Source: Sphaerisporangium sp. TRM90804
Lineage (GTDB): Bacteria; Actinomycetota; Actinomycetes; Streptosporangiales; Streptosporangiaceae
DNA: 64,000 nucleotides
Assembly: GCF_029846175.1 (NCBI RefSeq)
Contig: NZ_JARWAC010000013.1
Coordinates: 62,001-126,000, forward strand
Direction: 5' to 3'
Shown here in pieces: positions 1 to 64,000 of the stretch. The translations under genes and the position numbers were made by a program. The notes under the pieces are model-generated. The model searched no databases. It was not told the origin of the DNA and saw only the letters and a list, made by a program, of their open reading frames with translations. How positions within the stretch are numbered: the first letter of the stretch is position 1; every line of letters starts with the position of its first letter.

Positions 1-1
1 C

Positions 2-352
2 CTGGTGCTCACCGACGCGGCGCCGGAGTACTCCACCGATGGGCGGGCGCTGGTGTCGACCTCGGTGCTGGGCGTGCTCGGGGACGCGGACGAGCCGCGT
101 GTGCGGGCGCGGCTCACCGAGATCTACGGCGACACCTCCTCGTGGGAGCACATCGCGACCTATCCCGTCAGGGCGGCCCTGCCGGTGATGACGCCGCCGA
201 TGCGGATGCGGCGGCCCGTCCGGCTGGGCGGGGGGCGGTACGTGTGCGGCGACCACCGCGACACCGGTTCGATCCAGGGCGCCATGGTGTCCGGGCGCCG
301 GGCCGCCGAGGCCGTCCTGGCGGACGCGGGGCGGCCCGGCGCGCGCGGATGA
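2..352 (+). CDS. C-terminal part of a FAD-dependent oxidoreductase (amine-oxidase/desaturase-like)
   Basis: The reading frame is open from the left edge, so only about 116 C-terminal residues are present. The end carries the sequence VCGDHRDTGSIQGAMVSGRR, which resembles the last FAD-contacting segment of flavin amine-oxidase, phytoene-desaturase and protoporphyrinogen-oxidase folds, where the GD pair binds the FAD ribityl chain and the following helix ends in an A-A-E pattern. The substrate cannot be told from this fragment. A 374-base gap with sugar-type operators separates it from the next gene, so it belongs to another transcription unit. I am confident of the fold and not of the reaction. 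Confidence 0.75.
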   Translation: MVLTDAAPEYSTDGRALVSTSVLGVLGDADEPRVRARLTEIYGDTSSWEHIATYPVRAALPVMTPPMRMRRPVRLGGGRYVCGDHRDTGSIQGAMVSGRRAAEAVLADAGRPGARG

Positions 353-394
353 TGACCGGGCTCGGGGCGAGCGAGCACGGTGACGGAGTGGGCG

Positions 395-406
395 GGGAGC
401 GCTCTC
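395..406. promoter_or_regulatory. LacI-family operator-like half-matched palindrome
   Basis: GGGAGCGCTCTC differs from the perfect palindrome at 679-690 by one arm position. A weaker relative follows at about 412-428. It lies in the 374-base gap before the sugar importer. It is plausibly an extra or upstream-facing site for the LacI-type repressor encoded at 5406. Confidence 0.45.
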
Positions 407-502
407 GGGACTGAGAATGCGCTCTCCCGGCTCACCGTGTCAAGGGTCGGCTTAACCGACAGGAAACTTTCCGAACATCTAGGTGCAATCGGACAGATGG
501 GC

Positions 503-516
503 TGAGAGCGCTCTCA
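503..516. promoter_or_regulatory. Perfect 14-bp palindromic operator TGAGAGCGCTCTCA
   Basis: The site is a perfect 14-bp inverted repeat with the central CG typical of LacI/GalR operators. It has the same AGCGCT core as the published CebR/CelR box TGGGAGCGCTCCCA, with an A/T change in each arm. It sits about 210 bp upstream of the solute-binding protein gene. Confidence 0.6.
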
Positions 517-678
517 TCCGCCCATCCGTATATCGATCCTATCCGCTCTGACCTGCGGAAACCTGCGACCGTCTGAGAAACGCTTCCCTGGGGCGCCGCC
601 TCCCGGCGTGTTCAGGTCACGGCGATCGTTACCATCCGACCCGTTGACACACACAGCGCGACCGGAAGACCCTTCTCG

Positions 679-690
679 GGGAGCGCTCCC
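679..690. promoter_or_regulatory. CebR/CelR-type operator GGGAGCGCTCCC
   Basis: This 12-bp perfect palindrome equals the inner 12 bases of the TGGGAGCGCTCCCA box bound by CebR and CelR in other actinomycetes. It lies 36 bp before the start of the solute-binding protein gene, just downstream of a TTGACA hexamer at 644-649. That is where a repressor would block transcription of the importer operon. The regulator is probably the LacI protein at 5406-6398. Confidence 0.75.
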
Positions 691-726
691 TTCATGATCA
701 AAAAAATTCCCCCCAAGGGAGGGTCT

Positions 727-2034
727 ATGGGCAAGCTTCGCCCCCGGATGGTCACCCCGCTGCTCGCCGCCGTACTGGCCGTGAGCGTCTCCGCCTGTGG
801 CGGCGGCGGCGGCGGTACGGACGCGGGCGCCTCTCCGGGCGCCTCCCAGCCGGCCGAGAAGATCAAGCTGACCGTCGCGCTGTTCAGCGACTTCCACTTC
901 GCGCCGCTGTACGAGGAGTTCAAGAAGACACACCCGAACGTCGAGATCGTCGAGCGGCGTTCGCAGTTCAACGACCACCACAAGAACCTCACCACGAAGC
1001 TGGCCACCGGCGCGGGCGCCGCGGACGTCGAGGCGGTGGAGGCCGGCTACATCGCCACCTTCACCCCGCTCGTCGACAAGTTCCACAACCTGGGCGACTA
1101 CGGCATGGCCAAGCGCCAGGCGGACTACCTCGACTGGAAGTGGAAGCAGGGCCTGTCGCCCGACGGCTCCAAGGTGCTCGGCCTCGGCACCGACATCGGC
1201 GGCCTCGCCATGTGCTACCGCACCGACCTGTTCAAGAAGGCCGGCCTGCCGACCGACCGCGAAGAGGTCTCGGCGCTCTGGCCCACGTGGGAGGCCTACC
1301 TGGAGGCGGGCAAGAAGTTCACCGCCGCCAAGGTCTCGGGCGCCAAGTGGTTCGACGGCCCCGGCGAGAACTTCCGCGCGATGGTCGACCAGGCGCCCGT
1401 CGGCTTCTACGACACCAGCAACACCCTGGTCGCGGGCACCAACCCCGACGTCAAGAAGGCATGGGACCTGTCGGTCCAGAGCATCCAGGCCGACCAGTCG
1501 GCCAAGCTGGCCGCCTTCAGCCCGCCGTGGAACACCGGCCTCACCAAGGGCTCCTTCGCCACCATCATCTGCCCCTCGTGGAAGACCGGCAGCATCAAGG
1601 ACGCCGCCCCCACCACGTCCGGCAAGTGGGACGTCGCGGCCGTGCCCGGCGGCGGCGGCGGCAACCAGGGCGGCACCCACCTGATGGCTCCCAAGCAGGG
1701 CAAGCACCCCAAGGAGGCCGCGGAGCTCATCGACCTGCTGACCAACAAGGACTCGCAGCTCAAGCTGTTCTCCGAGGCCGGCGCGCTGCCGTCGATCCCC
1801 GCCCTCTACGACGACCCGACCATCACCGGGTTCACCAACCCCTTCTTCAGCGACGCGCCCACCGGCAAGATCTTCACCGACGCCGCGAAGGCTCTCAAGC
1901 CGCAGCACGTGGGGCCCAAGGCCGGTGACGTCCTGACCGCCTTCGGCAACGGCCTCCAGCGGGTGGAGCAGGGCAAGCAGTCGCCCGACGAGGCGTGGAC
2001 GCAGGTGCTCGAGGACCTCGACCGCATCAAGTAG
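727..2034 (+). CDS. Sugar ABC transporter solute-binding lipoprotein (CebE-like)
   Basis: This is the extracellular binding protein of a carbohydrate ABC importer, anchored to the membrane by lipidation. From the ATG at 727 the protein has a basic N-terminus, a hydrophobic stretch and a lipobox ending in SAC (residues about 19-21), followed by a Gly-rich linker. The rest matches family-1 extracellular solute-binding proteins in length (435 residues) and pattern. The start at 727 is chosen over an in-frame ATG at 694 because a GGGAGGGTCT ribosome site precedes it and it places the signal peptide at the very start. Two permeases, a beta-glucosidase and a LacI regulator follow. This is the cebEFG-bglC-cebR order, so a beta-gluco-oligosaccharide such as cellobiose or laminaribiose is the likely ligand. 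Confidence 0.88.
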   Translation: MGKLRPRMVTPLLAAVLAVSVSACGGGGGGTDAGASPGASQPAEKIKLTVALFSDFHFAPLYEEFKKTHPNVEIVERRSQFNDHHKNLTTKLATGAGAADVEAVEAGYIATFTPLVDKFHNLGDYGMAKRQADYLDWKWKQGLSPDGSKVLGLGTDIGGLAMCYRTDLFKKAGLPTDREEVSALWPTWEAYLEAGKKFTAAKVSGAKWFDGPGENFRAMVDQAPVGFYDTSNTLVAGTNPDVKKAWDLSVQSIQADQSAKLAAFSPPWNTGLTKGSFATIICPSWKTGSIKDAAPTTSGKWDVAAVPGGGGGNQGGTHLMAPKQGKHPKEAAELIDLLTNKDSQLKLFSEAGALPSIPALYDDPTITGFTNPFFSDAPTGKIFTDAAKALKPQHVGPKAGDVLTAFGNGLQRVEQGKQSPDEAWTQVLEDLDRIK

Positions 2035-2144
2035 CCCCCTCGCGATGCGGCCGGCCCCACCAGGCGCCGGCCGCAGCCGCCTGTCCCCCTCCGAAGGCCC
2101 GGTCCCGCCCCCGCTCGCCCGCCGGCCTTGCGAAAGGAGCCGCC

Positions 2145-3119
2145 ATGGCGACCCGCGCCCCCGACCAGCTGAGGGTGAGCCCGCCTCATCCACCCTCCCG
2201 GTCCGGTGACCCCGCTCGCCTGCGCCACCTGCTGTACCGGCTCGACGTCAAGGCGTCGCCGTACGCCTACGTCGCGCCGTTCTTCCTGCTGTTCTGCGCG
2301 TTCGGCCTGTTCCCGCTCGTCTACACCGCGTGGGTCAGCCTGCACGAGTGGACGCTACTGTCGGACGTCCACACGTTCATCGGCCTGGAGAACTTCACCA
2401 CCCTCCTGGCCGACGACTACTTCTGGAACGCCACGTTCAACACGGTCTCCATCGGCGTGCTCTCCACGGTGCCGCAGCTCCTGCTGGCCCTGTGGCTGGC
2501 GCACCTGCTCAACCGGCCGCTGCGCGCCCAGACGATCTTCCGGGTGACGCTGCTGCTCCCCAACGTGACCAGCGTCGTCGCCGTCGTCGTCATCTTCAGC
2601 CAGCTCTTCGGCCGCGACTACGGCCTGATCAACTGGGCGCTGTCGTGGTTCGGCGTGGGCACCATCGACTGGAACGCCGGGACGGCGACCTCGCACACCG
2701 CCATCTCCGTCATGATCATGTGGCGGTGGACGGGCTACAACACGCTCATCTTCCTGGCGGCCATGCAGGCCGTGCCGCGCGAGCTGTACGAGGCCGCGAC
2801 CATCGACGGCGCGGGCGGCTTCACCCAGCTCAGGAAGATCACCGTGCCGATGATCCGGCCCACGATCATCTTCGTGGTGATCACCTCCACGATCGGCGCC
2901 ATGCAGGTGCTGGCCGAGCCGCTGCTGTTCGGCATCTACAGCATCACCGGCGGCCCCGACCGGCAGTACCAGACGCTGTCGCTTTTCATCTACGAGAACT
3001 TCACCAAGCTGGACTTCGGGTACGCCTCGGCCATCTCATGGATGATGTTCCTGTTCATCGTGGTCGCGGCCGTGATCAACTACCTGCTCACCCGGCGAGC
3101 GAGAGGAAGCCTGACGTGA
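2145..3119 (+). CDS. Sugar ABC transporter permease (MalF/CebF-like)
   Basis: This is the first membrane subunit of the importer, 324 residues. About six transmembrane segments are visible, beginning near residue 45. The cytoplasmic EAA loop is present (ELYEAATIDGAGGFTQLRKI), which contacts the ATPase. The AAAGGAG ribosome site at 2132-2139 fixes the ATG at 2145, and the N-terminal 30 residues are a proline-rich cytoplasmic extension. It overlaps the next permease by four bases (GTGA). No ATPase is encoded nearby, as is usual for such loci, where a shared MsiK ATPase serves several importers. Confidence 0.9.
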   Translation: MATRAPDQLRVSPPHPPSRSGDPARLRHLLYRLDVKASPYAYVAPFFLLFCAFGLFPLVYTAWVSLHEWTLLSDVHTFIGLENFTTLLADDYFWNATFNTVSIGVLSTVPQLLLALWLAHLLNRPLRAQTIFRVTLLLPNVTSVVAVVVIFSQLFGRDYGLINWALSWFGVGTIDWNAGTATSHTAISVMIMWRWTGYNTLIFLAAMQAVPRELYEAATIDGAGGFTQLRKITVPMIRPTIIFVVITSTIGAMQVLAEPLLFGIYSITGGPDRQYQTLSLFIYENFTKLDFGYASAISWMMFLFIVVAAVINYLLTRRARGSLT

Positions 3120-3970
3120 GTACGCGACACAGGACCGCTTCGCGTGCCCGCGGGGGGAGCACGGCGCGCAAGCTCACCTACCTCACCCTGGTGGCGGTGG
3201 CGTTCTTCTCGGCGCTTCCCCTCTACTACAGCGTGGTCGTCGCCTCCCGCGACAACTCGGCGCTGGCCGACGTGCCGCCCCCGCTGTTCCCGGGCGGCAA
3301 TCTCCTGGCCAACGTGTCGCGGGTCTTCGACACCGTGCCGTTCATGCTCGCCCTGCTGAACTCGGTCCTGGTGTCGGGCGCGATCGCCATCTCGGTCATG
3401 TTCTTCTCCACCATGGCCGGGTTCGCCTTCGCCAAGCTCCGCTTCCGCGGCAACCGCGCCCTCCTGGTGCTCACCGTGGCGACGATGATGGTGCCGACCC
3501 AGCTCGGCATCATCCCGCTCTACCTGCTCATGGTGAAGCTGGAGTGGACCGGGTCGATGTACGCGCTGGTCGTACCGGCGCTCATCAACGCGTTCGGCGT
3601 GTTCTTCATGACCCAGTACCTGTCGCGCGCCCTGCCGACCGAGCTGCTGGAGGCCGGGCGGGTCGACGGCTGCACCACCTGGGGACTGTTCTGGCACGTG
3701 GTCCTGCCGGCCGCGCGGCCGGCCGCGGCCGTGCTCGGCATGCTGACGTTCATGTCGGCGTGGAACGACTACTTCTGGCCGCTGGTCGTGCTGACGCCGG
3801 AGAACCCGACCGTGCAGGTCGCGCTCTCCACGCTCGCGGCCGGCTACGTCAGCGACTACGCGCTCAGCCTCGCCGGGACCGCGCTCGGCACGCTGCCGCT
3901 GGTCATCGTGTTCGCCCTGCTCGGAAAGCAGGTCATCGGCGGAATCATGCAAGGAGCTGTGAAGGGATGA
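3116..3970 (+). CDS. Sugar ABC transporter permease (MalG/CebG-like)
   Basis: This is the second membrane subunit of the importer, 284 residues with about six transmembrane helices. Its EAA loop reads ELLEAGRVDGCTTWGLFWHV, and the AWNDYFWPL motif after it is typical of MalG-type permeases. It starts at the GTG at 3116, inside the stop of the upstream permease (GTGA), with AGAGGAAG as ribosome site. Its own stop overlaps the ATG of the beta-glucosidase gene. This makes the four genes a translationally coupled operon. Confidence 0.9.
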   Translation: MSTRHRTASRARGGSTARKLTYLTLVAVAFFSALPLYYSVVVASRDNSALADVPPPLFPGGNLLANVSRVFDTVPFMLALLNSVLVSGAIAISVMFFSTMAGFAFAKLRFRGNRALLVLTVATMMVPTQLGIIPLYLLMVKLEWTGSMYALVVPALINAFGVFFMTQYLSRALPTELLEAGRVDGCTTWGLFWHVVLPAARPAAAVLGMLTFMSAWNDYFWPLVVLTPENPTVQVALSTLAAGYVSDYALSLAGTALGTLPLVIVFALLGKQVIGGIMQGAVKG

Positions 3971-5409
3971 CCATGACCGTCACCACTCGGGGGACCCTGC
4001 CTTCATATCTGACGGAAGGGCGGGCGGTCTTCCCCGAAGGTTTCGTCTGGGGCGCCGCTACGGCGTCCTACCAGATCGAGGGCGCGGCCAGGGACGACGG
4101 CCGGGGCGTCTCCATCTGGGACAGGTTCTCCCACACCCCCGGAAAGGTCGCGGGCGGGCACACCGGTGACGTGGCCTGCGACCACTACCACCGCTACGCC
4201 GACGACGTGCGGATGATGACCGACCTCGGCCTGGCCGCCTACCGGTTCTCGGTCTCCTGGCCCCGCGTCCAGCCCGACGGGGCCGGGCCGATCAACCCCC
4301 GCGGGCTCGACTTCTACGACCGGCTCGTGGACGAGCTCGGCACGGCCGGCATCACGCCGTACGTGACCCTGTACCACTGGGACCTGCCCCAGGCGCTGGA
4401 GGACCGCGGCGGCTGGACCTCCCGGGACACCGCCTATCGCCTGGCCGAGTACGCCCAGGCCGTCCACGCGCGCCTGGGCGATCGCGTGCGGCACTGGACG
4501 ACGCTCAACGAGCCGTGGGTCGCGGCGTTCCTCGGGTACGGCACCGGCGTGCACGCGCCGGGCCGCACGGACGCGGCGTCGGCGCTGCAGGCCTCCCACC
4601 ACTTCCTGCTCGCGCACGGCCTGGCCACCCAGGCGCTGCGCTCGGCGGGCGTGGACGAGGTGATGCTGGTGATCAACTCCTCGCCGGTGCTGACCCCCGC
4701 CCAGGTCGCCGACCCGGCGGCGGAGATCTCCGAGGCCGACGCCGAGGCCGTCAACCGGGTGGACGCCCTGCTCAACCGGCAGATCCTCGACCCGGTGCTG
4801 CGCGGGCGCTACCCGGACGAGGTGCTGAAGATCGTCGAACGGCACGGCGGGCTGGACCACATCCACGACGGCGACCTGCGCGAGATCAACCAGCGGCTCG
4901 ACCTCATCGGGGTCAACTACTACAACCCGTGCGCCGTGCGGTCCGGCCCCGGCGAGCCCGCCAACCCCGCCTTCCCCGGCACCGAGGACGTCGAGTTCGC
5001 CACGCTCGACGTGCCCGCGACCGCCATGGGATGGCCGATCCACCCGGCGGGGCTGTCGCAGCTCCTGGTGCGGCTCTCGCAGGACTACCCCGAGGTCGGC
5101 CTCATGGTCACCGAGAACGGCGCCGCCTTCGACGACGCCGTCACCAAGGCCGAGGGCGGCGACCGCGTCCACGACGCCGACCGCACCGCGTACCTGAACT
5201 CTCACCTGCGCGCGGTGCACGCCGCCATCGAGGCGGGCGCCGACCTGCGCGGGTACCTGGTGTGGTCGCTGCTGGACAACTTCGAGTGGGCCGAGGGCTA
5301 CCACCGCAGGTTCGGCATCGTCCACGTCGACTTCGCCACCCAGCGCCGGGTGCTCAAGGACAGCGCCCGGTTCTACCGCGACGTCATCAAGGAGAACGGG
5401 TTCGCATGA
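3967..5409 (+). CDS. bglC: GH1 family beta-glucosidase
   Basis: This intracellular GH1 beta-glycosidase of 480 residues would hydrolyse the imported disaccharide to glucose. It carries the family N-terminal signature (FPEGFVWGAATASYQIEG), the acid/base glutamate in TLNEPW (E182) and the nucleophile in VTENG (E383). The C-terminal NFEWAEGY substrate-binding segment is also present. No signal peptide is seen. The ATG at 3967 overlaps the permease stop, and a second in-frame ATG six bases on (3973) is a possible alternative. Position between the importer and the LacI gene matches BglC of cellobiose loci. The substrate may instead be laminaribiose, because secreted GH16 enzymes lie nearby under a similar operator. 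Confidence 0.92.
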   Translation: MTMTVTTRGTLPSYLTEGRAVFPEGFVWGAATASYQIEGAARDDGRGVSIWDRFSHTPGKVAGGHTGDVACDHYHRYADDVRMMTDLGLAAYRFSVSWPRVQPDGAGPINPRGLDFYDRLVDELGTAGITPYVTLYHWDLPQALEDRGGWTSRDTAYRLAEYAQAVHARLGDRVRHWTTLNEPWVAAFLGYGTGVHAPGRTDAASALQASHHFLLAHGLATQALRSAGVDEVMLVINSSPVLTPAQVADPAAEISEADAEAVNRVDALLNRQILDPVLRGRYPDEVLKIVERHGGLDHIHDGDLREINQRLDLIGVNYYNPCAVRSGPGEPANPAFPGTEDVEFATLDVPATAMGWPIHPAGLSQLLVRLSQDYPEVGLMVTENGAAFDDAVTKAEGGDRVHDADRTAYLNSHLRAVHAAIEAGADLRGYLVWSLLDNFEWAEGYHRRFGIVHVDFATQRRVLKDSARFYRDVIKENGFA

Positions 5410-6398
5410 AACGCCCCACCTTGGAGGCGGTAGCCGCCCGGGCGGGGGTGTCCAAATCCAGCGTGTCCCGGGTGGTGAACGGGGAGACCACGGTGTCTCC
5501 GGCGATCCGCGACCAGGTGATCCAGGCCGTGCGCGAGCTGGGCTACGTTCCCAACGGCGCGGCGCGCAACCTGGCCACCCAGCGCACGAACGTGATCGCC
5601 GTCATCGTCTCGGACCCCCCGCAGGGGCTCGTCTCCGACGACCCGATGTTCTCCGAGGTCGTGCGTACGGTAAGCCGGGAGCTGGAGGCGGCCGGCAAGC
5701 AGATCACGCTCATGCTGGCCGGCTCCGCGGAGAGCCGGCTGCGTGCCCAGCAGCTCGTGGCGGCCGGGCACGTCGCCGGCGTCATGCTGGTGTCCATGCA
5801 CGGCGCCGACCCGCTGCCGGCCTCCCTCGCCCGCATGGGCGTGCCCATGGTGTCGTTCAACAGGCCCTCCACCGCCGGCGTGCCGTACGTCGACAACGAC
5901 AACGTCGGCGGTGCCACCCGGGCGGTGCGGTACCTGGTCTCCCAGGGACGCCGCCGGATCGCCACGATCACCGGCCCGCTCGACATGATCGCCTCGCAGG
6001 ACCGGCTCGCCGGCTACCGCGAGACGCTGCGCGAGTGCGGGCACCGGTCGATCGTGGCCATCGGCGACTTCACCCGCATCTCCGGCGACCGGGGCATGCG
6101 TCAGCTCCTGGACGACGACCCCGACCTGGACGCCGTCTTCGCCGCCAACGACCTCATGGCCATCGGCGCCCTGCGCGCCCTGCGCGCCGCGGGCAGGAGG
6201 GTGCCGGAGGACGTGGCGGTCGTCGGCTTCGACGACATCGAGGCCGCCCTGTACACCGCCCCCGCCCTGACCACCGTGCGCAGCCCGATGAGAGACCAGG
6301 CGGCGGCCACCGTGCGGCTGCTGCTCGGCCTGTTCGACGGCGCGCCGCGCGACCCGGTCATCATGCCCAACGACCTGGTCATCCGCGACTCCGCCTGA
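5406..6398 (+). CDS. LacI/GalR family repressor of the glucan-uptake operon (CebR-like)
   Basis: This 330-residue regulator has an N-terminal LacI helix-turn-helix (residues 4-24, VAARAGVSKSSVSRVVNG) and hinge helix, then a periplasmic-binding-protein-like sugar-sensing domain with the usual VGFDDIE segment. The ATG overlaps the beta-glucosidase stop (ATGA), so the gene closes the operon and is presumably autoregulated. The AGCGCT-core palindromes at 395, 503 and 679 and at 11202 are its most likely targets. In CebR-type systems cellobiose releases the repressor. Here the inducer is inferred only from the neighbours. Confidence 0.9.
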   Translation: MKRPTLEAVAARAGVSKSSVSRVVNGETTVSPAIRDQVIQAVRELGYVPNGAARNLATQRTNVIAVIVSDPPQGLVSDDPMFSEVVRTVSRELEAAGKQITLMLAGSAESRLRAQQLVAAGHVAGVMLVSMHGADPLPASLARMGVPMVSFNRPSTAGVPYVDNDNVGGATRAVRYLVSQGRRRIATITGPLDMIASQDRLAGYRETLRECGHRSIVAIGDFTRISGDRGMRQLLDDDPDLDAVFAANDLMAIGALRALRAAGRRVPEDVAVVGFDDIEAALYTAPALTTVRSPMRDQAAATVRLLLGLFDGAPRDPVIMPNDLVIRDSA

Positions 6399-6447
6399 CG
6401 CCTGCGCCGCACTGGTCGGCGTCGCCGGCTGGACGTACGCTTCGGGC

Positions 6448-7119
6448 ATGGGACGGGCGGTGATGGCCGACGAGCTGCTGCGGCTGGCGTTGTGCGGCGC
6501 CGGGGACGGGTGGGTCGTGGGCGAGGACGGGCGCCCCCGGGTCCCGTCCGGGCTGGACCCGGGGCTCGCGGGCGCGCTGCTCGCGGAGCTGGTGATCATC
6601 GGCGCCCTCCGGCGCGACGGCGAGTGCCTGCGGGCCGTGCGTCAAGGGCCCGTGGGGGACGCCGTGCTGGACGCCGTGCTGGCCCGCGTCTCCCGCGAGA
6701 CGCGGCCGCGCACGGCCACCTGGTGGGCGATCCGGCTCGCCGGCGACACGCCGCACGTGGCCGGGCTGGCCGGCCTGCGCCGGCAGGGCGGCGTCACCGA
6801 GTACGAGCAACGGGTGCGCGGCCTGCTGCGAACCAGGACGGTCAGGCGGTGCTTCGCCGTCGAGAACGGCGCCGAGGAGGCGATCGTCCGGCGGCTGCGC
6901 GCGGCCCTCGACGGGGAGCGGTCGGACGACCGCACCCTGGCCCTGCTGGCGATCGCGCACGCCTGCCGGGTGGACCGCGCGTACTTCCGCGACCTGTCCC
7001 GGCGCGCGCTGAAGACCCGTGTCCGCGAGGTCGCCGGCGACCACTGGGCCGCCAAGGCCGTCGCCGGCGCCATCAACGACGCCGAGGTCCTCTACGTGGC
7101 GGCGAACGGCTCCCTGTAG
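6448..7119 (+). CDS. GPP34 (GOLPH3/Vps74-like) family protein
   Basis: This 223-residue soluble protein belongs to the GPP34 family common in actinomycetes. The family is named after a eukaryotic Golgi phosphoprotein that binds phosphatidylinositol-4-phosphate. The diagnostic pattern is visible: an N-terminal ELLRLAL helix, the L-D-P-G-L-A-G-A-L-L-A-E-L stretch around residue 33, and a helical C-terminal half ending in A-I-N-D-A-E-V. The bacterial function is not established. The ATG at 6448 lacks a clear ribosome site, and an ATG at 6463 is an alternative. It stands alone between the sugar operon and a convergent acetyltransferase. Confidence 0.8.
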   Translation: MGRAVMADELLRLALCGAGDGWVVGEDGRPRVPSGLDPGLAGALLAELVIIGALRRDGECLRAVRQGPVGDAVLDAVLARVSRETRPRTATWWAIRLAGDTPHVAGLAGLRRQGGVTEYEQRVRGLLRTRTVRRCFAVENGAEEAIVRRLRAALDGERSDDRTLALLAIAHACRVDRAYFRDLSRRALKTRVREVAGDHWAAKAVAGAINDAEVLYVAANGSL

Positions 7120-7302
7120 GCGGGGCGACGGGCGCGGCGGCGAGGTCCTCCGCGTGCCCGGGTGCGGCGTCGTCCTCGGAGTGCTCAGCTGAGGGCGGGG
7201 CGGCGACGAGCCAGGTGGGCTGGGCGAACCCCTACCGCGGCCTTCTGAGCCGGCCGCGCGGGGCCGGGGACAGGGGCATTCCCGCGGCCGGAGGGGCCGC
7301 GG

Positions 7303-7890
7303 TCATCGGACGCCGTCGCGGGCGGCCGGTGGCGCCGTGGCGGCGGCGGGGGGCCAGTCGGTGGCCAGCAGGCCGTAGAGCAGGTCGTCGGTCCACTCGC
7401 CCTTCATCCACGTGTGGTGACGGCGCAGGCCCTCGCGCCGGAAGCCGACGCGTTCGAGGAGCCGGGCGGAGCGCAGGTTGCGGGCGTCGCACTCGGCCGA
7501 CAGCCGGTGCAGCCCCCGGTCCTCGAACAGGTGGGCGACGACGCGGGACACGGCCTCGGTGGCGTAGCCGTGCCCCTGGTGGGCGGGGGCCAGGGTGTAG
7601 CCGATCTCGGCCTGCATCCGGTTGTCGTGCGTGTTGACGCCGACGTCGCCGAGCAGCACGCCCTCGCGCTCGATGGCGTACTGGAACCAGCCGGGGGCCA
7701 GGGGGTCGCCGCCGGCGAGCACCGCCACCAGGAGCCGGGACTGCTCGGCGGACATCGAGGGGTCCCACGGCTGGTAGCGCGCGACCTCGGGATCGGAGCG
7801 GTAGGCGGCCACCGCGGCGGCGTCCTCCGGGCGGAAGCGCCGCAGGGTCAGCCTGGCCGTCGACAGAAGCATCCCGGCAGTATTCCGCAT
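7303..7890 (-). CDS. GNAT family N-acetyltransferase (RimJ/RimL-like)
   Basis: This 195-residue acetyltransferase has the RimJ/RimL layout. TARLTLRRFRPEDA is near the N-terminus, the acetyl-CoA pyrophosphate-binding loop Q-G-H-G-Y-A is in the middle, and RNLRSARLLERVGFRREG is in the C-terminal third. Such enzymes acetylate protein N-termini or small amines, and the acceptor cannot be predicted here. The start at 7890 is preferred because a GAGGTGA site precedes it, with an internal ATG at 7872 as alternative. It is convergent with the GPP34 gene. Confidence 0.85.
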   Translation of the reverse strand: MRNTAGMLLSTARLTLRRFRPEDAAAVAAYRSDPEVARYQPWDPSMSAEQSRLLVAVLAGGDPLAPGWFQYAIEREGVLLGDVGVNTHDNRMQAEIGYTLAPAHQGHGYATEAVSRVVAHLFEDRGLHRLSAECDARNLRSARLLERVGFRREGLRRHHTWMKGEWTDDLLYGLLATDWPPAAATAPPAARDGVR

Positions 7891-8087
7891 CTCCCGCGGA
7901 TCACCTCAAGCCCCCCATGCGGTCCGCCGCCCGGAGGCCCGCGGAGCGCCCCCGCCGCGCGGCGGGGCGGGGGGCCTTCCCCGCGGGTGGTTCCGGGCCC
8001 CCGGCGACGCGTCGACGGCGCAGGTCGCGGCCGCATCGGGTGCCGGCGCGGCCGGCCGGGGGCCGGGCGGTGGGGAGGGCGACCGTA
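7891..8087. other. GC-rich intergenic stretch, no gene seen
   Basis: The stretch between the acetyltransferase start and the promoter at 8088 is almost pure G+C with no convincing ribosome site. Open frames here are compositional shadows on both strands. Confidence 0.5.
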
Positions 8088-8116
8088 TTGACACGGAATA
8101 TTTACAGTCGTACCGT
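8088..8116 (+). promoter_or_regulatory. Consensus-like promoter (TTGACA, 17 bp, TACCGT)
   Basis: The -35 hexamer TTGACA (8088-8093) is perfect, followed by a 17-bp spacer and a TAnnnT -10 (TACCGT, 8111-8116). The AATATTTA in the spacer stands out in this GC-rich DNA. It would drive the secreted protein at 8410 and leave a leader of about 290 bases. I recognised no riboswitch or operator in that leader. Confidence 0.6.
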
Positions 8117-8409
8117 CCCCTCGTCGGCGATGCCGGATCATCACCACCGCGGGACCGGCCGTGAGCCGGGGCGGTTCGACGCTTGCGCCCGGGCCGGGCG
8201 GACGGGTGGCGATCGGCAGTTCAGGTCGCGACCGCCACGTGCCCGGCGGTCCTTCCCCTCCTATTCCCTCGCCATGCGGCAGGGCACGCGGATCCCCCGT
8301 ACCCCCCGCCCACGCATGGGCGGATCCGGCCGCACCAGGCGGGCCAAGCATCACGACGCCGCGACGCACGCCCCGCGAGCCGGAGCGTGGCGCGGTACGA
8401 GGAGGTTCC

Positions 8410-10722
8410 GTGATTCTGGAACACGACCACGCCGGCACCGCCGGACCGCCACGCCGCGCCGACCGGCGGCACAGGCCACGCATGATGGTCCTGGCGGTGC
8501 TCGTCGCGGTGGGTCTCGCGCCCGCCGCGGCACCGGGCGCCGAGGCGGTCGCCCGGACGGCGCCCACGGCCACGACGGCCGGTGCCACGGCCACGACGGC
8601 CGCGAACGCCGTCACCGCCGAGGCCGGTGCGGCGGCCGCCGTGCCGACCGGCTGGACCACCGTCGTCAACGTCAACAGCGGCAAGTGCGTTGACGCCCGG
8701 GGCTCGACCTCGGCCAACGGCACCGCCGTGCAGCAGAACCCGTGCAGCGGCACGGGCGCCCAGCAGTGGCAGCTCCAGCCGACCAGCGGCGGCTACTACC
8801 GCGTGAACAGCAACCTGGGCGCCTCCCAGGCGTGGGACGTCACCGACGTCTCCACCGCCGACGGGGCGAAGATCCAGCTGTGGAACTACGGCGGCGGCGC
8901 CAACCAGCAGTGGCTGCCGGTGGAAGAGGCAGGAGGCGCGTACCACTTCGTGAACCGTCACTCAGGCAAGTGCCTCGACGTCCCCGCCCGCTCGACGGCG
9001 GACGGCGTCCAGCTCCAGCAGTACGCGTGCAACGGCACGCCCGCGCAGTCGTTCACCATGGGCGGCGGCACGACGCCGCCGGGCGACGGGCCCGACCTCG
9101 GCCCGAACGTCAGCGTGTTCGACCCGTCCATGCCGGCCTCGACGATCCAGAGCCGGCTGAACTCGGTCTTCAGCCAGCAGCAGACCGCCCAGTTCGGCGC
9201 GAACCGCTTCGCCCTGCTGTTCAAGCCGGGCTCCTACGACGTCGACGTCAACGTGGGCTACTACACCCAGGTGCTCGGCCTGGGCGCGTCGCCCGACGAC
9301 GTGAACATCAACGGCGCCGTGCACGTCGAGGCCGACTGGTTCCAGGGCAACGCCACGCACAACTTCTGGCGCGGCGCCGAGAACCTGTCGGTCACCCCGG
9401 CCGGCGGCAACGACCGATGGGCGGTCTCGCAGGCCTCCGCCTACCGCCGCATGCACCTGCGCGGCAACCTGCAGCTCGACGACGGAGGCTGGTCCAGCGG
9501 CGGCTTCATCGCCGACTCCAGGATCGACGGCCAGGTGCGCTCGGGATCCCAGCAGCAGTGGCTGTCGCGCAACTCCCAGTTCGGGAGCTGGGCGGGGGCG
9601 AACTGGAACATGGTGTTCGTCGGCGTGCAGGGCGCGCCGGGCAACACCTTCCCCAGCCCGCCTTACACCAACGTGGCGTCCTCGCCGGTGCTGCGGGAGA
9701 AGCCGTTCCTGTACGTCGACGGGGCGGGTGCCTACCAGGTGTTCGTGCCGGCGCTGCGCACCAACGCCCAGGGCACCACCTGGGGCGGCGGCGCGGCGGC
9801 GGGCTCGTCGATCCCGATCGGCCAGTTCTTCGTCGCCAAGCCCGGCAACACGGCCGCCGAGATCAACGCCGCGCTGGCCGAGGGCAAGAACCTGCTGTTC
9901 ACCCCCGGCATCTACCGCCTGAGCGACACGATCAGGGTGAACCGGGCGAACACCGTGGTGCTGGGCCTGGGCCTGGCGACGATCATCCCGCAGAACGGCG
10001 TCACGGCCATGTCGGTCGCCGACGTCGACGGCGTGAAGGTCGCGGGCCTGCTCATCGACGCCGGGACGACCAACTCGGCGACGCTGATGCAGGTCGGGCC
10101 GTCGGGCTCCGCGCAGAGCCACGCGGCCAACCCCACCTCGCTGCACGACGTGTACTTCAGGATCGGCGGCGCGGCGGTCGGCAAGGCGACCACGAGCCTG
10201 GTGGTCAACAGCCGCGACGTCATCGGCGACCACCTGTGGCTGTGGCGCGGCGACCACGGCACCGGGATCGGGTGGACGTCCAACACCGCCGACACCGGCC
10301 TGGTGGTCAACGGCGACGACGTCACGATGTACGGCCTGTTCGTCGAGCACTACCAGAAGTACCAGACGATATGGAACGGCAACGGCGGCCGGACGTACTT
10401 CTACCAGAACGAGATGCCCTACGACCCGCCCAACCAGGCGGCGTGGATGAACGGCGGCACCCAGGGCTACGCGGCCTACAAGGTGGCCGACTCCGTCACC
10501 ACCCACGAGGCGTGGGGGCTCGGCAGCTACTGCTACTTCAACGCCAACCCCGGCGTGGTGGCCGCCCGGGCGTACGAGGTGCCCGACAGGCCGGGAGTGC
10601 GGTTCCGCAACATGGTGACGGTCTCGCTCGGCGGCGTCGGCACGATCAGCCGCGTCATCAACAACGCCGGAGGGCCGTCCAACACGGCGACCAACGTGGC
10701 CAACCTGGTCGCCTACCCCTAG
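8410..10722 (+). CDS. Secreted ricin-type lectin (CBM13) plus right-handed beta-helix protein
   Basis: This 770-residue secreted protein starts at the GTG at 8410 after a strong GAGGAGG site. A basic N-terminus and a hydrophobic stretch (residues about 26-45) form a signal peptide, followed by an Ala/Thr-rich linker. Residues about 78-215 are a ricin B-type carbohydrate-binding domain with N-x-x-S/N-G-K-C-x-D and QQW repeats. After a Gly/Pro linker come about 540 residues of the parallel beta-helix family that many genomes mislabel adenylyl cyclase or coagulation factor 5/8-like. Nothing of a cyclase is visible. The lectin and the neighbouring GH16 gene suggest polysaccharide binding or cleavage. 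The catalytic activity is unknown to me. Confidence 0.75.
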   Translation: MILEHDHAGTAGPPRRADRRHRPRMMVLAVLVAVGLAPAAAPGAEAVARTAPTATTAGATATTAANAVTAEAGAAAAVPTGWTTVVNVNSGKCVDARGSTSANGTAVQQNPCSGTGAQQWQLQPTSGGYYRVNSNLGASQAWDVTDVSTADGAKIQLWNYGGGANQQWLPVEEAGGAYHFVNRHSGKCLDVPARSTADGVQLQQYACNGTPAQSFTMGGGTTPPGDGPDLGPNVSVFDPSMPASTIQSRLNSVFSQQQTAQFGANRFALLFKPGSYDVDVNVGYYTQVLGLGASPDDVNINGAVHVEADWFQGNATHNFWRGAENLSVTPAGGNDRWAVSQASAYRRMHLRGNLQLDDGGWSSGGFIADSRIDGQVRSGSQQQWLSRNSQFGSWAGANWNMVFVGVQGAPGNTFPSPPYTNVASSPVLREKPFLYVDGAGAYQVFVPALRTNAQGTTWGGGAAAGSSIPIGQFFVAKPGNTAAEINAALAEGKNLLFTPGIYRLSDTIRVNRANTVVLGLGLATIIPQNGVTAMSVADVDGVKVAGLLIDAGTTNSATLMQVGPSGSAQSHAANPTSLHDVYFRIGGAAVGKATTSLVVNSRDVIGDHLWLWRGDHGTGIGWTSNTADTGLVVNGDDVTMYGLFVEHYQKYQTIWNGNGGRTYFYQNEMPYDPPNQAAWMNGGTQGYAAYKVADSVTTHEAWGLGSYCYFNANPGVVAARAYEVPDRPGVRFRNMVTVSLGGVGTISRVINNAGGPSNTATNVANLVAYP

Positions 10723-10774
10723 GCCGGAGTGTCCACCCCCCCTGGCGGGGGAGCGGACGCCCGCGGGCTCGTGC

Positions 10775-10804
10775 GGTTCCTCCCGCCTCGGGGCGGGAGG
10801 AACC
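10775..10804 (+). terminator. Strong hairpin, 13-bp stem
   Basis: GGTTCCTCCCGCC pairs perfectly with GGCGGGAGGAACC around a TCGG tetraloop. It lies 53 bases after the beta-helix gene stop. Confidence 0.7.
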
Positions 10805-10814
10805 CCCGGACCCG

Positions 10815-10847
10815 GAACGCCCTGACGGATCTTCCGTCAGGGCGTTC
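10815..10847 (+). terminator. Second hairpin, perfect 15-bp stem
   Basis: GAACGCCCTGACGGA pairs perfectly with TCCGTCAGGGCGTTC across a three-base loop. Together with the hairpin just upstream it forms a double terminator. It is the cleanest transcription stop of the left region. Confidence 0.75.
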
Positions 10848-11163
10848 TCCGTGCCGTGCCAGGCGCTTCCCGGCCGATCCGCCGCGGGCGATCTCCACGC
10901 GCGGAAGATCATGAAGAACGCGCTCCCCGAGCGTGCGCGGCCGGGGGGCCTTCCAGGAACATGTCAGGGAAAACTGTTACCAGTCGACGTCCTTCGCCTG
11001 ACCGCTCTCGGACACCGGGGAACCGCTCGCCGGGAGGCATCCACAACCCCGCTGCTCAAGGGGGGTTGGTGCGGTCCAAGCGACTCGCTTCAGAGCTCTC
11101 TTCCGCCCTCGCCCGGGGTTGCCGAAGGGTGTGCGCCGTGTTTCCGGGGGGTTAATTTGACCC

Positions 11164-11213
11164 TTGACAGGCCTTGTCGGGGGGGAGCACTCTCTCGGTG
11201 AGAGAGCGCTCCC
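11164..11213 (+). promoter_or_regulatory. GH16 promoter (TTGACA) with CebR-like operator
   Basis: A perfect TTGACA lies at 11164-11169. The operator-like GAGAGCGCTCCC lies at 11202-11213, sharing the AGCGCT core with the sites before the importer operon. The -10 is not obvious (CACTCT at 11188 is the best candidate). The arrangement puts the GH16 gene under the same LacI-type repressor. Confidence 0.6.
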
Positions 11214-11263
11214 CGGAGCTCCCCCGTAGCGATTGCGGCCCCCCACCCTCAGGAGGAGACGCG

Positions 11264-12982
11264 ATGCCGCCGTCCCCCCGTCCATCTCGCCTGGCCCTTC
11301 TGATCGCCCTCGCGGTCAGCCTGGTCACGTCCATCCTCACCATCGCGCCGGCCAGCGCGGCCGACCCCCTGCTGTCGCAGGGCAAGACGGCCACCGCCTC
11401 GTCCACCGAGGGCGGCGCGTTCCCCGCGTCGGCCGCCGTGGACGGCAACCCCGGCACCCGCTGGTCCAGCGGGTTCGCCGACCCGCAGTGGATCCAGGTC
11501 GACCTGGGCGTCACCGCGAACATCACCCAGGTGGTGCTGAACTGGGAGGCCGCCTACGGCCGCGCCTTCCAGATCCAGACCTCGTCCAACGGGTCCACCT
11601 GGACGCCGATCTACTCCACCACCACGAGCACCGGCGGCAACCAGACCCTGACGGTCACCGGTTCCGGCCGGTACGTGCGGGTGTACGGCACGCAGCGCGC
11701 CCTGCAGTACGGCTACTCCCTGTGGGAGTTCCAGGTGTTCGGCACCACCGGCACGACTCCTCCCGACCCCGACCCGGGGACCGAGCGGCTGCTGTCGTAC
11801 AACAAGCCGGGCGTCGCCTCCAGCTCGCAGAGCGACGTGAACTGCTACGAGTGCACCCCCGCCCGCGCCTTCGACCGTGACCCGGCGAGCCGCTGGGCGA
11901 CCAGCTCCACCACCGGCTGGGTCGACCCGGGCTGGATCTACGTCGACCTCGGCGCCGTCGCCCAGATCAGCAGGGTCGTCCTGCAGTGGGACCCGGCCTA
12001 CGCCAGGGCCTTCCAGATCCAGACCTCCAACGACGCCGTGAACTGGACGCCGATCTACTCCACCACGACCGGCACCGGGTTCAAGCAGACCCTGACGGTC
12101 AGCGGCTCCGGCCGGTACGTGCGGATGTACGGCACCCAGCGCTCCAGCGCCTACGGCTACTCGCTGTGGGAGTTCCAGGTGTGGGGCACCGGTGGCGCGC
12201 CGAACACCCCGCCGCCGCTGCCGCCCGACCCGCGCAACCCCCCGCAGCTCGTGTGGAGCGACGAGTTCAACGGCGCGGCCGGCTCCAAGCCCGACCCCGC
12301 CAAGTGGACCATCGACACCGGAACCGGCCCGAACAACGAGCTGGAGTACTACACCAACAACAACAACGCGTCCATGAACGGCTCGGGCAGCCTGGTGATG
12401 GAGGCGCGCAGGGAGGCCACCCCCGGGTCGTCCTGCCCCGGCGGCACCTGCCAGTACACCTCGCACCGCATGAACACCGGCGGCAAGTTCACCTTCACCT
12501 ACGGCCGGGTCGAGGCCCGTGTCAAGGTGCCGAAGGGCAACGGCCTGTGGCCGGCGTTCTGGATGATGGGCGCCGACTTCCTGACCGGCCGCCCGTGGCC
12601 GTACAACGGTGAGATCGACATCATGGAGGTGCTCGGCAAGGACACCTTCACGGCCTACTCCACCGTGCACGCGCCCGCCTACAACGGCGGCGGCGGCATC
12701 GGGGCGCCGTACACCCTGCCCGGCGGGGCCGACTTCGCCAGCGACTACCACGTCTGGGCCGCCAACTGGGACAGCCGGGGCATCGTCTACACCCTCGACG
12801 GCCGCACCGTCTTCACCCTCAGCAAGGACGAGGTGGAGCGCACGCGCGGACCGTGGGTGTTCGACCACCCCTTCTACCTGATCCTCAACCTGGCCGTCGG
12901 CGGCGACTGGCCCGGCCCGCCGGACGCCTCCACCGGCTTCCCCAAGCAGATGCTCGTCGACTACGTACGCGTCTACCAGTAA
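11264..12982 (+). CDS. Secreted GH16 endo-beta-glucanase with two F5/8C (CBM32-like) domains
   Basis: This 572-residue exported enzyme starts at the ATG at 11264 with AGGAGGAG in front. Residues 1-33 are a signal peptide ending in ASA. Two discoidin/F5-8C domains follow (about 35-165 and 180-315), nearly duplicate in sequence (TRWSSG/SRWATS, GYSLWEFQV). Then comes a GH16 catalytic domain (about 330-572) with the signature GEIDIMEVLG. In it E450 is the expected nucleophile, D452 the helper and E455 the acid/base. The extra methionine in the motif is the form usual in laminarinases, so beta-1,3-glucan is the favoured substrate. A LacI-type operator upstream ties it to the importer at 727. Confidence 0.88.
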   Translation: MPPSPRPSRLALLIALAVSLVTSILTIAPASAADPLLSQGKTATASSTEGGAFPASAAVDGNPGTRWSSGFADPQWIQVDLGVTANITQVVLNWEAAYGRAFQIQTSSNGSTWTPIYSTTTSTGGNQTLTVTGSGRYVRVYGTQRALQYGYSLWEFQVFGTTGTTPPDPDPGTERLLSYNKPGVASSSQSDVNCYECTPARAFDRDPASRWATSSTTGWVDPGWIYVDLGAVAQISRVVLQWDPAYARAFQIQTSNDAVNWTPIYSTTTGTGFKQTLTVSGSGRYVRMYGTQRSSAYGYSLWEFQVWGTGGAPNTPPPLPPDPRNPPQLVWSDEFNGAAGSKPDPAKWTIDTGTGPNNELEYYTNNNNASMNGSGSLVMEARREATPGSSCPGGTCQYTSHRMNTGGKFTFTYGRVEARVKVPKGNGLWPAFWMMGADFLTGRPWPYNGEIDIMEVLGKDTFTAYSTVHAPAYNGGGGIGAPYTLPGGADFASDYHVWAANWDSRGIVYTLDGRTVFTLSKDEVERTRGPWVFDHPFYLILNLAVGGDWPGPPDASTGFPKQMLVDYVRVYQ

Positions 12983-12995
12983 CCAGCCCGCTCGT

Positions 12996-13025
12996 CCCGG
13001 TACGGCCCCCGGAGGCCGTACCGGG
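12996..13025 (+). terminator. Hairpin between GH16 and DUF1996 genes
   Basis: CCCGGTACGGCC pairs perfectly with GGCCGTACCGGG around a six-base loop, 13 bases after the GH16 stop. It may terminate or attenuate transcription into the following gene. Confidence 0.65.
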
Positions 13026-13051
13026 GCCCTCCCCCCGAAGGAGTCACCCTG

Positions 13052-13963
13052 ATGTATCGGGCCACCCCCCCGACCGGTACACGACGGAACCGACTGCGGC
13101 TGACCGTCCTGATGAGCGCGCTGACCGCGCTGCTCGGCAGCTCCCTGGTCACCGCGACCGCACCCCAGGCGGACACCACGAAGGAGGCCCGGGCGGCGAT
13201 CGTCCCGGTCGCCGAGTTCCTGGCCGAGTGTCCGTACAGCCACCGCCTGCCCGACGACCCGATCATCTTCCCCGGCATGCCGGGCGCGTCGCACATGCAC
13301 AGCTTCTTCGGAAGCACCTCCGCCAACGCGCACTCCACCCTGCAGTCGCTGATGACCTCGCGCTCCACCTGCAACCCCGCGGTGGACACCTCCTCGTACT
13401 GGGTGCCGACCCTGTACAACGGCAACACCCCGGTGGAGCCGACCGGCACCACCTTCTACTACCTGGGTGAGGGTGTGAGCGACGCGGTCCGCCAGCGGAT
13501 CCAGCCGTTCCCGCTCGGCCTGCGCTTCATCGCCGGCAACGCCAAGGCGACCTCCCCGAACGACCCGTCGTCCAACGCCCGCTGGTCCTGCCTGCACGCC
13601 GGGCACGTCCCGCCGAGCAAGGACTTCGTGACCTGCCCCTCCGGCACGATGCTGGAGTCCTACCTGGACTTCCCGCAGTGCTGGAACGGCCGTGACCTGG
13701 ACTCGGCCGACCACAAGAGCCACATGGCCTACCCGGTCAACAACGGCTGCCCGTCGACGCACCCGGTGCCGGTGCCCAAGCTGCGCCAGGTGCTTCGGTA
13801 CCCCGTCAGCGGAAACCCGGCCAACTTCCGGCTCGCGTCCGGGCCCGGGTACACGATGCACGGCGACTTCTTCAACGCCTGGCCCGAGGCCGAGCAGGCG
13901 CGCCGTGTGAACGACTGCATCCGCCCGAAGATCAAGTGCGGAGCCGACGGCCGTCCCTCCTGA
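13052..13963 (+). CDS. Secreted DUF1996 domain protein
   Basis: This 303-residue secreted protein has a twin-basic N-terminus, a hydrophobic core (residues about 20-42) and a DUF1996 domain from about residue 50. Family features visible are D-P-I-I-F-P-G near the domain start, G-A-S-H-M-H-S-F-F-G, the W-N-G-R-D-L-D-S segment, and conserved histidines and cysteines spread through the domain. Members are common in fungi and actinomycetes and often accompany carbohydrate-active enzymes. The activity is not known to me. An AAGGAG ribosome site supports the start. A terminator separates it from the GH16 gene, so read-through or an unseen promoter would be needed for expression. Confidence 0.8.
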   Translation: MYRATPPTGTRRNRLRLTVLMSALTALLGSSLVTATAPQADTTKEARAAIVPVAEFLAECPYSHRLPDDPIIFPGMPGASHMHSFFGSTSANAHSTLQSLMTSRSTCNPAVDTSSYWVPTLYNGNTPVEPTGTTFYYLGEGVSDAVRQRIQPFPLGLRFIAGNAKATSPNDPSSNARWSCLHAGHVPPSKDFVTCPSGTMLESYLDFPQCWNGRDLDSADHKSHMAYPVNNGCPSTHPVPVPKLRQVLRYPVSGNPANFRLASGPGYTMHGDFFNAWPEAEQARRVNDCIRPKIKCGADGRPS

Positions 13964-13979
13964 CGGCCGCGCAGTGACT

Positions 13980-14025
13980 CCTGGGGGCGAGGTGCGGCAC
14001 GCCGACCCGTCACCTCGTCCCCAGG
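13980..14025 (+). terminator. Hairpin after DUF1996 gene
   Basis: CCTGGGGGCGAGGTG (13980-13994) pairs with CACCTCGTCCCCAGG (14011-14025) with one G-T pair and a 16-base loop. It lies 17 bases after the stop. Confidence 0.65.
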
Positions 14026-14159
14026 GACCACCCCGAGGCGTATGTTCGTCCACTGGACGGCCGGGTGCCCTGTGCTATGGAGCACCCGGCATGCTTGTCC
14101 CGCCAGGTGGGCGGACATAACGCCTTTTCAGGGTTCACGCGTAGACACAAGGAGCCAGC

Positions 14160-14813
14160 ATGAGACGGGCCGCGCCCCTTCGCCAGGCCGCCGCGGCGTG
14201 GCCGCTCACCGCGGCCCTGCTGGCCGCCGCGCCGCTCGGCGCCGCGTGCTCCGCCGCCCCTCCCCGGGCCGCCGGCACCGCCGCGCCCGCCGCCACGTCG
14301 TCCGCGACGCCCGCGCCCTCGGCCGCGCCGTCCTCCCAGCACCCGCTCGCGGTCGCGGTGTCACGCGGCTTCGGCCCCACCGACCTCGCCTGGATCGAGC
14401 TGATGATCCCCATGGACGAGTCGATCCTGCGCATGCTGGCCGTCGTCCCCGAGAAGACGGGCGACTCCGGGCTGCGCCGCCTGGCCGAGCGCCTGGGCGA
14501 GGACCACCGCGCCGAGGTGGTGAAGCTGCGCCAGCTCCTGCTGCGCGCCGCCGCCCCCGAGAACAACCCCCACCAGGGGCACAACATGCCGGGCATGGTC
14601 ACCGACGAGGAGCAGAAGGAGATGGAGGCCGCCAAGGGCGCGGCCTTCGACCGCCTGTTCACCGGCCACCTGCGCGAGCACCTCAAGCAGTCCGTCATCG
14701 TGGCCGACGGCGAGCGCGACGCCGGCATCCACAAGGACACCAAGGCCTTGGCCACCGCGGTCGCCAAGGCGCGGGCGGCCCAGCTCGCCGAACTGGGCCG
14801 CCTCGGCGGGTGA
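14160..14813 (+). CDS. DUF305-like lipoprotein with altered metal-type motif
   Basis: This 217-residue lipoprotein has a lipobox (LGAAC, about residue 30) after a hydrophobic signal, then an Ala/Ser/Pro linker. The folded part resembles DUF305, a four-helix ferritin-like domain. It has D-L-A-W-I-E-L-M-I-P, G-H-N-M-P-G-M-V, and F-D-R-L-F-T-G-H-L-R-E-H-L in the usual order. In standard members the first motif reads M-I-P-H-H; here it is M-I-P-M-D, so the two histidines are lost. The function is unknown. It ends 12 bases from the convergent first gene of the polyketide cluster, so the cluster edge lies here. Nothing links it to the pathway. Confidence 0.7.
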   Translation: MRRAAPLRQAAAAWPLTAALLAAAPLGAACSAAPPRAAGTAAPAATSSATPAPSAAPSSQHPLAVAVSRGFGPTDLAWIELMIPMDESILRMLAVVPEKTGDSGLRRLAERLGEDHRAEVVKLRQLLLRAAAPENNPHQGHNMPGMVTDEEQKEMEAAKGAAFDRLFTGHLREHLKQSVIVADGERDAGIHKDTKALATAVAKARAAQLAELGRLGG

Positions 14814-14825
14814 CCGGCCCCGGCC

Positions 14826-15227
14826 TCAGAGCGCGGTGGCCCGGCGCAGCTCGTCGGCGACGTGCGGGGGCAGGCTGAACTGCTGGACGGTCTCCATCGA
14901 GGCCGTGCCGAAGTGCTCGAGGAACCCCTGCGGAGTCGAGGTGTCGCGAGGCGCCGCCAGGTAGGGCAGCAGCCTGCGCTCGGCCTCGCGCACCCCCTCC
15001 TGCACCGACATGTGCCGGGCGACGTCCTCCAGGCTGCCCTCGTAGTGGATGACGCGGACCACCACGTCGTCCTTGAGGAACAGCCCGGTGCCGAGCAGCA
15101 GCCCGCTGGGCTTGCCGTCCTCGTCCGTGAGAACCGGCGACTCCGGCCGGGTGAACCCGGAGAAGATCTCGTTGATCTCCTTCTCGTGGCCGGGCCTGAC
15201 GCGGTAGGTGATCGCGGCGTATGCCAT
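14826..15227 (-). CDS. SchA/CurD-like domain protein of type II PKS clusters
   Basis: This 133-residue protein is of the SchA/CurD family, found almost only in spore-pigment and aromatic polyketide clusters. It has a ferredoxin-like N-terminal half (TYRVRPGHEKEINEIF) and the family segment SGLLLGTGLFLKDDVVVRV in the middle. The biochemical role is not firmly established, and a cyclase, monooxygenase or chaperone role is usually assumed. It is the last gene of a leftward operon (TcmI-like cyclase, ACP, aromatase, ketoreductase, ABM, this gene), 12 bases after the ABM gene. It marks the left end of the cluster. Confidence 0.8.
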   Translation of the reverse strand: MAYAAITYRVRPGHEKEINEIFSGFTRPESPVLTDEDGKPSGLLLGTGLFLKDDVVVRVIHYEGSLEDVARHMSVQEGVREAERRLLPYLAAPRDTSTPQGFLEHFGTASMETVQQFSLPPHVADELRRATAL

Positions 15228-15239
15228 CTCGACGTCCTC

Positions 15240-15548
15240 TCAGTGGGCCGCGGCGACTTCGTAGACCTCGGCCGCCCGGTCGGCGGCCGTGCGGAACCGG
15301 CGCAGCGGCGCGGTCGCGAGGTGCTGGCCGGGGTCGTCGGCCCAGGCGTTGAAGGACTCGATGTCCCGCCACTCGCTCATGATCGCGTAGGTGGCCGGGT
15401 CGGTCGCCGAGCGCCACAGCTCGTTGCCGACCAGCCCCGGCGTGCCCGCCAGCTCCGCGCTGACCTTGTGGTACGTCTCCTCAAGCGCGTCGCGGTCGTC
15501 GGCCGCCCCGTGCCACACCAGGATCCGGACGCGCGGCCTGGCCGTCAT
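15240..15548 (-). CDS. Antibiotic biosynthesis monooxygenase (ABM) domain protein
   Basis: This 102-residue single-domain ABM (dimeric alpha-beta barrel) protein is the type that oxidises anthrone-like carbons without cofactor, for example TcmH or ActVA-Orf6. Visible pattern: R-I-L-V-W-H on the first strand, L-V-G-N-E-L-W-R-S, then Y-A-I-M-S-E-W-R-D-I-E-S-F-N-A-W. The ATG at 15548 is chosen, with a GTG six bases upstream as alternative. It is one of three ABM genes in the window. Position between the ketoreductase and the SchA/CurD gene suggests an early oxidation or cyclisation step. Confidence 0.82.
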   Translation of the reverse strand: MTARPRVRILVWHGAADDRDALEETYHKVSAELAGTPGLVGNELWRSATDPATYAIMSEWRDIESFNAWADDPGQHLATAPLRRFRTAADRAAEVYEVAAAH

Positions 15549-15550
15549 CG

Positions 15551-17033
<1,483 letters not shown>

Positions 17034-17062
17034 CTCCGCATCGCCTTCGCCTGACCGCGTGT

Positions 17063-17383
17063 TCACGCGGGCGTCCACCGGTAGAACGGCTGGGCCATCG
17101 CGTCCTTCGGCTCCCGCCATCCCGGGTCGTACGGGCTGATGTGCTCGGCCAGCCGCTGGTTGATCTCCTCGTACAGGGGGTGGCTGCGCGCCTTGTAGAG
17201 GTTGGGCGTGATGTCCCCGTCCGCCTCGACCAGGTGGAAGTACAGGTCGTGGAAGCGGAACAGGGTGCGCGCGGAGACGCCGATCAGGTGCGGGAGCTCC
17301 GACGCGTCCGAGTCCGCGAAGATCTTGGCCACGTCGTCGGCTCTCTCCGGGGCCATCCGGGCGACGATCAGGGTCCTGTGCAT
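17063..17383 (-). CDS. TcmI-family polyketide cyclase
   Basis: This 106-residue protein of the TcmI cyclase family (alpha-beta barrel) closes the last rings of tetracenomycin-type and pentangular skeletons. Typical residues seen are M-A-P-E near the N-terminus, T-L-F-R-F-H-D-L-Y-F-H-L-V-E in the middle, and W-R-E-P-K-D-A-M-A-Q-P-F-Y-R-W at the end. It is the first gene of the leftward operon. A SARP-type box lies 59-78 bases upstream. Presence of TcmI, TcmN and TcmJ relatives together is the pattern of tetracenomycin and pentangular pathways. Confidence 0.87.
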   Translation of the reverse strand: MHRTLIVARMAPERADDVAKIFADSDASELPHLIGVSARTLFRFHDLYFHLVEADGDITPNLYKARSHPLYEEINQRLAEHISPYDPGWREPKDAMAQPFYRWTPA

Positions 17384-17441
17384 CTGCTCCTCCGCGCTGG
17401 TCGGTGCCTGGCCAGGCCAGAGAACGCAGGGCGGCTAGTGA

Positions 17442-17461
17442 CCGGCTCGAAGGCGGCTGGT
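17442..17461 (-). promoter_or_regulatory. SARP-type box, minus-strand orientation
   Basis: Read on the minus strand this is CCAGCCGCCTTCGAGCC: heptamers beginning CCAGCC and TCGAGCC with an 11-bp period. The same arrangement occurs at 25256 and 28973 before other leftward operons. It lies 59-78 bp upstream of the TcmI-like gene. Confidence 0.5.
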
Positions 17462-17573
17462 GCGCCCGCCGCCCGCGCGGCGGGCCCGGCGGCTCCAGTG
17501 GCCTACGAGTACGCGGACGTAGGACTCGTCAGGAAGCTCGCGCCGTCTCGCATCCCGTCAGGAGGTTCAGACG

Positions 17574-18635
17574 ATGGGGAAACGGCTACCCGCGTCCGTG
17601 GGCGTGGTCGGACCACCTGGTGCCGCCGCCCTTCCACCGCAGGCCAGGCTGCTCTTCTTGACCAGCGGCACCCGGATCTCGCACGTGCTGCACGCCGTGA
17701 CCGCCCTGGGGGTCGCCGATCACCTGGCGGACGGGCCCCTGCCGCCCGGCGAGATCGCCGCCGCCGCGGGGTGCGACGCCGACGCGCTGGCCAGGCTGCT
17801 GCGGGCGGCCGCCGCGGTCGGGCTGGTCGAACGCCTCGACGACGGCAGGTACACGCTCACCGACCTGTCGGAGCTGCTGCGCTCCGACGTCCCGGGCGGT
17901 CTGCGGGACGCCGTCCTGTACGCCGGTCACGCGATGACCGTCCGCCCGTACGGCGACCTGGCGGAGACCGTCCGCACCGGGGAGCCGGCCTTCGACCGGG
18001 TGTTCGGCATGCCGTTCTACGAGTACGGCAAGGCCGACCCGGCGGCGGGGCGGCTGATGAACAGCGCGATGCGGCACCTGTCGTCGGCGACCTCGGCCAC
18101 GCTGCTGGACGCCTGCGACCTGCACCGCTTCGAGCGGGTGGCCGACGTCGGCGGCGGCACCGGCCGGTTCCTGACCGAGGTGCTGAGGCGCAGCCCGGCC
18201 GCCAAGGGCGTGCTGGTCGACCAGCCCGCCGTGGTGGAGCAGGCGCGGCTCACGCTGGCCCGCACCGAGGAGGCGCGGCGCATGACCTTCGTCGGCGCCG
18301 ACTTCTTCGAGCGGGTGCCGGCCGGGTGCGACGCGTACGTGCTCAAGAGCGTGCTGCACAACTGGGGTGACGCCGACGCCGCCCGGGTGCTGCGCTGCGT
18401 GCGCGAGGCCATCGGCGTGGACGCCGACGCGCGCCTGTTCGTCTTCGAGCAGGTGCTCGGCGCCCCCAACACCTGGGACAACGGCGCGTTCATGGACATC
18501 GACATGATGCTCAAGTTCGGCGGCCGCGTCCGCGACCTCGCAGAGTGGCGGCGGTTGCTCGGCGAGGCCGGCTTCGCGCCGGCGAACGAGCCGCGGCCCG
18601 GCTCTTGGACGGTCCAGGTATGGCGCCCCTGCTGA
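17574..18635 (+). CDS. SAM-dependent O-methyltransferase (acetylserotonin-OMT/TcmO type)
   Basis: This 353-residue methyltransferase has an N-terminal dimerisation winged-helix part (residues about 25-115) and a C-terminal SAM domain. The glycine-rich loop ADVGGGTGRF is near residue 185 and the general-base histidine is in LKSVLHNWGD near residue 262. This family methylates phenols of aromatic polyketides, and sugar hydroxyls in some pathways. The first 25 residues are an unusual Pro/Gly-rich extension, although the AGGAGG at the start supports this ATG. Its 3' end overlaps the next gene by 16 bases, so it is co-expressed with deoxysugar genes. Confidence 0.87.
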   Translation: MGKRLPASVGVVGPPGAAALPPQARLLFLTSGTRISHVLHAVTALGVADHLADGPLPPGEIAAAAGCDADALARLLRAAAAVGLVERLDDGRYTLTDLSELLRSDVPGGLRDAVLYAGHAMTVRPYGDLAETVRTGEPAFDRVFGMPFYEYGKADPAAGRLMNSAMRHLSSATSATLLDACDLHRFERVADVGGGTGRFLTEVLRRSPAAKGVLVDQPAVVEQARLTLARTEEARRMTFVGADFFERVPAGCDAYVLKSVLHNWGDADAARVLRCVREAIGVDADARLFVFEQVLGAPNTWDNGAFMDIDMMLKFGGRVRDLAEWRRLLGEAGFAPANEPRPGSWTVQVWRPC

Positions 18636-19579
18636 CCGAGCCGGCGCCCAGGGCGCCGGCGGCCGTGGTGGGCGCGACGGGGTTCATCGGCTCCCGGCTG
18701 GTCCCCGGCCTGCGCGCGGCCATGGTCCCCACCCACGCCTTCGGCCGGCACACGCCGCTCACGCCCGGCGGCCGGCTGGCCGACGGCCTGCGGGAGGCGC
18801 GCACCGTCTTCTACCTCGCCACCAGGATCACCCCGGCCGTGGCCGAGGAGCATCCCGAGCTGGTGGAGGCCGACCGCTCGGCGTTCGTCGGGCTGCTCAA
18901 GCAGCTCGGCCGCACCGGCACGCGACCGACCGTGGTGCTGACCAGCTCCGGCGGCACCGCCTACGACCCCGCCTTCCCCCCTCCCTACTCCGAGGAGTCG
19001 CCGGTCAGGGCGACCAGCCGGTACGGCCGGGCCAAGCTGCTGCTGGAGCAGGAGCTGCTGGCCCGCGCCGACGTCATCCGCCCCGTGGTGCTGCGCCTGG
19101 CCAACGTGTACGGGCCCGGGCAGCGCAGCTGCAACGGGCTCGGCGTGGTGCCGCACTGGCTGGAGGCCATCGCCGACGGGCGGCCCGTCGTCGTGCTCGG
19201 CGACCCGGGCACCAGCAGGGACTACGTGTACGTCGACGACACGGTGCAGGCGCTGATCCGCGTGCACCTGGTGGCCTCGGAGCCGGGCGGGCCCGGCCGG
19301 GACGCCCTGCCGTCGATGCTCAACGTCGGCTCGGGCGAGCCGGTGTCGCTGAAGGACCTGCTGTCGGTGATCACCGAGGTGGTCGGGTTCGAGCCGCTGG
19401 TCGAGCACCGTGAGCGGCGCTCGTTCGACCGGCACGCGGCCTGGCTGGACGTGACCCGCGCGCGGTCCTGCCTCGGGTGGCGGCCGCGGACGCCGCTGGA
19501 GACGGGCGTCTCGGAGGCGTGGGGGGCGATGCGGACCGACCTCGCGCGGACGCGTCCCCAGAACTTCTCAAGGCGATAG
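18620..19579 (+). CDS. NDP-hexose 4-ketoreductase (NAD-dependent epimerase/dehydratase family)
   Basis: This 319-residue extended SDR has GATGFIGS at residues 18-25 and the catalytic Tyr-Lys in SRYGRAK (about residue 135). The C-terminal half holds the sugar-nucleotide-binding residues, including LRLANVYGPGQ and RDYVYVDD. Divergent relatives in deoxysugar pathways reduce the 4-keto group late in the route. The start lies inside the methyltransferase gene (ATG 18620), which implies coupling. With the 3-dehydrase downstream it fits a 2,3,6-trideoxyhexose branch. An epimerase role cannot be excluded. Confidence 0.78.
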   Translation: MAPLLTEPAPRAPAAVVGATGFIGSRLVPGLRAAMVPTHAFGRHTPLTPGGRLADGLREARTVFYLATRITPAVAEEHPELVEADRSAFVGLLKQLGRTGTRPTVVLTSSGGTAYDPAFPPPYSEESPVRATSRYGRAKLLLEQELLARADVIRPVVLRLANVYGPGQRSCNGLGVVPHWLEAIADGRPVVVLGDPGTSRDYVYVDDTVQALIRVHLVASEPGGPGRDALPSMLNVGSGEPVSLKDLLSVITEVVGFEPLVEHRERRSFDRHAAWLDVTRARSCLGWRPRTPLETGVSEAWGAMRTDLARTRPQNFSRR

Positions 19580-19640
19580 AGACAGACGTCGTGTGGACGA
19601 CCGGTGCCACGGCGTACCAGAGCCGCAGGAGGCGCACGTA

Positions 19641-21029
19641 ATGATCGATGAGAAGGGATCGCTCCTCCTGGAGCAGGTCCGGAAATATCACCGCGAGTCC
19701 GAGGTCTTCGCGACGTTCACGCCCGGCGTGACGCCCGTGCTGCCCTCCGGCGCCGTGCTGGACGAGAACGACCGCGCGGCGCTGGTGGAGGCGGCGCTGG
19801 ACATGCGAATCGCGGCGGGCAAGAGCGCGCGCAGGTTCGAGAGCGCGTTCGCCCGCGTGATCGGCTCGGGCCGGGCCCACCTGGTCAACTCCGGGTCGTC
19901 GGCGAACCTGCTCGCGCTGGCCTCCCTGACCTCGCCGCAGCTGGAGGAGCGCAGGCTGCGTCCCGGCGACGAGGTGATCACCGCGGCGGCCGGCTTCCCG
20001 ACGACCGTCAACCCGATCCTGCAGAACGGGATGGTGCCGGTCTTCATCGACGTCGAGATCGGCACCTACAACGCCGCCCCCGAGCGCATCGAGGCGGCCA
20101 TCGGCCCGCGGACCAGGGCGATCATGCTGGCGCACACCCTCGGCAACCCCTTCGAGGCGGACGAGATCGTCCGCATCGCGCGCGAGCGCGACCTGTGGCT
20201 CATCGAGGACAACTGCGACGCCGTGGGCTCGACCTACCGCGGCCGGCCCACCGGGTCGTTCGGCGACCTGTCGACGGCCAGCTTCTACCCGGCCCACCAC
20301 ATCACCATGGGCGAGGGCGGCTGCGTCGCCGTGGCCAACCCGAAGCTGGCGCGCATCGTGGAGTCGATGCGCGACTGGGGCCGCGACTGCTGGTGCGAGC
20401 CGGGGGAGGACAACAGGTGCCTCAAGCGGTTCGACTACCAGCTCGGCAGCCTGCCCCTGGGCTACGACCACAAGTACACCTTCTCCCACGTCGGCTACAA
20501 CCTGAAGAGCACCGACCTTCAGGCCGCCCTGGGCCTCAGCCAGCTCGACAAGCTGGAGGAGTTCGGCGCGGCCCGGCGGCGCAACTGGCGGCACCTGCGC
20601 GAGGGCCTGGCCGACATGGAGGACCTGTTCATCCTGCCCTCGCCGACGCCCGACAGCGACCCGAGCTGGTTCGGCATGGTCCTGTCCATCCGGCCCGAGA
20701 GCGGCGTGCAGCGCAGGGACCTGCTGAACTTCCTGGAGGCGCGCCGGATCGGCACCCGCCAGCTCTTCGGCGGCAACCTCACCCGCCACCCCGCCTACGG
20801 CGACCGCGTCTTCCGGGTCGCGGGCGACCTGACCAACAGCGACTTCATCACCACCCAGTCGTTCTGGATCGGCGTCTATCCCGGCATCACCCGGCCGATG
20901 GCCGACTACATGATCGAGTCCCTGCACGAGTTCAGGGACGGCCCGCGCTCCCGGCGGACCCGCGTGCCGGCGGCCCGCGTGGGCGCCGACGCCCGGCAGG
21001 TGGCCGGGACCTCGCACCAGGGCACCTGA
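19641..21029 (+). CDS. NDP-4-keto-6-deoxyhexose 3-dehydrase (E1/SpnQ/LanQ-like)
   Basis: This PLP- and [2Fe-2S]-dependent enzyme removes the C-3 hydroxyl of a 4-keto-6-deoxysugar. The 462-residue protein has an aspartate-aminotransferase fold in which the PLP lysine is replaced by histidine (SFYPAHHITMGEGG), the hallmark of this family. The iron-sulfur cysteines sit in D-C-W-C-E-P-G-E-D-N-R-C. The AGGAGG site fixes the ATG at 19641. The C-terminal 20 residues (Arg/Ala-rich) are longer than usual. No dedicated reductase partner is visible in the window. The product would be a 3-deoxy sugar such as amicetose or rhodinose. Confidence 0.92.
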   Translation: MIDEKGSLLLEQVRKYHRESEVFATFTPGVTPVLPSGAVLDENDRAALVEAALDMRIAAGKSARRFESAFARVIGSGRAHLVNSGSSANLLALASLTSPQLEERRLRPGDEVITAAAGFPTTVNPILQNGMVPVFIDVEIGTYNAAPERIEAAIGPRTRAIMLAHTLGNPFEADEIVRIARERDLWLIEDNCDAVGSTYRGRPTGSFGDLSTASFYPAHHITMGEGGCVAVANPKLARIVESMRDWGRDCWCEPGEDNRCLKRFDYQLGSLPLGYDHKYTFSHVGYNLKSTDLQAALGLSQLDKLEEFGAARRRNWRHLREGLADMEDLFILPSPTPDSDPSWFGMVLSIRPESGVQRRDLLNFLEARRIGTRQLFGGNLTRHPAYGDRVFRVAGDLTNSDFITTQSFWIGVYPGITRPMADYMIESLHEFRDGPRSRRTRVPAARVGADARQVAGTSHQGT

Positions 21030-21035
21030 CGGACG

Positions 21036-21076
21036 ACGGGCCCGTGTCCCCCCGAGGGAAGGGGACACGGGCCCGT
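21036..21076. terminator. Strong hairpin, 16-bp perfect stem
   Basis: ACGGGCCCGTGTCCCC pairs perfectly with GGGGACACGGGCCCGT across a nine-base loop, seven bases after the 3-dehydrase stop. It lies between convergent genes and can serve both. Confidence 0.75.
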
Positions 21077-21090
21077 TCTCGCGCGCGTGA

Positions 21091-21132
21091 GATCCCCGCG
21101 CACCCGGCCGGAGGGCCGGGCGCGCGGGGATC
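21091..21132. terminator. Second hairpin between convergent genes
   Basis: GATCCCCGCGC plus CCCGGCC pairs with GGCCGGG plus GCGCGGGGATC, one mismatch and a four-base loop. It probably backs up the hairpin 15 bases to its left or serves the leftward exporter operon. Confidence 0.65.
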
Positions 21133-21300
21133 GGCGTGTGCGGGGGTTCGCGGGGACGCCTCGTAGCGCGTCCGGGAGAGCGGATCGGCCGCGACGGCCG
21201 CGAGGCGGTGCGTCAGAACCGGCGCAGGTGACCCGCCCGCCGGCGGGGCGGACGGATCACCTGCTGACACAGCAGCGGAAACATGGTCTTTGGGGGACGG

Positions 21301-22023
21301 TCAGCGGGCCGCCCGTCCGTAGCGCCAGACGGCGAAGACGCCGAAGATCAGCGCCCACGCGGCCAGCGCCCCGATGGAGCTCAGGCGCGGGGCCTGGTCG
21401 GCGACGACCCGCCAGCCCAGGTCGCCCGCGAAGTAGGCGGGGGAGTACTCGGCTATGGTGCGCACGGCCGCGGGGAACAGCTCGACCGGGTACCAGAGGC
21501 CGCCGAGGATGGCGAGCGTGAAGTACAGGCCGACGGTGAGCCCTTGGGAGGACTCCACCTTCGTCACGTAGCCGATGCCGACGCCGAGCGCCGCGAACGG
21601 GATCGACCCCAGCCACAGCAGCGCGACGATCAGCACCCACTGCGCGAGGGTGAGGCGCACGCCGCCCAGCAGCACGCCGGAGGCCAGCACGAGCACCACG
21701 GCCGCGGGCACGGCGATGGTGCCGGCCAGCAGCTTGGAGATCACGTACGTGCGCGGCGCGAGCGGGGTGACGGCGAGCGTGCGCGTCCACCCGATCTGCC
21801 GTTCCAGCGCGATGCGGCTGGCGCTGAACAGCGCCATGCCGATGGCCCCGTAGGTGGCCATCGAGATCATGTAGAAGCTGCGGGCCTGGCCGGGGTTGGG
21901 GCCGCCGACGTTCAGCACGTGCACGAACATCAGGTACATCACGACGGGAAAGATGATCAGGTAGATCAGATAGGTCGGCGTCCGCACCAGGCGGATCAGC
22001 TCGAGCCGGAGGAACGCGGCCAC
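21301..22023 (-). CDS. ABC-2 type exporter permease (DrrB-like)
   Basis: This 240-residue membrane protein has six predicted helices, beginning after a short cytoplasmic LRLELIRLVRTPTYL segment typical of ABC-2 permeases. It starts at a GTG one base beyond the ATPase stop. It should form the drug-export channel with the ATPase upstream. Location in an operon with a glycosyltransferase and a sugar 3-ketoreductase suggests self-resistance to the glycosylated product. Confidence 0.85.
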   Translation of the reverse strand: MAAFLRLELIRLVRTPTYLIYLIIFPVVMYLMFVHVLNVGGPNPGQARSFYMISMATYGAIGMALFSASRIALERQIGWTRTLAVTPLAPRTYVISKLLAGTIAVPAAVVLVLASGVLLGGVRLTLAQWVLIVALLWLGSIPFAALGVGIGYVTKVESSQGLTVGLYFTLAILGGLWYPVELFPAAVRTIAEYSPAYFAGDLGWRVVADQAPRLSSIGALAAWALIFGVFAVWRYGRAAR

Positions 22024-22024
22024 C

Positions 22025-22915
22025 TCAGCCCTCCCCGTGGGTCAGCGCGACGAAGGCGTCCTCGAGGTCGACGCCTCCCACTTCGAACTCGTGCGCGTCG
22101 GGATACTTGTCCATCAGCGCGCGGAGCGTGGCGTCGGAGTCGGTCGAGTGCAGGATCACGCGCTCGCCGCGCGTCCGCGCGGAGGTGACCCCCGGCAGGT
22201 CGTTCATGACGCTCACGTCGGCGATCGACAGCGTGCACTCCACGACCTTGAACGGCACCAGCGACTTGATGGTGGCGATGCTGCCGTCGGCGACCACGCG
22301 GCCCTTGGCCAGCAGCACGACGCGGTCGGCGTAGGAGTCGGCCTCGGCCAGGTAGTGGGTCGCGAAGATGACGGTGTCGCCGCCCGCCGTCAGGGAGGAC
22401 GCCTCCTTCCAGAAGTCGCGCCGCCCCTCGACGTCCATGCCGACGGTGGGCTCGTCGAAGATGAGCAGCTCGGGGTCGCCGACCAGCGCCATGGCGAAGC
22501 GCACCCGCTGCTTCTGGCCGCCGGACAGGCGTCCCACCCGGCGGTCGCGCAGCTCCGAGAGCCCGGCGATGGCCAGGGCGTCCTCGACCGGCCGTGCCTT
22601 GGGGTACAGGGCGGCCATGGCGCGGGCCATCTCGCCGACGGTCACCTCGTCGACCAGGCCGCCGTCCTGCAGCATCGCGCCCATGCGGCCCTTGGTCAGG
22701 GCGGTCTTCGGCGAGCCGCCGAGCACGCTGAGCTCTCCGGAGTCCGGGGCCAGCAGACCGAGCACCATGTTGAGCAGGGTGGACTTGCCGGCGCCGTTGG
22801 GCCCGAGTATGGCGACCTTCTGGCCGCGTTCTATGCGTAAGTCCAGGCCGTCGACGGCGGTCACCGAGCCGTACGACTTTCTCAGATCGGTGAGCGAGAT
22901 TACGGTTTCAGCCAC
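22025..22915 (-). CDS. ABC transporter ATP-binding protein (DrrA-like)
   Basis: This 296-residue ATPase has Walker A GPNGAGKST (residues about 39-47), the signature LSGGQKQR near residue 138, and Walker B LLIFDEPTVGMD after it. A roughly 80-residue C-terminal extension is of the kind seen in DrrA-type antibiotic exporters. It starts at a GTG preceded by AGGTGGAG. The upstream glycosyltransferase stop is 54 bases away. Paired with the permease at 21301, export of the final glycoside is the likely job. Confidence 0.88.
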   Translation of the reverse strand: MAETVISLTDLRKSYGSVTAVDGLDLRIERGQKVAILGPNGAGKSTLLNMVLGLLAPDSGELSVLGGSPKTALTKGRMGAMLQDGGLVDEVTVGEMARAMAALYPKARPVEDALAIAGLSELRDRRVGRLSGGQKQRVRFAMALVGDPELLIFDEPTVGMDVEGRRDFWKEASSLTAGGDTVIFATHYLAEADSYADRVVLLAKGRVVADGSIATIKSLVPFKVVECTLSIADVSVMNDLPGVTSARTRGERVILHSTDSDATLRALMDKYPDAHEFEVGGVDLEDAFVALTHGEG

Positions 22916-22968
22916 ATCTCCACCTAAACGTCGACGGCGAATCGCCTGTAGTGGTGAATGTCATAACT

Positions 22969-24183
22969 TCACAAAGCCCTGTCTCCGGCACCGGCCGGAG
23001 TGGAGGACGCCGCCGTGCGTTCGAGGAGGTCGGCCGCGGCCACGTGGTCGCCGTCCGCCTCCTGCTCGGCGCGCATGCGGCGCAGCGCCCGCCGCACCTC
23101 GTCGCTGCCCGCGGCCTTCTCCACGGCCGAGCGCAGCGCGGCCGGCGTCACCGTCCGGTGGTCGAGCTGGACGCCGAGGTCGAGCGCGGACACCTGGTCG
23201 GCCGTGACCTCCTGCTCCGGCGTCATGGGGACGACCACCATGGGCACCTCGTGGGCGATCGCCTCCACGACGCTGTTGGTGCCGCCGTGCGTGACGAAGG
23301 CGTCGGCCGCGCGCAGCACCCGCAGCTGCGGCATCGACGGCCGGGCGATCACGTTGGCCGGCAGCGCGCTCGCGGGCGTGTGGTCGCCCAGCGACAGCAG
23401 GACCTGCCACGAGCCGTCGTCGAAGGCGGCGCACACCGTCTGGACCATCTCGTCCCAGAGGCTGTGCACCGTGCCGATGGAGACGTAGACGACCCGCCTG
23501 CCGGGGTCGAGGCCGTCGAGCACCGGGTCGGGCCCGGCGGGCTCGGGGCGCAGGCAGCTTCCCACGAACGTCACCGGGTCGGCGAAGGTGTCGCCGGCGG
23601 GGTGGAAGGCCCGGGGCATCACCACCAGCACCACCTTCTCGTCGCGCGCGAACAGCCCCCCGGGGCTCTCCTGGATGCCGTGCGCCCTGTTGACGCGTTC
23701 CATCACCGGGGTGATCACCCCGAAGGAGTCGGCCAGCCGTTCCCGCAGCGGCGCGTAGTGGGCGTTCCCCATGAGGGAGAAGTGCTCGTTGCTCACGTAG
23801 CTGCTCAGGAGGAGCGCGGCGGGGCCGGGCAAGATCTTGGTCAGCAGCCGCCCCCAGACGCAGGTCATGTCGTAGAGGATCAGGTCCGGCCTGGCGCCTT
23901 CGAGCTGCTTCAGCACCTGCGGCAGCACGTGCTCGGCCTCGGCGGTGAGCCACGCGGGGAACATCGCGAAGCGTGTGTAGTGGTCGGCGTACCGGCGGTA
24001 GCTCTGCCGCATGTCCAGGTGGATGGGCGACAGGCGCACCCCCGGACGCTCGACCTGCGCCCGGTACTCCTCGGGCAGGTGGTAGGTCACCTCGTGGCCG
24101 CGCTCGGCCAGCTCGGCGGCGATGGCCAGCGTCGGGTTGACGTGGCCGGGGACGGGGGAGGGCAGGAAGGAGAAGGTCGCCAT
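22969..24183 (-). CDS. Glycosyltransferase of the OleD/MGT type (GT1)
   Basis: This 404-residue GT-B glycosyltransferase belongs to the macrolide-glycosyltransferase branch of GT1. It has F-L-P-S-P-V-P-G-H-V-N-P-T at the N-terminus (acceptor domain, catalytic His at G-H), and the nucleotide-sugar motif FVTHGGTNSVVEAIAHEVP near residue 305. It differs clearly from the four EryCIII-like transferases elsewhere in the cluster. It is cotranscribed with a sugar 3-ketoreductase and the ABC exporter. It could attach a deoxysugar or, like OleD, glucosylate the drug for self-protection. Confidence 0.85.
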   Translation of the reverse strand: MATFSFLPSPVPGHVNPTLAIAAELAERGHEVTYHLPEEYRAQVERPGVRLSPIHLDMRQSYRRYADHYTRFAMFPAWLTAEAEHVLPQVLKQLEGARPDLILYDMTCVWGRLLTKILPGPAALLLSSYVSNEHFSLMGNAHYAPLRERLADSFGVITPVMERVNRAHGIQESPGGLFARDEKVVLVVMPRAFHPAGDTFADPVTFVGSCLRPEPAGPDPVLDGLDPGRRVVYVSIGTVHSLWDEMVQTVCAAFDDGSWQVLLSLGDHTPASALPANVIARPSMPQLRVLRAADAFVTHGGTNSVVEAIAHEVPMVVVPMTPEQEVTADQVSALDLGVQLDHRTVTPAALRSAVEKAAGSDEVRRALRRMRAEQEADGDHVAAADLLERTAASSTPAGAGDRAL

Positions 24184-24219
24184 GGCTCGTCCTCGATCGT
24201 GGGTGGATGGGGTGGCCGG

Positions 24220-25197
24220 TCACGGATTGCGGACGAGCCGCACGGCGGCGCTGACCGCCTCCAGCAGCCGGGCCTGCCGGACGATGTCCGCGGCGTGGTC
24301 GCGATGGGCCGAGGGGCGGTGGACGTCCTCGGCGAACCGCCTGACCATGTTGGCGAACTGGTCGTCGGCGGCCAGCACCCGCTCCTCGCGGTGGTCCTGG
24401 CGCTCCAGCCTGAGCACCGGGCGGGCGGACGGCGGCGGCGTGAACGCCCAGTCGACGGTCAGCTTCCCCGTGCTGCCCAGGACGCTGTACGCGCAGCGGT
24501 ACATGTGCGACATGCCGAACACGCACTGCGCGGTCACGCCCATGGCGTCGTAGAGCAGGGCCGAGCCGGCGACGTCCACCCCGCCGCCCGCCTCCTGCTG
24601 CAGGACCGCCCCGGCGACGGTGAGGCCCGGGTCGAGGAAGAGCTGCGCGGCCCGCACCGTGTAGGTGCCGGTCTCCATCAGCGAGCCGCCGTCCAGCTCG
24701 GGCCGGTAGCGGATGGCGGCCCGGTCGCCCGGCGGGATGGCGAACTCGGCGATGACGTGCCGCGGCTCGCCGACGGCGCCCTCGGCGACCAGGCGGCGGG
24801 CGGTCTGGTGCTGGGAGTGGTGCAGGAAGGCGAAGTTCTCCATCAGCAGCAGCCCGCGCGCGGCGGCCTGCCCGGTCAGCTTCTCGGCGGTCACGGCCGA
24901 GGCGGTGAAGGACTTCTCGACGAGCACGTGCTTGCCGGCCTCCAGCGCCGCCTCCGCCCACCCCGCGTGCAGGGCGTTCGGCAGGGGCACGTACACCGCG
25001 TCCACGTCCGCGCGCTCCAGCAGCCGCTCGTATCCCCGGACGCCGTCGCAGCCGAACCGGCGGGCGAAGCGGAGCGCCTTGTCCTCGTCCCGGCTGGCGA
25101 CCGCGACCAGGCGCAGGCCGCTCGCGAGCATCGCCGGCACCGTCCGGCGCCAGGCGATGTCGGCGCAGCCCAGCACGCCGATGCGGAGTCCGTCCAT
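24220..25197 (-). CDS. NDP-hexose 3-ketoreductase (Gfo/Idh/MocA family)
   Basis: This 325-residue NADPH-dependent reductase acts after the 2,3-dehydratase, reducing the unstable 3-keto intermediate of 2-deoxysugar synthesis. It has a Rossmann start IGVLGCADIAWRR, the conserved E-K in HVLVEKSF near residue 93, and the C-terminal alpha-beta substrate domain. It is divergent from the 2,3-dehydratase at 25330, its functional partner. SARP-type boxes occupy the 132-base gap between them. Confidence 0.88.
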   Translation of the reverse strand: MDGLRIGVLGCADIAWRRTVPAMLASGLRLVAVASRDEDKALRFARRFGCDGVRGYERLLERADVDAVYVPLPNALHAGWAEAALEAGKHVLVEKSFTASAVTAEKLTGQAAARGLLLMENFAFLHHSQHQTARRLVAEGAVGEPRHVIAEFAIPPGDRAAIRYRPELDGGSLMETGTYTVRAAQLFLDPGLTVAGAVLQQEAGGGVDVAGSALLYDAMGVTAQCVFGMSHMYRCAYSVLGSTGKLTVDWAFTPPPSARPVLRLERQDHREERVLAADDQFANMVRRFAEDVHRPSAHRDHAADIVRQARLLEAVSAAVRLVRNP

Positions 25198-25244
25198 GTT
25201 CACTCCTCGCAGAAGGGGCGGCCTCACATCGTCGGGCGCGCCGC

Positions 25245-25270
25245 TCGAGGGGGGTTCGAAGCGGGCTGGC
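25245..25270. promoter_or_regulatory. SARP-type boxes, 11-bp spaced TCGAG/TCGAA repeats
   Basis: TCGAG at 25245 and TCGAA at 25256 are exactly 11 bp apart. On the minus strand a third element, CAGCCCGC, continues the phase. They lie 48-73 bp upstream of the leftward 3-ketoreductase gene. Confidence 0.55.
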
Positions 25271-25290
25271 CGCCGGCCGACGAGCCGCTT

Positions 25291-25308
25291 TCGAGCGCAC
25301 CACGAGTC
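25291..25308 (+). promoter_or_regulatory. SARP-type box before the 2,3-dehydratase gene
   Basis: TCGAG at 25291 and ACGAG at 25302 are 11 bp apart. The box ends about 22 bp before the ATG at 25330, so transcription would start close to or at the gene. Confidence 0.4.
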
Positions 25309-25329
25309 CGGTTCCGCAGGTTCGGGGGC

Positions 25330-26703
25330 ATGGCAGAGACCCTTGCGGCGCCACTCATCGCGGCCGACCTCGACTCCTGGCTGGTCGAACGCCGCCGGAG
25401 CAGCGTGTTCGAGGTCGAGCGGATACCGTTCGGCGACATGGTCGGCTGGCACTTCGAGCCGGTGACCGGGAACCTCGTGCACGAGAGCGGGAAGTTCTTC
25501 GCCGTGGAGGGCCTGCACGTGCGGTCCGACTACGGCCCGGTGCGCGAGTGGCAGCAGCCGATCATCCTGCAGCCGGAGTTCGGCATCCTCGGCATCCTGG
25601 TCAAGCGGGTGGGCGGCGTCCTGCACTGCCTGATGCAGGCCAAGATGGAGCCGGGCAACGTCAACGACCTGCAGCTCTCGCCGACCGTCCAGGCGACGCG
25701 CAGCAACTACACCCGGGTCCACCGCGGCCAGGGGACGCGCTACCTCGACTACTTCGTCGCGCCCAGCCGCGGGAAGGTGCTCGTGGACGTCCTGCAGTCG
25801 GAGCAGGGCGTGTGGTTCTACCGCAAGCGCAACCGGAACATGATCGTCGAGGTCGGCGAGGACGTCCAGGCCGAGGAGGACTTCCGCTGGCTGCCGCTCG
25901 ACGAGGTGTGGCGGCTGCTGCGCGTCGACAACCTCGTCAACATGGACGCGCGGTCGGTGCTGTCGTGCCTTCCGGTGGCCGTCCCCGACTGGATGGACAC
26001 GGCGGCCCCCGGCGGCGACTCCTTCGGCGACGCGGTCCGGCGCTCCTTGCGCGGCGAGGGCCGGCCGCACCGCGGCGGCGCCCACATCCTCAACTGGTTC
26101 ACCCAGGTCAAGACGGCCTACCACACCTCGGTGAACCGCATCCCGCTGGCCGAGGTCAGCGGCTGGTACCGCACCGACAAGGAGATCAGCCACCAGGACG
26201 GCAAGTACTTCAGCGTCCTCGCGGTGGCCGTGCGCACCAGCAACCGCGAGGTCGCGCGGTGGACGCAGCCGTTGATCGCCCCGAGCGGCCAGGGCGTGGC
26301 CGCCTTCGTCGGCAAGCGGATCGACGGCGTGCTGCACGTCCTGGCGCACGCGCGGGTCGAGCCCGGCTTCGTCGACGTGGTGGAGCTGGCGCCCACCGTG
26401 CTGTGCAACCCCTCGAACTACCGCGACATCCCGCTCTCGGGCTGGCCGCCGTTCCTGCACGACGTGCTCACCGCCGACCCGGGCAAGGTGCGCTTCTCGG
26501 CGGTGCTGTCGGAGGAGGGCGGCCGGTTCCACCACGCCCAGACCCGCTACATGCTCATCGAGGCCGGTCAGGACGAGTACACGCAGGTGCCGCCCAACTT
26601 CGAGTGGATGACCCTGCGGCAGCTCACCGGCCTGCTGCGCCACAGCCACTACCTCAACGTCCAGGCCCGGAGCCTGGTCGCCTGCCTGAACGCCGCCGGG
26701 TGA
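25330..26703 (+). CDS. NDP-4-keto-6-deoxyglucose 2,3-dehydratase
   Basis: This 457-residue enzyme removes the C-2 hydroxyl of dTDP-4-keto-6-deoxyglucose, the committed step to 2-deoxysugars. The family's internal duplication is plain: residues about 20-225 and 250-455 repeat the pattern G-W-x-F/Y ... G-K-F/Y-F-x-V ... W-x-Q-P-x-I ... LSPT/LAPT. The ATG at 25330 has only a weak GGGGGC site and may be read with a very short leader. The following SDR gene starts 29 bases on. Confidence 0.92.
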   Translation: MAETLAAPLIAADLDSWLVERRRSSVFEVERIPFGDMVGWHFEPVTGNLVHESGKFFAVEGLHVRSDYGPVREWQQPIILQPEFGILGILVKRVGGVLHCLMQAKMEPGNVNDLQLSPTVQATRSNYTRVHRGQGTRYLDYFVAPSRGKVLVDVLQSEQGVWFYRKRNRNMIVEVGEDVQAEEDFRWLPLDEVWRLLRVDNLVNMDARSVLSCLPVAVPDWMDTAAPGGDSFGDAVRRSLRGEGRPHRGGAHILNWFTQVKTAYHTSVNRIPLAEVSGWYRTDKEISHQDGKYFSVLAVAVRTSNREVARWTQPLIAPSGQGVAAFVGKRIDGVLHVLAHARVEPGFVDVVELAPTVLCNPSNYRDIPLSGWPPFLHDVLTADPGKVRFSAVLSEEGGRFHHAQTRYMLIEAGQDEYTQVPPNFEWMTLRQLTGLLRHSHYLNVQARSLVACLNAAG

Positions 26704-26732
26704 GCGGGCCGCCCGACAGTTAGGACAGCGAC

Positions 26733-27500
26733 GTGGAGATCGTCGGCCGCGGCTTCATCGCCCGGAACCTGGCGGAGCTCGCGCACAAGCACGACGGCGT
26801 GGTGGCCTTCGCCGTCGGCGTGCCCAACTCGGTGGTGCGCGGCGAGGACGAGTTCGGCCGCGAGGCCGCGCTGCTGTACGACGTCGTGCGCCGCTGCGTG
26901 CGCGAACGCGGCAAGCTCGTCTTCTTCTCGACGGCGTCGGCCGCCATGTACGGCGGCCCGGAGAGCGCAGGCACCGAGGACGGCCCGGTCTACCCCGGCG
27001 GCGCCTACGGCAGGCACAACCTCGCCCTGGAGAGCGTGCTCGCGCGCTCGGGGGTGGACTACCTGGTGCTGCGGTCCAGCAACCTGATCGGGTCGCACCA
27101 GCGGGCGAACGGCCTGCTGCCCGTGCTGGTCAACGGCATCAGGTCGGGCACGGTGACCGTCTACCGCGGCGCCCGGCGCGACCTCGTCGACATCGCCGAC
27201 ATGGCGGCCGTCCTGGACCGGCTGCTCGCCCTGGGGGTGTCCCGGCAGGTGGTCAACGTCGCGAGCGGCGTCTCGGTGCCGGTCGAGCACATCGTCGGGC
27301 ACATCGAGCGGCGGCTCGGCGCCTTCGCCGCGCGCCGCGTGGTGGACCCGCCGGTGCCGTACCCGGCCGCCCCGGTCTCCATCGCCAAACTGCGCCGCCT
27401 GCTGCCCGGCGTCGCCGCCTTCGGCTTCGGCCCCGACTACTACAAGCGCGTGCTCGACAGGTACGTGGACGAGTACGCCGGCGCCCCCCTGCCCGGCTGA
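26733..27500 (+). CDS. Short SDR-type sugar-nucleotide reductase lacking the catalytic Lys
   Basis: This 255-residue NAD-binding epimerase/reductase-like protein starts at GTG 26733. The N-terminus begins directly at a shortened glycine motif (I-V-G-R-G-F-I-A). The active-site segment is A-Y-G-R-H-N (residues 91-96), so the usual Y-x-x-x-K has Asn for Lys. The Ser in F-S-T-A-S is kept. Such proteins sit beside 2,3-dehydratases in other deoxysugar clusters and are annotated as 4-ketoreductases. Whether this one is catalytic is uncertain. It is 29 bases behind the dehydratase gene and convergent with the next glycosyltransferase. Confidence 0.7.
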   Translation: MEIVGRGFIARNLAELAHKHDGVVAFAVGVPNSVVRGEDEFGREAALLYDVVRRCVRERGKLVFFSTASAAMYGGPESAGTEDGPVYPGGAYGRHNLALESVLARSGVDYLVLRSSNLIGSHQRANGLLPVLVNGIRSGTVTVYRGARRDLVDIADMAAVLDRLLALGVSRQVVNVASGVSVPVEHIVGHIERRLGAFAARRVVDPPVPYPAAPVSIAKLRRLLPGVAAFGFGPDYYKRVLDRYVDEYAGAPLPG

Positions 27501-27638
27501 CCAAGCCCCGGTGTCGGGCGGCGGCCTGGCCTCCGGCGGCCTGATCTCAAGGGGCGTCCGATCTCGTGCGGTGCCCCGGCCCCGCGACAGCGGCGGACCC
27601 TGCGGGCCGCCCCATAACAGGAGCACCGCGGGCCCGCG

Positions 27639-28949
27639 TCAGGCGGCTTCGGCGCCCGAGGCGGCGAGACGTTCCAGGACGCCCACGACCTGCGTGGGCG
27701 CCGGCTGCCGCGCCATCTCCAGGCGGACGCGCCCGGCCGCCGCGCCGTAGGACGGGTCGCCCATCAGCGCCGACAGCGCCTCGCGGATCGCCTGCGGCTC
27801 GGCCAGCGCGGGGTCCAGCGCGATGCCCGCGCCGGCCGCGGCGACCCGCGAGGCGTGGAACGCGTGGTCGGGAAGCTGCCCCATCACCAGTTGCGGGACG
27901 CCGTGGCGCAGCGCGGTCAGCGTGGTGCCGCCGCCGCCCTGGTGCACGATCGCCGAGCACGCGGGCAGCAGCATGTGCAGCGGGACCGACTCCGCGACCC
28001 GGACGCCGTCCGGCAGCGCGGGGAGCTGGTCGGAGGTGGTGGCGACGATCACCTCGGCGCCCAGGGCCACCGCCGCCTCCACCGCCCGTCCGGCGGGGAA
28101 GGGGATCTGCCCGGCGAACCGCGCCACCGTGCTGCCCCACGTGACGCACACGCGGGGCGCGGGCGGCAGCCCGGCGGCCCACGGCGGCTGCACGCCCGGC
28201 CCGTTGTAGGGGACGAAGCGCACGTTCTGCCGGGGGAGCGCGGCGGGGAGCTGCACGCTGGGCGGGCACGGGTCCAGCGTCAGCGTGCCCAGGTCTTCCA
28301 GCTCCGACAGCCCGAACCGCTCCAGCAGCTCCCAGAACAGCGGGACCTCGGCGAGCAGGCTCGCCTGGGTGTCGGCCTGCCCCGCCGTCATGTCGGCCCC
28401 CCACAGGTGGCGCACGGCGGGCACGCCGAGCACCGCCGCCGTCAGCGGCCCGGCGAAGGTCAGCGGGTCGTGCACGATGAGGTCCGGCCGCCAGGCGCGC
28501 GAGAGCCCCACCAGGTCGTCGGCCATGGCGTCGGCGACCCCCACGAACGTCCCGACGGCCCGCACGATGCGCTCGCGCGGCACGCCCCCGCCCTTCCCCG
28601 CGCCGGAGCCGTCGCCGCCGGACCGGCGGGCGCCACCGGACGCCGGGGCATCGCCGTTCCCGTTCGCCTGGCCGCCGACCCTTGCCTGGCCGTCACCGTC
28701 ACCGGCCGCCGGGCCTGCGCCGGCCGCCCGGGCGCCCCCGTTCGCGGCGGCGCCGTCGCCGCCTCGGCGGCGGATCACCTCGACGTCCCGGCCCACGACC
28801 GTCAGCGGCAGGCCCGACGTCGCGACGACGTCCGCGTGCGCGGGCTGGACGGCCACACGCACGTCGTGGCCGGCGGCGCGCAGCGCCCAGCCGGTGGGGA
28901 CCATGGGAAGGAAGTGGGTGGACCAGACCGATGTCATCAGTACCCGCAT
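27639..28949 (-). CDS. EryCIII-type glycosyltransferase with low-complexity insertion
   Basis: This 436-residue GT-B transferase is of the antibiotic-sugar type. The N-terminus has S-T-H-F-L-P-M-V-P-T-G-W-A with the catalytic His, and the C-terminal nucleotide-sugar site is AIVHQGGGGTTLTALRHGVP. Compared with its paralogues at 57590, 58771 and 62867 it carries a Gly/Ala/Asp/Asn-rich insertion at residues about 62-123 (28581-28766) between the third strand and the VGTFVGVADAM helix. The frame stays open, so this looks like a real disordered loop and not an error. It stands alone on the minus strand with a SARP-type box 24-40 bases upstream. Confidence 0.85.
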   Translation of the reverse strand: MRVLMTSVWSTHFLPMVPTGWALRAAGHDVRVAVQPAHADVVATSGLPLTVVGRDVEVIRRRGGDGAAANGGARAAGAGPAAGDGDGQARVGGQANGNGDAPASGGARRSGGDGSGAGKGGGVPRERIVRAVGTFVGVADAMADDLVGLSRAWRPDLIVHDPLTFAGPLTAAVLGVPAVRHLWGADMTAGQADTQASLLAEVPLFWELLERFGLSELEDLGTLTLDPCPPSVQLPAALPRQNVRFVPYNGPGVQPPWAAGLPPAPRVCVTWGSTVARFAGQIPFPAGRAVEAAVALGAEVIVATTSDQLPALPDGVRVAESVPLHMLLPACSAIVHQGGGGTTLTALRHGVPQLVMGQLPDHAFHASRVAAAGAGIALDPALAEPQAIREALSALMGDPSYGAAAGRVRLEMARQPAPTQVVGVLERLAASGAEAA

Positions 28950-28969
28950 GGCGGCATCCTGACGCCCGG

Positions 28970-28990
28970 GGCTCGAAGCGGGCTGGAGGA
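28970..28990 (-). promoter_or_regulatory. SARP-type box upstream of glycosyltransferase
   Basis: On the minus strand TCCAGCC and TCGAGCC begin 11 bp apart. The core CAGCCCGCTTCGA is identical to that at 25256-25268. It is 21-41 bp before the start at 28949. Confidence 0.5.
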
Positions 28991-28994
28991 CGCG

Positions 28995-30002
28995 TCAACC
29001 GCCGTGCCCCGGAACCTCCACCGTCACCACGGCGTGGTCCCCGACGACGAGCCGATGGCCCCGCCCGCCCGGCACGGCCGGCCCCACGCTGGCGTTCCTG
29101 CCGATGACCGAGCCGCGCACCCCGCGCAGGTCGCGCAGCTCCGCGCCCTCCATCAGGATCGAGTCGCCCACCGAGGCGCCGTCGACGACGCAGTCGGCGC
29201 CGACCGAGGTGTACGGCCCCACGACGCTGTCACGCACCACCGCGTCGGGCCCGATCAGCGCGGGCCCCACCACCCGCGACCGCTCGACCGAGCCCCCCTC
29301 CTCCACGACGACCTGCCCGACCAGCTCGCTGTCGGTGTCCACCATGCCCCGCACCTCGGCCCGGCGGGCGGACAGCACCGCGCGGTTGGCGGCCAGCAGG
29401 CCCTCCAGCACGCCGCCGTCCTCCCACTGACCGGCCGAGACGTGGTCGCGCACCACGTGGCCGTGCTCCCGAAGCCAGCGCAGCGCCGAGCCGATCTCCC
29501 GCCGGTTCGACCAGTCGGGGCCGATCGACCGGACGGCCTGGTGGACGACGGGGGACAGGACGCAGACGCCGGTGTCGGCGGGCTCGCCCCCCGGTGACCG
29601 GGCGCCGGTCAGGCGCAGCGCGTGCGGCCGGTCGGCCCGGTAGGCCTCGACCAGGTCTCCGATGCCGCCGAAGACCATGCGGTCGCCGGGGAACAGCACG
29701 AAGTCGGCGTCGCCGAGGTGGTCGCGCGCCGCCAGCACCGCGTGGGCGGTGCCCAGCGGCGCGTCCTGCGCGACATAGGAGACCCGCAGGCCGAAGCGGC
29801 CGCCGTCCCCGACGGCCCTGCGCACCGAGCCGTCGCGGGCGTCGACGACCACGACGGCCTCGGCGACGCCGGCCTGCCGGATCGCCTCCAGGCCGTAGAA
29901 CAGCAGCGGGCGGTTCCCCACCGGGATGACCTGCTTGGGCATGGTGTGGCTGAGCGGGCGGAGGCGGATCCCGCGGCCTCCGGCCAGGACGAGAGCTTTC
30001 AT
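28995..30002 (-). CDS. Sugar-nucleotidyltransferase paralogue with damaged catalytic motifs
   Basis: This 335-residue protein has the RmlA/GlmU-type architecture: a nucleotidyltransferase domain (residues 1-230) and a left-handed beta-helix tail (235-335). Key sites are altered compared with the paralogue at 48117. The phosphate loop reads G-I-R-L, not G-T-R-L. The E-K-P sugar-phosphate motif is absent from the segment around 130-145. E-I-T-D is E-I-G-S (169-172), and W-x-D-T-G is W-E-D-G-G. The aspartate in P-G-D-R (about 107) remains. A weak enzyme, a regulator or a pseudoenzyme are all possible. An upstream in-frame ATG at 30020 is an alternative start. It is divergent from the first SARP gene. 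Confidence 0.75.
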   Translation of the reverse strand: MKALVLAGGRGIRLRPLSHTMPKQVIPVGNRPLLFYGLEAIRQAGVAEAVVVVDARDGSVRRAVGDGGRFGLRVSYVAQDAPLGTAHAVLAARDHLGDADFVLFPGDRMVFGGIGDLVEAYRADRPHALRLTGARSPGGEPADTGVCVLSPVVHQAVRSIGPDWSNRREIGSALRWLREHGHVVRDHVSAGQWEDGGVLEGLLAANRAVLSARRAEVRGMVDTDSELVGQVVVEEGGSVERSRVVGPALIGPDAVVRDSVVGPYTSVGADCVVDGASVGDSILMEGAELRDLRGVRGSVIGRNASVGPAVPGGRGHRLVVGDHAVVTVEVPGHGG

Positions 30003-30093
30003 GACGAGGCTGACCTTCATCTCTTCCGGTGTGACCGTCGCGGCGCCTGCGGAGGCGCGCCGCTCATACTGACGGATGTCACTGGACGGGCGG

Positions 30094-30146
30094 TCGAGTG
30101 TGCCTGAACCTGAGGAGGCGAGAGCGGCTCGATCGAGGCTCGAGCG
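30094..30146. promoter_or_regulatory. Cluster of SARP-like heptamers in the SARP/nucleotidyltransferase divergent promoter
   Basis: TCGAGTG (30094), TCGAGGC (30133) and TCGAGCG (30140) share the TCGAGNN consensus used by ActII-ORF4-type regulators. The last two are directly abutting, and the first is not in 11-bp phase with them. The gap of 243 bases separates the leftward nucleotidyltransferase-like gene from the SARP gene at 30246. Confidence 0.4.
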
Positions 30147-30245
30147 AGGCCGCGCACTGTTTCGCCTGCCACCGACCGTCCATCGGCGGCCGGCCGGCGC
30201 TCGCGCCGCCCGGCCCCGACGTGACCGGACCATGCTGAGGGTGAC

Positions 30246-32099
30246 ATGGAGTTCTATGTCTTGGGCCCGTTGCGCGTCATGGACGGAGCCGGCGACGTCA
30301 CTCCGCAGACGCCGAAGCTGCGGGGACTCCTCGGGCTGCTGCTCATGCGGCACAACCAGGTGGTCCAGGTCGGCGAGCTGATCGACGAGTTGTGGGGCGA
30401 GCGGCCGCCCGCGAGCGCCGCCTCGACGCTGCAGACCTACGTCTACAAGCTGCGCAAGACGCTGCTGGGCGGCTACGGCGAGGACGGCAAGGGACTGCTG
30501 CGGACGCGCCCGCAGGGCTACCAGATGGTCGTCCCGCCCCAGACGCTCGACCTGTGCCGGTTCCAGGAGCTCAGCGACGAGGGCCGGGCCCGGCTGGCCG
30601 CCGGGGACGCCGAGGCCGCCGCCGACGCCCTGGACGCGGCCGTCTCCCTGTGGCGCGGACGCCCCCTGGCCGGCATGGGCACCAGGAAGCCGCTCAAGGC
30701 GCACGTGGCGCGCCTGGAGGAGAGCCGCCTGAGCGCGCTGGAATGGCGGGTGGAGGCCAAGCTCAGGCTCGGCCGCCACGGCGAGCTCGTCGACGAGCTG
30801 GAGCGGCTGCTGGCGGTGAACCCGCTGCACGAGGGGCTCGCCGCCAAGCTGATGAAGGTGCTGCACCTGTCGGGTCGCCCCGCCGAGGCCGTGGCCGTCT
30901 ACCGGCGCCTGCGCCAGGCGTTCGCCGAGGACCTCGGCCTGGAGCCCTCGCCGGTCCTGCAGCGCCTGTACCGCGACCTGACCACCGGCGCGGGAACGCC
31001 CGGCCGGCGGCCCGCGCCCGCCGCCGTCCCCGCCCCCGTCTCCCCGGACGTCGCCGCGCGCGGCGCCACCGCCTCCACCCGCCTGCCGGCGGACCCGCCC
31101 GGCCTCGTCGGCCGCGAGCGGGTGGCCGGCGCCGTCGAGCGGCTGCTGCTGGAGCGGCCCGGCGGCGGGGGGGCGACGCCGATCGTCTCCCTCGCCGGGG
31201 TCCCCGGCGTGGGCAAGACCGCGCTGGCCGTGCACCTGGCGCACCGGCTGCGCCCGCGCTTCCGGGGCGGCGTCCACTTCGTCGCGCTCGGCGGCTCCGG
31301 CGCCTCGCCGGCCGAGCCGGTGGCGGTGCTGGACGAGCTGCTCGGCACGCTGGGAGCGCCGCGCGGGCACCGCCGCGCGGAGGAGGCCAGCGCCGCCTTC
31401 CGCACCTGGATCACCGGCCGGAACGCGCTGATCGTGGTGGACGACCCGCGGAGCGCGGCCCAGGCGCGCCTGTTCCTGCCCGGCTGCTCCGAGAGCGCGG
31501 TGATCGTCACGAGCCGGAGCGGCATGTACGGCCTGGCCGGCGCGCACGTCGTCGAGCTGGACACGTTGAGCGCCGACGACGGGGTCGGGCTGCTGACCAC
31601 GATGCTCGGGCGGCGGGCCGAGGAGGCGCCGGACGAGGTGCGGCGGATCGCCCGGCTCTGCGACGACCTGCCGCTCGCCCTGAGCGGCGCCGCGGCGCGG
31701 CTGCTGGCCTCGCCGGAGCTGTCGCTGCGCGACTACGCCGACCGGCTCACCGGGCCGGCGCGCCGGCTCGCGGAGCTGAGCCACGGCGACCTCGACATGC
31801 GGCGCGGGTACGACGCCGGCTACCTGCGGCTGGGCGAGGCGGAGCGTGAGGCGCTGTGCCGCCTGGGCACGGCGCGGCTGACCGGCTTCACGGCGCACCG
31901 GGTCTCCCACCTGCTGGGCTGGGGCGTCGCGGCGGCCGAGTCGGCCATCGTCCGCCTGGTCGAGCACCGGTTCGTCCGCGTCAGCGGCCGCGATCCGAGC
32001 GGGGAGCTGCACTACGCGTTCGCGCCGCTGAGCAGGGCTTACGTGTGGGAACGCGTCTCGGCGGGGACGCGTGCGGCCGTCGGGCTGCAGGGATCCTGA
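30246..32099 (+). CDS. SARP-family transcriptional activator with NB-ARC domain (first)
   Basis: This 617-residue pathway-specific activator has an N-terminal OmpR-like winged helix (residues 1-95, K-L-R-G-L-L-G-L-L-L ... QTYVYKLRKTL), a bacterial transcriptional activation domain (about 100-250) and an NB-ARC ATPase part (from about 285). The P-loop is G-V-P-G-V-G-K-T, followed by a Walker-B-like L-I-V-V-D-D. It lacks a C-terminal TPR region, so it is a medium-size SARP. It likely activates the polyketide operons via the 11-bp spaced boxes. It is about 50% alike by eye to the second SARP at 34136. Confidence 0.9.
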   Translation: MEFYVLGPLRVMDGAGDVTPQTPKLRGLLGLLLMRHNQVVQVGELIDELWGERPPASAASTLQTYVYKLRKTLLGGYGEDGKGLLRTRPQGYQMVVPPQTLDLCRFQELSDEGRARLAAGDAEAAADALDAAVSLWRGRPLAGMGTRKPLKAHVARLEESRLSALEWRVEAKLRLGRHGELVDELERLLAVNPLHEGLAAKLMKVLHLSGRPAEAVAVYRRLRQAFAEDLGLEPSPVLQRLYRDLTTGAGTPGRRPAPAAVPAPVSPDVAARGATASTRLPADPPGLVGRERVAGAVERLLLERPGGGGATPIVSLAGVPGVGKTALAVHLAHRLRPRFRGGVHFVALGGSGASPAEPVAVLDELLGTLGAPRGHRRAEEASAAFRTWITGRNALIVVDDPRSAAQARLFLPGCSESAVIVTSRSGMYGLAGAHVVELDTLSADDGVGLLTTMLGRRAEEAPDEVRRIARLCDDLPLALSGAAARLLASPELSLRDYADRLTGPARRLAELSHGDLDMRRGYDAGYLRLGEAEREALCRLGTARLTGFTAHRVSHLLGWGVAAAESAIVRLVEHRFVRVSGRDPSGELHYAFAPLSRAYVWERVSAGTRAAVGLQGS

Positions 32100-32398
32100 A
32101 CCTCGGTGCGCCCTCACCCCCCGGGAGCGGCCGCCGTCGGCGCCGGCGGCGCGGGCGAGGCCGGCCGCCGGGCGGCGCCGGAATGCCGCCGTCGGCACGT
32201 GGGCGCGCGTTCAGGCGAGTGACGCCGAGCATCGGCGGCGTGCGCGGGGCGGGTGAATACCGGCGGAGACGCGGCCCGCGGGCGATCATGCCGGGCGGCG
32301 GGCGCCGCCGTGCGCGGAAGTCGCGCGCCATGACAGGGATACCGGCAATTCATGCGTCTTAGTAATGGGCGACAATATCGCATTCCTCTGCCTTCCGG
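32100..32398. other. GC-rich intergenic stretch, no gene seen
   Basis: The stretch between the first SARP stop and the promoter at 32399 holds only compositional frames on both strands, with Arg/Ala/Gly-rich translations and no ribosome sites. Confidence 0.45.
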
Positions 32399-32427
32399 TT
32401 GTCACTGTGTTAGGTTTCTTGTAAAGA
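32399..32427 (+). promoter_or_regulatory. Probable promoter in AT-rich island (TTGTCA, 17 bp, TAAAGA)
   Basis: TTGTCA (32399-32404), a 17-bp spacer and TAAAGAT (from 32422) lie in an island at about 32360-32470 that is far more AT-rich than its surroundings. It is 118 bases before the PEP/pyruvate-binding-domain-like gene and is its only apparent promoter. Confidence 0.5.
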
Positions 32428-32544
32428 TATTCAGTGGGTTCGGGTGTGCGTGCTTAATTGTTCACCAGGCTCACTCGGCGTGCCGTGCGGTGTCGGCTCC
32501 CGCCCACGTCTGCCGCTGCAAGGGCCTGCCGAAGGAGGAAGCGA

Positions 32545-33411
32545 ATGGACGACGGGTCGGACGCCGTGGATCTGGACGGGGCCGTCCACTGGCTCGGCGG
32601 CCCGCGCCCCCTCGACCCCCGTGTCGTCGGACCGGAGGCCGCCTTCCTCGGAGCTCTGCCGCCCTCGTTCGGAGTCCCTTCCGGGTTCTGCCTCAGCGTC
32701 GCGCCGGTGGCCGGGTGGGCGGGTTCCGACCGGCCGCTCGCCCTGGTGCGCCGCGCCTTGGCGGCGTGGCCCGCACCGGCTCCGGGGCCGCTCGACGGCT
32801 TCCGTGTCCGGGCCCTCGCGGTGGCGCCGCACCGGGAGGGCGGCCCGCGCCCGCCGCGCGCGCTCTCCTTCCACAACGTCGACCGTGACGCCGTCGCCGA
32901 GGCGGTGATCGAGTGCGCGGGCCCGTTCCTGCGGTGGCGGGCCGGGCCGGGCGGCCCCTCCGTGCCGGTGGCGGTGCTGGTCCAGTCGTTCCGGGCGCCC
33001 GAGGTGTGGATGGTCGCGTCGGCCGACTGCCGCCCGGGGGCGGACACCCCCGTCACCATGCGCGCGGCCTGGGGCCTGCGAGAACGCGACGACACGGCCG
33101 CCGACCTGTTCGTGGTGGAGCGCGACGGACCGCGCACCGCGCACGCCGAGGCGGGGGTCAAATCGCGGATGACCGTCCCGACGGCGGGCGGCGTGCACGA
33201 GGTCGAGGTGCCCGCCAGGTTGCGCGAAGTGCCCTGCCTGCAGGACTGGCAGGTCCGCCGGGCGGCGGGCGTCGTACTGGCGGTGGGGCGGCGGCTGCGG
33301 GGCGCGGTCCGGGTGGAATTGGAGTGGAACGGCGACGATCTCCGCGTTGTCGGCGTGCCTTCGCTGCGGGGGACACGCCGGTTGAGTACTCGTCGCGCGG
33401 AGTCAACGTGA
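32545..33411 (+). CDS. Degenerate, stand-alone PEP/pyruvate-binding (PPDK N-terminal-like) domain protein
   Basis: This 288-residue protein has an excellent GAAGGAGGAA ribosome site. I read a shortened PEP-synthase/PPDK N-terminal ATP-grasp domain. V-V-G-P-E-A-A-F-L-G-A-L with G-V-P-S-G-F-C-L-S corresponds to the family's G-G-K-x-A-x-L-G-x-L ... V-P-x-G-F. S-F-H-N-V-D-R-D-A-V-A-E-A-V matches the F-L-N-V helix, V-A-V-L-V-Q-S-F the V-V-V-Q-x-M strand, and W-G-L-R-E-R the G-L-G-E loop. The family lysine is Glu, and the R-S-S-A-x-x-E-D segment is missing. No phosphohistidine or PEP domain follows. It lies between two SARP genes. Likely a pseudoenzyme of unknown role. Confidence 0.6.
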   Translation: MDDGSDAVDLDGAVHWLGGPRPLDPRVVGPEAAFLGALPPSFGVPSGFCLSVAPVAGWAGSDRPLALVRRALAAWPAPAPGPLDGFRVRALAVAPHREGGPRPPRALSFHNVDRDAVAEAVIECAGPFLRWRAGPGGPSVPVAVLVQSFRAPEVWMVASADCRPGADTPVTMRAAWGLRERDDTAADLFVVERDGPRTAHAEAGVKSRMTVPTAGGVHEVEVPARLREVPCLQDWQVRRAAGVVLAVGRRLRGAVRVELEWNGDDLRVVGVPSLRGTRRLSTRRAEST

Positions 33412-33604
33412 TTGTCAAGAAGTGTCGCGTGATGCGGGGAACGTGGCGCGGGGCCGCGCCCGCGTACGCCGCTTCTTCGCCCCGCCGCGCGACCCCTGGC
33501 CGCCGGCGTCCCGCGGCGCGGGGCCCGGTGCGGCCTCGGCGGCCGAGGGCGCGGCGTCGTGGCGAGTCCGCGCAGGGCTCTCGCGCGGGGTGTGGTGGTG
33601 GAAT
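33412..33604. other. Intergenic stretch, no gene seen
   Basis: After the PPDK-like gene the sequence is GC-rich and then turns abruptly AT-rich at about 33596. Only compositional frames are visible. Confidence 0.4.
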
Positions 33605-33760
33605 ATGAACATAAGTTTTCCAAGAAGTATGGCAATGATTTCCGTGGCATTGGTAATAGGCATTGCCGGTGCCGTGGCCGCCGTTCGGCCTCCCGCCGAC
33701 AAAGCGCTACGGGGAGTAGGTGCGCAGCTACGGTCGCGCCCCTGGCGGGAAACGTGCTGA
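33605..33760 (+). CDS. Possible 51-residue single-pass membrane peptide
   Basis: An ATG in a short AT-rich island (33596-33665) opens a 51-codon frame. Its first half (M-A-M-I-S-V-A-L-V-I-G-I-A-G-A-V-A-A-V) would form one transmembrane helix, and its second half is basic (R-P-P-A-D-K-A-L-R ... R-S-R-P-W-R-E). A GGTGGTGGA stretch precedes it by two bases, which is close for a ribosome site. Codon use is unlike the neighbours (AAT-type and ATA codons). It lies between the PPDK-like gene and the second SARP. It may be a real peptide or a chance frame. Confidence 0.25.
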   Translation: MNISFPRSMAMISVALVIGIAGAVAAVRPPADKALRGVGAQLRSRPWRETC

Positions 33761-33801
33761 CCGCGCCTCCGACATCGGAGTTCGAATTTCTGCCAACCCT
33801 A

Positions 33802-33828
33802 TTGACAGGTCACACCCTGTCGTATGAA
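33802..33828 (+). promoter_or_regulatory. Second-SARP promoter with inverted repeat between -35 and -10
   Basis: TTGACA (33802-33807) and TATGAA (33823-33828) are separated by 15 bp, short of optimum. The perfect inverted repeat GACAGG-N6-CCTGTC (33804-33821) fills the spacer. A regulator bound there would decide transcription of the SARP at 34136. The leader would be about 300 bases. Confidence 0.45.
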
Positions 33829-34135
33829 CTGCCTTTGGGTAGCAGGTTTGAGGGGCAGGGGAAAGGCTCACCGTCGCCCCCGTAAAGAGTGAAAGATCAT
33901 TACGAGGCGATGGCCTGCGCCCGAAAACACCCGCGCCTGCCGGTGCGCTCCGACCTTCGCAGCTTGAACCACGTTATTCGGCCATGAATGGCGCGTGGAC
34001 GCGTCGAGGTGCAACGCCGCGTCCGACGGGCCGGCCGCCGTTCTTTTCTCACCACTGGATCGGTTTCGTCAACCAGACATGGCGACGACTGGTGACGTCG
34101 GACGGCCTGAAGACGGTGTCACGGGAGGATGGATC

Positions 34136-35968
34136 ATGGAATTTAAGATCTTGGGGGGTCTTGAGATAGTCTCAAACGGCTCTGACATAACCCCCTCAGC
34201 TCCGAAACTGCGCCGAGTCCTGTGCCTGCTGCTTCTCCATCCGAACCAGATCGTGCAGACGGCGGCGCTGATCGACGAGTTGTGGGGCGACGAGCCCGTG
34301 CGCAGCGCGATGACGACGATGCAGACCTACATTTATCTGCTTCGCAAGACCTTCGGGCACGAAAGCGACCTCGCCGAGAACATCCTCGTCACCAAACCCT
34401 CCGGCTACATCGTTCACACGCCTCCCGAAAGCGTCGACCTGTTCAGGTTCGAGGCGCTCGCCGAGAAGGGCCGTCAGGCGTTGCGCGGCGGCGACGCCGA
34501 GCAGGCCAGGACGCGGCTCGCCGAGGCGCTCGCCCTGTGGCGCGGCCCGGCCCTCGCCGACGTGCAGACCGGGCGGCTGCTCGAAGCGCACGTCACCCGC
34601 CTGGAGGAGGGGCGCCTGCGCACGTTGGAGCTGCGCATCGAGGCCGACCTGCGGTGCGGCCAGCACAGGGAGCTCATCAGCGAGCTCAAGGCGCTGACCA
34701 CCTCCCACCCCTACCACGAGGCGTTCTACCAGCAGCTCATGCTGGCGCTGTACCGATCGGGGCGCCAGTGCGAGGCGCTCGACGCCTACGGGCGGCTGCG
34801 CAAGGCCTTCGTCAAGGACCTCGGCGTGGAGCCGTCGGTCGACCTGCGCCGCCTCCAGCACAGCATCCTCGGCGCCGACCCGACCCTCGACCTGCAGGTC
34901 CCCGCGCCCGCCAGGGCCGTGACCGTCGAACGCGGCCCCCGGCCACCGTCCCAGCTCCCCCCGGACATCGCCGACTTCACCGCCAGGAGCGACGTGGTGA
35001 GCATGGCCGAGGCCGTGCTCACCGGCGAGGACACGGAGCGGTCGAACATCGTCCAGCTCGTCGGCATGCCGGGCGTCGGCAAGACGGCGTGCTCGGTCCG
35101 CATCGCCCACCGGGTGCGGTCCCGCTTTCCCGACGGCCAGGTGTACGCCAGCCTGCGCGGCTCCGAGGACGACCCCGTGCCGTACGGCGACGTCCTGCGC
35201 GGCTTCCTGCGTGCCATGGGGGTGCACGACACCGACATGCCCGACAGCCTGCCCGAGTGCGCCGAAGCGTTCCGCGGGCACTGCGCCGGCCGCAGGATGC
35301 TCGTCGTCCTGGACGACGTCGCCTCGGCCGACCAGGTGGCCGCGCTGCTGCCCGGCGGCGACCGCTGCGGGGTGCTGGTGACCTCCCGGGGCCCGCTGGA
35401 GGGCCTGCCCGGCACCTGTGCCATCAAGGTCGGCGTCATGGCCGAGAACGAGAGCGTGGACCTGCTCGCCGGCATCGTCGGGCGAGAACGGGTGAGCCGC
35501 GGCCGCGAGGCGGCCAAGCGCATCGTGCAGCTCTGCGACAACCTCCCGCTGGCCGTGCGCGCGGCGGGGGCTCGGCTGGCCGCCGTCCCGGCCCTGTCGC
35601 TGGACCGGTTCTCCGCCCAGCTCGTCGACGAGCGCAGGCGCCTGAGCCAGCTCGGCTCCAGCGACTTCGACGTCCGCGCCCAGTTCGAGGCGACCTACCA
35701 GCGGCTCCCGGAGGCCGACCGGTCGGCCGCCCGGTGGCTGAGCCTGTTCGCGAACCGGTCGTTCACCGCGCGCGGAGCCTCGATCCTGCTCAGCCAGCGG
35801 CGCGACGCGACCGACCGGCTGCTGGAGAAGCTGGCCGAGGTCCACTTCGTCCAGCGCCTCGGCCCGGACGCCAGCGGCCAGGTGTACTACCGCTTCTTCG
35901 AGCTTCCCCGCGCCCTGCTCTGCGACCACGCCATGGGCACCCTCCTGGAAGGACTGCGCGCCTGCTGA
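34136..35968 (+). CDS. SARP-family transcriptional activator with NB-ARC domain (second)
   Basis: This 610-residue regulator has the same plan as the first SARP. It has a winged helix (residues 1-95), an activation domain with the conserved L-W-R-G-P-A-L-A-D segment (about 100-250) and an NB-ARC-like part with P-loop G-M-P-G-V-G-K-T (about 325) and L-V-V-L-D-D. The ATG at 34136 follows GGGAGG. An open frame extends 47 codons upstream but has no ribosome site. Its first codons are AT-rich. Two SARPs in one cluster suggest a cascade or separate target sets. Confidence 0.9.
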   Translation: MEFKILGGLEIVSNGSDITPSAPKLRRVLCLLLLHPNQIVQTAALIDELWGDEPVRSAMTTMQTYIYLLRKTFGHESDLAENILVTKPSGYIVHTPPESVDLFRFEALAEKGRQALRGGDAEQARTRLAEALALWRGPALADVQTGRLLEAHVTRLEEGRLRTLELRIEADLRCGQHRELISELKALTTSHPYHEAFYQQLMLALYRSGRQCEALDAYGRLRKAFVKDLGVEPSVDLRRLQHSILGADPTLDLQVPAPARAVTVERGPRPPSQLPPDIADFTARSDVVSMAEAVLTGEDTERSNIVQLVGMPGVGKTACSVRIAHRVRSRFPDGQVYASLRGSEDDPVPYGDVLRGFLRAMGVHDTDMPDSLPECAEAFRGHCAGRRMLVVLDDVASADQVAALLPGGDRCGVLVTSRGPLEGLPGTCAIKVGVMAENESVDLLAGIVGRERVSRGREAAKRIVQLCDNLPLAVRAAGARLAAVPALSLDRFSAQLVDERRRLSQLGSSDFDVRAQFEATYQRLPEADRSAARWLSLFANRSFTARGASILLSQRRDATDRLLEKLAEVHFVQRLGPDASGQVYYRFFELPRALLCDHAMGTLLEGLRAC

Positions 35969-36043
35969 CCCCGCCCGGCGGCGCGCGGGGCCCCGCCCCG
36001 CGAGCCCGCCCCGGGTACCCCCGCGTAGCGGGCCAGGGCGCGT

Positions 36044-36244
36044 GCCTCACTCCGCCACGCCCCTGCCCCAGGCGGCGGCCGGGGCATGTCTCGCCCCGCC
36101 ACGCGACTGAGCCAGGCGGCCAGGCGGGTCTCGCTCCGTCACGCGACTGAGCCAGGCGGCCAGGCGGGTCTCGCTCCGTCACGCGACTGAGCCAGGCGGC
36201 CGGGTGTGTCTCGCTCCGTCACGCCCCTGAATCAGGCGGCGGGG
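36044..36244. repeat. 40-bp tandem repeat array (about 4.5-5 copies) between convergent genes
   Basis: Units start at 36088, 36128, 36168 and 36208, each 40 bp, with a diverged 44-bp copy in front (from about 36044). Each begins GTCTCGCTCCGTCACGCGAC and continues into an AGGCGGCC-rich tail. Copies two and three are nearly identical. The array lies between the second SARP stop (35968) and the P450 stop (36370). No spacer diversity is present, so it is a minisatellite and not a CRISPR array. The rest of the 401-base gap holds no gene I can support. Confidence 0.85.
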
Positions 36245-36369
36245 AGCGGGGCCGGCGCCGGCCGGGCCGGGGCGCCCGCCCGCACCGGCCCAGGGGCGCC
36301 ACGGCGGCGGAGGCATCGGGGGCCGGGCGGCATGCTCGCCCGGCGCCGGGGCGCCCGCGCCCGCCCGGG

Positions 36370-37665
36370 TCACCAGGCCAAGGGCAGCGCCTCGGGGCCG
36401 CGCAGCATGCCGGTCACGCGCCAGGACACCTGGTCGTCGGGCACGGCCAGCCGGAAGTCCGGCATCCGCCGCAGCAGCGCGGCCAGCGCCGCGCGCAGCT
36501 CGACACGGGCCAGGTGGGCCCCGAGGCAGCGGTGCGGGCCGTGCCCGAAGGCCAGATGCGGGTTGGGCGCCCGCGTCAGGTCGAGCCGGTCGGGCTCGTC
36601 GAAGACCCGCGCGTCCCTGTTGGCCGAGACCGTCGCCGGAAGCACCGCCTCGCCCGCGGCGATGCTCCGGCCGCCGAGCCGGGCGGGCCGCGTGGCGACC
36701 CGCATCGTCCCGCCGCTCACCGAGATCGGGACGTATCTCAGCAGCTCCTCGACCGCGCCGTCCATGAGCTCGGGCCGGGCCCGCAACGCCGCGAGCTGGC
36801 CGGGGTGGCGCAGCAGCGCCTGGACCGAGCCGGCCACCAGGTTCGCGACGGTCTCGTAGCCCGCCACCAGCAGCGTCACGCCGAGCGCGGCCAGCTCCCG
36901 CTCGCTCAGGCGGTCGTCCTCGCGCGCGTTCACCAGGACGCTGAGCAGGTCGTCGCCCGGCGCCTCGCGCTTGGCGGCAACCAGGCCGGCGAGGTAGCCG
37001 TGCAGGCGGCCGGCCGCCTCCTCGTCGGTGCCCTCCAGGTGCGCGGCGGCCCAGCCGTGGAAGAGCGCGTGGTCGGAGTCCGGGACGCCCAGCAGCTCGC
37101 GGATGACCGTGAACGGCAGCGGGCGGGCCAGGCCGGTCACCAGGTCGGCGGGCGGGCCGGCGGCGGCCATGTCGGCCACCAGGGTGTCGGCCGTCCGCTC
37201 CACGCGCGGCCACAGCCGCTCGGCGCTCTGCCGGCTGAACGCCTGGGCCACCAGCCGCCGGATCCTGGTGTGCTCGGGCGGGTCCATCGTGGTCATGGAG
37301 GCCGCCTCCAGGGCCACGCGGCGCAGGCGCGGCGCGGCGGCGGACGCCGCCGCGGCCCGGCTGAAGACCGGGTCTGCCAGGAAGCGCCGGTTGTCCTCGT
37401 GGCGGGTGACCAGCCAGGCCCGCGCCCCCGAGGGCAGCGACACCGGCACGACCGCCGCGCGCTCCCGCAGAGCCGCCAGCCCCGGCCCCGGCTCGGGCCC
37501 CGCGGGGGTGTCCGGCGGGAAGCGTGTCGTGACCTCGCCCTCGGAGGCGTCCGGCGTGAGCGGCTCGGTTCCCGTGCGGGTGTCGGGTGGGAGTCGGGTG
37601 GTGAGCGGCTCGGTTCCCGTGCGGGTGTCGGGTGGGAGTCGGGTGGTGACCTCGTCTGCCGGCAT
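36370..37665 (-). CDS. Cytochrome P450 with duplicated N-terminal leader
   Basis: This 431-residue bacterial class I P450 has the E-x-x-R pair in the K-helix region (E-E-L-L-R) and the heme loop F-G-H-G-P-H-R-C-L-G with C380 as ligand. The I-helix oxygen motif reads A-G-Y-E-T-V; most relatives have A-G-H/N-E-T-T, so the residue before E-T and the one after are unusual. The first 35 residues contain a perfect 15-residue duplication (TTRLPPDTRTGTEPL twice) encoded by a 45-bp tandem repeat. Role: hydroxylation or oxidative coupling of the aglycone. Transcribed alone, divergent from the 4,6-dehydratase gene. Confidence 0.88.
   Translation of the reverse strand: MPADEVTTRLPPDTRTGTEPLTTRLPPDTRTGTEPLTPDASEGEVTTRFPPDTPAGPEPGPGLAALRERAAVVPVSLPSGARAWLVTRHEDNRRFLADPVFSRAAAASAAAPRLRRVALEAASMTTMDPPEHTRIRRLVAQAFSRQSAERLWPRVERTADTLVADMAAAGPPADLVTGLARPLPFTVIRELLGVPDSDHALFHGWAAAHLEGTDEEAAGRLHGYLAGLVAAKREAPGDDLLSVLVNAREDDRLSERELAALGVTLLVAGYETVANLVAGSVQALLRHPGQLAALRARPELMDGAVEELLRYVPISVSGGTMRVATRPARLGGRSIAAGEAVLPATVSANRDARVFDEPDRLDLTRAPNPHLAFGHGPHRCLGAHLARVELRAALAALLRRMPDFRLAVPDDQVSWRVTGMLRGPEALPLAW
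37556..37645 (-). repeat. Perfect 45-bp tandem duplication inside the P450 gene
   Basis: Copies at 37556-37600 and 37601-37645 are identical over 45 bases. They stay in frame and encode 15 residues each near the P450 N-terminus. A decayed third copy lies at about 37502-37534 (TTRFPPDTPAGPEP). It looks like recent slippage amplification. Confidence 0.9.
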
Positions 37666-37726
37666 GGGCGCCGCCTCTCGCTCGGGGGCGAAGGGTTCCT
37701 GCGCCGTCGAGTGTGCGCATCGCGCT

Positions 37727-37744
37727 TCGAAGAACGCTCGAAGG
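37727..37744 (-). promoter_or_regulatory. SARP-type box before P450 gene
   Basis: TCGAAG at 37727 and TCGAAG at 37738 are identical hexamers exactly 11 bp apart, 62-80 bp upstream of the leftward P450 start. Confidence 0.6.
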
Positions 37745-37888
37745 TCCGGGCCTGCCGCCCCGCCGGGGCCGCCCGCGGGCCCCGCGTCCGGCGTCCCGGC
37801 CTGCGGCGACGGGCGGCCCGGGGCGGGCCGGACGGGGACGCGGCGGCGCGGGTCCGCTCCGCCCGGCGCGCCGGTGGTTCAGCGGTTC

Positions 37889-37906
37889 TCGAACCGGATT
37901 CGAAGA
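37889..37906 (+). promoter_or_regulatory. SARP-type box before the minimal-PKS operon
   Basis: TCGAAC at 37889 and TCGAAG at 37900 are 11 bp apart, about 72-89 bp upstream of the 4,6-dehydratase start. That gene heads the operon carrying the cupin, KS-alpha, KS-beta, ABM and carboxyltransferase genes. Confidence 0.6.
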
Positions 37907-37977
37907 GGCGGCGCGAGCCTCGTCACCACGGCCGGCCCGGACGCCTGGTCGTGCACGTCCGACGAAGGGAGATGGAT

Positions 37978-38997
37978 GTGCGGTTGTTCGTCACCGGTGG
38001 TGCGGGCTTCATCGGCTCCCACTACGTGAACGCCATACTCGCCGGTCGTTACCCGGGGACCGAGGACGCCCACGTCACCGTGCTGGACAAGCTGACCTAC
38101 GCGGGCAACCTGGACAACCTGGGCTTCGACCCCTTCCGGCTCACCTTCGTCCGCGGCGACATCTGCGACGAGGACCTCGTCATGAGCCTGCTGCCCGGGC
38201 ACGACGCCGTGGTGCACTTCGCCGCGGAGTCGCACGTCGACCGGTCGATCACGGGGGCCGCGGCGTTCGCGCGGACCAACGTCCTGGGCACCCAGGTGCT
38301 GCTGGACTGCGCCCGCCGGGCGGGAGTCGGCCGCTTCGTGCACGTCTCCACCGACGAGGTGTACGGGTCGATCGACCACACCTCCTGGACCGAGAGCTGG
38401 CCGCTGAGCCCCAACTCGCCCTACGCGGCCTCCAAGGCCGCGAGCGACCTGCTGGTGCAGGCCTACCACCGCACGCACGGCCTCGCGACCAGTGTCACCC
38501 GGTGCTCCAACAACTACGGCACCCACCAGTTCCCCGAGAAGATCATCCCGCTGTTCATCACCAACCTGCTGGACGGCCAGGACATCCCGCTGTACGGGGA
38601 CGGCATGAACGTCAGGGAGTGGCTGCACGTCTCCGACCACTGCCGCGCCGTCCACCTGGTGCTCACGCACGGCGCCCCCGGCGAGATCTACAACGTCGGC
38701 GGCGGCCGCGAGCTCAGCAACCGCGAGCTGGCCGAGCGGCTGCTCGACGGCGTCGGGGCGAGCTGGGACCGCGTGCGGTGGGTCGCCGACCGCAAGGGGC
38801 ACGACCGGCGCTACTCGCTCGACTCGACGAAGATCGAGAAGGAGCTGGGCTTCGCGCCGGAGGTCCCCTTCGAGCGCGGGCTGGCCGACACGGTGCGCTG
38901 GTACCGGGACAACCGGTGGTGGTGGGAGCCGGTCAAGAAGCGAGCCGAGCTGGAGGCGGCCTGGCAGACCCCGGGCCGCGTCCGCGCCGGCGCCTAG
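37978..38997 (+). CDS. rmlB: dTDP-glucose 4,6-dehydratase
   Basis: This NAD-dependent enzyme makes dTDP-4-keto-6-deoxyglucose, the branch-point of all 6-deoxysugars. The 339-residue protein has V-T-G-G-A-G-F-I-G-S-H at the N-terminus, the active-site T-D-E-V-Y-G (acid/base Asp-Glu), Y-A-A-S-K and the R-C-S-N-N-Y-G-T-H-Q-F-P-E-K segment diagnostic of RmlB. The GTG at 37978 has GAAGGGAG at a proper six-base distance. An in-frame ATG at 37972 abuts that site and is less likely. It heads the rightward core operon, 67 bases before the cupin gene. Confidence 0.93.
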   Translation: MRLFVTGGAGFIGSHYVNAILAGRYPGTEDAHVTVLDKLTYAGNLDNLGFDPFRLTFVRGDICDEDLVMSLLPGHDAVVHFAAESHVDRSITGAAAFARTNVLGTQVLLDCARRAGVGRFVHVSTDEVYGSIDHTSWTESWPLSPNSPYAASKAASDLLVQAYHRTHGLATSVTRCSNNYGTHQFPEKIIPLFITNLLDGQDIPLYGDGMNVREWLHVSDHCRAVHLVLTHGAPGEIYNVGGGRELSNRELAERLLDGVGASWDRVRWVADRKGHDRRYSLDSTKIEKELGFAPEVPFERGLADTVRWYRDNRWWWEPVKKRAELEAAWQTPGRVRAGA

Positions 38998-39064
38998 TGC
39001 GGCCGCGCACGCCCGCGCACGGCGGGCCTCGCCCGCCGGAACATCGAGGAGGACGGTCCGGTCC

Positions 39065-39496
39065 ATGAATCACCCCACGAAGATCTCGGTCGCCGGCGTG
39101 GCGCCCAACCTGCGCAGGGGCGGCGACATCCGCGTCCTGCTGAGCCCGAAGACGGTCGGCTCGACCTCGGGCTTCTCCGGCGTCCTCACCCTGGGCGCCG
39201 GCGAGCACGTCTCGGAGCACTACCACCCCTACTCCGAGGAGTTCCTCTACGTGGTGCGCGGCTCCCTGGTCATGAGGCTGGACGGTGAGCCGGTCACGCT
39301 GGAGCCGGGGGAGGCCCTCCTGGTCCCCAAGAACGTGCGCCACCGGCTGGAGAACCCCGGCCCCGACCCGGCCGAGGTCGTCTTCCACCTCAGCCCGCTC
39401 GCCCCGCGCCCCGAGCTGGGCCACGTCGACACCGAACCCCACGTGCGGCCCGAGGAGGGCCCCCTGCCGGCGGTCCACGCTGGCGGCGGCTCGTGA
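39065..39496 (+). CDS. Cupin-type polyketide cyclase (TcmJ-like)
   Basis: This 143-residue single-cupin protein shows the metal-binding motif [16 protein letters not shown] (two His, one Glu) and the second motif's P-K-N-V-R-H-R. Cupins of this kind (TcmJ, PdmL-like) help TcmI-type cyclases shape the later rings of tetracenomycin and pentangular aromatics. It sits directly in front of KS-alpha, as in those clusters. Its stop overlaps the KS-alpha GTG start. Confidence 0.83.
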
Positions 39497-40761
39497 GCCG
39501 CCGCAGGGTCGTGCTCACCGGCCTCGGCGTCGTGGCGCCCGGCGGCGTGGGCACCAAGGCGTTCTGGGAGCTCATGACGAGCGGCCGCACGGCCACCCGG
39601 ATGATCACGCTGTTCGACCCGGCGGGGTTCCGCTCGCGGATGGCCGCCGAGGCCGACTTCGACGCGGCGGCCGAGGGGCTGAGCCCGCGGGAGATCCGGC
39701 GCATGGACCGCGCCGCCCAGTTCGCGACCGTGTGCGCCCGCGCGGCCATGGCCGACAGCGGGCTCACGCCCGACGACCTGGACCCGGCGCGTACCGGCGT
39801 CAGCGTCGGCAGCGCGGTCGGCTGCACGATGGGGCTCGAACAGGAGTACGTCGTGCTCAGCAACGGCGGCCGCGACTGGGCCGTCGACCCCGCGTACGCC
39901 GTCCCCCACCTGTACGGGTACATGGTGCCCAGCACGATCGCCGTCGAGGTGGCGTGGGCCTGCGGCGCCGAGGGGCCGGTCGCCCTGGTCTCGACCGGCT
40001 GCACCTCCGGCCTCGACTCGGTGGGCCACGCCTACCGGCTCGTCCAGGAGGGCGCGGCGGACGTGATGCTCACCGGCGCGTCGGACGCGCCGATCTCGCC
40101 GATCACCGTCGCCTGCTTCGACGCGATCAAGGCCACCTCCGCCAACAACGACGACCCCGAGCACGCCTCGCGCCCCTTCGACCGCGACCGCGACGGGTTC
40201 GTGCTCGGCGAGGGCGCCGCGGTGTTCGTCATGGAGGAGCTGGAGCACGCCCGGCGCCGGGGGGCGCACATCTACGCCGAGGTCGCCGGGTTCGCCGGCC
40301 GCAGCAACGCCTACCACATGACCGGCCTCAAGCCCGACGGCCGCGAGATGGCCGAGGCGATCCGCACCGCACTCGGCGAGGCCCGCCTGGACGCGTCGGA
40401 CGTCGACTACGTCAACGCCCACGGCTCGGGCACCAAGCAGAACGACCGGCACGAGACCGCGGCCTTCAAGCGCAGCCTGGGCCCGCACGCGTACGAGGTG
40501 CCGGTCAGCTCGATCAAGTCGATGGTCGGCCACTCGCTCGGGGCCATCGGCTCCATCGAGCTGGCGGCCTGCGCCCTGGCCATCGAGCACCAGGTGGTGC
40601 CGCCCACGGCCAACCTGCGTACCCGCGACCCCGAGTGCGACCTGGACTACGTCCCGCTCACCGCGCGCGACCACCGCACCGACGTGGTGCTGTCGGTCGG
40701 CTCCGGGTTCGGCGGGTTCCAGACCGCGATGGTGCTCGCCGCCCCCGGGCGAGCGGCGTGA
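39493..40761 (+). CDS. Type II PKS ketosynthase alpha subunit
   Basis: This 422-residue KS-alpha is the condensing subunit of the minimal PKS. The nucleophile is C170 in [10 protein letters not shown]. The two histidines lie in N-A-H-G-S-G-T-K (about 310) and [10 protein letters not shown] (about 345). The [21 protein letters not shown]-like middle segment is typical. It starts at GTG 39493 within the cupin stop and overlaps the KS-beta start by one base (TGATG), the classical coupling of these subunits. Confidence 0.96.
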
Positions 40762-42017
40762 TGGGAGCCCAGGCGGTTGTCACCGGGCTCGGCGTGGTCG
40801 CGCCCAACGGGATGGGCGCCGAGGAGTACTGGGCGTCCGTCCTCGCCGGCCGCAGCGGCCTGGGCCCGATCACCCGCTTCGACGCCGGCGCCTACCCGTG
40901 CCGGGTCGCCGGCGAGGTGAGCGACTTCCAGGCGAACGGCAACGTGCCCGGCCGGCTGGTGCCGCAGACCGACCGCTGGACGCACCTCGGCCTGGCCGCC
41001 GCGGCGATGGCGCTGGCCGACGCCGAGGCCGACACCGCCGAGCTGCCCGAGTACGAGATGGCGGTCGTCACCGCCAGCTCCTCCGGTGGGACCGAGTTCG
41101 GGCAGCGCGAGATCGAGCGGCTGTGGAGCAGGGGGCCGCGCAGCGTCGGCGCCTACCAGTCGATCGCCTGGTTCTACGCGGCCACCACCGGCCAGATCTC
41201 CATCCGGCACGGCATGCGCGGCCCCTGCGGCGTGCTGGCCGCCGAGCAGGCCGGCGGCCTGGACGCGCTGGCCCAGGCCCGGCGCCTGCTGCGCGACGGC
41301 ACCCGCCTGGTGGTGACCGGCGGCACCGACGCCTCCCTGTGCCCCTACGGCGTGACGGCGCAGTCCGCCAACGGCAGGCTGAGCCCGTCCCCCGACCCCG
41401 CGACGGCCTACCGCCCGTTCGGCGAGGCCCCCACCGGCTACGTGCCGGGCGAGGGCGGAGCCATGTTCGTGGTGGAGGACGCGGGGTCGGCCGCGGCCAG
41501 GCCCGCGCCGCGCCGCTACGGGGTGATCGCCGGCCACGCGGCCACGTTCGACCCGCCGCCGGGCTCCGGGCGGCCGTCCACCCTGGAACGGGCCGTGCGC
41601 GCGGCGCTGGCCGACGCCGGCGTGACGCCGGAACAGGTCGACGTGGTCTTCGCCGACGCCGCCGGCGTGGCGGAGCTGGACCGCGCCGAGGCCGAGACGA
41701 TCGAGCGGGTCTTCGGGCCCTGCGGCGTGCCGGTCACCGCGCCCAAGACCCTCACCGGACGCCTGTACGCCGGGGGCGCGTCCCTGGACGTCGCCACGGC
41801 GCTGCTGGCCGTCCGCGACGGCGTCATCCCGCCAACGGCCGGCGGGTACGAGCCGGCCGAGGGCCTGCGCATCGACCTGGTGAACGGCGCACCCCGCCCG
41901 GCCGCCGTCCGGACCGCCCTGGTCCTGGCGCGCGGGCACGGCGGGTTCAACGCGGCCCTCGTGGTGCGTGCACCGGACGGGCGGCCGGACGACCACGACG
42001 AACGGGCGGAGACATGA
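40761..42017 (+). CDS. Type II PKS chain-length factor (ketosynthase beta subunit)
   Basis: This 418-residue KS-beta shares the thiolase fold of KS-alpha, but its active-site Cys is replaced by Gln (A-A-E-Q-A-G-G, Q163). This is the mark of chain-length factors, which set polyketide length and generate the starter by decarboxylation. The chain length cannot be read off directly. With TcmN, TcmI and TcmJ partners a decaketide or longer is likely. The stop overlaps the following ABM gene (ATGA). Confidence 0.95.
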   Translation: MGAQAVVTGLGVVAPNGMGAEEYWASVLAGRSGLGPITRFDAGAYPCRVAGEVSDFQANGNVPGRLVPQTDRWTHLGLAAAAMALADAEADTAELPEYEMAVVTASSSGGTEFGQREIERLWSRGPRSVGAYQSIAWFYAATTGQISIRHGMRGPCGVLAAEQAGGLDALAQARRLLRDGTRLVVTGGTDASLCPYGVTAQSANGRLSPSPDPATAYRPFGEAPTGYVPGEGGAMFVVEDAGSAAARPAPRRYGVIAGHAATFDPPPGSGRPSTLERAVRAALADAGVTPEQVDVVFADAAGVAELDRAEAETIERVFGPCGVPVTAPKTLTGRLYAGGASLDVATALLAVRDGVIPPTAGGYEPAEGLRIDLVNGAPRPAAVRTALVLARGHGGFNAALVVRAPDGRPDDHDERAET

Positions 42018-42373
42018 GCGAACGCGGTGAGGGCTTCCGGGTGCTGCTGCGCATGCAGATCCATCCCGGCATGGAGCAGGACTTCGAGAAGGCCTGGTAT
42101 TCGATCGGCGACGTCATCACCACGCACCCGGCCAACCTGGGGCAGTGGCTGATGGCCGGCCTGGACGAGCCGGGCGTGTACTACATCGTCAGCGACTGGG
42201 TGGACGAGCCCCGGTTCCGGGAGTTCGAGCACAGTGCCGAGCACGTCGAGCACCGCCAGAAGCTGCACCCGTACCGCGCATCCGGTTCCATGGCGACGAT
42301 GCGCATCGTCTACCACCTGCGCGGGGCGGCCGAGGGCGCCCCGCGGGCGACCGGGGCGCGGGCGGGGGAGTAG
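42014..42373 (+). CDS. ABM-family monooxygenase directly after KS-beta
   Basis: This 119-residue single-domain ABM protein is translationally coupled to KS-beta (ATGA). Pattern: [21 protein letters not shown] at the N-terminus, [19 protein letters not shown] in the middle, and H-R-Q-K-L-H-P-Y-R near the end. ABM genes next to the KS pair are known from pentangular clusters, where they act on the tethered chain together with cyclases. This supports a pentangular-like or related skeleton. Confidence 0.83.
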
Positions 42374-42378
42374 CGGCG

Positions 42379-44079
42379 ATGATTCCCGTCAGGACGCGCG
42401 CCGACCTCGCGGACGAGTGGACCAAGTGCCCGGGCTGCGGGACGCTCGCCTACACCAGGCGCTTCGTCCGCGAGCTGATGGTGTGCAGGGACTGCGGGCG
42501 CCACGCCCGCCTGACCGCCGGCGAGCGCATCGCCACGCTGCTGGACACGGGCTCGGCCCGCCCGCTCCCCTTCCAGGCGGGGGTCTTCGACCCGCTGGAC
42601 TTCACCGACTCCGTGCCGTACGCCGACCGTGTCCGCGAGGCCCGCGAGACGACGGGGCTGGAGGAGGCCGTGGTCTGCGTGCGCGGGGAGATCGAGGGCC
42701 ACGCCGTCGTCGCCGCCGTCATGGACTTCCGCTTCATGGGCGGCAGCCTCGGCTCGGCCGCCGGCGAGCTGGTCACGCTGGCCGCGGAGGCGGCCCTGGC
42801 CGAGCGGGTGCCGCTGCTGCTGGTCACCGCCTCCGGCGGCGCCCGCATGCAGGAGGGCGCCCTGTCGCTGATGCAGATGGCCAAGACGAGCCAGGCCCTC
42901 GCCGCGCTCGACGAGGCCGGCGTGCTGACCGTCTCGCTGCTCACCGACCCGACCTACGGAGGGGTGGCGGCGTCGTTCGCCAGCCTGACCGACGTCATCC
43001 TGGCCGAGCCGGGGGCCCGCATGGGCTTCGCCGGGCCGCGTGTCATCCAGCAGACCATCCGGCAGGAGCTGCCGAAGGGCTTCCAGACGGCGGAGTTCCT
43101 GTTCGCCCGGGGCCTGATCGACGACATCCAGCCGCGCCGCGCGCTGCGCGGCACGCTGGGCAGGCTGCTGAGCCTGCGCGCCCCCCGGTCGTTCCGCCAG
43201 ATACCGCCGCGGTCGGCGCCGCCGCTCGTCCGCGACCCCCGGGCGCTGCCCGAGCGGGACGCCTGGGAGGCGGTGAGCCTGGCCCGCCACGTGACGCGGC
43301 CGACCACGCTGGACCTGCTGTACAGCATGCTCGACGGCTTCACCGAGCTGCACGGCGACCGTCAGGCGCGCGACTGCCCCGCGGTCGTGGGCGGCGTCGG
43401 CTGGCTGGACGGCGCGCCGGTGGTGGTCGTGGGACACCAGAAGGGCCACGGCAGCCAGGAGATGGCCCGGCGCAACTTCGGCATGCCGTCCCCGGCGGGG
43501 TGCCGCAAGGCCGGACGCCTCATGCGCCTGGCCGCCAAGTGGGGCGTGCCGGTCGTCACCTTCATCGACACCCCCGGCGCCTACCCGGGCATCGAGGCCG
43601 AGGAGGGCGGCCAGGCGCTGGCCATCGCAGAGAACCTGCGCCTGATGTCCACCCTTCCCGTGCCCGTCCTGTCCATCGTCACCGGCGAGGGCGGCAGCGG
43701 GGGAGCGCTGGCCCTGGGCGTCGCCAACCGCGTGTACGCCATGTCCAACGCCGTCTACTCGGTCATCAGCCCCGAGGGCTGCGCGGCGATCCTGTGGAAG
43801 GACGCCGCCGCGGCCGCCCAGGCCGCCCAGGCCCTGCGGGTCGACGCCCGCAACCTGCTGGAGGCCGGCATCATCGACGCGGTCATCCCCGAGCCCGACG
43901 GCGGCGCCCACATCGACCTGGCCGCCACCGCCGAGACCCTCCGCGCCGTCATCGTCGACACCCTCCACGACCTGTCGTCGCTGGACGGCCCCCAGCTCGT
44001 CAAACAACGCCGCCACCGCTTCCGCGCCTTCGGCGCCACCTCCTGCCACCCCCTCCCCACCCCCGGACACCTCCCCTGA
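42379..44079 (+). CDS. Acetyl-CoA carboxylase carboxyltransferase, AccD-AccA fusion
   Basis: This 566-residue fusion has a beta subunit (1-275) followed by an alpha subunit (290-560). The beta part has a four-cysteine zinc ribbon (C-P-G-C-G ... C-R-D-C-G, residues 14-36) and the acetyl-CoA-site G-G-A-R-M-Q-E-G. The alpha part has [13 protein letters not shown] and the [11 protein letters not shown] segment. It supplies malonyl-CoA extender units, a common addition in aromatic PKS clusters. The partner biotin carboxylase is at 46551. It is the last gene of the core operon. Confidence 0.92.
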
Positions 44080-44237
44080 CCACGGGGGCGAGCAGCGCCA
44101 CCGCTCCGCGCGGCCCGAGGTTGGAGGGACCAGCGCCTAAACGGTGCCTTTCGGCGCTGTCTTCCTCAGGCGGCTCTGCCTGGATCGGCGACCCGCCGCC
44201 GCGCGGCACCGGCGGCGGATATCAGCCGAGAACCGCC

Positions 44238-44561
44238 TTACGAGGTCCAGACGCGGGTCTCGTTGATCTGCTCCTTGGCCCGCAGGGCGTCCGCCAGGTC
44301 GACACCCGCGCGGTTGGCGATCGCGGCGAGGTAGATGAGGACGTCGGCGAGTTCTTCGCCGATGCTGCCGGTCACGCTGGCGGGATCGATCGGCATCCCC
44401 GTGGCCTTGCGGACGGCTTTGCACACCTCGCCCGTCTCTTCGGCGAGGCGCAGGGCTTGCTCAAGCATGGGGCTGCCGGAGAAGCCTCGCTCCTCCTCCA
44501 TCTCGGCGACGTAGCGCTGGATCTCGTCCAACGCCAGGGGACCGGGGTTGAGAGGCTGCAT
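44238..44561 (-). CDS. MazG-like nucleotide pyrophosphohydrolase
   Basis: This 107-residue all-alpha protein has the MazG/iMazG metal motif E-E-T-G-E-V-x-K-A (residues 41-49) and the second E-E-L-A-D-V (about 69-74). Such enzymes hydrolyse abnormal NTPs as house-cleaning. Nothing connects it to polyketide synthesis. It opens a three-gene island with no SARP-type boxes. Confidence 0.85.
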   Translation of the reverse strand: MQPLNPGPLALDEIQRYVAEMEEERGFSGSPMLEQALRLAEETGEVCKAVRKATGMPIDPASVTGSIGEELADVLIYLAAIANRAGVDLADALRAKEQINETRVWTS

Positions 44562-44701
44562 GGCGACCTGCCTGTGACTGTGAGAAAAGCAGCTACCGTA
44601 CAGCGTCGCACGTGCCGCTCAGAGCTCGTCTGAGAACTCGCGAACCGGTGACGACACACTCGCATCGCCCGCGTTTCCGGCGATCGCCGCCGAGCCGGTG
44701 C

Positions 44702-45388
44702 TCAGTCGGCGCGGGTTCCGGAGGCGAGGAAGATCGGGATGGCGAAGAACAGCCGGTCGTCGCGGGCCCTGGCGGCCTGGTCGTCGAGCCAGGCGCCTTC
44801 TCCGATGGTGGCGAGCACCGGCAGGCACGTGGCGTCCGTGTACACGATCGTGTGGACCTCGACGGTGACGTCGACGAAGCCGTTGTCCAGCAGGAGGTTG
44901 CGGTAGCGGCGGGCGGCCCGCGGGTTCGGCATGCCGTCCGCGCGAGCGTGGACGAGCGTGCGGGTGAGTTCGGGGTCGCCGGAGTCGATGACGAAGGTGT
45001 CCCAGTCCTGGCCGACGAGCACCGCGCGGCCGCCTCCGGCCAGGACCCGGCGGGCCTCGGCGACGGCTCGTCCGGGCTCGGCGAGGGTGTGCAGGACCTT
45101 GTCGGCGCGGTAGCCGGTGACCGAGCCGTCGTCGAGGGGCAGCGCGGTGGCGTCGGCGACGTGGAACTCGCCCGCGGGCCAGCGCTCGGCGGCCACCTCG
45201 ATCATCTCGGGGTTCAGGTCGACGCCGATGGCCCGCACCCCACGGGCGGCCAGCTCGCCGACGGCGCGCCCGCCCCCGCAGCCGACGTCGACAACGGTGT
45301 CGCCCAGCGCCTGGTAAGTACGTTCCCGCAGGTCACGAGCCTGCGGCAGGTCGTCATGGGCGTCGAGGATGGCAAGCAACGTAGACAT
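44702..45388 (-). CDS. Class I SAM-dependent methyltransferase (MerR-linked)
   Basis: This 228-residue methyltransferase has the SAM loop V-D-V-G-C-G-G-G-R-A (about residues 33-42), acidic I-G-V-D-L-N and D-A-T-A-L-P-L segments, and a YafE/UbiE-like layout. The substrate is unknown. It is divergent from the MerR gene with only 28 bases between starts, so the MerR protein very likely controls it. An alternative in-frame start at 45418 would overlap the MerR gene. Whether it tailors the polyketide is doubtful. Confidence 0.78.
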   Translation of the reverse strand: MSTLLAILDAHDDLPQARDLRERTYQALGDTVVDVGCGGGRAVGELAARGVRAIGVDLNPEMIEVAAERWPAGEFHVADATALPLDDGSVTGYRADKVLHTLAEPGRAVAEARRVLAGGGRAVLVGQDWDTFVIDSGDPELTRTLVHARADGMPNPRAARRYRNLLLDNGFVDVTVEVHTIVYTDATCLPVLATIGEGAWLDDQAARARDDRLFFAIPIFLASGTRAD

Positions 45389-45416
45389 GGGCGTCATTGT
45401 GCGACTTAATGTCGAC

Positions 45417-45830
45417 ATGAAGTCAATCGGCGAGGTGGCGGCTCGGTTCGGGCTGCCGACACACGCGCTGCGGCACTGGGAGGCGGAAGGCCTGCTGACC
45501 CCGGCCCGCGCGGGCGACCGCCGCCGCTACACCGACGAGGACCTGTACCGGGTGGCGGCGATCCTGATCTCGAAGGAGGCGGGTTTCGGACTCCCCGACA
45601 TCCGGACGATGCTGACCGCCCGGTCCGCGCCGGCCCGCCACGAGGTGATGGCCCGCCACCGCGAGAGGCTGCTGGCACGGATCGCCCGCGCGCAGGCCGC
45701 ACTCGACATGCTCGAAGGCGGCCTGGAATGCCCGCACGACGACATCATGACCTGCCCGCATTTCCAGGGCTTCCTGACCGACCGCCTGCGGCCGTCCCCC
45801 GAGACGAATTCGGCACAACCTGACGGTTGA
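45417..45830 (+). CDS. MerR-family transcriptional regulator
   Basis: This 137-residue regulator has an N-terminal MerR helix-turn-helix (I-G-E-V-A-A-R-F-G-L-P-T-H-A-L-R-H-W-E), the Y-T-D-E-D-L-Y-R recognition wing, and a coiled-coil dimerisation helix. A C-terminal C-P-H-D-D-I-M-T-C-P-H segment (C-x2-x6-C with His) could bind metal or sense redox. No ribosome site precedes the ATG at 45417, so a leaderless mRNA is possible. The 28-base gap to the divergent methyltransferase contains GTCGACATTAAGTCGCAC on the minus strand, a candidate operator. Confidence 0.85.
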   Translation: MKSIGEVAARFGLPTHALRHWEAEGLLTPARAGDRRRYTDEDLYRVAAILISKEAGFGLPDIRTMLTARSAPARHEVMARHRERLLARIARAQAALDMLEGGLECPHDDIMTCPHFQGFLTDRLRPSPETNSAQPDG

Positions 45831-46041
45831 GGACGTTCACGAGGCCATACGTCTTCGGTGTTTGTTTCGTGCGAGTCGAGGTTCCCGCGAGAACTCGGCT
45901 GCTTGTGCGCGGGCTGTCTGCGCGACGGCGGGTCGTCGGTGGGGGACAGGACGCCCTGGGAGACAGCGCCGAAGGCACCGTTTCCGGCCGGATCGAAGAT
46001 TGGCCGGCGGGGGAAGGCTCTCGGAAAGGTCTCGCGCGCCG

Positions 46042-46497
46042 TCAGGTGACGGTGGCGAGGGTGGTGAGGGTGAAGGCCGCCAGGGCCAGGAGGGTGCGCA
46101 AGGTGTGCCAGCGGCGCCAGGCGGGGCGGGGGTCCTGCCAGCCGGAGGGGATGGGCAGGGCGGGGTCCAGCTTCTTCACCTGGCGGTTGAGGGGGACGTT
46201 GAGCAGGTGGGAGACCATGGAGGAGGCGAAGAGCAGCGCCGCCGCCAGGCCGAACAGCACCCGCGAGGTCAGGTCGCCGGCGAGCAGTGACAGGGCGACG
46301 TCCACGGCGGTCGTGCCGAGCACGATTACGGGCATCAGCGGGTCCCAGTGCCGTCCGAGGAGCTGGTGGGTCTCCACGTAGCGGCCCGGGGGCATGTCGC
46401 GCAGGGCCGGGACGACGCTCACGGCCACGCCGAACAGCACGCCCGCGGTGGTGCCGGCGCCGAGCAGCGCCGCGACGGTCAGGCTCTCGATCAGCAT
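46042..46497 (-). CDS. DUF1772 membrane protein (anthrone-oxygenase family)
   Basis: This 151-residue integral membrane protein has four hydrophobic segments. The DUF1772 family includes fungal anthrone oxygenases (HypC type) that install a quinone carbonyl. Features are G-T-T-A-G-V-L-F-G-V near the N-terminus, H-W-D-P-L-M-P after helix 1, and N-V-P-L-N in the third helix region. It ends the leftward operon that begins with the FAD hydroxylase at 50842. A paralogue lies at 60960. The role in anthrone-to-anthraquinone oxidation is inferred from family and context. Confidence 0.78.
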   Translation of the reverse strand: MLIESLTVAALLGAGTTAGVLFGVAVSVVPALRDMPPGRYVETHQLLGRHWDPLMPVIVLGTTAVDVALSLLAGDLTSRVLFGLAAALLFASSMVSHLLNVPLNRQVKKLDPALPIPSGWQDPRPAWRRWHTLRTLLALAAFTLTTLATVT

Positions 46498-46577
46498 GGG
46501 CGTCTCCTCAGCGCGTCTCCGGCGTGTGCTCGATCAGCATGGATGCCTCCTCAGCGCGTCTCCAGCATGTGCTCGAC
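46492..46577 (-). repeat. 43-bp tandem duplication at the accC / DUF1772 junction
   Basis: Positions 46501-46537 and 46544-46580 match with a 43-bp period, and the ATG of the DUF1772 gene has a counterpart 43 bp upstream on its strand. The duplication copies the last accC codons, its stop and the GGAGGC ribosome site. It creates a ten-codon reading frame (46508-46540, MLIEHTPETR) with its own GGAGGC site between the two genes. The short peptide is probably translated in passing and may couple the genes. Confidence 0.75.
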
Positions 46578-47927
46578 CAGGCCGGTGGTGTGCGTGGCGT
46601 CCTTGAACAGCGGGTGAGCCAGCACGTCCTGCAGGAACGGCTTGGTGGTCCGCACGCCGGGCCCGGTGACGTGCAGCTCGTTCAGCGCGCGGCTCATGCG
46701 CGCGACGGCCTGCTCCCGGTCGGGCGCCCAGACCACGATCTTCGCCAGCAGGGAGTCGTACTCCGACGTCATCACCGCGCCCTGCGCGCCGTGCGAGTCG
46801 ACCCGTGTGAAGGGCCCGCCCGGCAGCCGGAACTCCTCCAGCCGTCCCGGGGTGGGCCGGAAGCCGCGGTAGGGATCCTCGGTGTTGATCCGGCACTCCA
46901 CGGCGGCCCCCGACAGCACGACGTCGGCCTGCCTCAGCGACAGCGGGCGCCCGGCCGCCACCATGATCTGCTCGCGCACCAGGTCGGTGCCGGTGACCAT
47001 CTCGGTGACGGGATGCTCCACCTGGATGCGGCAGTTGATCTCCATGAAGTGGAAGCGCCCGGCGTCGTCCAGCAGGAACTCGAACGTGCACGCGCCCTCG
47101 TAGCCGACGGCGTGGGCGCCCAGCACGGCCAGCGCCGTCATGCGGTCGACCAGCTCGGCGGGCAACCGCGGCGCCGGCGTCTCCTCGACCAGCTTCTGGT
47201 TGTTGCGCTGCACCGAGCAGTCCCTGGTGCCGAAGTGCACGGCGTTGCCGAACCGGTCGCGCACCACCTGCACCTCCACGTGGCGGGCCCGTTCGACGAA
47301 CCGCTCGACGTACACCCGCGAGTCGCCGAAGACGGCGTGCGCGTGCGACCGGGCCTCGCTGTAGGCGCGGACGAACGCCGAGGGGCGGCCGACGACGCGC
47401 ATGCCGCGCCCGCCGCCGCCCGCCGTCGCCTTGATGATCACCGGGTAGCCGATCCGGTCGGCGACGGCCTTGGCCTGCGCCGCGGTGTCCAGCGTGCTCT
47501 CGCTGCCCTCGACGACGGGCAGCCCCGCCGCCGCCATGATGGTCCGGGCGGTGGCCTTGTCGCCCAGCCGCGCCATCACCTCCGGGGCCGGGCCGATGAA
47601 GGTGATGTCGTGCGCCGAGCAGATCTCGGCGAAGTCCGGGTCCTCCGACAGGAAGCCGTACCCCGGGTGGATGGCCTCCGAGCCGGTGCGCAGGGCCGCC
47701 TCGATGATGGCGGGGATGTTCAGGTAGCTGGACTTGGCGGCGGGCGGGCCGATGTGCACGGCCTCGTCGGCGAACCGCGTCAGCGGGGTGTCGCGGTCGG
47801 CCGAGGAGTAGACCACGACCGTGCGGATGCCCATCTCGCGGCAGGTCCGCGCGACGCGCAGCCCGATCTCGCCGCGGTTGGCGATGAGGACGGTGCCGAA
47901 CATCGTCCCGTCGGCTTCCCGGCTCAC
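46551..47927 (-). CDS. accC: Biotin carboxylase subunit of acetyl-CoA carboxylase
   Basis: This 458-residue ATP-grasp enzyme carboxylates biotin. It begins with V-L-I-A-N-R-G-E-I-G-L-R and has the glycine-rich ATP loop K-A-T-A-G-G-G-G-R-G-M-R, F-G-T-R-D-C-S-V-Q-R-N-N-Q-K and the catalytic M-E-I-N-C-R-I-Q-V-E-H-P-V-T-E. The lengthened loop stays within family norm. The GTG at 47927 is chosen because it overlaps the stop of the small upstream gene (GTGA); the ATG at 47903, nearer the conserved start, is the alternative. No biotin-carrier domain is fused. Confidence 0.92.
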   Translation of the reverse strand: MSREADGTMFGTVLIANRGEIGLRVARTCREMGIRTVVVYSSADRDTPLTRFADEAVHIGPPAAKSSYLNIPAIIEAALRTGSEAIHPGYGFLSEDPDFAEICSAHDITFIGPAPEVMARLGDKATARTIMAAAGLPVVEGSESTLDTAAQAKAVADRIGYPVIIKATAGGGGRGMRVVGRPSAFVRAYSEARSHAHAVFGDSRVYVERFVERARHVEVQVVRDRFGNAVHFGTRDCSVQRNNQKLVEETPAPRLPAELVDRMTALAVLGAHAVGYEGACTFEFLLDDAGRFHFMEINCRIQVEHPVTEMVTGTDLVREQIMVAAGRPLSLRQADVVLSGAAVECRINTEDPYRGFRPTPGRLEEFRLPGGPFTRVDSHGAQGAVMTSEYDSLLAKIVVWAPDREQAVARMSRALNELHVTGPGVRTTKPFLQDVLAHPLFKDATHTTGLVEHMLETR

Positions 47928-48082
47928 CGCGACCGGCTCCCCGGCTGCGGCGCGGCGGGATCGTCCGGCGGGACGGGCGAGAGCGGTCCCAGGGCGGATC
48001 CGAGATGGGTCAGCCCCGCCAGCAGGTGCCGGGCGAGGAGCGCTCCGGCGCGCATGAGGGGGCTGTGGCGGCTGGCTGGCAT
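47924..48082 (-). CDS. 52-residue protein coupled to accC, unknown
   Basis: This small gene lies between the thymidylyltransferase and accC. The ATG at 48082 has a good GGAGGA site ten bases upstream. The frame ends in a GTGA overlap with the accC start, the same coupling used throughout this operon. The peptide has a basic N-terminus, an amphipathic Leu/Ala-rich helix (residues 9-32) and a Pro/Asp-rich tail ending in S-R-S-R. It has no biotin-attachment M-K-M motif and does not look like an epsilon subunit of actinobacterial carboxylases. I do not recognise it. Confidence 0.55.
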   Translation of the reverse strand: MPASRHSPLMRAGALLARHLLAGLTHLGSALGPLSPVPPDDPAAPQPGSRSR

Positions 48083-48116
48083 CGAACCCGGTTCCTCCGG
48101 TGCTGGAAGACGGCTG

Positions 48117-49187
48117 TCAGTGCTGGAAGATCTGCAGATGGCTGTGGTCGCCGGTCACGATCCGGCTGGTGCGCAGCGCGGACGCGGGCGGCGACAGCGT
48201 GCTCTGGCGGCCGATGACCGACCCGTGCAGGCCCCGGATGCCGCGCACCGTCACGCTCTCCATGAGGATCGAGTAGTCCATCGACGCGCCCTCGATGTGG
48301 CAGCCCGCGCCGATGGAGGTGAACGGGCCCACGTGGCTGTCGACCACGGTGCTGCCGTCCCCGATGATCAACGGCCCGACCAGGCGGGACCCCTGCACGG
48401 TGACGTCCCGGCCGATGGACACCCGGCCGATGACCTCGGTGTCGGCGTCCACCTTCCCCAGCATCGCGGGCGCGATGCCCTCCAGGAACGCCCGGTTGCA
48501 CTCCAGGACGTCGTCGACCCGGCCGGTGTCCTTCCAGTAGCCCCGGAGCAGGTGGGAGCGCACCGCGCCGCCGCGCTCGATGAGCCACTGGACGGCGTCG
48601 GTGATCTCCAGCTCGCCGCGCCGGCTCGGCTGGATCGACCTGACCGCCGTGTGGATCGCCGGCCCGAACAGGTAGAGCCCGACGACCGCCAGATCGCTCT
48701 TGGGCCGCGCGGGCTTCTCCACCAGGCCGATGATCCGGCCCTGGGCGTCGACCTCGGCGATGCCGTAGTGCTCGGGGTCGGGCACCTTGGACAGCAGGAT
48801 CTGCGCGTCGGCGCCCGAGCCCTGGAACTCCCGGACGAACCCGGCGAGCCCGTCGACGATGATGTTGTCGCCCAGGTACATCATGAAGCTCTCGCCCGCC
48901 AGGAACTCCGAGGCGGCCACCACGCAGTGGGCCAGCCCGAGCGGCGCCTCCTGCGGGATGAACGTGAGGTCCAGCCCGAGCCCGTCCCCGTCGCCGATGG
49001 CCTGGCGGATCTCGGCGCCGCGCGAGCCGACGATGACTCCCACGTCGGTGACGCCCGCGTCGCGCACGGCCTCCAGGACGTGCCGCAGGACGGGTTTGTT
49101 GGCCACGGGCACGAGCTGCTTGGCCATGGTGTGGCTGAACGGCCGCAGTCGGGTTCCCGAGCCGCCGGCGAGGACGAGTGCCTTCAT
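48117..49187 (-). CDS. Glucose-1-phosphate thymidylyltransferase (long RmlA type)
   Basis: This 356-residue enzyme makes dTDP-glucose from dTTP and glucose-1-phosphate. All signature motifs are intact: L-A-G-G-S-G-T-R-L-R-P, Y-L-G-D-N-I-I, E-K-P, E-L-E-I-T-D and W-K-D-T-G. The C-terminal 110 residues are a left-handed beta-helix, as in the long RmlA forms of antibiotic clusters. It feeds the 4,6-dehydratase at 37978. Its ATG overlaps the stop of the FAD hydroxylase gene. It contrasts with the degenerate paralogue at 28995. Confidence 0.92.
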   Translation of the reverse strand: MKALVLAGGSGTRLRPFSHTMAKQLVPVANKPVLRHVLEAVRDAGVTDVGVIVGSRGAEIRQAIGDGDGLGLDLTFIPQEAPLGLAHCVVAASEFLAGESFMMYLGDNIIVDGLAGFVREFQGSGADAQILLSKVPDPEHYGIAEVDAQGRIIGLVEKPARPKSDLAVVGLYLFGPAIHTAVRSIQPSRRGELEITDAVQWLIERGGAVRSHLLRGYWKDTGRVDDVLECNRAFLEGIAPAMLGKVDADTEVIGRVSIGRDVTVQGSRLVGPLIIGDGSTVVDSHVGPFTSIGAGCHIEGASMDYSILMESVTVRGIRGLHGSVIGRQSTLSPPASALRTSRIVTGDHSHLQIFQH

Positions 49188-50842
49188 GGCGTGACGCTTC
49201 CTGTCGGGGGGCGGAGCCGGGGTCCGCCGGCGGCGTCCTCGGTGAGGCCGGGGCGCAGCAGGGCGGCCAGCGCGTCGCCGACCGCGGCCCCGGGGTCGGC
49301 GGGCTCGGCCGCGGCGCGCCAGGCGACGAATCCGTCCGGCCTCACCAGCACCGCGCCCGAGGGCGTGACGCCGTGGCGCTCGCACCACGACTTGTGGGCG
49401 TCGTACGGGCCCGGCGCGTCCGGCGTGGCAGCGAGCACGTGCACGTCCAGCGGGACCCCCATGCCGGCGGCGGCCCGCGCCGCGGCGCCGCGCCAGGCCT
49501 CCCCCTCCGGGCCGGCGACCAGGACGGGACGCCGGGCGTAGAGGTCGAGGGTGGAGCGCTCGGCGCCGCCGACGACCAGCGGCACGTGCGGGGCCCGCGT
49601 GCCCGGCGCCCCGGGGCCGGCCTCCCGGCCGTCCCCGCCGCCGGCGGGCGCCGGGTAGCGGTAGTCGAAGATCACCTGCTCGTCGGGCAGGATCGCCGGG
49701 TCCGGGGCGGCCGGGGCCTGCCCCGCCATCCGCGGCCGGTCCGCGTGGCGCAGCACGGCCTGCGCGACCGTCAGGTCGGCCACGGGCCTGCGCTCGGCGT
49801 CGTAGGTGGCCAGCAGGGACGGGCTCGCCTCGCCCCGCAGCACGGCGGCCAGCTTCCACGCGAGGTTGTGCGCGTCCTGCACCCCGGTGTTGGAGCCGAA
49901 CGCGCCGGTGGGCGGCATGACGTGCGCCGCGTCGCCCGCCAGGAAGACCCGCCCGTCCTGGAAGCGGTCGGCGACCAGGCCGGCGGAGTGCCACGGCAGC
50001 ACGCTCTCGACGCGGACGTCCAGGCCGGGGACGCCCGCCGCCGCCCGCACCAGCTCCACGCAGCGCCGCTCGGTGAACGACGCCTCCTCCCCGGGCCGGT
50101 ACATGACGTGCAGCATCCACCGGTCGCGGTTGTTCACCGGGAGCAGCGCGCAGCGGGTGCCGGTGCCGGTGACGTAGCACATGATGAAGCGCCGCGAGCC
50201 GAGCGGCTCGGTCAGGTCGGCCTCGAAGGCCACGTTCATGAAGTGCCCGAGCGACCCGGGGCCGTGGGTGCCGATGCCGAGCCGCGCGCGCGTCTCGCTC
50301 CCCGCGCCGTCGGCCGCGACCAGGTAGTCGGCGCGGACGGTCCGCCCGGCGCCTCGCCCGCGGTCGCGGAGCACCGCCGTGACCCCGGTGTCGTCGGCCT
50401 CGGCGCTCAGCAGCTCGGTGTCGAGCAGCAGCTCGGCGCCCAGCTCCGACGCCCGCTCGTACAGCAGTGGCTCCAGCTCGTCCTGGTAGCACATGCACCA
50501 CCCGGTGGGGCTCAGCTCGCCGAGGTCGGTGACGTGGTCCATGAAGTACTGGCGCAGCTCGCCGACCTGGCGGCCCGCCAGCGTCTCGACCGCGATGACG
50601 CCCGCGTTGCGTGCGAGCGCCTTGCTCGACGCGGTGTCCCTGACCCGTTCCTCCAGGCCGAGCGCGCGCAGCAGCTCCATGGTGCGGGGGTTCACGCCAC
50701 GCGCCCGGGGGTGCGGGGTGAGCGCCGGCTGCCGCTCCACGAGCAGGCACCGCACACCATGCCACGACAGGAAGGCGGCCATGGACAACCCGACCATCCC
50801 GCCGCCGGCGACCAGTACCGACGTTCTGTTCTCGGCGACCAT
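49184..50842 (-). CDS. FAD-dependent aromatic hydroxylase (PgaE/RdmE type)
   Basis: This 552-residue flavoprotein monooxygenase has three FAD motifs: G-G-G-M-V-G at residues 13-18, the D-G pair in L-V-A-A-D-G-A-G-S, and G-D-A-A-H-V-M-P-P-T-G. A C-terminal thioredoxin-like domain (about 400-552) is typical of polyketide hydroxylases. It uses NADPH and oxygen to hydroxylate the aromatic aglycone. It is the first gene of the leftward operon, divergent from a second FAD enzyme. The ATG at 50842 has AGGA nine bases upstream. Confidence 0.9.
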   Translation of the reverse strand: MVAENRTSVLVAGGGMVGLSMAAFLSWHGVRCLLVERQPALTPHPRARGVNPRTMELLRALGLEERVRDTASSKALARNAGVIAVETLAGRQVGELRQYFMDHVTDLGELSPTGWCMCYQDELEPLLYERASELGAELLLDTELLSAEADDTGVTAVLRDRGRGAGRTVRADYLVAADGAGSETRARLGIGTHGPGSLGHFMNVAFEADLTEPLGSRRFIMCYVTGTGTRCALLPVNNRDRWMLHVMYRPGEEASFTERRCVELVRAAAGVPGLDVRVESVLPWHSAGLVADRFQDGRVFLAGDAAHVMPPTGAFGSNTGVQDAHNLAWKLAAVLRGEASPSLLATYDAERRPVADLTVAQAVLRHADRPRMAGQAPAAPDPAILPDEQVIFDYRYPAPAGGGDGREAGPGAPGTRAPHVPLVVGGAERSTLDLYARRPVLVAGPEGEAWRGAAARAAAGMGVPLDVHVLAATPDAPGPYDAHKSWCERHGVTPSGAVLVRPDGFVAWRAAAEPADPGAAVGDALAALLRPGLTEDAAGGPRLRPPTGSVTP

Positions 50843-50866
50843 GCCGGCGATCCTGTCCAGCGCGGC

Positions 50867-50883
50867 TTGAGGAGCGCTCAAGG
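50867..50883 (-). promoter_or_regulatory. SARP-type box for leftward FAD hydroxylase operon
   Basis: TTGAG (50867) and TCAAG (50878) are 11 bp apart, 25-41 bp upstream of the start at 50842. The two elements are in partial inverted relation, so the assignment is less certain than for the neighbouring triple repeat. Confidence 0.35.
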
Positions 50884-50900
50884 ATCGGTCGGGGCCGCTC

Positions 50901-50929
50901 TTCAGGGCGGCTCGACCGGCCCTCGAAGA
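50901..50929 (+). promoter_or_regulatory. Triple SARP-type repeat, 11-bp phase
   Basis: TTCAG (50901), TCGAC (50912) and TCGAA (50923) are three heptamer starts in strict 11-bp phase. They end 42 bp before the rightward FAD enzyme start at 50971. Multiple in-phase repeats are known for strong SARP sites. Confidence 0.5.
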
Positions 50930-50970
50930 CGGCCGCGTAGCTTCGCCGCCATGGCGCTGGAGGATGGTCG

Positions 50971-52695
50971 ATGACGGCACAGGTACAGGTGCTGGTGGTG
51001 GGGGCCGGCCCGGCGGGGCTCACCGTCGCCCTGGCGCTGGCCGGGCAGGGCGTGCGGGTCCGCGTCGTGGACCGCCGGCCCGGAGGGGCGGCGGGCACGG
51101 GCTGCCACATGGTGTGGCCGCGGACGCTGGAGGCGCTGGACCGCGCGGGGCTGCCCGTCGCGCGGCTGGCCCGGCGGGGCCTCACCGTGCGGCGCAAGGT
51201 CTTCCACCTGGGGGAGGAGTCCTTCTCACACGGCCTGGAGGACCCGCGCGGCCTGTGGCCGCTGCCGCTGTCGGTCGAGCAGGCGGTCCTGGAGGAGGAG
51301 CTCGCCGTCGAGGCCGAAGCCCTCGGCGTCCGTGTCGAGCGGTCCGTCGAGGCCGTCGCCGTCGAGCAGGACGCGGCGCGGGCCGTGGTCGAGCTGCGCG
51401 GCCCCGGCGGCGCCGAGCGGGTCACCGCCGGGTGGGTGGTGCTCGCGCAGGGCGGCGCGGACGGGCTGCGCGAGCGGCTGGGGTTCGGCTGGCACGCCGA
51501 GCCGCTGCCCGGAGGCCGGGTCGTGCACATGGACGTCGAGCTGCCCGCAACCGCGGGCCTCGCGCCGTCGTCGGAGTACATCTTCCTCGGCAGGGGCCGC
51601 AGCGCCGGCCTCGTCCCGCTGCCCGGCGGGCGCCACCGCCTGTTCGCCGTCCTCGGCGAGGACGGCGACGTCCCCGGCGCCCCCGGGCCGGGTGCCGCGG
51701 GCGAGGGCACCGGACCCACCCCCGGCCAGGGCGGTCAGCCCGGCACGCCCTGGCCGGGGGTGCCGGACGTGGTGCGCGAGCTCACGGGCATCGAGAAGGG
51801 CATCAGGCACCTCGGCCAGGACTGGTGCTTCCGGCCCCGGCACGGCATCGCGGCCTCGTTCCGGCGGGGCCGCTGCTTCCTGGTCGGCGAGTCCGCGAAG
51901 GCCGCGCCCATGCCGGTGCACGGCATGAACGGCGGGGTCCAGGACGCGTACAACCTGGCGTGGAAGCTCGGCGCGGTGCTGCGCGGCCGGGCGGGGGAGT
52001 GGCTGCTGGACACCTACTCGGCCGAGCGGCGCGCCGTCGCCGAGGACGTCTTCGGCAAGGCAAGGCGCATCCTGGCCTTCGGCACGGCCCCCGACCCCGA
52101 CGCCACGCACGGCGAGCGGGTGCGCCGCCGCCGCCACGACGTGAAGACCGAGCCGCCCCTGCGCTACCACGGCGAGCCGCTGCACCACGACGGGCACGCC
52201 ATGCCGGGCCCGCGGGTGGGCGAGCAGCTGCCCGACGCGCCGGTCGTCACGCCGTCCGGCGCCCCCGGCACCCTGCTGCGTAGCCTGGCCGGCGGGTCCG
52301 CCTGGACCATGCTCGTCATGTGCCGCGACGGCGCCGGCGCCCGGGCGGCCGGGGGCGCCAGGGCGGCGGTCGCGGGCGTGGCGGCGCTGCGGGTCTGCGT
52401 GGTGGGCGCCCTCCCGTGGGAGGGCGCGGCGGAGCTGGACGGGGACGTGATGGTGCGGCTGGGGGATCCGGGCGGTACCGCGCACGCGGCCCTCGAAGTG
52501 CGGGAGCCGGTCGTCTACCTGCTGCGGCCGGACGGCCACATCGGCTACCGGGGCCGGCTCGCCGACCTCAACGGGCTGCGCGCCTACGCCGCCCGGGTGC
52601 TGCGCCCGGGTGTCCCGCGTCCCGCCGCGCCCACCGGGGACCCGATGACGCGGGACGGGGCGGCCCGCCCGCGCGGAAGATCCAGAAACGCTTGA
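50971..52695 (+). CDS. FAD monooxygenase-like protein with altered third FAD motif
   Basis: This 574-residue relative of aromatic hydroxylases has an intact G-A-G-P-A-G (residues 11-16) and G-G-A-D-G (161-165). The motif that is normally G-D-A-A-H reads G-E-S-A-K (306-310), losing both the Asp that holds the FAD ribityl chain and the His. The downstream N-G-G-V-Q-D-A-Y-N-L-A-W-K-L is normal. A Gly/Pro-rich insertion (about 231-263) interrupts the substrate domain. It could be a Baeyer-Villiger-like or ring-opening oxygenase, or a partner of the intact enzyme across the divergent promoter. Confidence 0.82.
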   Translation: MTAQVQVLVVGAGPAGLTVALALAGQGVRVRVVDRRPGGAAGTGCHMVWPRTLEALDRAGLPVARLARRGLTVRRKVFHLGEESFSHGLEDPRGLWPLPLSVEQAVLEEELAVEAEALGVRVERSVEAVAVEQDAARAVVELRGPGGAERVTAGWVVLAQGGADGLRERLGFGWHAEPLPGGRVVHMDVELPATAGLAPSSEYIFLGRGRSAGLVPLPGGRHRLFAVLGEDGDVPGAPGPGAAGEGTGPTPGQGGQPGTPWPGVPDVVRELTGIEKGIRHLGQDWCFRPRHGIAASFRRGRCFLVGESAKAAPMPVHGMNGGVQDAYNLAWKLGAVLRGRAGEWLLDTYSAERRAVAEDVFGKARRILAFGTAPDPDATHGERVRRRRHDVKTEPPLRYHGEPLHHDGHAMPGPRVGEQLPDAPVVTPSGAPGTLLRSLAGGSAWTMLVMCRDGAGARAAGGARAAVAGVAALRVCVVGALPWEGAAELDGDVMVRLGDPGGTAHAALEVREPVVYLLRPDGHIGYRGRLADLNGLRAYAARVLRPGVPRPAAPTGDPMTRDGAARPRGRSRNA

Positions 52696-52709
52696 GGCGC
52701 GCTCGGCTA
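52692..52709 (+). promoter_or_regulatory. SARP-type box before small membrane protein gene
   Basis: TTGAG at 52692 and TCGGC at 52703 are 11 bp apart, overlapping the FAD enzyme stop and 52-69 bp upstream of the next gene. The second element is a weak match. Confidence 0.35.
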
Positions 52710-52760
52710 TGTCGGTTTACTTGGGACGCCCGGTGAACGGCGTACGAAGAGGAGCCCTGT

Positions 52761-53216
52761 ATGAGCAGTCAGCCGTCCCCTCAGTTATCTGGGCCGTCCG
52801 CGGTGCTGCGGCTGTGGCCGTGGAAGGCCGCGGCCGGCACCGCCCTGGTGGTCGCCGTCGCCTGGTTCGCGCTGGCGGCCTCCGGGGGTGACGTGCGGGC
52901 CATCATCGTGGCCAGCCCCGTCTGCCTGGGGCTGGTGGTGTTCTTCCTGCTCGGCGGCATCATCGCGGTGGCCTCCGAGCCCGCGGGCGAGCGGCGGGAC
53001 GCCCGGGCGTGGGCGCTGCGCCACCCGTGGGCCTTCGCGCTGTGGCCGGCGCTGGCGACGGCCGTCCTGGTGTTCGTCGTCCGCAGGCTGCTCGACCTGT
53101 GGAACCTGAACGAGACCCTGCTCAGCAGCGCGCTCGACGGCCTGGGCCGCGCCGCCGCCGTGCTCGTCTGCGTGGCCCTCACCGCGCTGGCCGCCCGCCG
53201 CGGGCAGAAGGGCTGA
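52761..53216 (+). CDS. Small integral membrane protein, unknown
   Basis: This 151-residue protein has about four hydrophobic segments (near 27-42, 48-68, 90-107, 128-145) separated by charged loops, and a GAGGAG ribosome site. I recognise no family motif. It lies between an oxygenase gene and a secreted beta-propeller gene, with weak SARP-like repeats in front. Possible roles are transport support or membrane anchoring of an enzyme complex, both speculative. Confidence 0.75.
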   Translation: MSSQPSPQLSGPSAVLRLWPWKAAAGTALVVAVAWFALAASGGDVRAIIVASPVCLGLVVFFLLGGIIAVASEPAGERRDARAWALRHPWAFALWPALATAVLVFVVRRLLDLWNLNETLLSSALDGLGRAAAVLVCVALTALAARRGQKG

Positions 53217-53333
53217 CCGCCCCCGCCGAGCCCGCCGCCCCCTGATCGGCGGGCGGAGCGGCGTCCCGGCGCTCGCTCGCGCCGTGACGCCCGGGCGCCG
53301 GCGTGCCCGCCGCCCCGGTCCTGGCCGTTCCTT

Positions 53334-53351
53334 TCGAGTGTGTTTCGAGGC
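53334..53351 (+). promoter_or_regulatory. SARP-type box before the BNR propeller gene
   Basis: TTTCGAG occurs at 53332 and again at 53343, exactly 11 bp apart. It is one of the best-matched pairs in the window. The distance to the gene start at 53452 is about 100 bp. The remainder of the 235-base gap shows nothing else. Confidence 0.6.
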
Positions 53352-53451
53352 CGTCACTAGGCGGCGCCGACAGGCTGCGTCGGCAGACAGCCGCCTGCCC
53401 GGCGTGTGACCGGTGACGCGCGGCGATCCACCTTCTCGAGGGAGCGAACCT

Positions 53452-54960
53452 GTGAAGAGCAGCCGTGTCGCCGCTTTCGGCGCGGCGACGGGCGCCCTGC
53501 TCATGAGCCTCACGCTCATGACGGCCCCGGGCACCGCCCACGCCTCCACCTGGGACCAGCCGGTACGCCTGTCGGACGCGAGCCCGTTCGCGAGCTGCAC
53601 GGCCGACACCGTCCCCGGCGACTCCTACACCCTCAACACCGAGTCCGAGTCGACCGTCGCCGTCCATCCGTGGAACCCGCTCGTCACGGCGGTCGCCTGG
53701 CGCCAGGACCTGTGGGCGACCGGCAGCTCCCGCGGCATCGTGGTCGCCTCCACCAAGAACGGCGGGATCACCTGGAAGAAGACCGTGCTCCCCGGCGTCT
53801 CGGAGTGCTCGGGCGGGCAGGGCCGCGTCACCAACCCCTGGCTGCAGTTCGGCGCCGACGGCACCCTGCACGCCACCGTCACGATCTTCGGCGGCGACCG
53901 GTCGATCGTCGCGGCCCTGCGCTCCACCGACGCCGGCTCCACCTGGAGCGCGCCGGCCGCGCTGTCGAGCGACGTCATGCCGCGCTTCTGGAGCGACAAG
54001 CAGACCGTCACCACCGACCCGCGCGACCCGCGCCGCGTGTACGTCGTCTGGAACCGGCGCGACCGCGAGCTCGACTTCCACGAGGTCCTGTTCGCCCGCA
54101 GCGACGACGCCGGCCGCACCTGGCGGCCCACCCGCTCGATCTACCGCCCGCAGACCCCCGGCGCGGGCACGGTCGGCAACCAGATCGCCGTGCTGCCCAA
54201 CGGCGACCTGGTCAACGTCTTCGTGGAGAACGAGCACGCCATCGGCGGCGCCCCCTACCCGGCACCCGTCCAGGAGCGGGTCGCCGTGATGCGGTCCAGC
54301 GACCGCGGCGCCACCTGGACCGAACCGGTGAGCGTCCCGGGCACCTTCATCGTCGGCCAGCCCCTGCTGCCCGACACCCCCTGGGTGCCGGTGATGGCGC
54401 CGGGCATCGTGCCCGACATCGCCGCCGACCGGCTCACCGGCACGCTCTACCTGGTCTGGGGCGACGCGACCATGTCCGGCAGCTACAGCGGCGTCGCGCT
54501 GTCCACCTCCTCCGACGGCGGGCGCACCTGGAGCACCCCGCGCAAGATCAACCAGACGCCCGAGTCGCCGCCGTTCGGCAGCGGGCAGGCGTTCCTGACG
54601 CAGGTCGAGACCACGATCACCGGCGCCGTCGGCATCAGCTACTACGACTTCCGCAACAACACCGCCGACCCCGGCGCGACCACCGACGTGTGGCTGTCCA
54701 CCTGCCGTGCCCGCTGCTCGGCCGCCGACGCCCGCTGGCAGGAGGAGCACCTGGCCGGGCCCTTCGACCTCGGCCAGGCCCCGATGTGGTTCGGCGGCCC
54801 CTACGTCGGCTCCTTCGTGGGCCTGTCCCACACGCTCACCGGCTTCGTGCACGCCCCCATCACCACCACGGGCGACCCGGCGAACCCGACCGACGTGTCG
54901 CTGGCGCGATCGAGTTTCAAGCCAGCCTTGAGCGCCGGCTCGGATGCTCCCTCTCGATGA
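53452..54960 (+). CDS. Secreted BNR-repeat (sialidase-like) beta-propeller protein
   Basis: This 502-residue exported protein starts at GTG 53452 after GAGGGAG. The signal peptide ends at A-H-A (about residue 30). Five Asp-box turns (S-x-D-x-G-x-T-W type) are visible: K-N-G-G-I-T-W, T-D-A-G-S-T-W, D-D-A-G-R-T-W, S-D-R-G-A-T-W and S-D-G-G-R-T-W. They indicate a six-bladed sialidase/neuraminidase fold. I cannot confirm the arginine triad of true sialidases. A secreted propeller inside an aromatic PKS cluster is unusual. The SARP-type box in front suggests that it is part of the regulon. Confidence 0.82.
   Translation: MKSSRVAAFGAATGALLMSLTLMTAPGTAHASTWDQPVRLSDASPFASCTADTVPGDSYTLNTESESTVAVHPWNPLVTAVAWRQDLWATGSSRGIVVASTKNGGITWKKTVLPGVSECSGGQGRVTNPWLQFGADGTLHATVTIFGGDRSIVAALRSTDAGSTWSAPAALSSDVMPRFWSDKQTVTTDPRDPRRVYVVWNRRDRELDFHEVLFARSDDAGRTWRPTRSIYRPQTPGAGTVGNQIAVLPNGDLVNVFVENEHAIGGAPYPAPVQERVAVMRSSDRGATWTEPVSVPGTFIVGQPLLPDTPWVPVMAPGIVPDIAADRLTGTLYLVWGDATMSGSYSGVALSTSSDGGRTWSTPRKINQTPESPPFGSGQAFLTQVETTITGAVGISYYDFRNNTADPGATTDVWLSTCRARCSAADARWQEEHLAGPFDLGQAPMWFGGPYVGSFVGLSHTLTGFVHAPITTTGDPANPTDVSLARSSFKPALSAGSDAPSR
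54917..54934 (+). promoter_or_regulatory. SARP-type box inside the propeller gene end
   Basis: TCAAG (54917) and TTGAG (54928) are 11 bp apart, with TCGAG at 54910 just before. They lie 57-74 bp upstream of the methyltransferase gene at 54991, which heads the glycosyltransferase operon. Confidence 0.4.
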
Positions 54961-54990
54961 CTTCGGTCCCGGAACGGAAGAGGTGCTGAC

Positions 54991-55734
54991 ATGCTCGCGG
55001 AAATGCTGGCTCGCTCAGGGCACAAGATTCTCGGTGAGCAGCCCCCGGACGGGGCGAAATACTGGGCGGCCCGCTTCTGGGACCGCGACCTGGCCGAGCG
55101 CGACCCCCTGCTCGGCGAGCACTACCGGGCGCAGAAGGCCGACCTGGCGCAGGTGATCGAGAAGTACGCCAGGGACGCCGACCGGGTGATCGAGTTCGCC
55201 TGCGGCACGGGCGAGTTCACCGGGATGATGGCCCGGCTGAGCCTGGCCAAGGAGATCGTCGCGCTGGACATCTCGGCGCAGGGCCTGGAGAAGACCCGCG
55301 CGCGGGTCGGCCACCCCGGCCTGCGCACGGTGCTCGGCGACTTCTGGGAGGACCACGACCTCGGCACGGCCGACGTGGTGATGTGCGTCGACGCCATCCA
55401 CCACATCGGCGACCCGCGGCGGGTCATGGAGCGCATGAAGTCGTTCGTGCGCCCCGGCGGTGTGTTCATCGGCAACCTGTGGACGGTCGACAACTTCCAC
55501 GAGTTCCAGCGGCAGCGGTACGGCGCCCTGTGGCACCTGGGCCGCTCGGCGATGTTCCTGGGCAGCGCCATGGTGATCAAGGCGTCCGGCGGGCGGCTGC
55601 GCAGCGGCTCCTACCGCACCCGCCTGATGCGCACGTCCGAGATCGAGCCGCTGCTGCGCAGCGTGTTCGGCGAGGTCCTGCACGTCTGCGCGGACCGCTA
55701 CTTCGTCAGCTTCGCCTGCCGGGTCGAGGGCTGA
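54991..55734 (+). CDS. Class I SAM-dependent methyltransferase
   Basis: This 247-residue methyltransferase has the SAM loop V-I-E-F-A-C-G-T-G-E-F-T (about residues 66-77), the acidic L-D-I-S-A end of strand 2 and the D-A-I-H-H-I-G segment. A roughly 60-residue N-terminal cap holds a K-Y-W-A-A-R-F-W helix. Substrate could be the aglycone or a sugar hydroxyl. It is the first gene of a rightward operon with the metallo-hydrolase, epimerase and two glycosyltransferases. Confidence 0.83.
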   Translation: MLAEMLARSGHKILGEQPPDGAKYWAARFWDRDLAERDPLLGEHYRAQKADLAQVIEKYARDADRVIEFACGTGEFTGMMARLSLAKEIVALDISAQGLEKTRARVGHPGLRTVLGDFWEDHDLGTADVVMCVDAIHHIGDPRRVMERMKSFVRPGGVFIGNLWTVDNFHEFQRQRYGALWHLGRSAMFLGSAMVIKASGGRLRSGSYRTRLMRTSEIEPLLRSVFGEVLHVCADRYFVSFACRVEG

Positions 55735-55742
55735 AGCGCGCG

Positions 55743-56441
55743 ATGAGGCTGTATCTCATCCCGGTCGCCGAGATCGCGGCCACCGGCGGGCCGGTCCCGG
55801 TGTACCTCATCCGCACGGATGAGGGCGCGAACGTGCTCGTCGACACCGGGTACGCCCGCGACCGGGCCGGCCTGCCCGGCCCGGTCAAGGCGGAGCCCGG
55901 GGCCGACGTCGTCAGCCGGCTGGCGGGGCTGGGGGTGCGGCCGGACGACGTCCACTACGTGGTCTGCTCGCACTTCGACCCCGACCACGCCGGCAACCAC
56001 GACGCGTTCCCCTCGGCCGAGTTCGTGGTGCAGAGGCGCCACGACGAGCTGGCCCGCTCGCGAGCCGTGCCGCGGCTGGAGATGTGCAGGGCCAGCTGGG
56101 ACCACCCCGGGTTGAAGTACAGCCTCGTCGACGGCGACACCGAGCTGGTGCCCGGGGTCGAGCTGGTGGAGTCGAGCGGTCACGTCGAAGGCCACCAGTC
56201 GGTCCTCGTGCGCCTGCCGGAGACGGGCCCGGTGCTGCTCGCGGTGGACGCCGTCCCCGAGCAGGCCGCGGCCGACCCCGCGACCCGGCGCATCTACCCG
56301 TTCGACCTGGACGAACAGGCCACCCGGGCCTCCACGGCCCGGCTGGCCCGGCTCGCCCGGGACGAGAAGGCCCTGGTCGTCTACGGGCACGACGCCCGCC
56401 AGTGGCGGGACCTGCGGACATGGCCCGGCTACCTGAGCTAG
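55743..56441 (+). CDS. Metallo-beta-lactamase-fold hydrolase (possible ActIV-like cyclase/thioesterase)
   Basis: This 232-residue MBL-fold protein has the dinuclear zinc motif S-H-F-D-P-D-H-A-G-N-H (H77, D79, D81, H82). A later S-S-G-H-V-E-G-H-Q gives a third His and D-A-V-P the bridging Asp. It resembles the lactonase branch of the fold. ActIV of actinorhodin is an MBL-type cyclase/thioesterase that closes the second ring and releases the chain, so such a role is plausible here. Only the genomic context suggests it. It starts eight bases after the methyltransferase stop. Confidence 0.8.
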   Translation: MRLYLIPVAEIAATGGPVPVYLIRTDEGANVLVDTGYARDRAGLPGPVKAEPGADVVSRLAGLGVRPDDVHYVVCSHFDPDHAGNHDAFPSAEFVVQRRHDELARSRAVPRLEMCRASWDHPGLKYSLVDGDTELVPGVELVESSGHVEGHQSVLVRLPETGPVLLAVDAVPEQAAADPATRRIYPFDLDEQATRASTARLARLARDEKALVVYGHDARQWRDLRTWPGYLS

Positions 56442-56475
56442 GCCCGCCGCGCGACGGAGAGAGGGAAGGTGGCGT

Positions 56476-57525
56476 ATGCGGCAGAAGCGCGTTCTGCTGA
56501 CCGGCGGAGCCGGGTTCATCGGAACACACGTCCTGTCGGCCCTGCTGGCCGAGGGACACGAGGTACGGATCATCGACGCCCTGCTGCCCAACGTCCACCG
56601 CGTCCGGCCGCCCGAGCCGCCCGCGGGCGTGGAGTTCGTGCACGGCGACCTGCGCGACCCCGAGGTGGTGGCCGCCGCGCTGCGCGGCGTGGACGTTGTC
56701 TGCCACCAGGCGGCCCTGGTGGGGCGCGGCCGGGAGATCCTGGAGGCGCCGGGGTACGCCGGGTGCAACGACCTGGCCACGGCGGTGCTGCTGGCGGCCA
56801 TGGCCGAGGCGGGCCTGCGGCACATCGTGCACGGCAGCTCGGTGGTCATCTACGGCGAGAACCGCTACTCCTGCCCCAAGGACGGGACGGTGGCCCCCGG
56901 CCCCCGCCGCGTCGCCGACCTGGACGCCGGGCGCTTCGACCCGGCCTGCCCCGACTGCGGGGAGGAGATCGCGCTCATCCCCTCCACCGAGGACACCCGC
57001 CCCGACCCGCGCAACGTGTACGGGGTCACCAAGTACGCGCAGGAGCTCCTGGTCGCCGTTTGGGCCAGGGAGGTCGGCGGCACCGCCATCGCGCTGCGCT
57101 ACCACAACGTGTACGGGCCCGGCATGCCGCTGGACTCGGCCTACTCGGGGGTGGCCTCGACGTTCCGGTCCGCGGTCGAGAAGGGCCAGGCGCCGCGCGT
57201 CTACGAGGACGGCGGCCCGACACGCGACTTCGTGCACGTGCGCGACGTCGCGGCGGCCAACGTCGCCGCCCTGGGCCAGTCGTCGCCGGGCATGCGCGCC
57301 TACAACGTCGCCAGCGGCGAGCCGCGCCCGATCAGGGCGCTGGCCGAGGCGCTCTCGGCCGCGGCGGGCGCGCCGGCGCCGGTGATGACCGGCCAGTACC
57401 GGCTGGGCGACGCCCGGCACATCGTCGCCACGCCCGACCGGCTCAGGCGCGAGCTGGGCTGGGCCCCGCGGGTCGACTTCGAGACCGGCGTCAAGGAGTT
57501 CGCCACCCAGTCAATGCGGGGGTGA
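56476..57525 (+). CDS. NAD-dependent sugar-nucleotide 4-epimerase-like protein
   Basis: This 349-residue extended SDR has L-T-G-G-A-G-F-I-G-T-H (residues 8-18), the catalytic Y-G-V-T-K (about 185) and R-D-F-V-H-V-R-D-V. Between them a roughly 45-residue insertion carries N-R-Y-S-C-P-K-D-G and P-A-C-P-D-C-G, four cysteines in two pairs. This is the pattern I associate with dTDP-L-rhamnose 4-epimerase-like enzymes. Since no RmlC or RmlD is visible, the substrate may be a D-configured deoxysugar. It is in the same operon as the two glycosyltransferases that follow. Confidence 0.8.
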   Translation: MRQKRVLLTGGAGFIGTHVLSALLAEGHEVRIIDALLPNVHRVRPPEPPAGVEFVHGDLRDPEVVAAALRGVDVVCHQAALVGRGREILEAPGYAGCNDLATAVLLAAMAEAGLRHIVHGSSVVIYGENRYSCPKDGTVAPGPRRVADLDAGRFDPACPDCGEEIALIPSTEDTRPDPRNVYGVTKYAQELLVAVWAREVGGTAIALRYHNVYGPGMPLDSAYSGVASTFRSAVEKGQAPRVYEDGGPTRDFVHVRDVAAANVAALGQSSPGMRAYNVASGEPRPIRALAEALSAAAGAPAPVMTGQYRLGDARHIVATPDRLRRELGWAPRVDFETGVKEFATQSMRG

Positions 57526-57589
57526 GGCCCGCCCGGCCCGTGCCTCGCGGCGACCGCCATACGCACACCCACGATTGGTGATGTTCACG

Positions 57590-58765
57590 ATGCGAGTGCT
57601 GTTCGTCTCCGTTCCCTGGCCCACCCACTTCCACGCCATGGTGCCGCTGGCCTGGGCCTTCCGCGCGGCCGGGCACGAGGTCAGGGTCGCCAGCGGGCCC
57701 GCCCTGGCCCCGGCCATAGCCCAGGCCGGGCTGCCGGCGGTGCTCACCGGCGCCGACTTCGACTTCGTCCCGCTCTTCCGCGAGCAGGCCGCGTCGCTGT
57801 ACGACCTCGACTGGAGCGCGCTGTCGGCCGCCGAGGTCGAGGAGCGCACCACGCGGATGCTGGACATCTTCGCCCGGATCTCCGACGCGATGCTCGACGA
57901 CCTGGTGGACTACGCCCGGTCGTGGCGGCCCGACCTGATCGTCTACGAGCCCACCATGGTGGCGGCGCCCATCGCCGCCACCGTGCTCGGCGTGCCCAAG
58001 GTCAGGCACCTGTGGGGGCCGGACATCACCTACGACGCCGACGCCCTGCAGGGCAAGGTGCTCGGCGGCATGCTGGAGCGGTACGGGCTGACCGGCCTGG
58101 AGACGCTCGGCGATCTCACCGTCGACCCCGGCCCGCTCGCCATGCAGGTCGAGGCGGCGTGGACCCGCCAGCCCATGCGGTACGTGCCCTACAACGGCCC
58201 CGGCGTCATGCCCGCGTGGCTGGCCGAGCCGCCGTCGCGGCGGCGCGTGCTGGTGACGTGGGGCACGTCCATGGTCTACCTCGGCGGGGCGAAGGTGTTC
58301 CTGCTGCCGCACGCGGTGGCCGCGCTGTCGGAGCTGGACGTGGAGGTGGTGGCCGCCATCGCCCCCGACCAGCGCGACCTGCTCGGCGACCTGCCGGAGG
58401 GGACGCGGGTGGTGGAGTCGGTGCCGCTGCACATGCTGCTGCCGAGCTGCGACGCGCTGGTGCAGCACGGCGGGAGCGGCACCACGCTGACCGCCACGGC
58501 CTGCGGCGTGCCGCAGCTCGTCGTCGGCCAGTCGCCCGACCAGGTGCTGCTCGCCTCCCAGGTCGCGGGCGCCGGCTCGGGCCTGATGCTGATCCCCAAG
58601 GACTCCGGGATCGAGGAGGTCAAGGCGCGGATACGTGAGATGACCGGCCGGCTGCTGGAGGAGGAGTCCTTCCGCGCCACCGCGCGCAAGCTGCGCGAGG
58701 AGCTGGAGGGGCAGCCGACCCCGGCCGGCCTGGTGCCCGTGCTCGAGAAGCTCGCGAAGGGGTGA
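57590..58765 (+). CDS. EryCIII-type glycosyltransferase
   Basis: This 391-residue GT-B glycosyltransferase has P-T-H-F-H-A-M-V-P-L-A-W-A at the N-terminus with the catalytic His and the nucleotide-sugar site LVQHGGSGTTLTATACGVP near residue 300. It forms a tandem pair with the gene at 58771 and is clearly paralogous to those at 27639 and 62867. The ATG at 57590 matches paralogue starts; an ATG at 57581 is possible. The acceptor and donor are unknown. No P450-like helper protein of the EryCII type is seen nearby. Confidence 0.9.
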   Translation: MRVLFVSVPWPTHFHAMVPLAWAFRAAGHEVRVASGPALAPAIAQAGLPAVLTGADFDFVPLFREQAASLYDLDWSALSAAEVEERTTRMLDIFARISDAMLDDLVDYARSWRPDLIVYEPTMVAAPIAATVLGVPKVRHLWGPDITYDADALQGKVLGGMLERYGLTGLETLGDLTVDPGPLAMQVEAAWTRQPMRYVPYNGPGVMPAWLAEPPSRRRVLVTWGTSMVYLGGAKVFLLPHAVAALSELDVEVVAAIAPDQRDLLGDLPEGTRVVESVPLHMLLPSCDALVQHGGSGTTLTATACGVPQLVVGQSPDQVLLASQVAGAGSGLMLIPKDSGIEEVKARIREMTGRLLEEESFRATARKLREELEGQPTPAGLVPVLEKLAKG

Positions 58766-58770
58766 CGTCG

Positions 58771-59949
58771 ATGCGCGTACTGTTCGCCACGTGGGCGTGG
58801 TCGACCCACTACTACCCCATGGTGCCGCTGGCGTGGGCCTGCCGCGCCCAGGGACACGACGTGCGGGTGGCCAGCCAGCCCGAGCTGGCCCCTGTCATCG
58901 TCGGCACCGGCATGCCCGCCGTCCGCGTCGGCCGCGACCTGGACGCCGGCACGTGGTACCGCACGAGGATCAACCCGATGATGGACTACGGCGCGGACGC
59001 CGCCCGCACGCCCGAGGAGCGAAGGGCCCGCGACCGCGAGCGGCACCTGACCTCGCTCGGCCTGTACGCCGCCCTGATGGAGGCGATGGCCGAGGACCTG
59101 CTGGCGTTCGCCAGGGCCTGGCGGCCGGACGTCATCGTGCACGACCCGCTGACGTGGGCGGCGCCGCTCGCGGCGCAGGAGATCGGCGTGCCGTCGGTGC
59201 GCAACCTGTTCGGCCCCGACATCGGCTACTGGTTCAGGCCCGAGGGCGAGGGCGTGCTGACCTCGCTGATGGAGCGCATGGACTGCAAGGAGCCGAACAC
59301 GCTGGGAGACCTGACCGTCGACCCGTGCCCGCCGATGCTCCAGGCCGACGCGCCGGTCGCCCGGAGCCGCTTCCGCTACGTGCCGTTCACCGGGCTGAGC
59401 GCGGTGCCGCCGCGCGCGCACGAACGGCCGGCCCGGCGCAGGGTCTGCCTCACCTGGGGCACCTCCACCGACCGGCTCACCGGCGAGGCGTCGTTCCTGC
59501 CGGGGGACGTGACCGCGGCCGTCTCGGCACTCGACGCCGAGGTGGTGATCGCCATCACCGCCCGGCAGCGCGGCATGCTGCCCGAGCTGCCCGGGCACGT
59601 GCGCGTCGTGGAGTCGGTGCCGCTGGACGCCCTGCTGCCCACCTGCGACGCCGTGGTGCACCAGGGCGGCGGCGGCACGACGCTCACCGCCGCCAAGTAC
59701 GGTGTGCCGCAGCTCCACCTGCCGCAGCTCCCCGACCAGATGGTCAACTCGCGGCACCTGGCCTCGACCGGGGCGGGCGTGCTGCTGCGGGCCGACGAGG
59801 CGTCGTATGAGCAGGTCCACCGGTACGCGAGCGACCTGCTCGCCCCGGACTCCTCCTACCGCGCCGCCGCCGCGGCCCTGGCCGCCGACATCGAGGCCCA
59901 GCCGCCGCTGTCGTCGGTGGTGGGCACCATCGCCGGCCTGGCAGCCTGA
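58771..59949 (+). CDS. EryCIII-type glycosyltransferase (tandem paralogue)
   Basis: This 392-residue enzyme is of the same subfamily as its upstream neighbour. It has S-T-H-Y-Y-P-M-V-P-L-A-W-A at the start and VVHQGGGGTTLTAAKYGVP in the C-terminal domain. The ATG at 58771 has AAGGGG nine bases upstream. A GTG at 58762 overlaps the previous stop and is a weaker alternative. The tandem arrangement suggests duplication followed by specialisation for successive sugars. A terminator follows. Confidence 0.9.
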   Translation: MRVLFATWAWSTHYYPMVPLAWACRAQGHDVRVASQPELAPVIVGTGMPAVRVGRDLDAGTWYRTRINPMMDYGADAARTPEERRARDRERHLTSLGLYAALMEAMAEDLLAFARAWRPDVIVHDPLTWAAPLAAQEIGVPSVRNLFGPDIGYWFRPEGEGVLTSLMERMDCKEPNTLGDLTVDPCPPMLQADAPVARSRFRYVPFTGLSAVPPRAHERPARRRVCLTWGTSTDRLTGEASFLPGDVTAAVSALDAEVVIAITARQRGMLPELPGHVRVVESVPLDALLPTCDAVVHQGGGGTTLTAAKYGVPQLHLPQLPDQMVNSRHLASTGAGVLLRADEASYEQVHRYASDLLAPDSSYRAAAAALAADIEAQPPLSSVVGTIAGLAA

Positions 59950-59960
59950 CCCGCGTCCGA

Positions 59961-59986
59961 AGCCCCGGCCGTCCCCGGCCGGGGCT
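59961..59986. terminator. Hairpin between convergent genes
   Basis: AGCCCCGGCC pairs perfectly with GGCCGGGGCT across a six-base loop. It can end both the rightward glycosyltransferase operon and the leftward SDR gene. Confidence 0.7.
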
Positions 59987-59995
59987 CCGGCACGC

Positions 59996-60808
59996 TCAGG
60001 CGCGGGCGGGGGTGGTGTCGCCGGCGGCGAGGGCGTCGGCGGCCCTGCGGCCCCAGGTCTGGTAGCGGCCGCGGCGGACCAGGCCGGGGAACCAGCGGGC
60101 GGCGGCCGCCCTGAGACGGTAGTCGGCGCCGACCACGTGCACCGGCCGGCCCGCCGCCACGGCGGCCAGGCCCTGGCGGGCGACGGCCTCGGGCGCGATC
60201 ACGCGGCCGAACCGGCCGCCCTTCGACCGCGAGCCCGCGGTGGCCACCGAGCCGGGGCACAGGGCGGTGACCGACACGCCCAGCCACTTCACCTCGCCGT
60301 GCACGCTCTGGCTGAACGAGACGACGAACGCCTTGCTGGCCACGTACGCGGCGCCGCCCGGGGCGGGCGCGAAGGCGCTCGCGGAGGAGAGGTTGACGAC
60401 CCCTCCGCGCCGCCGCGGCACCATGCCGGTGACGGCCGCGCGGGTCAGCCGGACGGTCGCGGCGATGTTGAGGTCGATGAGCCGCTCGTGCGCCCCCTCC
60501 TCCTGGTGGGGGAGCGGCCCGATGCGGCCCACCAGGCCCGCGCTGTTGACCAGCAGGTCGACCGGCCGCCCGGGGTCGGACAGCCGCAGTTCGACGGCGC
60601 GCAGCCCCTCGGGGCTGGTCAGGTCGGCGGCGATGGTCTCCACCTGGACGCCGTGCCGCGAGCGCAGCTCCCCGGCCAGGGTGTCCAGCGGCGCGGCCCG
60701 CCTGGCCACCACCACCAGGTGGTGGCCGCGGGCGGCCAGCTCGCGGCAGAAGGCCTCCCCTATGCCGCTGGAGGCGCCGGTGACGAGTGCGGTTCTCAAT
60801 TCTCCCAT
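59996..60808 (-). CDS. SDR family oxidoreductase
   Basis: This 270-residue classical SDR has T-G-A-S-S-G-I-G-E-A (residues 9-18), N-S-A-G near 86, catalytic Ser in N-L-S-S-A-S and Y-V-A-S-K near 155. It has the general layout of the DltE/YqjQ group. It could reduce a ketone on the aglycone or be unrelated. It is transcribed alone, leftward. The start at 60808 is chosen by alignment of the glycine motif; an upstream ATG at 60835 is in frame. Confidence 0.83.
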   Translation of the reverse strand: MGELRTALVTGASSGIGEAFCRELAARGHHLVVVARRAAPLDTLAGELRSRHGVQVETIAADLTSPEGLRAVELRLSDPGRPVDLLVNSAGLVGRIGPLPHQEEGAHERLIDLNIAATVRLTRAAVTGMVPRRRGGVVNLSSASAFAPAPGGAAYVASKAFVVSFSQSVHGEVKWLGVSVTALCPGSVATAGSRSKGGRFGRVIAPEAVARQGLAAVAAGRPVHVVGADYRLRAAAARWFPGLVRRGRYQTWGRRAADALAAGDTTPARA

Positions 60809-60882
60809 CTCCCGGATTTTATCAACGCAATTCATCGGCGACTATGCCGGAAAGCGGTCGGCAAATGGCGCTAGACGGCTTT

Positions 60883-60900
60883 TCTAGTGGTCCTCGAGGT
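60883..60900 (+). promoter_or_regulatory. SARP-type box before the second DUF1772 gene
   Basis: TCTAGTG (60883) and TCGAGGT (60894) are 11 bp apart, 60-77 bp upstream of the DUF1772 start. It lies in the divergent gap with the SDR gene. Confidence 0.4.
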
Positions 60901-60959
60901 GTTCATGACAGCTTTTCCAGCGTATATCCCGGCACTCTTTTCCGGATGAGTGGTGTGCC

Positions 60960-61421
60960 ATGTTGAGCGTCATATTGCCGATCTCCCTGCTGACCGGCGG
61001 GCTCGCCGCCGGCGCCCTGCTGCTGTCGGCGCTGGGCGGGGCGCCGATGCTGGTCGCCCTGCCGGTCGAGCAGTACGTGCCGGTGCACAAGTTCCTGGTC
61101 ACCCGCTTCGACCCGTTCATGCCGCTGTCGCTGGCGACGGCCATGGTCTGCGACGTCGTGGTGACGTTCCTGGCGCCCACCGGGCCGGCACGCCTCCTGG
61201 CCGCCGCCGGCGCGCTGCTGTACATCGCGGTCATGGCGGTGTCGCTCACCAAGAACGTCCCCATCAACCGGTGGATCGCGGCCCTGGACCCGGCCGACAT
61301 GCCGGCGGACTGGGCGAGCGTCGACCCCCGGTCGCGCTGGCGCGACTGGAACCTGGTGCGCACGTCCCTCGCGGTCGCCGGCCTGGTGGTGAACGTGTCC
61401 ATCGTCGGCGTCCTGCTGTGA
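60960..61421 (+). CDS. DUF1772 membrane protein (anthrone-oxygenase family), second copy
   Basis: This 153-residue protein has four hydrophobic segments with the family traits H-K-F-L-V-T-R-F-D-P-F-M-P, a Lys/Asn pair in T-K-N-V-P-I-N-R-W before the third loop, and W-R-D-W-N-L-V-R-T near the end. It parallels the protein at 46042 (H-x-L-L-G-R-H-W-D-P-L-M-P, N-V-P-L-N, W-x-W-H-T-L-R-T). The stop is coupled by GTGA to an ABM-type monooxygenase. This suggests that membrane anthrone oxygenase and ABM protein act together on the aglycone. Confidence 0.8.
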   Translation: MLSVILPISLLTGGLAAGALLLSALGGAPMLVALPVEQYVPVHKFLVTRFDPFMPLSLATAMVCDVVVTFLAPTGPARLLAAAGALLYIAVMAVSLTKNVPINRWIAALDPADMPADWASVDPRSRWRDWNLVRTSLAVAGLVVNVSIVGVLL

Positions 61422-61777
61422 CCGCGCCGCACGAGCCCGGCCTGCGCGTGCTGGTCTACCACCGCGCCCCCGACGGCCGGCCCGAGGCGGTGGTCGAGGC
61501 CTACCGGCGCGCGGCGCTCCAGCTGCGGGGAACCTCCGGGCTGCTCGCCTACGAGCTGCTGAGCTCGCCGGCCGACCGCGGGCGCCACCTGCTGGTCATG
61601 GACTGGACCGACCGCGGGGCGTTCACCCGCTGGGAGCGGGCCTTCCGAAGCGCCGGACATCCCTCGCCGCTGCGCCCCTACCAGGACCGGTCGCGTCCCG
61701 GCGGCCACTACGAGATCTACCTCGCGGCATCCCGCCCACGGCAAGATGGGAGTTCCACATGTCAGTCCCCCGGGTGA
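61418..61777 (+). CDS. ABM-type monooxygenase coupled to DUF1772
   Basis: This 119-residue ABM-like protein starts at GTG 61418 inside the DUF1772 stop. Pattern: R-V-L-V-Y-H-R-A-P on strand 1, L-L-A-Y-E-L-L-S-S on strand 2, L-V-M-D-W-T-D-R-G-A-F-T-R-W after it. It resembles the protein at 15240. Its last 19 bases overlap the next gene in another frame, so three genes are stacked with no gap. It is a third candidate for anthrone or quinol oxidation. Confidence 0.8.
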   Translation: MTAPHEPGLRVLVYHRAPDGRPEAVVEAYRRAALQLRGTSGLLAYELLSSPADRGRHLLVMDWTDRGAFTRWERAFRSAGHPSPLRPYQDRSRPGGHYEIYLAASRPRQDGSSTCQSPG

Positions 61778-62784
61778 GGCGGGCCGCCGCCGCGGCCCTG
61801 CTGCTCCTCGCCTCCTTCCTCGTCAGCGCGTTGGGCGCCGCGCCGGCGTCCGCCGGCCGGGTGCCGCTCGCCGCGCCCCCGGTCCTGAACGTCCACGTCT
61901 CGCCGGCCGGCTTCGTCATCCCCGGCGCCAACCCGCGCCCCCGCGGCCCGGTGACCTTTCGGGTGACCGCCGAGGGCGCCCACGGATACTGGTGGACGGT
62001 CTACAAGCTCAAGAACGGCGCCACGCTCACCCAGTTCGTCGACTGGATCACCAAAAGCGCGTCGCCCGACATGTCGGTGGCGCTTCCCGCGCTGCGCTCC
62101 CTTTACGACAACGTCGAATACTCGGGCGGCGCGAAGGTGTACCCGGGAAACACCGTCGAGCTCACCCAGACGCTGACCCAGGGCGACTACTTCTTCGGCT
62201 CCGCGGCCATCCCCGGGCCGCAGGTCCCCGGCGCCGCCCCCAGCGTCAAGAGCCTCGTCGAGGGGCGGCTGGACGTCGACGCGCTGAAGGCCGCCGTCCC
62301 GGCGGGTGAGGCCCCCGAGGCGCGGACCGCCGCCGAGCCCGCGCCGTCGCCCTTCGGGTGGCTGCAGGTCACCCAGGAGAACAGCCCCGCGCTGCCGCTC
62401 CCGATCGACGGCGTCGTCTACATGGGCAACCTGCTCGGCAAGGACTTCATGATCGCTTCCGGGTCGATCCCGGCCGACGGCAGGCTGCTGGTGCGCAACG
62501 ACAGCTCCCAGCCGCAGGAGGCCATGTTCCTGGAGCTGCTGCCGGGGGCGACCGACCGCGACATCCAGGCGTACTTCGACGCCCAGCTCGCCGGGCGCCC
62601 GCTGCCGCCACGGCCGTTCTTCGACTCGATCGGCGGGATGCTCGCGCTTTCGCCGGGCAAGCAGATGATGTTCAGCGTGCACCTGCCGCCCGGCCGCTAC
62701 GGCGTCTTCTCCTGGCTGCGCATCCCCGAGACCGGCATCGACGCCTGCGCCCTGGGCATGCACGAGATCATGACGCTGCGCTGA
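61759..62784 (+). CDS. Secreted two-repeat cupredoxin-like protein
   Basis: This 341-residue exported protein has a signal peptide ending in A-S-A (about residue 32). Two related beta-rich halves follow (about 45-150 and 200-340). Both run from a short F-x-I/V segment through an acidic helix (T-Q-F-V-D-W / I-Q-A-Y-F-D-A) to S/Y-P-G-x-x-x-x ... P/Q-G-D/R-Y. I see no Cys-His-Met copper set, so it is not a working blue-copper protein. A GGGAG site seven bases before the ATG and the overlap with the ABM gene support the start. The function is unknown; it lies among oxidation genes. Confidence 0.7.
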   Translation: MSVPRVRRAAAAALLLLASFLVSALGAAPASAGRVPLAAPPVLNVHVSPAGFVIPGANPRPRGPVTFRVTAEGAHGYWWTVYKLKNGATLTQFVDWITKSASPDMSVALPALRSLYDNVEYSGGAKVYPGNTVELTQTLTQGDYFFGSAAIPGPQVPGAAPSVKSLVEGRLDVDALKAAVPAGEAPEARTAAEPAPSPFGWLQVTQENSPALPLPIDGVVYMGNLLGKDFMIASGSIPADGRLLVRNDSSQPQEAMFLELLPGATDRDIQAYFDAQLAGRPLPPRPFFDSIGGMLALSPGKQMMFSVHLPPGRYGVFSWLRIPETGIDACALGMHEIMTLR

Positions 62785-62798
62785 CCCCGTGAGGCGAG

Positions 62799-62833
62799 GA
62801 CCGGCCCGGCACCGAGACGGTGCCGGGCCGGTC
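62799..62833. terminator. Strong hairpin, perfect 15-bp stem
   Basis: GACCGGCCCGGCACC pairs perfectly with GGTGCCGGGCCGGTC across a five-base loop between two convergent genes. Confidence 0.75.
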
Positions 62834-62866
62834 GCGTGCGCGCGGGCCGTGGAGGGCGGGCGCCCT

Positions 62867-64000
62867 TCAGCGCGTCAGCTCGGAGAGGACCCCGACCAGC
62901 TCCGCGGGAGCGGGCTGGCGGCGGGCCTCCCGCCGCAGCCGGTCGGCCGCCTCGGCGTGGGAGGCGTCGCCCAGCACCCGCGTCACCGCCTCGCGCACCG
63001 TCTCCGGGCCCAGCTCCGCGAACGGGACGACCCGCCCCGCGCCCGCCGCCGCGATCCGCTCGGCGCACAGCGGCTGGTCGCCGATGGAGGGGATCAGCAC
63101 CTGCGGGACGCCGCTCATGACGGCGGCCAGGGCCGTGCCCGGCCCTCCCTGGTGCACGACGGCCGCGCAGGAGGGCAGCAGCAGGTTCAGCGGCATGGAC
63201 TCCACCACCCGCACCCCGGCCGGGACGTCCCGAAGCATCTCCCGCTGCGCGGCGGTCACCGCCGCCACCACCTCGACGTCGAGCCCGCGCAGGCCGTCCA
63301 GCACGCTCTCCAGCGGCCGGAGGTGCCCGGCGGTCTTGGCGAACGTCGTGCCCCAGGTCACGCACACCCGGGGGCGCAGGGGCGGCGTGGAGAGCCACGC
63401 CGGCACGACCTCGGGCCCGTTGTAGGACAGCGGGCGCACCGTGCGGGCCTTGAGCACCCGCTCGATCTGCGCGCTGGGCGGGAACGGGTCGATCGTCAGC
63501 GTGCCCGAGGGGTCCACGCCGCGCACGCCGAACCGCTCCCACAGCGGCTCCAGCAGCTCGCGCTCCTCGGCGTGGCGCCAGTAGGTGAAGTCGACGCCGA
63601 AGATGTGCCGCACCGCCGGGACGCCGAGCAGCTCGGCGGAGATCAGCCCCGCGTACGCGCGCGGCTCGAACACGACCAGGTCGCAGCGCCAGGAGCGGGC
63701 CACGGCGAGCACGTCCCCGGTGACGGCCTCGGCCACGTGCGTGAACATGCGCATGGCGCGCACCGTGCGCTCGCGCGCGTGCCCGCGCGGGTCGTCCCCC
63801 TCGCGCGGCGCGACGCTGGCGGTGCGCCAGATGCCGCTGACGTCCACGTCGTCGCCGGCCACGACCGGGTACAGCCCGGCGCCCGCGACGTCGGCCGCGA
63901 GCGACGGCTGGCAGGCCACGCGCACCTCGTGCCCGGCCGCCTGCAGGGCCCAGCCGAGCGGCACCATCGGGCGGAAGTGCGAGGCCGTGGCCCACGATGT
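62867..64000 (-). CDS. EryCIII-type glycosyltransferase, N-terminus beyond window edge
   Basis: About 378 residues are present, and the frame continues through the right edge (the residues before the first internal Met read T-S-W-A-T-A-S-H-F-R-P-M-V-P-L). This matches the catalytic-His segment of its paralogues, so only about eight N-terminal residues are missing. The nucleotide-sugar site reads VVHQGGPGTALAAVMSGVP; paralogues have G-T-T-L-T-A, so this one differs at two of those positions. It is the fifth glycosyltransferase and shows that the cluster continues to the right. Confidence 0.88.
   Translation of the reverse strand, partial: TSWATASHFRPMVPLGWALQAAGHEVRVACQPSLAADVAGAGLYPVVAGDDVDVSGIWRTASVAPREGDDPRGHARERTVRAMRMFTHVAEAVTGDVLAVARSWRCDLVVFEPRAYAGLISAELLGVPAVRHIFGVDFTYWRHAEERELLEPLWERFGVRGVDPSGTLTIDPFPPSAQIERVLKARTVRPLSYNGPEVVPAWLSTPPLRPRVCVTWGTTFAKTAGHLRPLESVLDGLRGLDVEVVAAVTAAQREMLRDVPAGVRVVESMPLNLLLPSCAAVVHQGGPGTALAAVMSGVPQVLIPSIGDQPLCAERIAAAGAGRVVPFAELGPETVREAVTRVLGDASHAEAADRLRREARRQPAPAELVGVLSELTR

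Follow-up and report, generated by a model that had tools for sequence, protein, structure and literature searches.

TCGAG is the consensus for the activators ActII-ORF4 and DnrI. The AfsR/afsS promoter of Streptomyces coelicolor has been solved by cryo-EM, and the same work describes SARP promoters as having repeats at 11 or 22 bp with 8 bp between the 3′ repeat and the −10, and identifies Q48, W74, P79, T88, R92, R94, and K95 as the DNA-contact residues of AfsR (PMC10936776). Three-heptamer SARP operators are reviewed for DnrI/dnrD, ActII-ORF4, VlmI, and FdmR1 (PMC10972967), and 22.2% of S. avermitilis mRNAs are reported to be leaderless (PMC8780764). We analyzed a 64-kb stretch of DNA (the window) holding an aromatic polyketide cluster, and judge it very probable from the spacing and placement of its repeats that these are SARP operators, i.e., SARP-dependent promoters.

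A preliminary description had listed twelve places with paired heptamers, and all twelve have repeats of the type claimed. They are exact on at least one strand at 25245, 37727, 37889, 50912 (exact on the minus strand, one mismatch on the plus), and 53334, carry one mismatch at 25291/25302 (ACGAG) and 60883 (TCTAG), and are more degenerate at 17442, 28970, 50867, 54917, and 52692. Positions 17442 and 28970 mark where the quoted context begins; the TCGAA words themselves start at 17447 and 28973. The boxes at 17442, 25245, 28970, 37727, and 50867 serve leftward genes, in minus-strand orientation. A CCAGCC(C/G)-C-TTCGA core had been noted at three leftward operons. We discarded its reading as a separate element: CCAGCC falls on the repeat's own 5′ heptamer in the alignment (GCCAGCC, TCCAGCC, and ACCAGCC are TCGAGCC variants), and the core is the degenerate upstream half of that 11-bp repeat. 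The list lacked 30129 (+), 30097 (−), 17494 (+), and the third heptamers at most scored sites (Table 1), and two more boxes lie just beyond the window end (L051:1733 minus and L051:1766 plus). As had been remarked, the boxed cluster contains genes without an obvious polyketide role, several of which (52803, 53452, 55743, and 61759) have orthologues at 47–64% in G237, a syntenic cluster from a different genus in the same family.

Table 1. Regulators and boxed promoters of the cluster; heptamers are given 5′ to 3′, and the hexamer is that 8 bp past the 3′ heptamer.
Feature	Position	Strand	Hexamer	Gene or domains	Score	G237 score
SARP1, 617 aa	30246..32099	+		OmpR-type DNA-binding domain (Trans_reg_C), BTAD (Pfam 1.4e-41), NB-ARC		
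SARP2, likely start ATG 34136	34136..35968	+		OmpR-type DNA-binding domain, BTAD (Pfam 1.6e-48), NB-ARC		
ACCAGCC/TCGAGCC/ACTAGCC	17419..17461	−	TTCTCT (not NANNNT)	upstream of cyclase-led operon 17063-17383 (leftward)		14.1 (orthologous leader)
TCCAGTG/ACGAGTA	17494..17525	+	TAGGAC (no final T)	rightward O-methyltransferase gene, open from ATG 17574	15.5	
GCCAGCC/TCGAACC/TCGAGCG	25228..25270	−	GACGAT	Gfo/Idh/MocA oxidoreductase 24220-25197	23.1	21.5
ACGAGCC/TCGAGCG/ACGAGTC	25280..25322	+	CAGGTT	NDP-hexose 2,3-dehydratase	22.2	20.6
TTGACGC/TCCAGCC/TCGAGCC	28956..28998	−	CAGGAT	glycosyltransferase 27639-28949	23.3	17.5
TTCAGGC/TCGACCG/TCCAGTG	30066..30108	−	CAGTAT	nucleotidyltransferase 28995-30020	16.6	leader without G237 orthologue
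GCGAGAG/TCGATCG/TCGAGCG	30118..30160	+	CACTGT	SARP1 promoter	20.7	20.4
TCGAGCG/TCGAAGC	37710..37741	−	CACACT	cytochrome P450 36370-37665	22.6	18.2
TTCAGCG/TCGAACC/TCGAAGA	37878..37920	+	GAGCCT	dTDP-glucose 4,6-dehydratase gene 37978, then ketosynthase genes	21.8	20.1
CCGACCG/TTGAGCG/TCAAGCC	50850..50892	−	CAGGAT	FAD monooxygenase 49184-50842	22.2	21.5
TTCAGGG/TCGACCG/TCGAAGA	50901..50943	+	TAGCTT	FAD monooxygenase 50971-52695	21.7	16.0
TTGAGGC/TCGGCTA (weak)	52692..52723	+	TACTTG	before small membrane-type protein 52761/52803-53216	10.5	18.5 (leader)
TCGAGTG/TCGAGGC/ACTAGGC	53334..53376	+	CAGGCT	BNR-repeat secreted-type protein 53452-54960	14.9 and 13.5 (two registers)	
GCGATCG/TCAAGCC/TTGAGCG	54906..54948	+	GATGCT	methyltransferase 54991-55734	18.2	leader without G237 orthologue
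TAGACGG/TCTAGTG/TCGAGGT	60872..60914	+	CAGCTT	anthrone-oxygenase-like gene 60960-61421	21.0	18.4

Both regulators have the N-terminal Trans_reg_C domain followed by BTAD that marks SARPs, each above its Pfam cut-off, and both match AfsR and EmbR; named relatives of SARP1 share at most ∼39% identity among the matches listed. In an alignment with AfsR, with residues numbered by hand, both retain W74, T88, R94, and K95 and have Lys at the Q48 position; P79 is kept in SARP1 and is Val in SARP2. The genome contains 29 BTAD matches, and another SARP encoded elsewhere could therefore read the boxes in place of the cluster's two, a reading also favored by the base-contacting R92 position, which is Lys in SARP1 and Leu in SARP2 (the same difference occurs in G237). 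We regard this as unlikely, however, because the G237 cluster retains both SARPs together with the boxes, both clusters have a boxed SARP1 promoter, and it is in this cluster that the boxes concentrate. Nearly all boxed leaders (12 of 13) are also boxed in G237, and 10 of the 12 unboxed leaders are unboxed there as well. Boxes scoring at least 12 occur in G237 alone at 19641 and 52803, and 53452 is boxed here alone, that gene coming 39 bp after another gene in G237. Neither cluster has a box for SARP2, whose upstream region here (33411–34253) contains no matrix match of 9 or above. We infer that SARPs, probably the cluster's own, bind and activate the boxed promoters, with SARP1, SARP2, or both as putative readers.

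The promoter architecture follows the SARP pattern, with direct repeats at 11 bp and 8 bp from the 3′ repeat to a −10 element predicted here from sequence. At 10 of the 14 first-scored sites, the 3′ heptamer is followed after exactly 8 bp by a −10-like NANNNT; 21 other offsets give 0 or 1 each. In six loci of other genomes, scanned with a boxes-only model (−10 unscored, threshold 10), 146 intergenic matches had NANNNT at 8 bp in 42 cases, at 19 bp (8+11) in 28, and at no more than 6 for any one of the remaining 23 offsets; none of the 78 coding matches in seven loci had it at 8 bp. The hexamer is absent from this position at 53334, 30128 minus, 17461, and 52692, the last having TACTTG there. 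For 53334, the reading with the −10 after the second repeat was replaced by one that places it, as CAGGCT, 8 bp beyond the third (ACTAGGC), and 17461 has no NANNNT in the third-repeat register either. For gene 28995, we preferred 30097 minus over 30128 minus (listed as 30143 minus) because it has the −10-like hexamer, although its matrix score is the lower one (16.6 vs 19.4). The predicted −10 is generally weak, being CANNNT or GANNNT at 11 of 13 own promoters, TANNNT at one, and AANNNT at one.

These features bear on whether the repeats could be operators of another kind of regulator, e.g., a reader of palindromic TTCGAA or CTCGAG words, with the 11-bp spacing incidental. Several sites do read as pairs on both strands, TCGA being self-complementary, but exact intergenic pairs were found only at spacing 11 among the ten tested (10 pairs, with none at 8, 9, 10, 12, 13, 14, 21, 22, or 23), NANNNT is fixed at 8 bp in the direction of the gene, and degenerate halves such as TCCAGCC, TTGAGCG, and TCAAGCC are non-palindromic, so we consider this explanation very improbable.

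The exact pair TCGAR-N6-TCGAR has 10 strand matches in the window, which represent just 6 places because TCGA is self-complementary; shuffles of the window averaged 0.55, and none of 100 reached 10. All 10 are intergenic, and no exact coding pair at spacing 11 was found in the window. The whole genome (8.32 Mb) has 50 matches vs 26 for a backwards-read control pattern; 10 of the 50 fall in the window, and the 40 outside give an expectation of 0.31 per 64 kb. The preliminary description had named equal pair density in random intergenic DNA as evidence against its reading, and this was not what we observed: 70,660 bases of control intergenic DNA from the same genome contained no pairs vs 10 in the 7,660 intergenic bases of the window. 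With the −10 included, the pattern has 6 genome matches, 5 of them in the window, and its backwards-read counterpart has 3. The sole full-pattern match beyond the cluster is C34:67330, upstream of an ORF whose translation, read by eye, is of the sugar/adenosine-kinase type; we treat it as probably due to chance.

Degenerate sites were scored with a matrix trained on the previously listed sites and two added ones, with 30129 oriented with its −10 in view. When sites were left out one at a time, 10 of 14 had no more than 2 equals among the 720,000 strand positions of the control; the weakest, 52692, failed, with 2,314 of the 720,000 scoring as high. Matches of at least 14 numbered 17 inside vs 1 outside the cluster here, and 17 vs 0 in G237. 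A 360 kb control contained 2 matches of at least 14 and 3 of at least 13, all three within one 20-kb stretch, and its intergenic DNA had 7 of at least 12 and 2 of at least 14; the window's intergenic DNA, although ninefold smaller, had 19 and 14, respectively. Although the motif is short and degenerate and its sites were first picked by eye, an artifact of chance or composition in high-GC intergenic DNA is hardly credible given the shuffles, the whole genome, the 360 kb control with its intergenic part, and the other clusters. The SARP-box reading of the preliminary description is thus upheld by the −10-like hexamer at exactly 8 bp, the third phased heptamer, the genome-wide concentration, and the promoter-by-promoter conservation alongside both SARPs.

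On the reading of the repeats as SARP operators, each heptamer would hold one SARP protomer, with adjacent protomers offset by one turn of the helix and the array replacing the −35 element. Since a constant 8 bp separates the 3′ heptamer from a weak −10, bound SARP could retain RNA polymerase and sigma region 4 on a promoter that would be poor by itself. A third heptamer occurs 11 bp further upstream at 12 of 13 own promoters (the exception being that of the P450) and at 12 of 14 in the syntenic cluster, and would give room for a third protomer at most promoters. The cluster may fire as one regulon that includes the SARP1 gene, with putative self-activation and positive feedback.

A more speculative extension, which we hold only tentatively, is that the working operator of this SARP class is a fixed three-heptamer array, perhaps shared by SARP1 and SARP2, with a third protomer belonging to the activation complex at almost all promoters, that divergent genes of this cluster use back-to-back arrays, and that some targets are leaderless, with the ATG at the box-predicted start. 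Distances between back-to-back first heptamers are 31, 32, 32, 33, 33, and 148 bp in this cluster (one pair just past the window) and −3, 23, 23, 35, 65, and 67 in G237; because these differ, the 31–33 bp found here is not general, and phasing is not claimed. Helical phasing across 18 pooled distances (R 0.43) gave p 0.48 for 10 bp, as against p 0.03–0.04 for 10.5 or 11 bp, and was set aside. An ATG lies 6–8 nt past the predicted −10, the distance expected of a leaderless start, at 14 of 57 promoters. The glycosyltransferase 27639-28949 and the FAD monooxygenase 49184-50842 are predicted to be leaderless, with the ATG 6 and 7 nt past the −10, respectively, and at the same distances in G237. 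An in-frame ATG 7 nt past the −10 likewise suggests that the NDP-hexose 2,3-dehydratase starts at 25330, not 25405. Short ORFs occupy this position at two other promoters: a 7-codon ORF begins 7 nt past the −10 of 50901..50943, its stop overlapping the ATG of the 50971 gene, and a 10-codon ORF begins 8 nt past the −10 of 54906..54948, a box within the 3′ end of the upstream ORF.

The cluster thus has the look of a single switchable unit. Its kind is already known, but this example is unusually complete, and a related bacterium conserves it. The product can only be guessed from gene content and a review (PMC9327801), perhaps as a glycosylated polycyclic xanthone or a relative. This aromatic polyketide cluster, hitherto uncharacterised, gains a predicted on-switch and a promoter list that includes the two boxed promoters just beyond the window and one predicted correction of a gene start.

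Compared with AfsR/afsS, the cluster shares two 11-bp direct repeats (the upstream one over the −35 in afsS), a suboptimal −10, and a regulator with an OmpR-type domain, BTAD, and a nucleotide-binding region; the afsS −10, CACTGT, is the very hexamer predicted at 30155 before SARP1 (PMC10936776). Unlike in that system, the heptamers here are TCGARNN-like rather than afs boxes and a third is usual, and AfsR has an extra TPR domain. Tandem heptamers upstream of biosynthetic genes are also described for DnrI/dnrD, ActII-ORF4, VlmI, and FdmR1, but the triples there are named for individual promoters (PMC10972967), whereas here the third heptamer is present at nearly all scored promoters (12/13). 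The PimR operator likewise has three heptamers with 4-nt spacers, but is described as clear of the −35 box (PMC10972967), whereas the array here is fixed relative to the −10. SARP-containing clusters of S. avermitilis have predicted heptamers with 4- or 15-nt spacers upstream of mapped starts (PMC8780764); a per-promoter comparison between species is made here, and the sections of that report available to us give none for its predicted sites. For SARP biology, the cluster offers a conserved operator set that usually includes a third heptamer in both syntenic clusters; the AfsR complex solved so far, by contrast, is described as a dimer on two repeats.

The window covers positions 62001-126000 of a contig of 150 kb, in a genome of 8.32 Mb, and carries 59 genes by codon-usage gene calling, and Pfam scans covered 58 of its proteins. 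A type II polyketide cluster runs from ∼14.8 kb to the window end, with ketosynthases, cyclases, several glycosyltransferases, deoxysugar enzymes, FAD monooxygenases, a P450, an ABC transporter, and two regulators (SARP1 and SARP2). Exact TCGAR-N6-TCGAR pairs, i.e., heptamers repeated at 11 bp, gave 10 strand matches in the window (6 places), against a mean of 0.55 in shuffled windows and at least 10 in 0 of 100 shuffles. All 10 were intergenic, though just 7,660 of the 64,000 window bases lie outside called genes, and nine spacings other than 11 bp gave no exact intergenic pair in the window. Genome-wide there were 50 exact matches including these 10, and 26 of the reversed pattern. The preliminary description, which read the repeats as SARP boxes, had named an equal density of pairs in random intergenic DNA as one refuting outcome; 70,660 intergenic control bases contained no pair. 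Its CCAGCC core is not supported as a separate element. Leftward promoters read, on the minus strand, GCCAGCC-TCGAACC-TCGAGCG, TCCAGCC-TCGAGCC, and ACCAGCC-TCGAGCC-ACTAGCC; because every step, including that of the CCAGCC unit, is 11 bp, the core is a degenerate upstream heptamer, making one motif rather than two.

We oriented 14 sites to their genes (the twelve places first described and both strands of the 30128 region). The −10-like hexamer NANNNT lay 8 bp 3′ of the 3′ heptamer in 10 of the 14, and in 0 or 1 at 21 other offsets; the 30129 site is not independent, its −10 having guided the choice of register. A matrix of 20 columns (two heptamers plus hexamer) was evaluated by leave-one-out against 360 kb of the same genome, and 10 of the 14 sites were equalled by just 0-2 of 720,000 control strand positions, the weaker sites being 53334, 54917, 17461, and 52692 (21, 37, 343, and 2,314 control positions scoring as high, respectively). 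The window had 16 matches scoring at least 14 (one inside a gene, at 950) versus 2 in the 360-kb control; in intergenic DNA only, there were 19 at ≥12 and 14 at ≥14 in the window versus 7 and 2 in the control. The pattern TCNAR-N6-TCGAR-N11-ANNNT occurred six times genome-wide, five of them in the window (reversed, three). Two isolated full-architecture matches in L033 (G000:C4:300001-320000), at 5587 (16.0) and 9434 (18.3), on a contig for which no BTAD match is listed, are probably due to chance.

Features identified by the matrix, start codon, and domain analyses
Feature	Position	Strand	Remark
New box	17494	+	matrix
New box	30097	-	matrix
Third-repeat reading	17450	-	matrix
Third-repeat reading	53345	+	matrix
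Box just past window	L051:1733	-	matrix
Box just past window	L051:1766	+	matrix
ATG after -10	25330, 28949, 50842		in frame with gene
Short ORF, 7 codons	50951-50974		starts 7-8 nt after predicted -10; ends overlapping or just before main ATG
Short ORF, 10 codons	54957-54989		starts 7-8 nt after predicted -10; ends overlapping or just before main ATG
SARP1	30246-32099		OmpR-type domain, BTAD, NB-ARC
SARP2	likely 34136-35968		OmpR-type domain, BTAD, NB-ARC

Six loci from other genomes of the same family were reached via ketosynthase matches and scored without the −10 columns (threshold 10); palindromic sites may count on both strands in this tally. Of 146 intergenic matches, 42 had NANNNT at 8 bp and 28 had it at 19 bp, and no pooled count at any of 23 further offsets exceeded 6; for coding matches in seven loci, our own included, it lay at 8 bp in 0 of 78. 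A peak at 19 bp is expected of triple arrays in which the matrix has scored the two upstream heptamers as the pair. Among promoters scoring ≥14, not deep in genes, and with NANNNT (13 of 17 own matches and 14 of 17 in G237, a related genome of another genus), a heptamer stood 11 bp 5′ of the pair at 12 of 13 own promoters, 12 of 14 in G237, and 19 of 30 in the other loci, compared with 12% on average at other offsets and 10 of 148 control-DNA matches, at a cut-off (score above −2) chosen after the profile was seen. No heptamer signal was found 22 bp upstream of the pair. Some back-to-back promoters overlap (e.g., 27146/27149 in the G237 locus), and what scores as a third heptamer there may belong to the partner promoter.

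Synteny links our cluster to the G237 locus, where 42 genes match own-cluster proteins at ≥45% identity (SARP1 47%, SARP2 54%). We examined 35 leading genes, either divergent or preceded by a gap of ≥28 bp; many of those with short gaps probably lie within operons. Of the 35, 15 had a match ≥12 within 260 bp upstream, and P450 36370 becomes the 16th when start 37665 is used (box at 37741). Thirteen of the 16 have G237 orthologues, and 12 of these are boxed there too, the sole exception being 53452, which in G237 sits 39 bp after another gene. Of 12 unboxed leaders with orthologues, 10 are also unboxed in G237; the discordant two are 19641, which in G237 is the first gene of a separate unit, and 52803 (10.5 here versus 18.5 in G237). 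The SARP1 promoter is boxed in both clusters and that of SARP2 in neither. Judged from sequence, the boxes mark a conserved set of predicted SARP-type promoters.

An island at 44.2-45.8 kb (44238-45830; MazG-type, methyltransferase, MerR-type) has no box, is the best match of no G237 gene, and is apparently an insertion. Between the SARP genes, a weak PPDK_N-type ORF of low coding score (32458-33411) is likewise the best match of no G237 gene. Several genes within our cluster have G237 orthologues; they encode a BNR-repeat secreted-type protein (53452-54960), a secreted-type protein without Pfam or NCBIfam match (61759-62784), a small membrane-type protein (52803-53216), and a metallo-beta-lactamase-fold protein (55743-56441; 64%) whose top NCBIfam matches, below cut-off, are AHL lactonases.

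An ATG follows the −10 by 6-8 nt in 14 of 57 promoters from seven loci (6 of 13 in our cluster), with roughly one per offset elsewhere; not being part of the matrix, it supports the −10 calls. The ATG at 25330, directly 3′ of a predicted promoter, would extend the NDP-hexose 2,3-dehydratase by 25 codons (25330-25404). Each of the two short ORFs may encode a leaderless leader peptide that is coupled to the enzyme gene, and a G237 promoter at 68791 has a similar short frame, its stop (ending 68859) overlapping the called start at 68856. At an own-cluster promoter past the window, the ATG starts a reading frame of 105 codons that is not in register with the called gene.

Individual promoters with triple heptamers are already known (PMC10972967); a limited literature survey turned up no cluster in which such triples are the rule. 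We infer that SARP1 or SARP2 binds the boxes. BTAD matches number 29 in this genome. By alignment, both keep W74, T88, R94, and K95 of AfsR, the Streptomyces coelicolor SARP, and the residue aligned with R92 is Lys in SARP1 and Leu in SARP2, in our cluster as in that of G237, which hints that the two may have different roles. In the AfsR complex on the afsS promoter, a pair of SARP domains occupies two repeats in adjacent positions and contacts sigma region 4 (PMC10936776), and our predicted promoters have the same geometry: 11 bp between repeats, 8 bp to the −10, and a weak −10.
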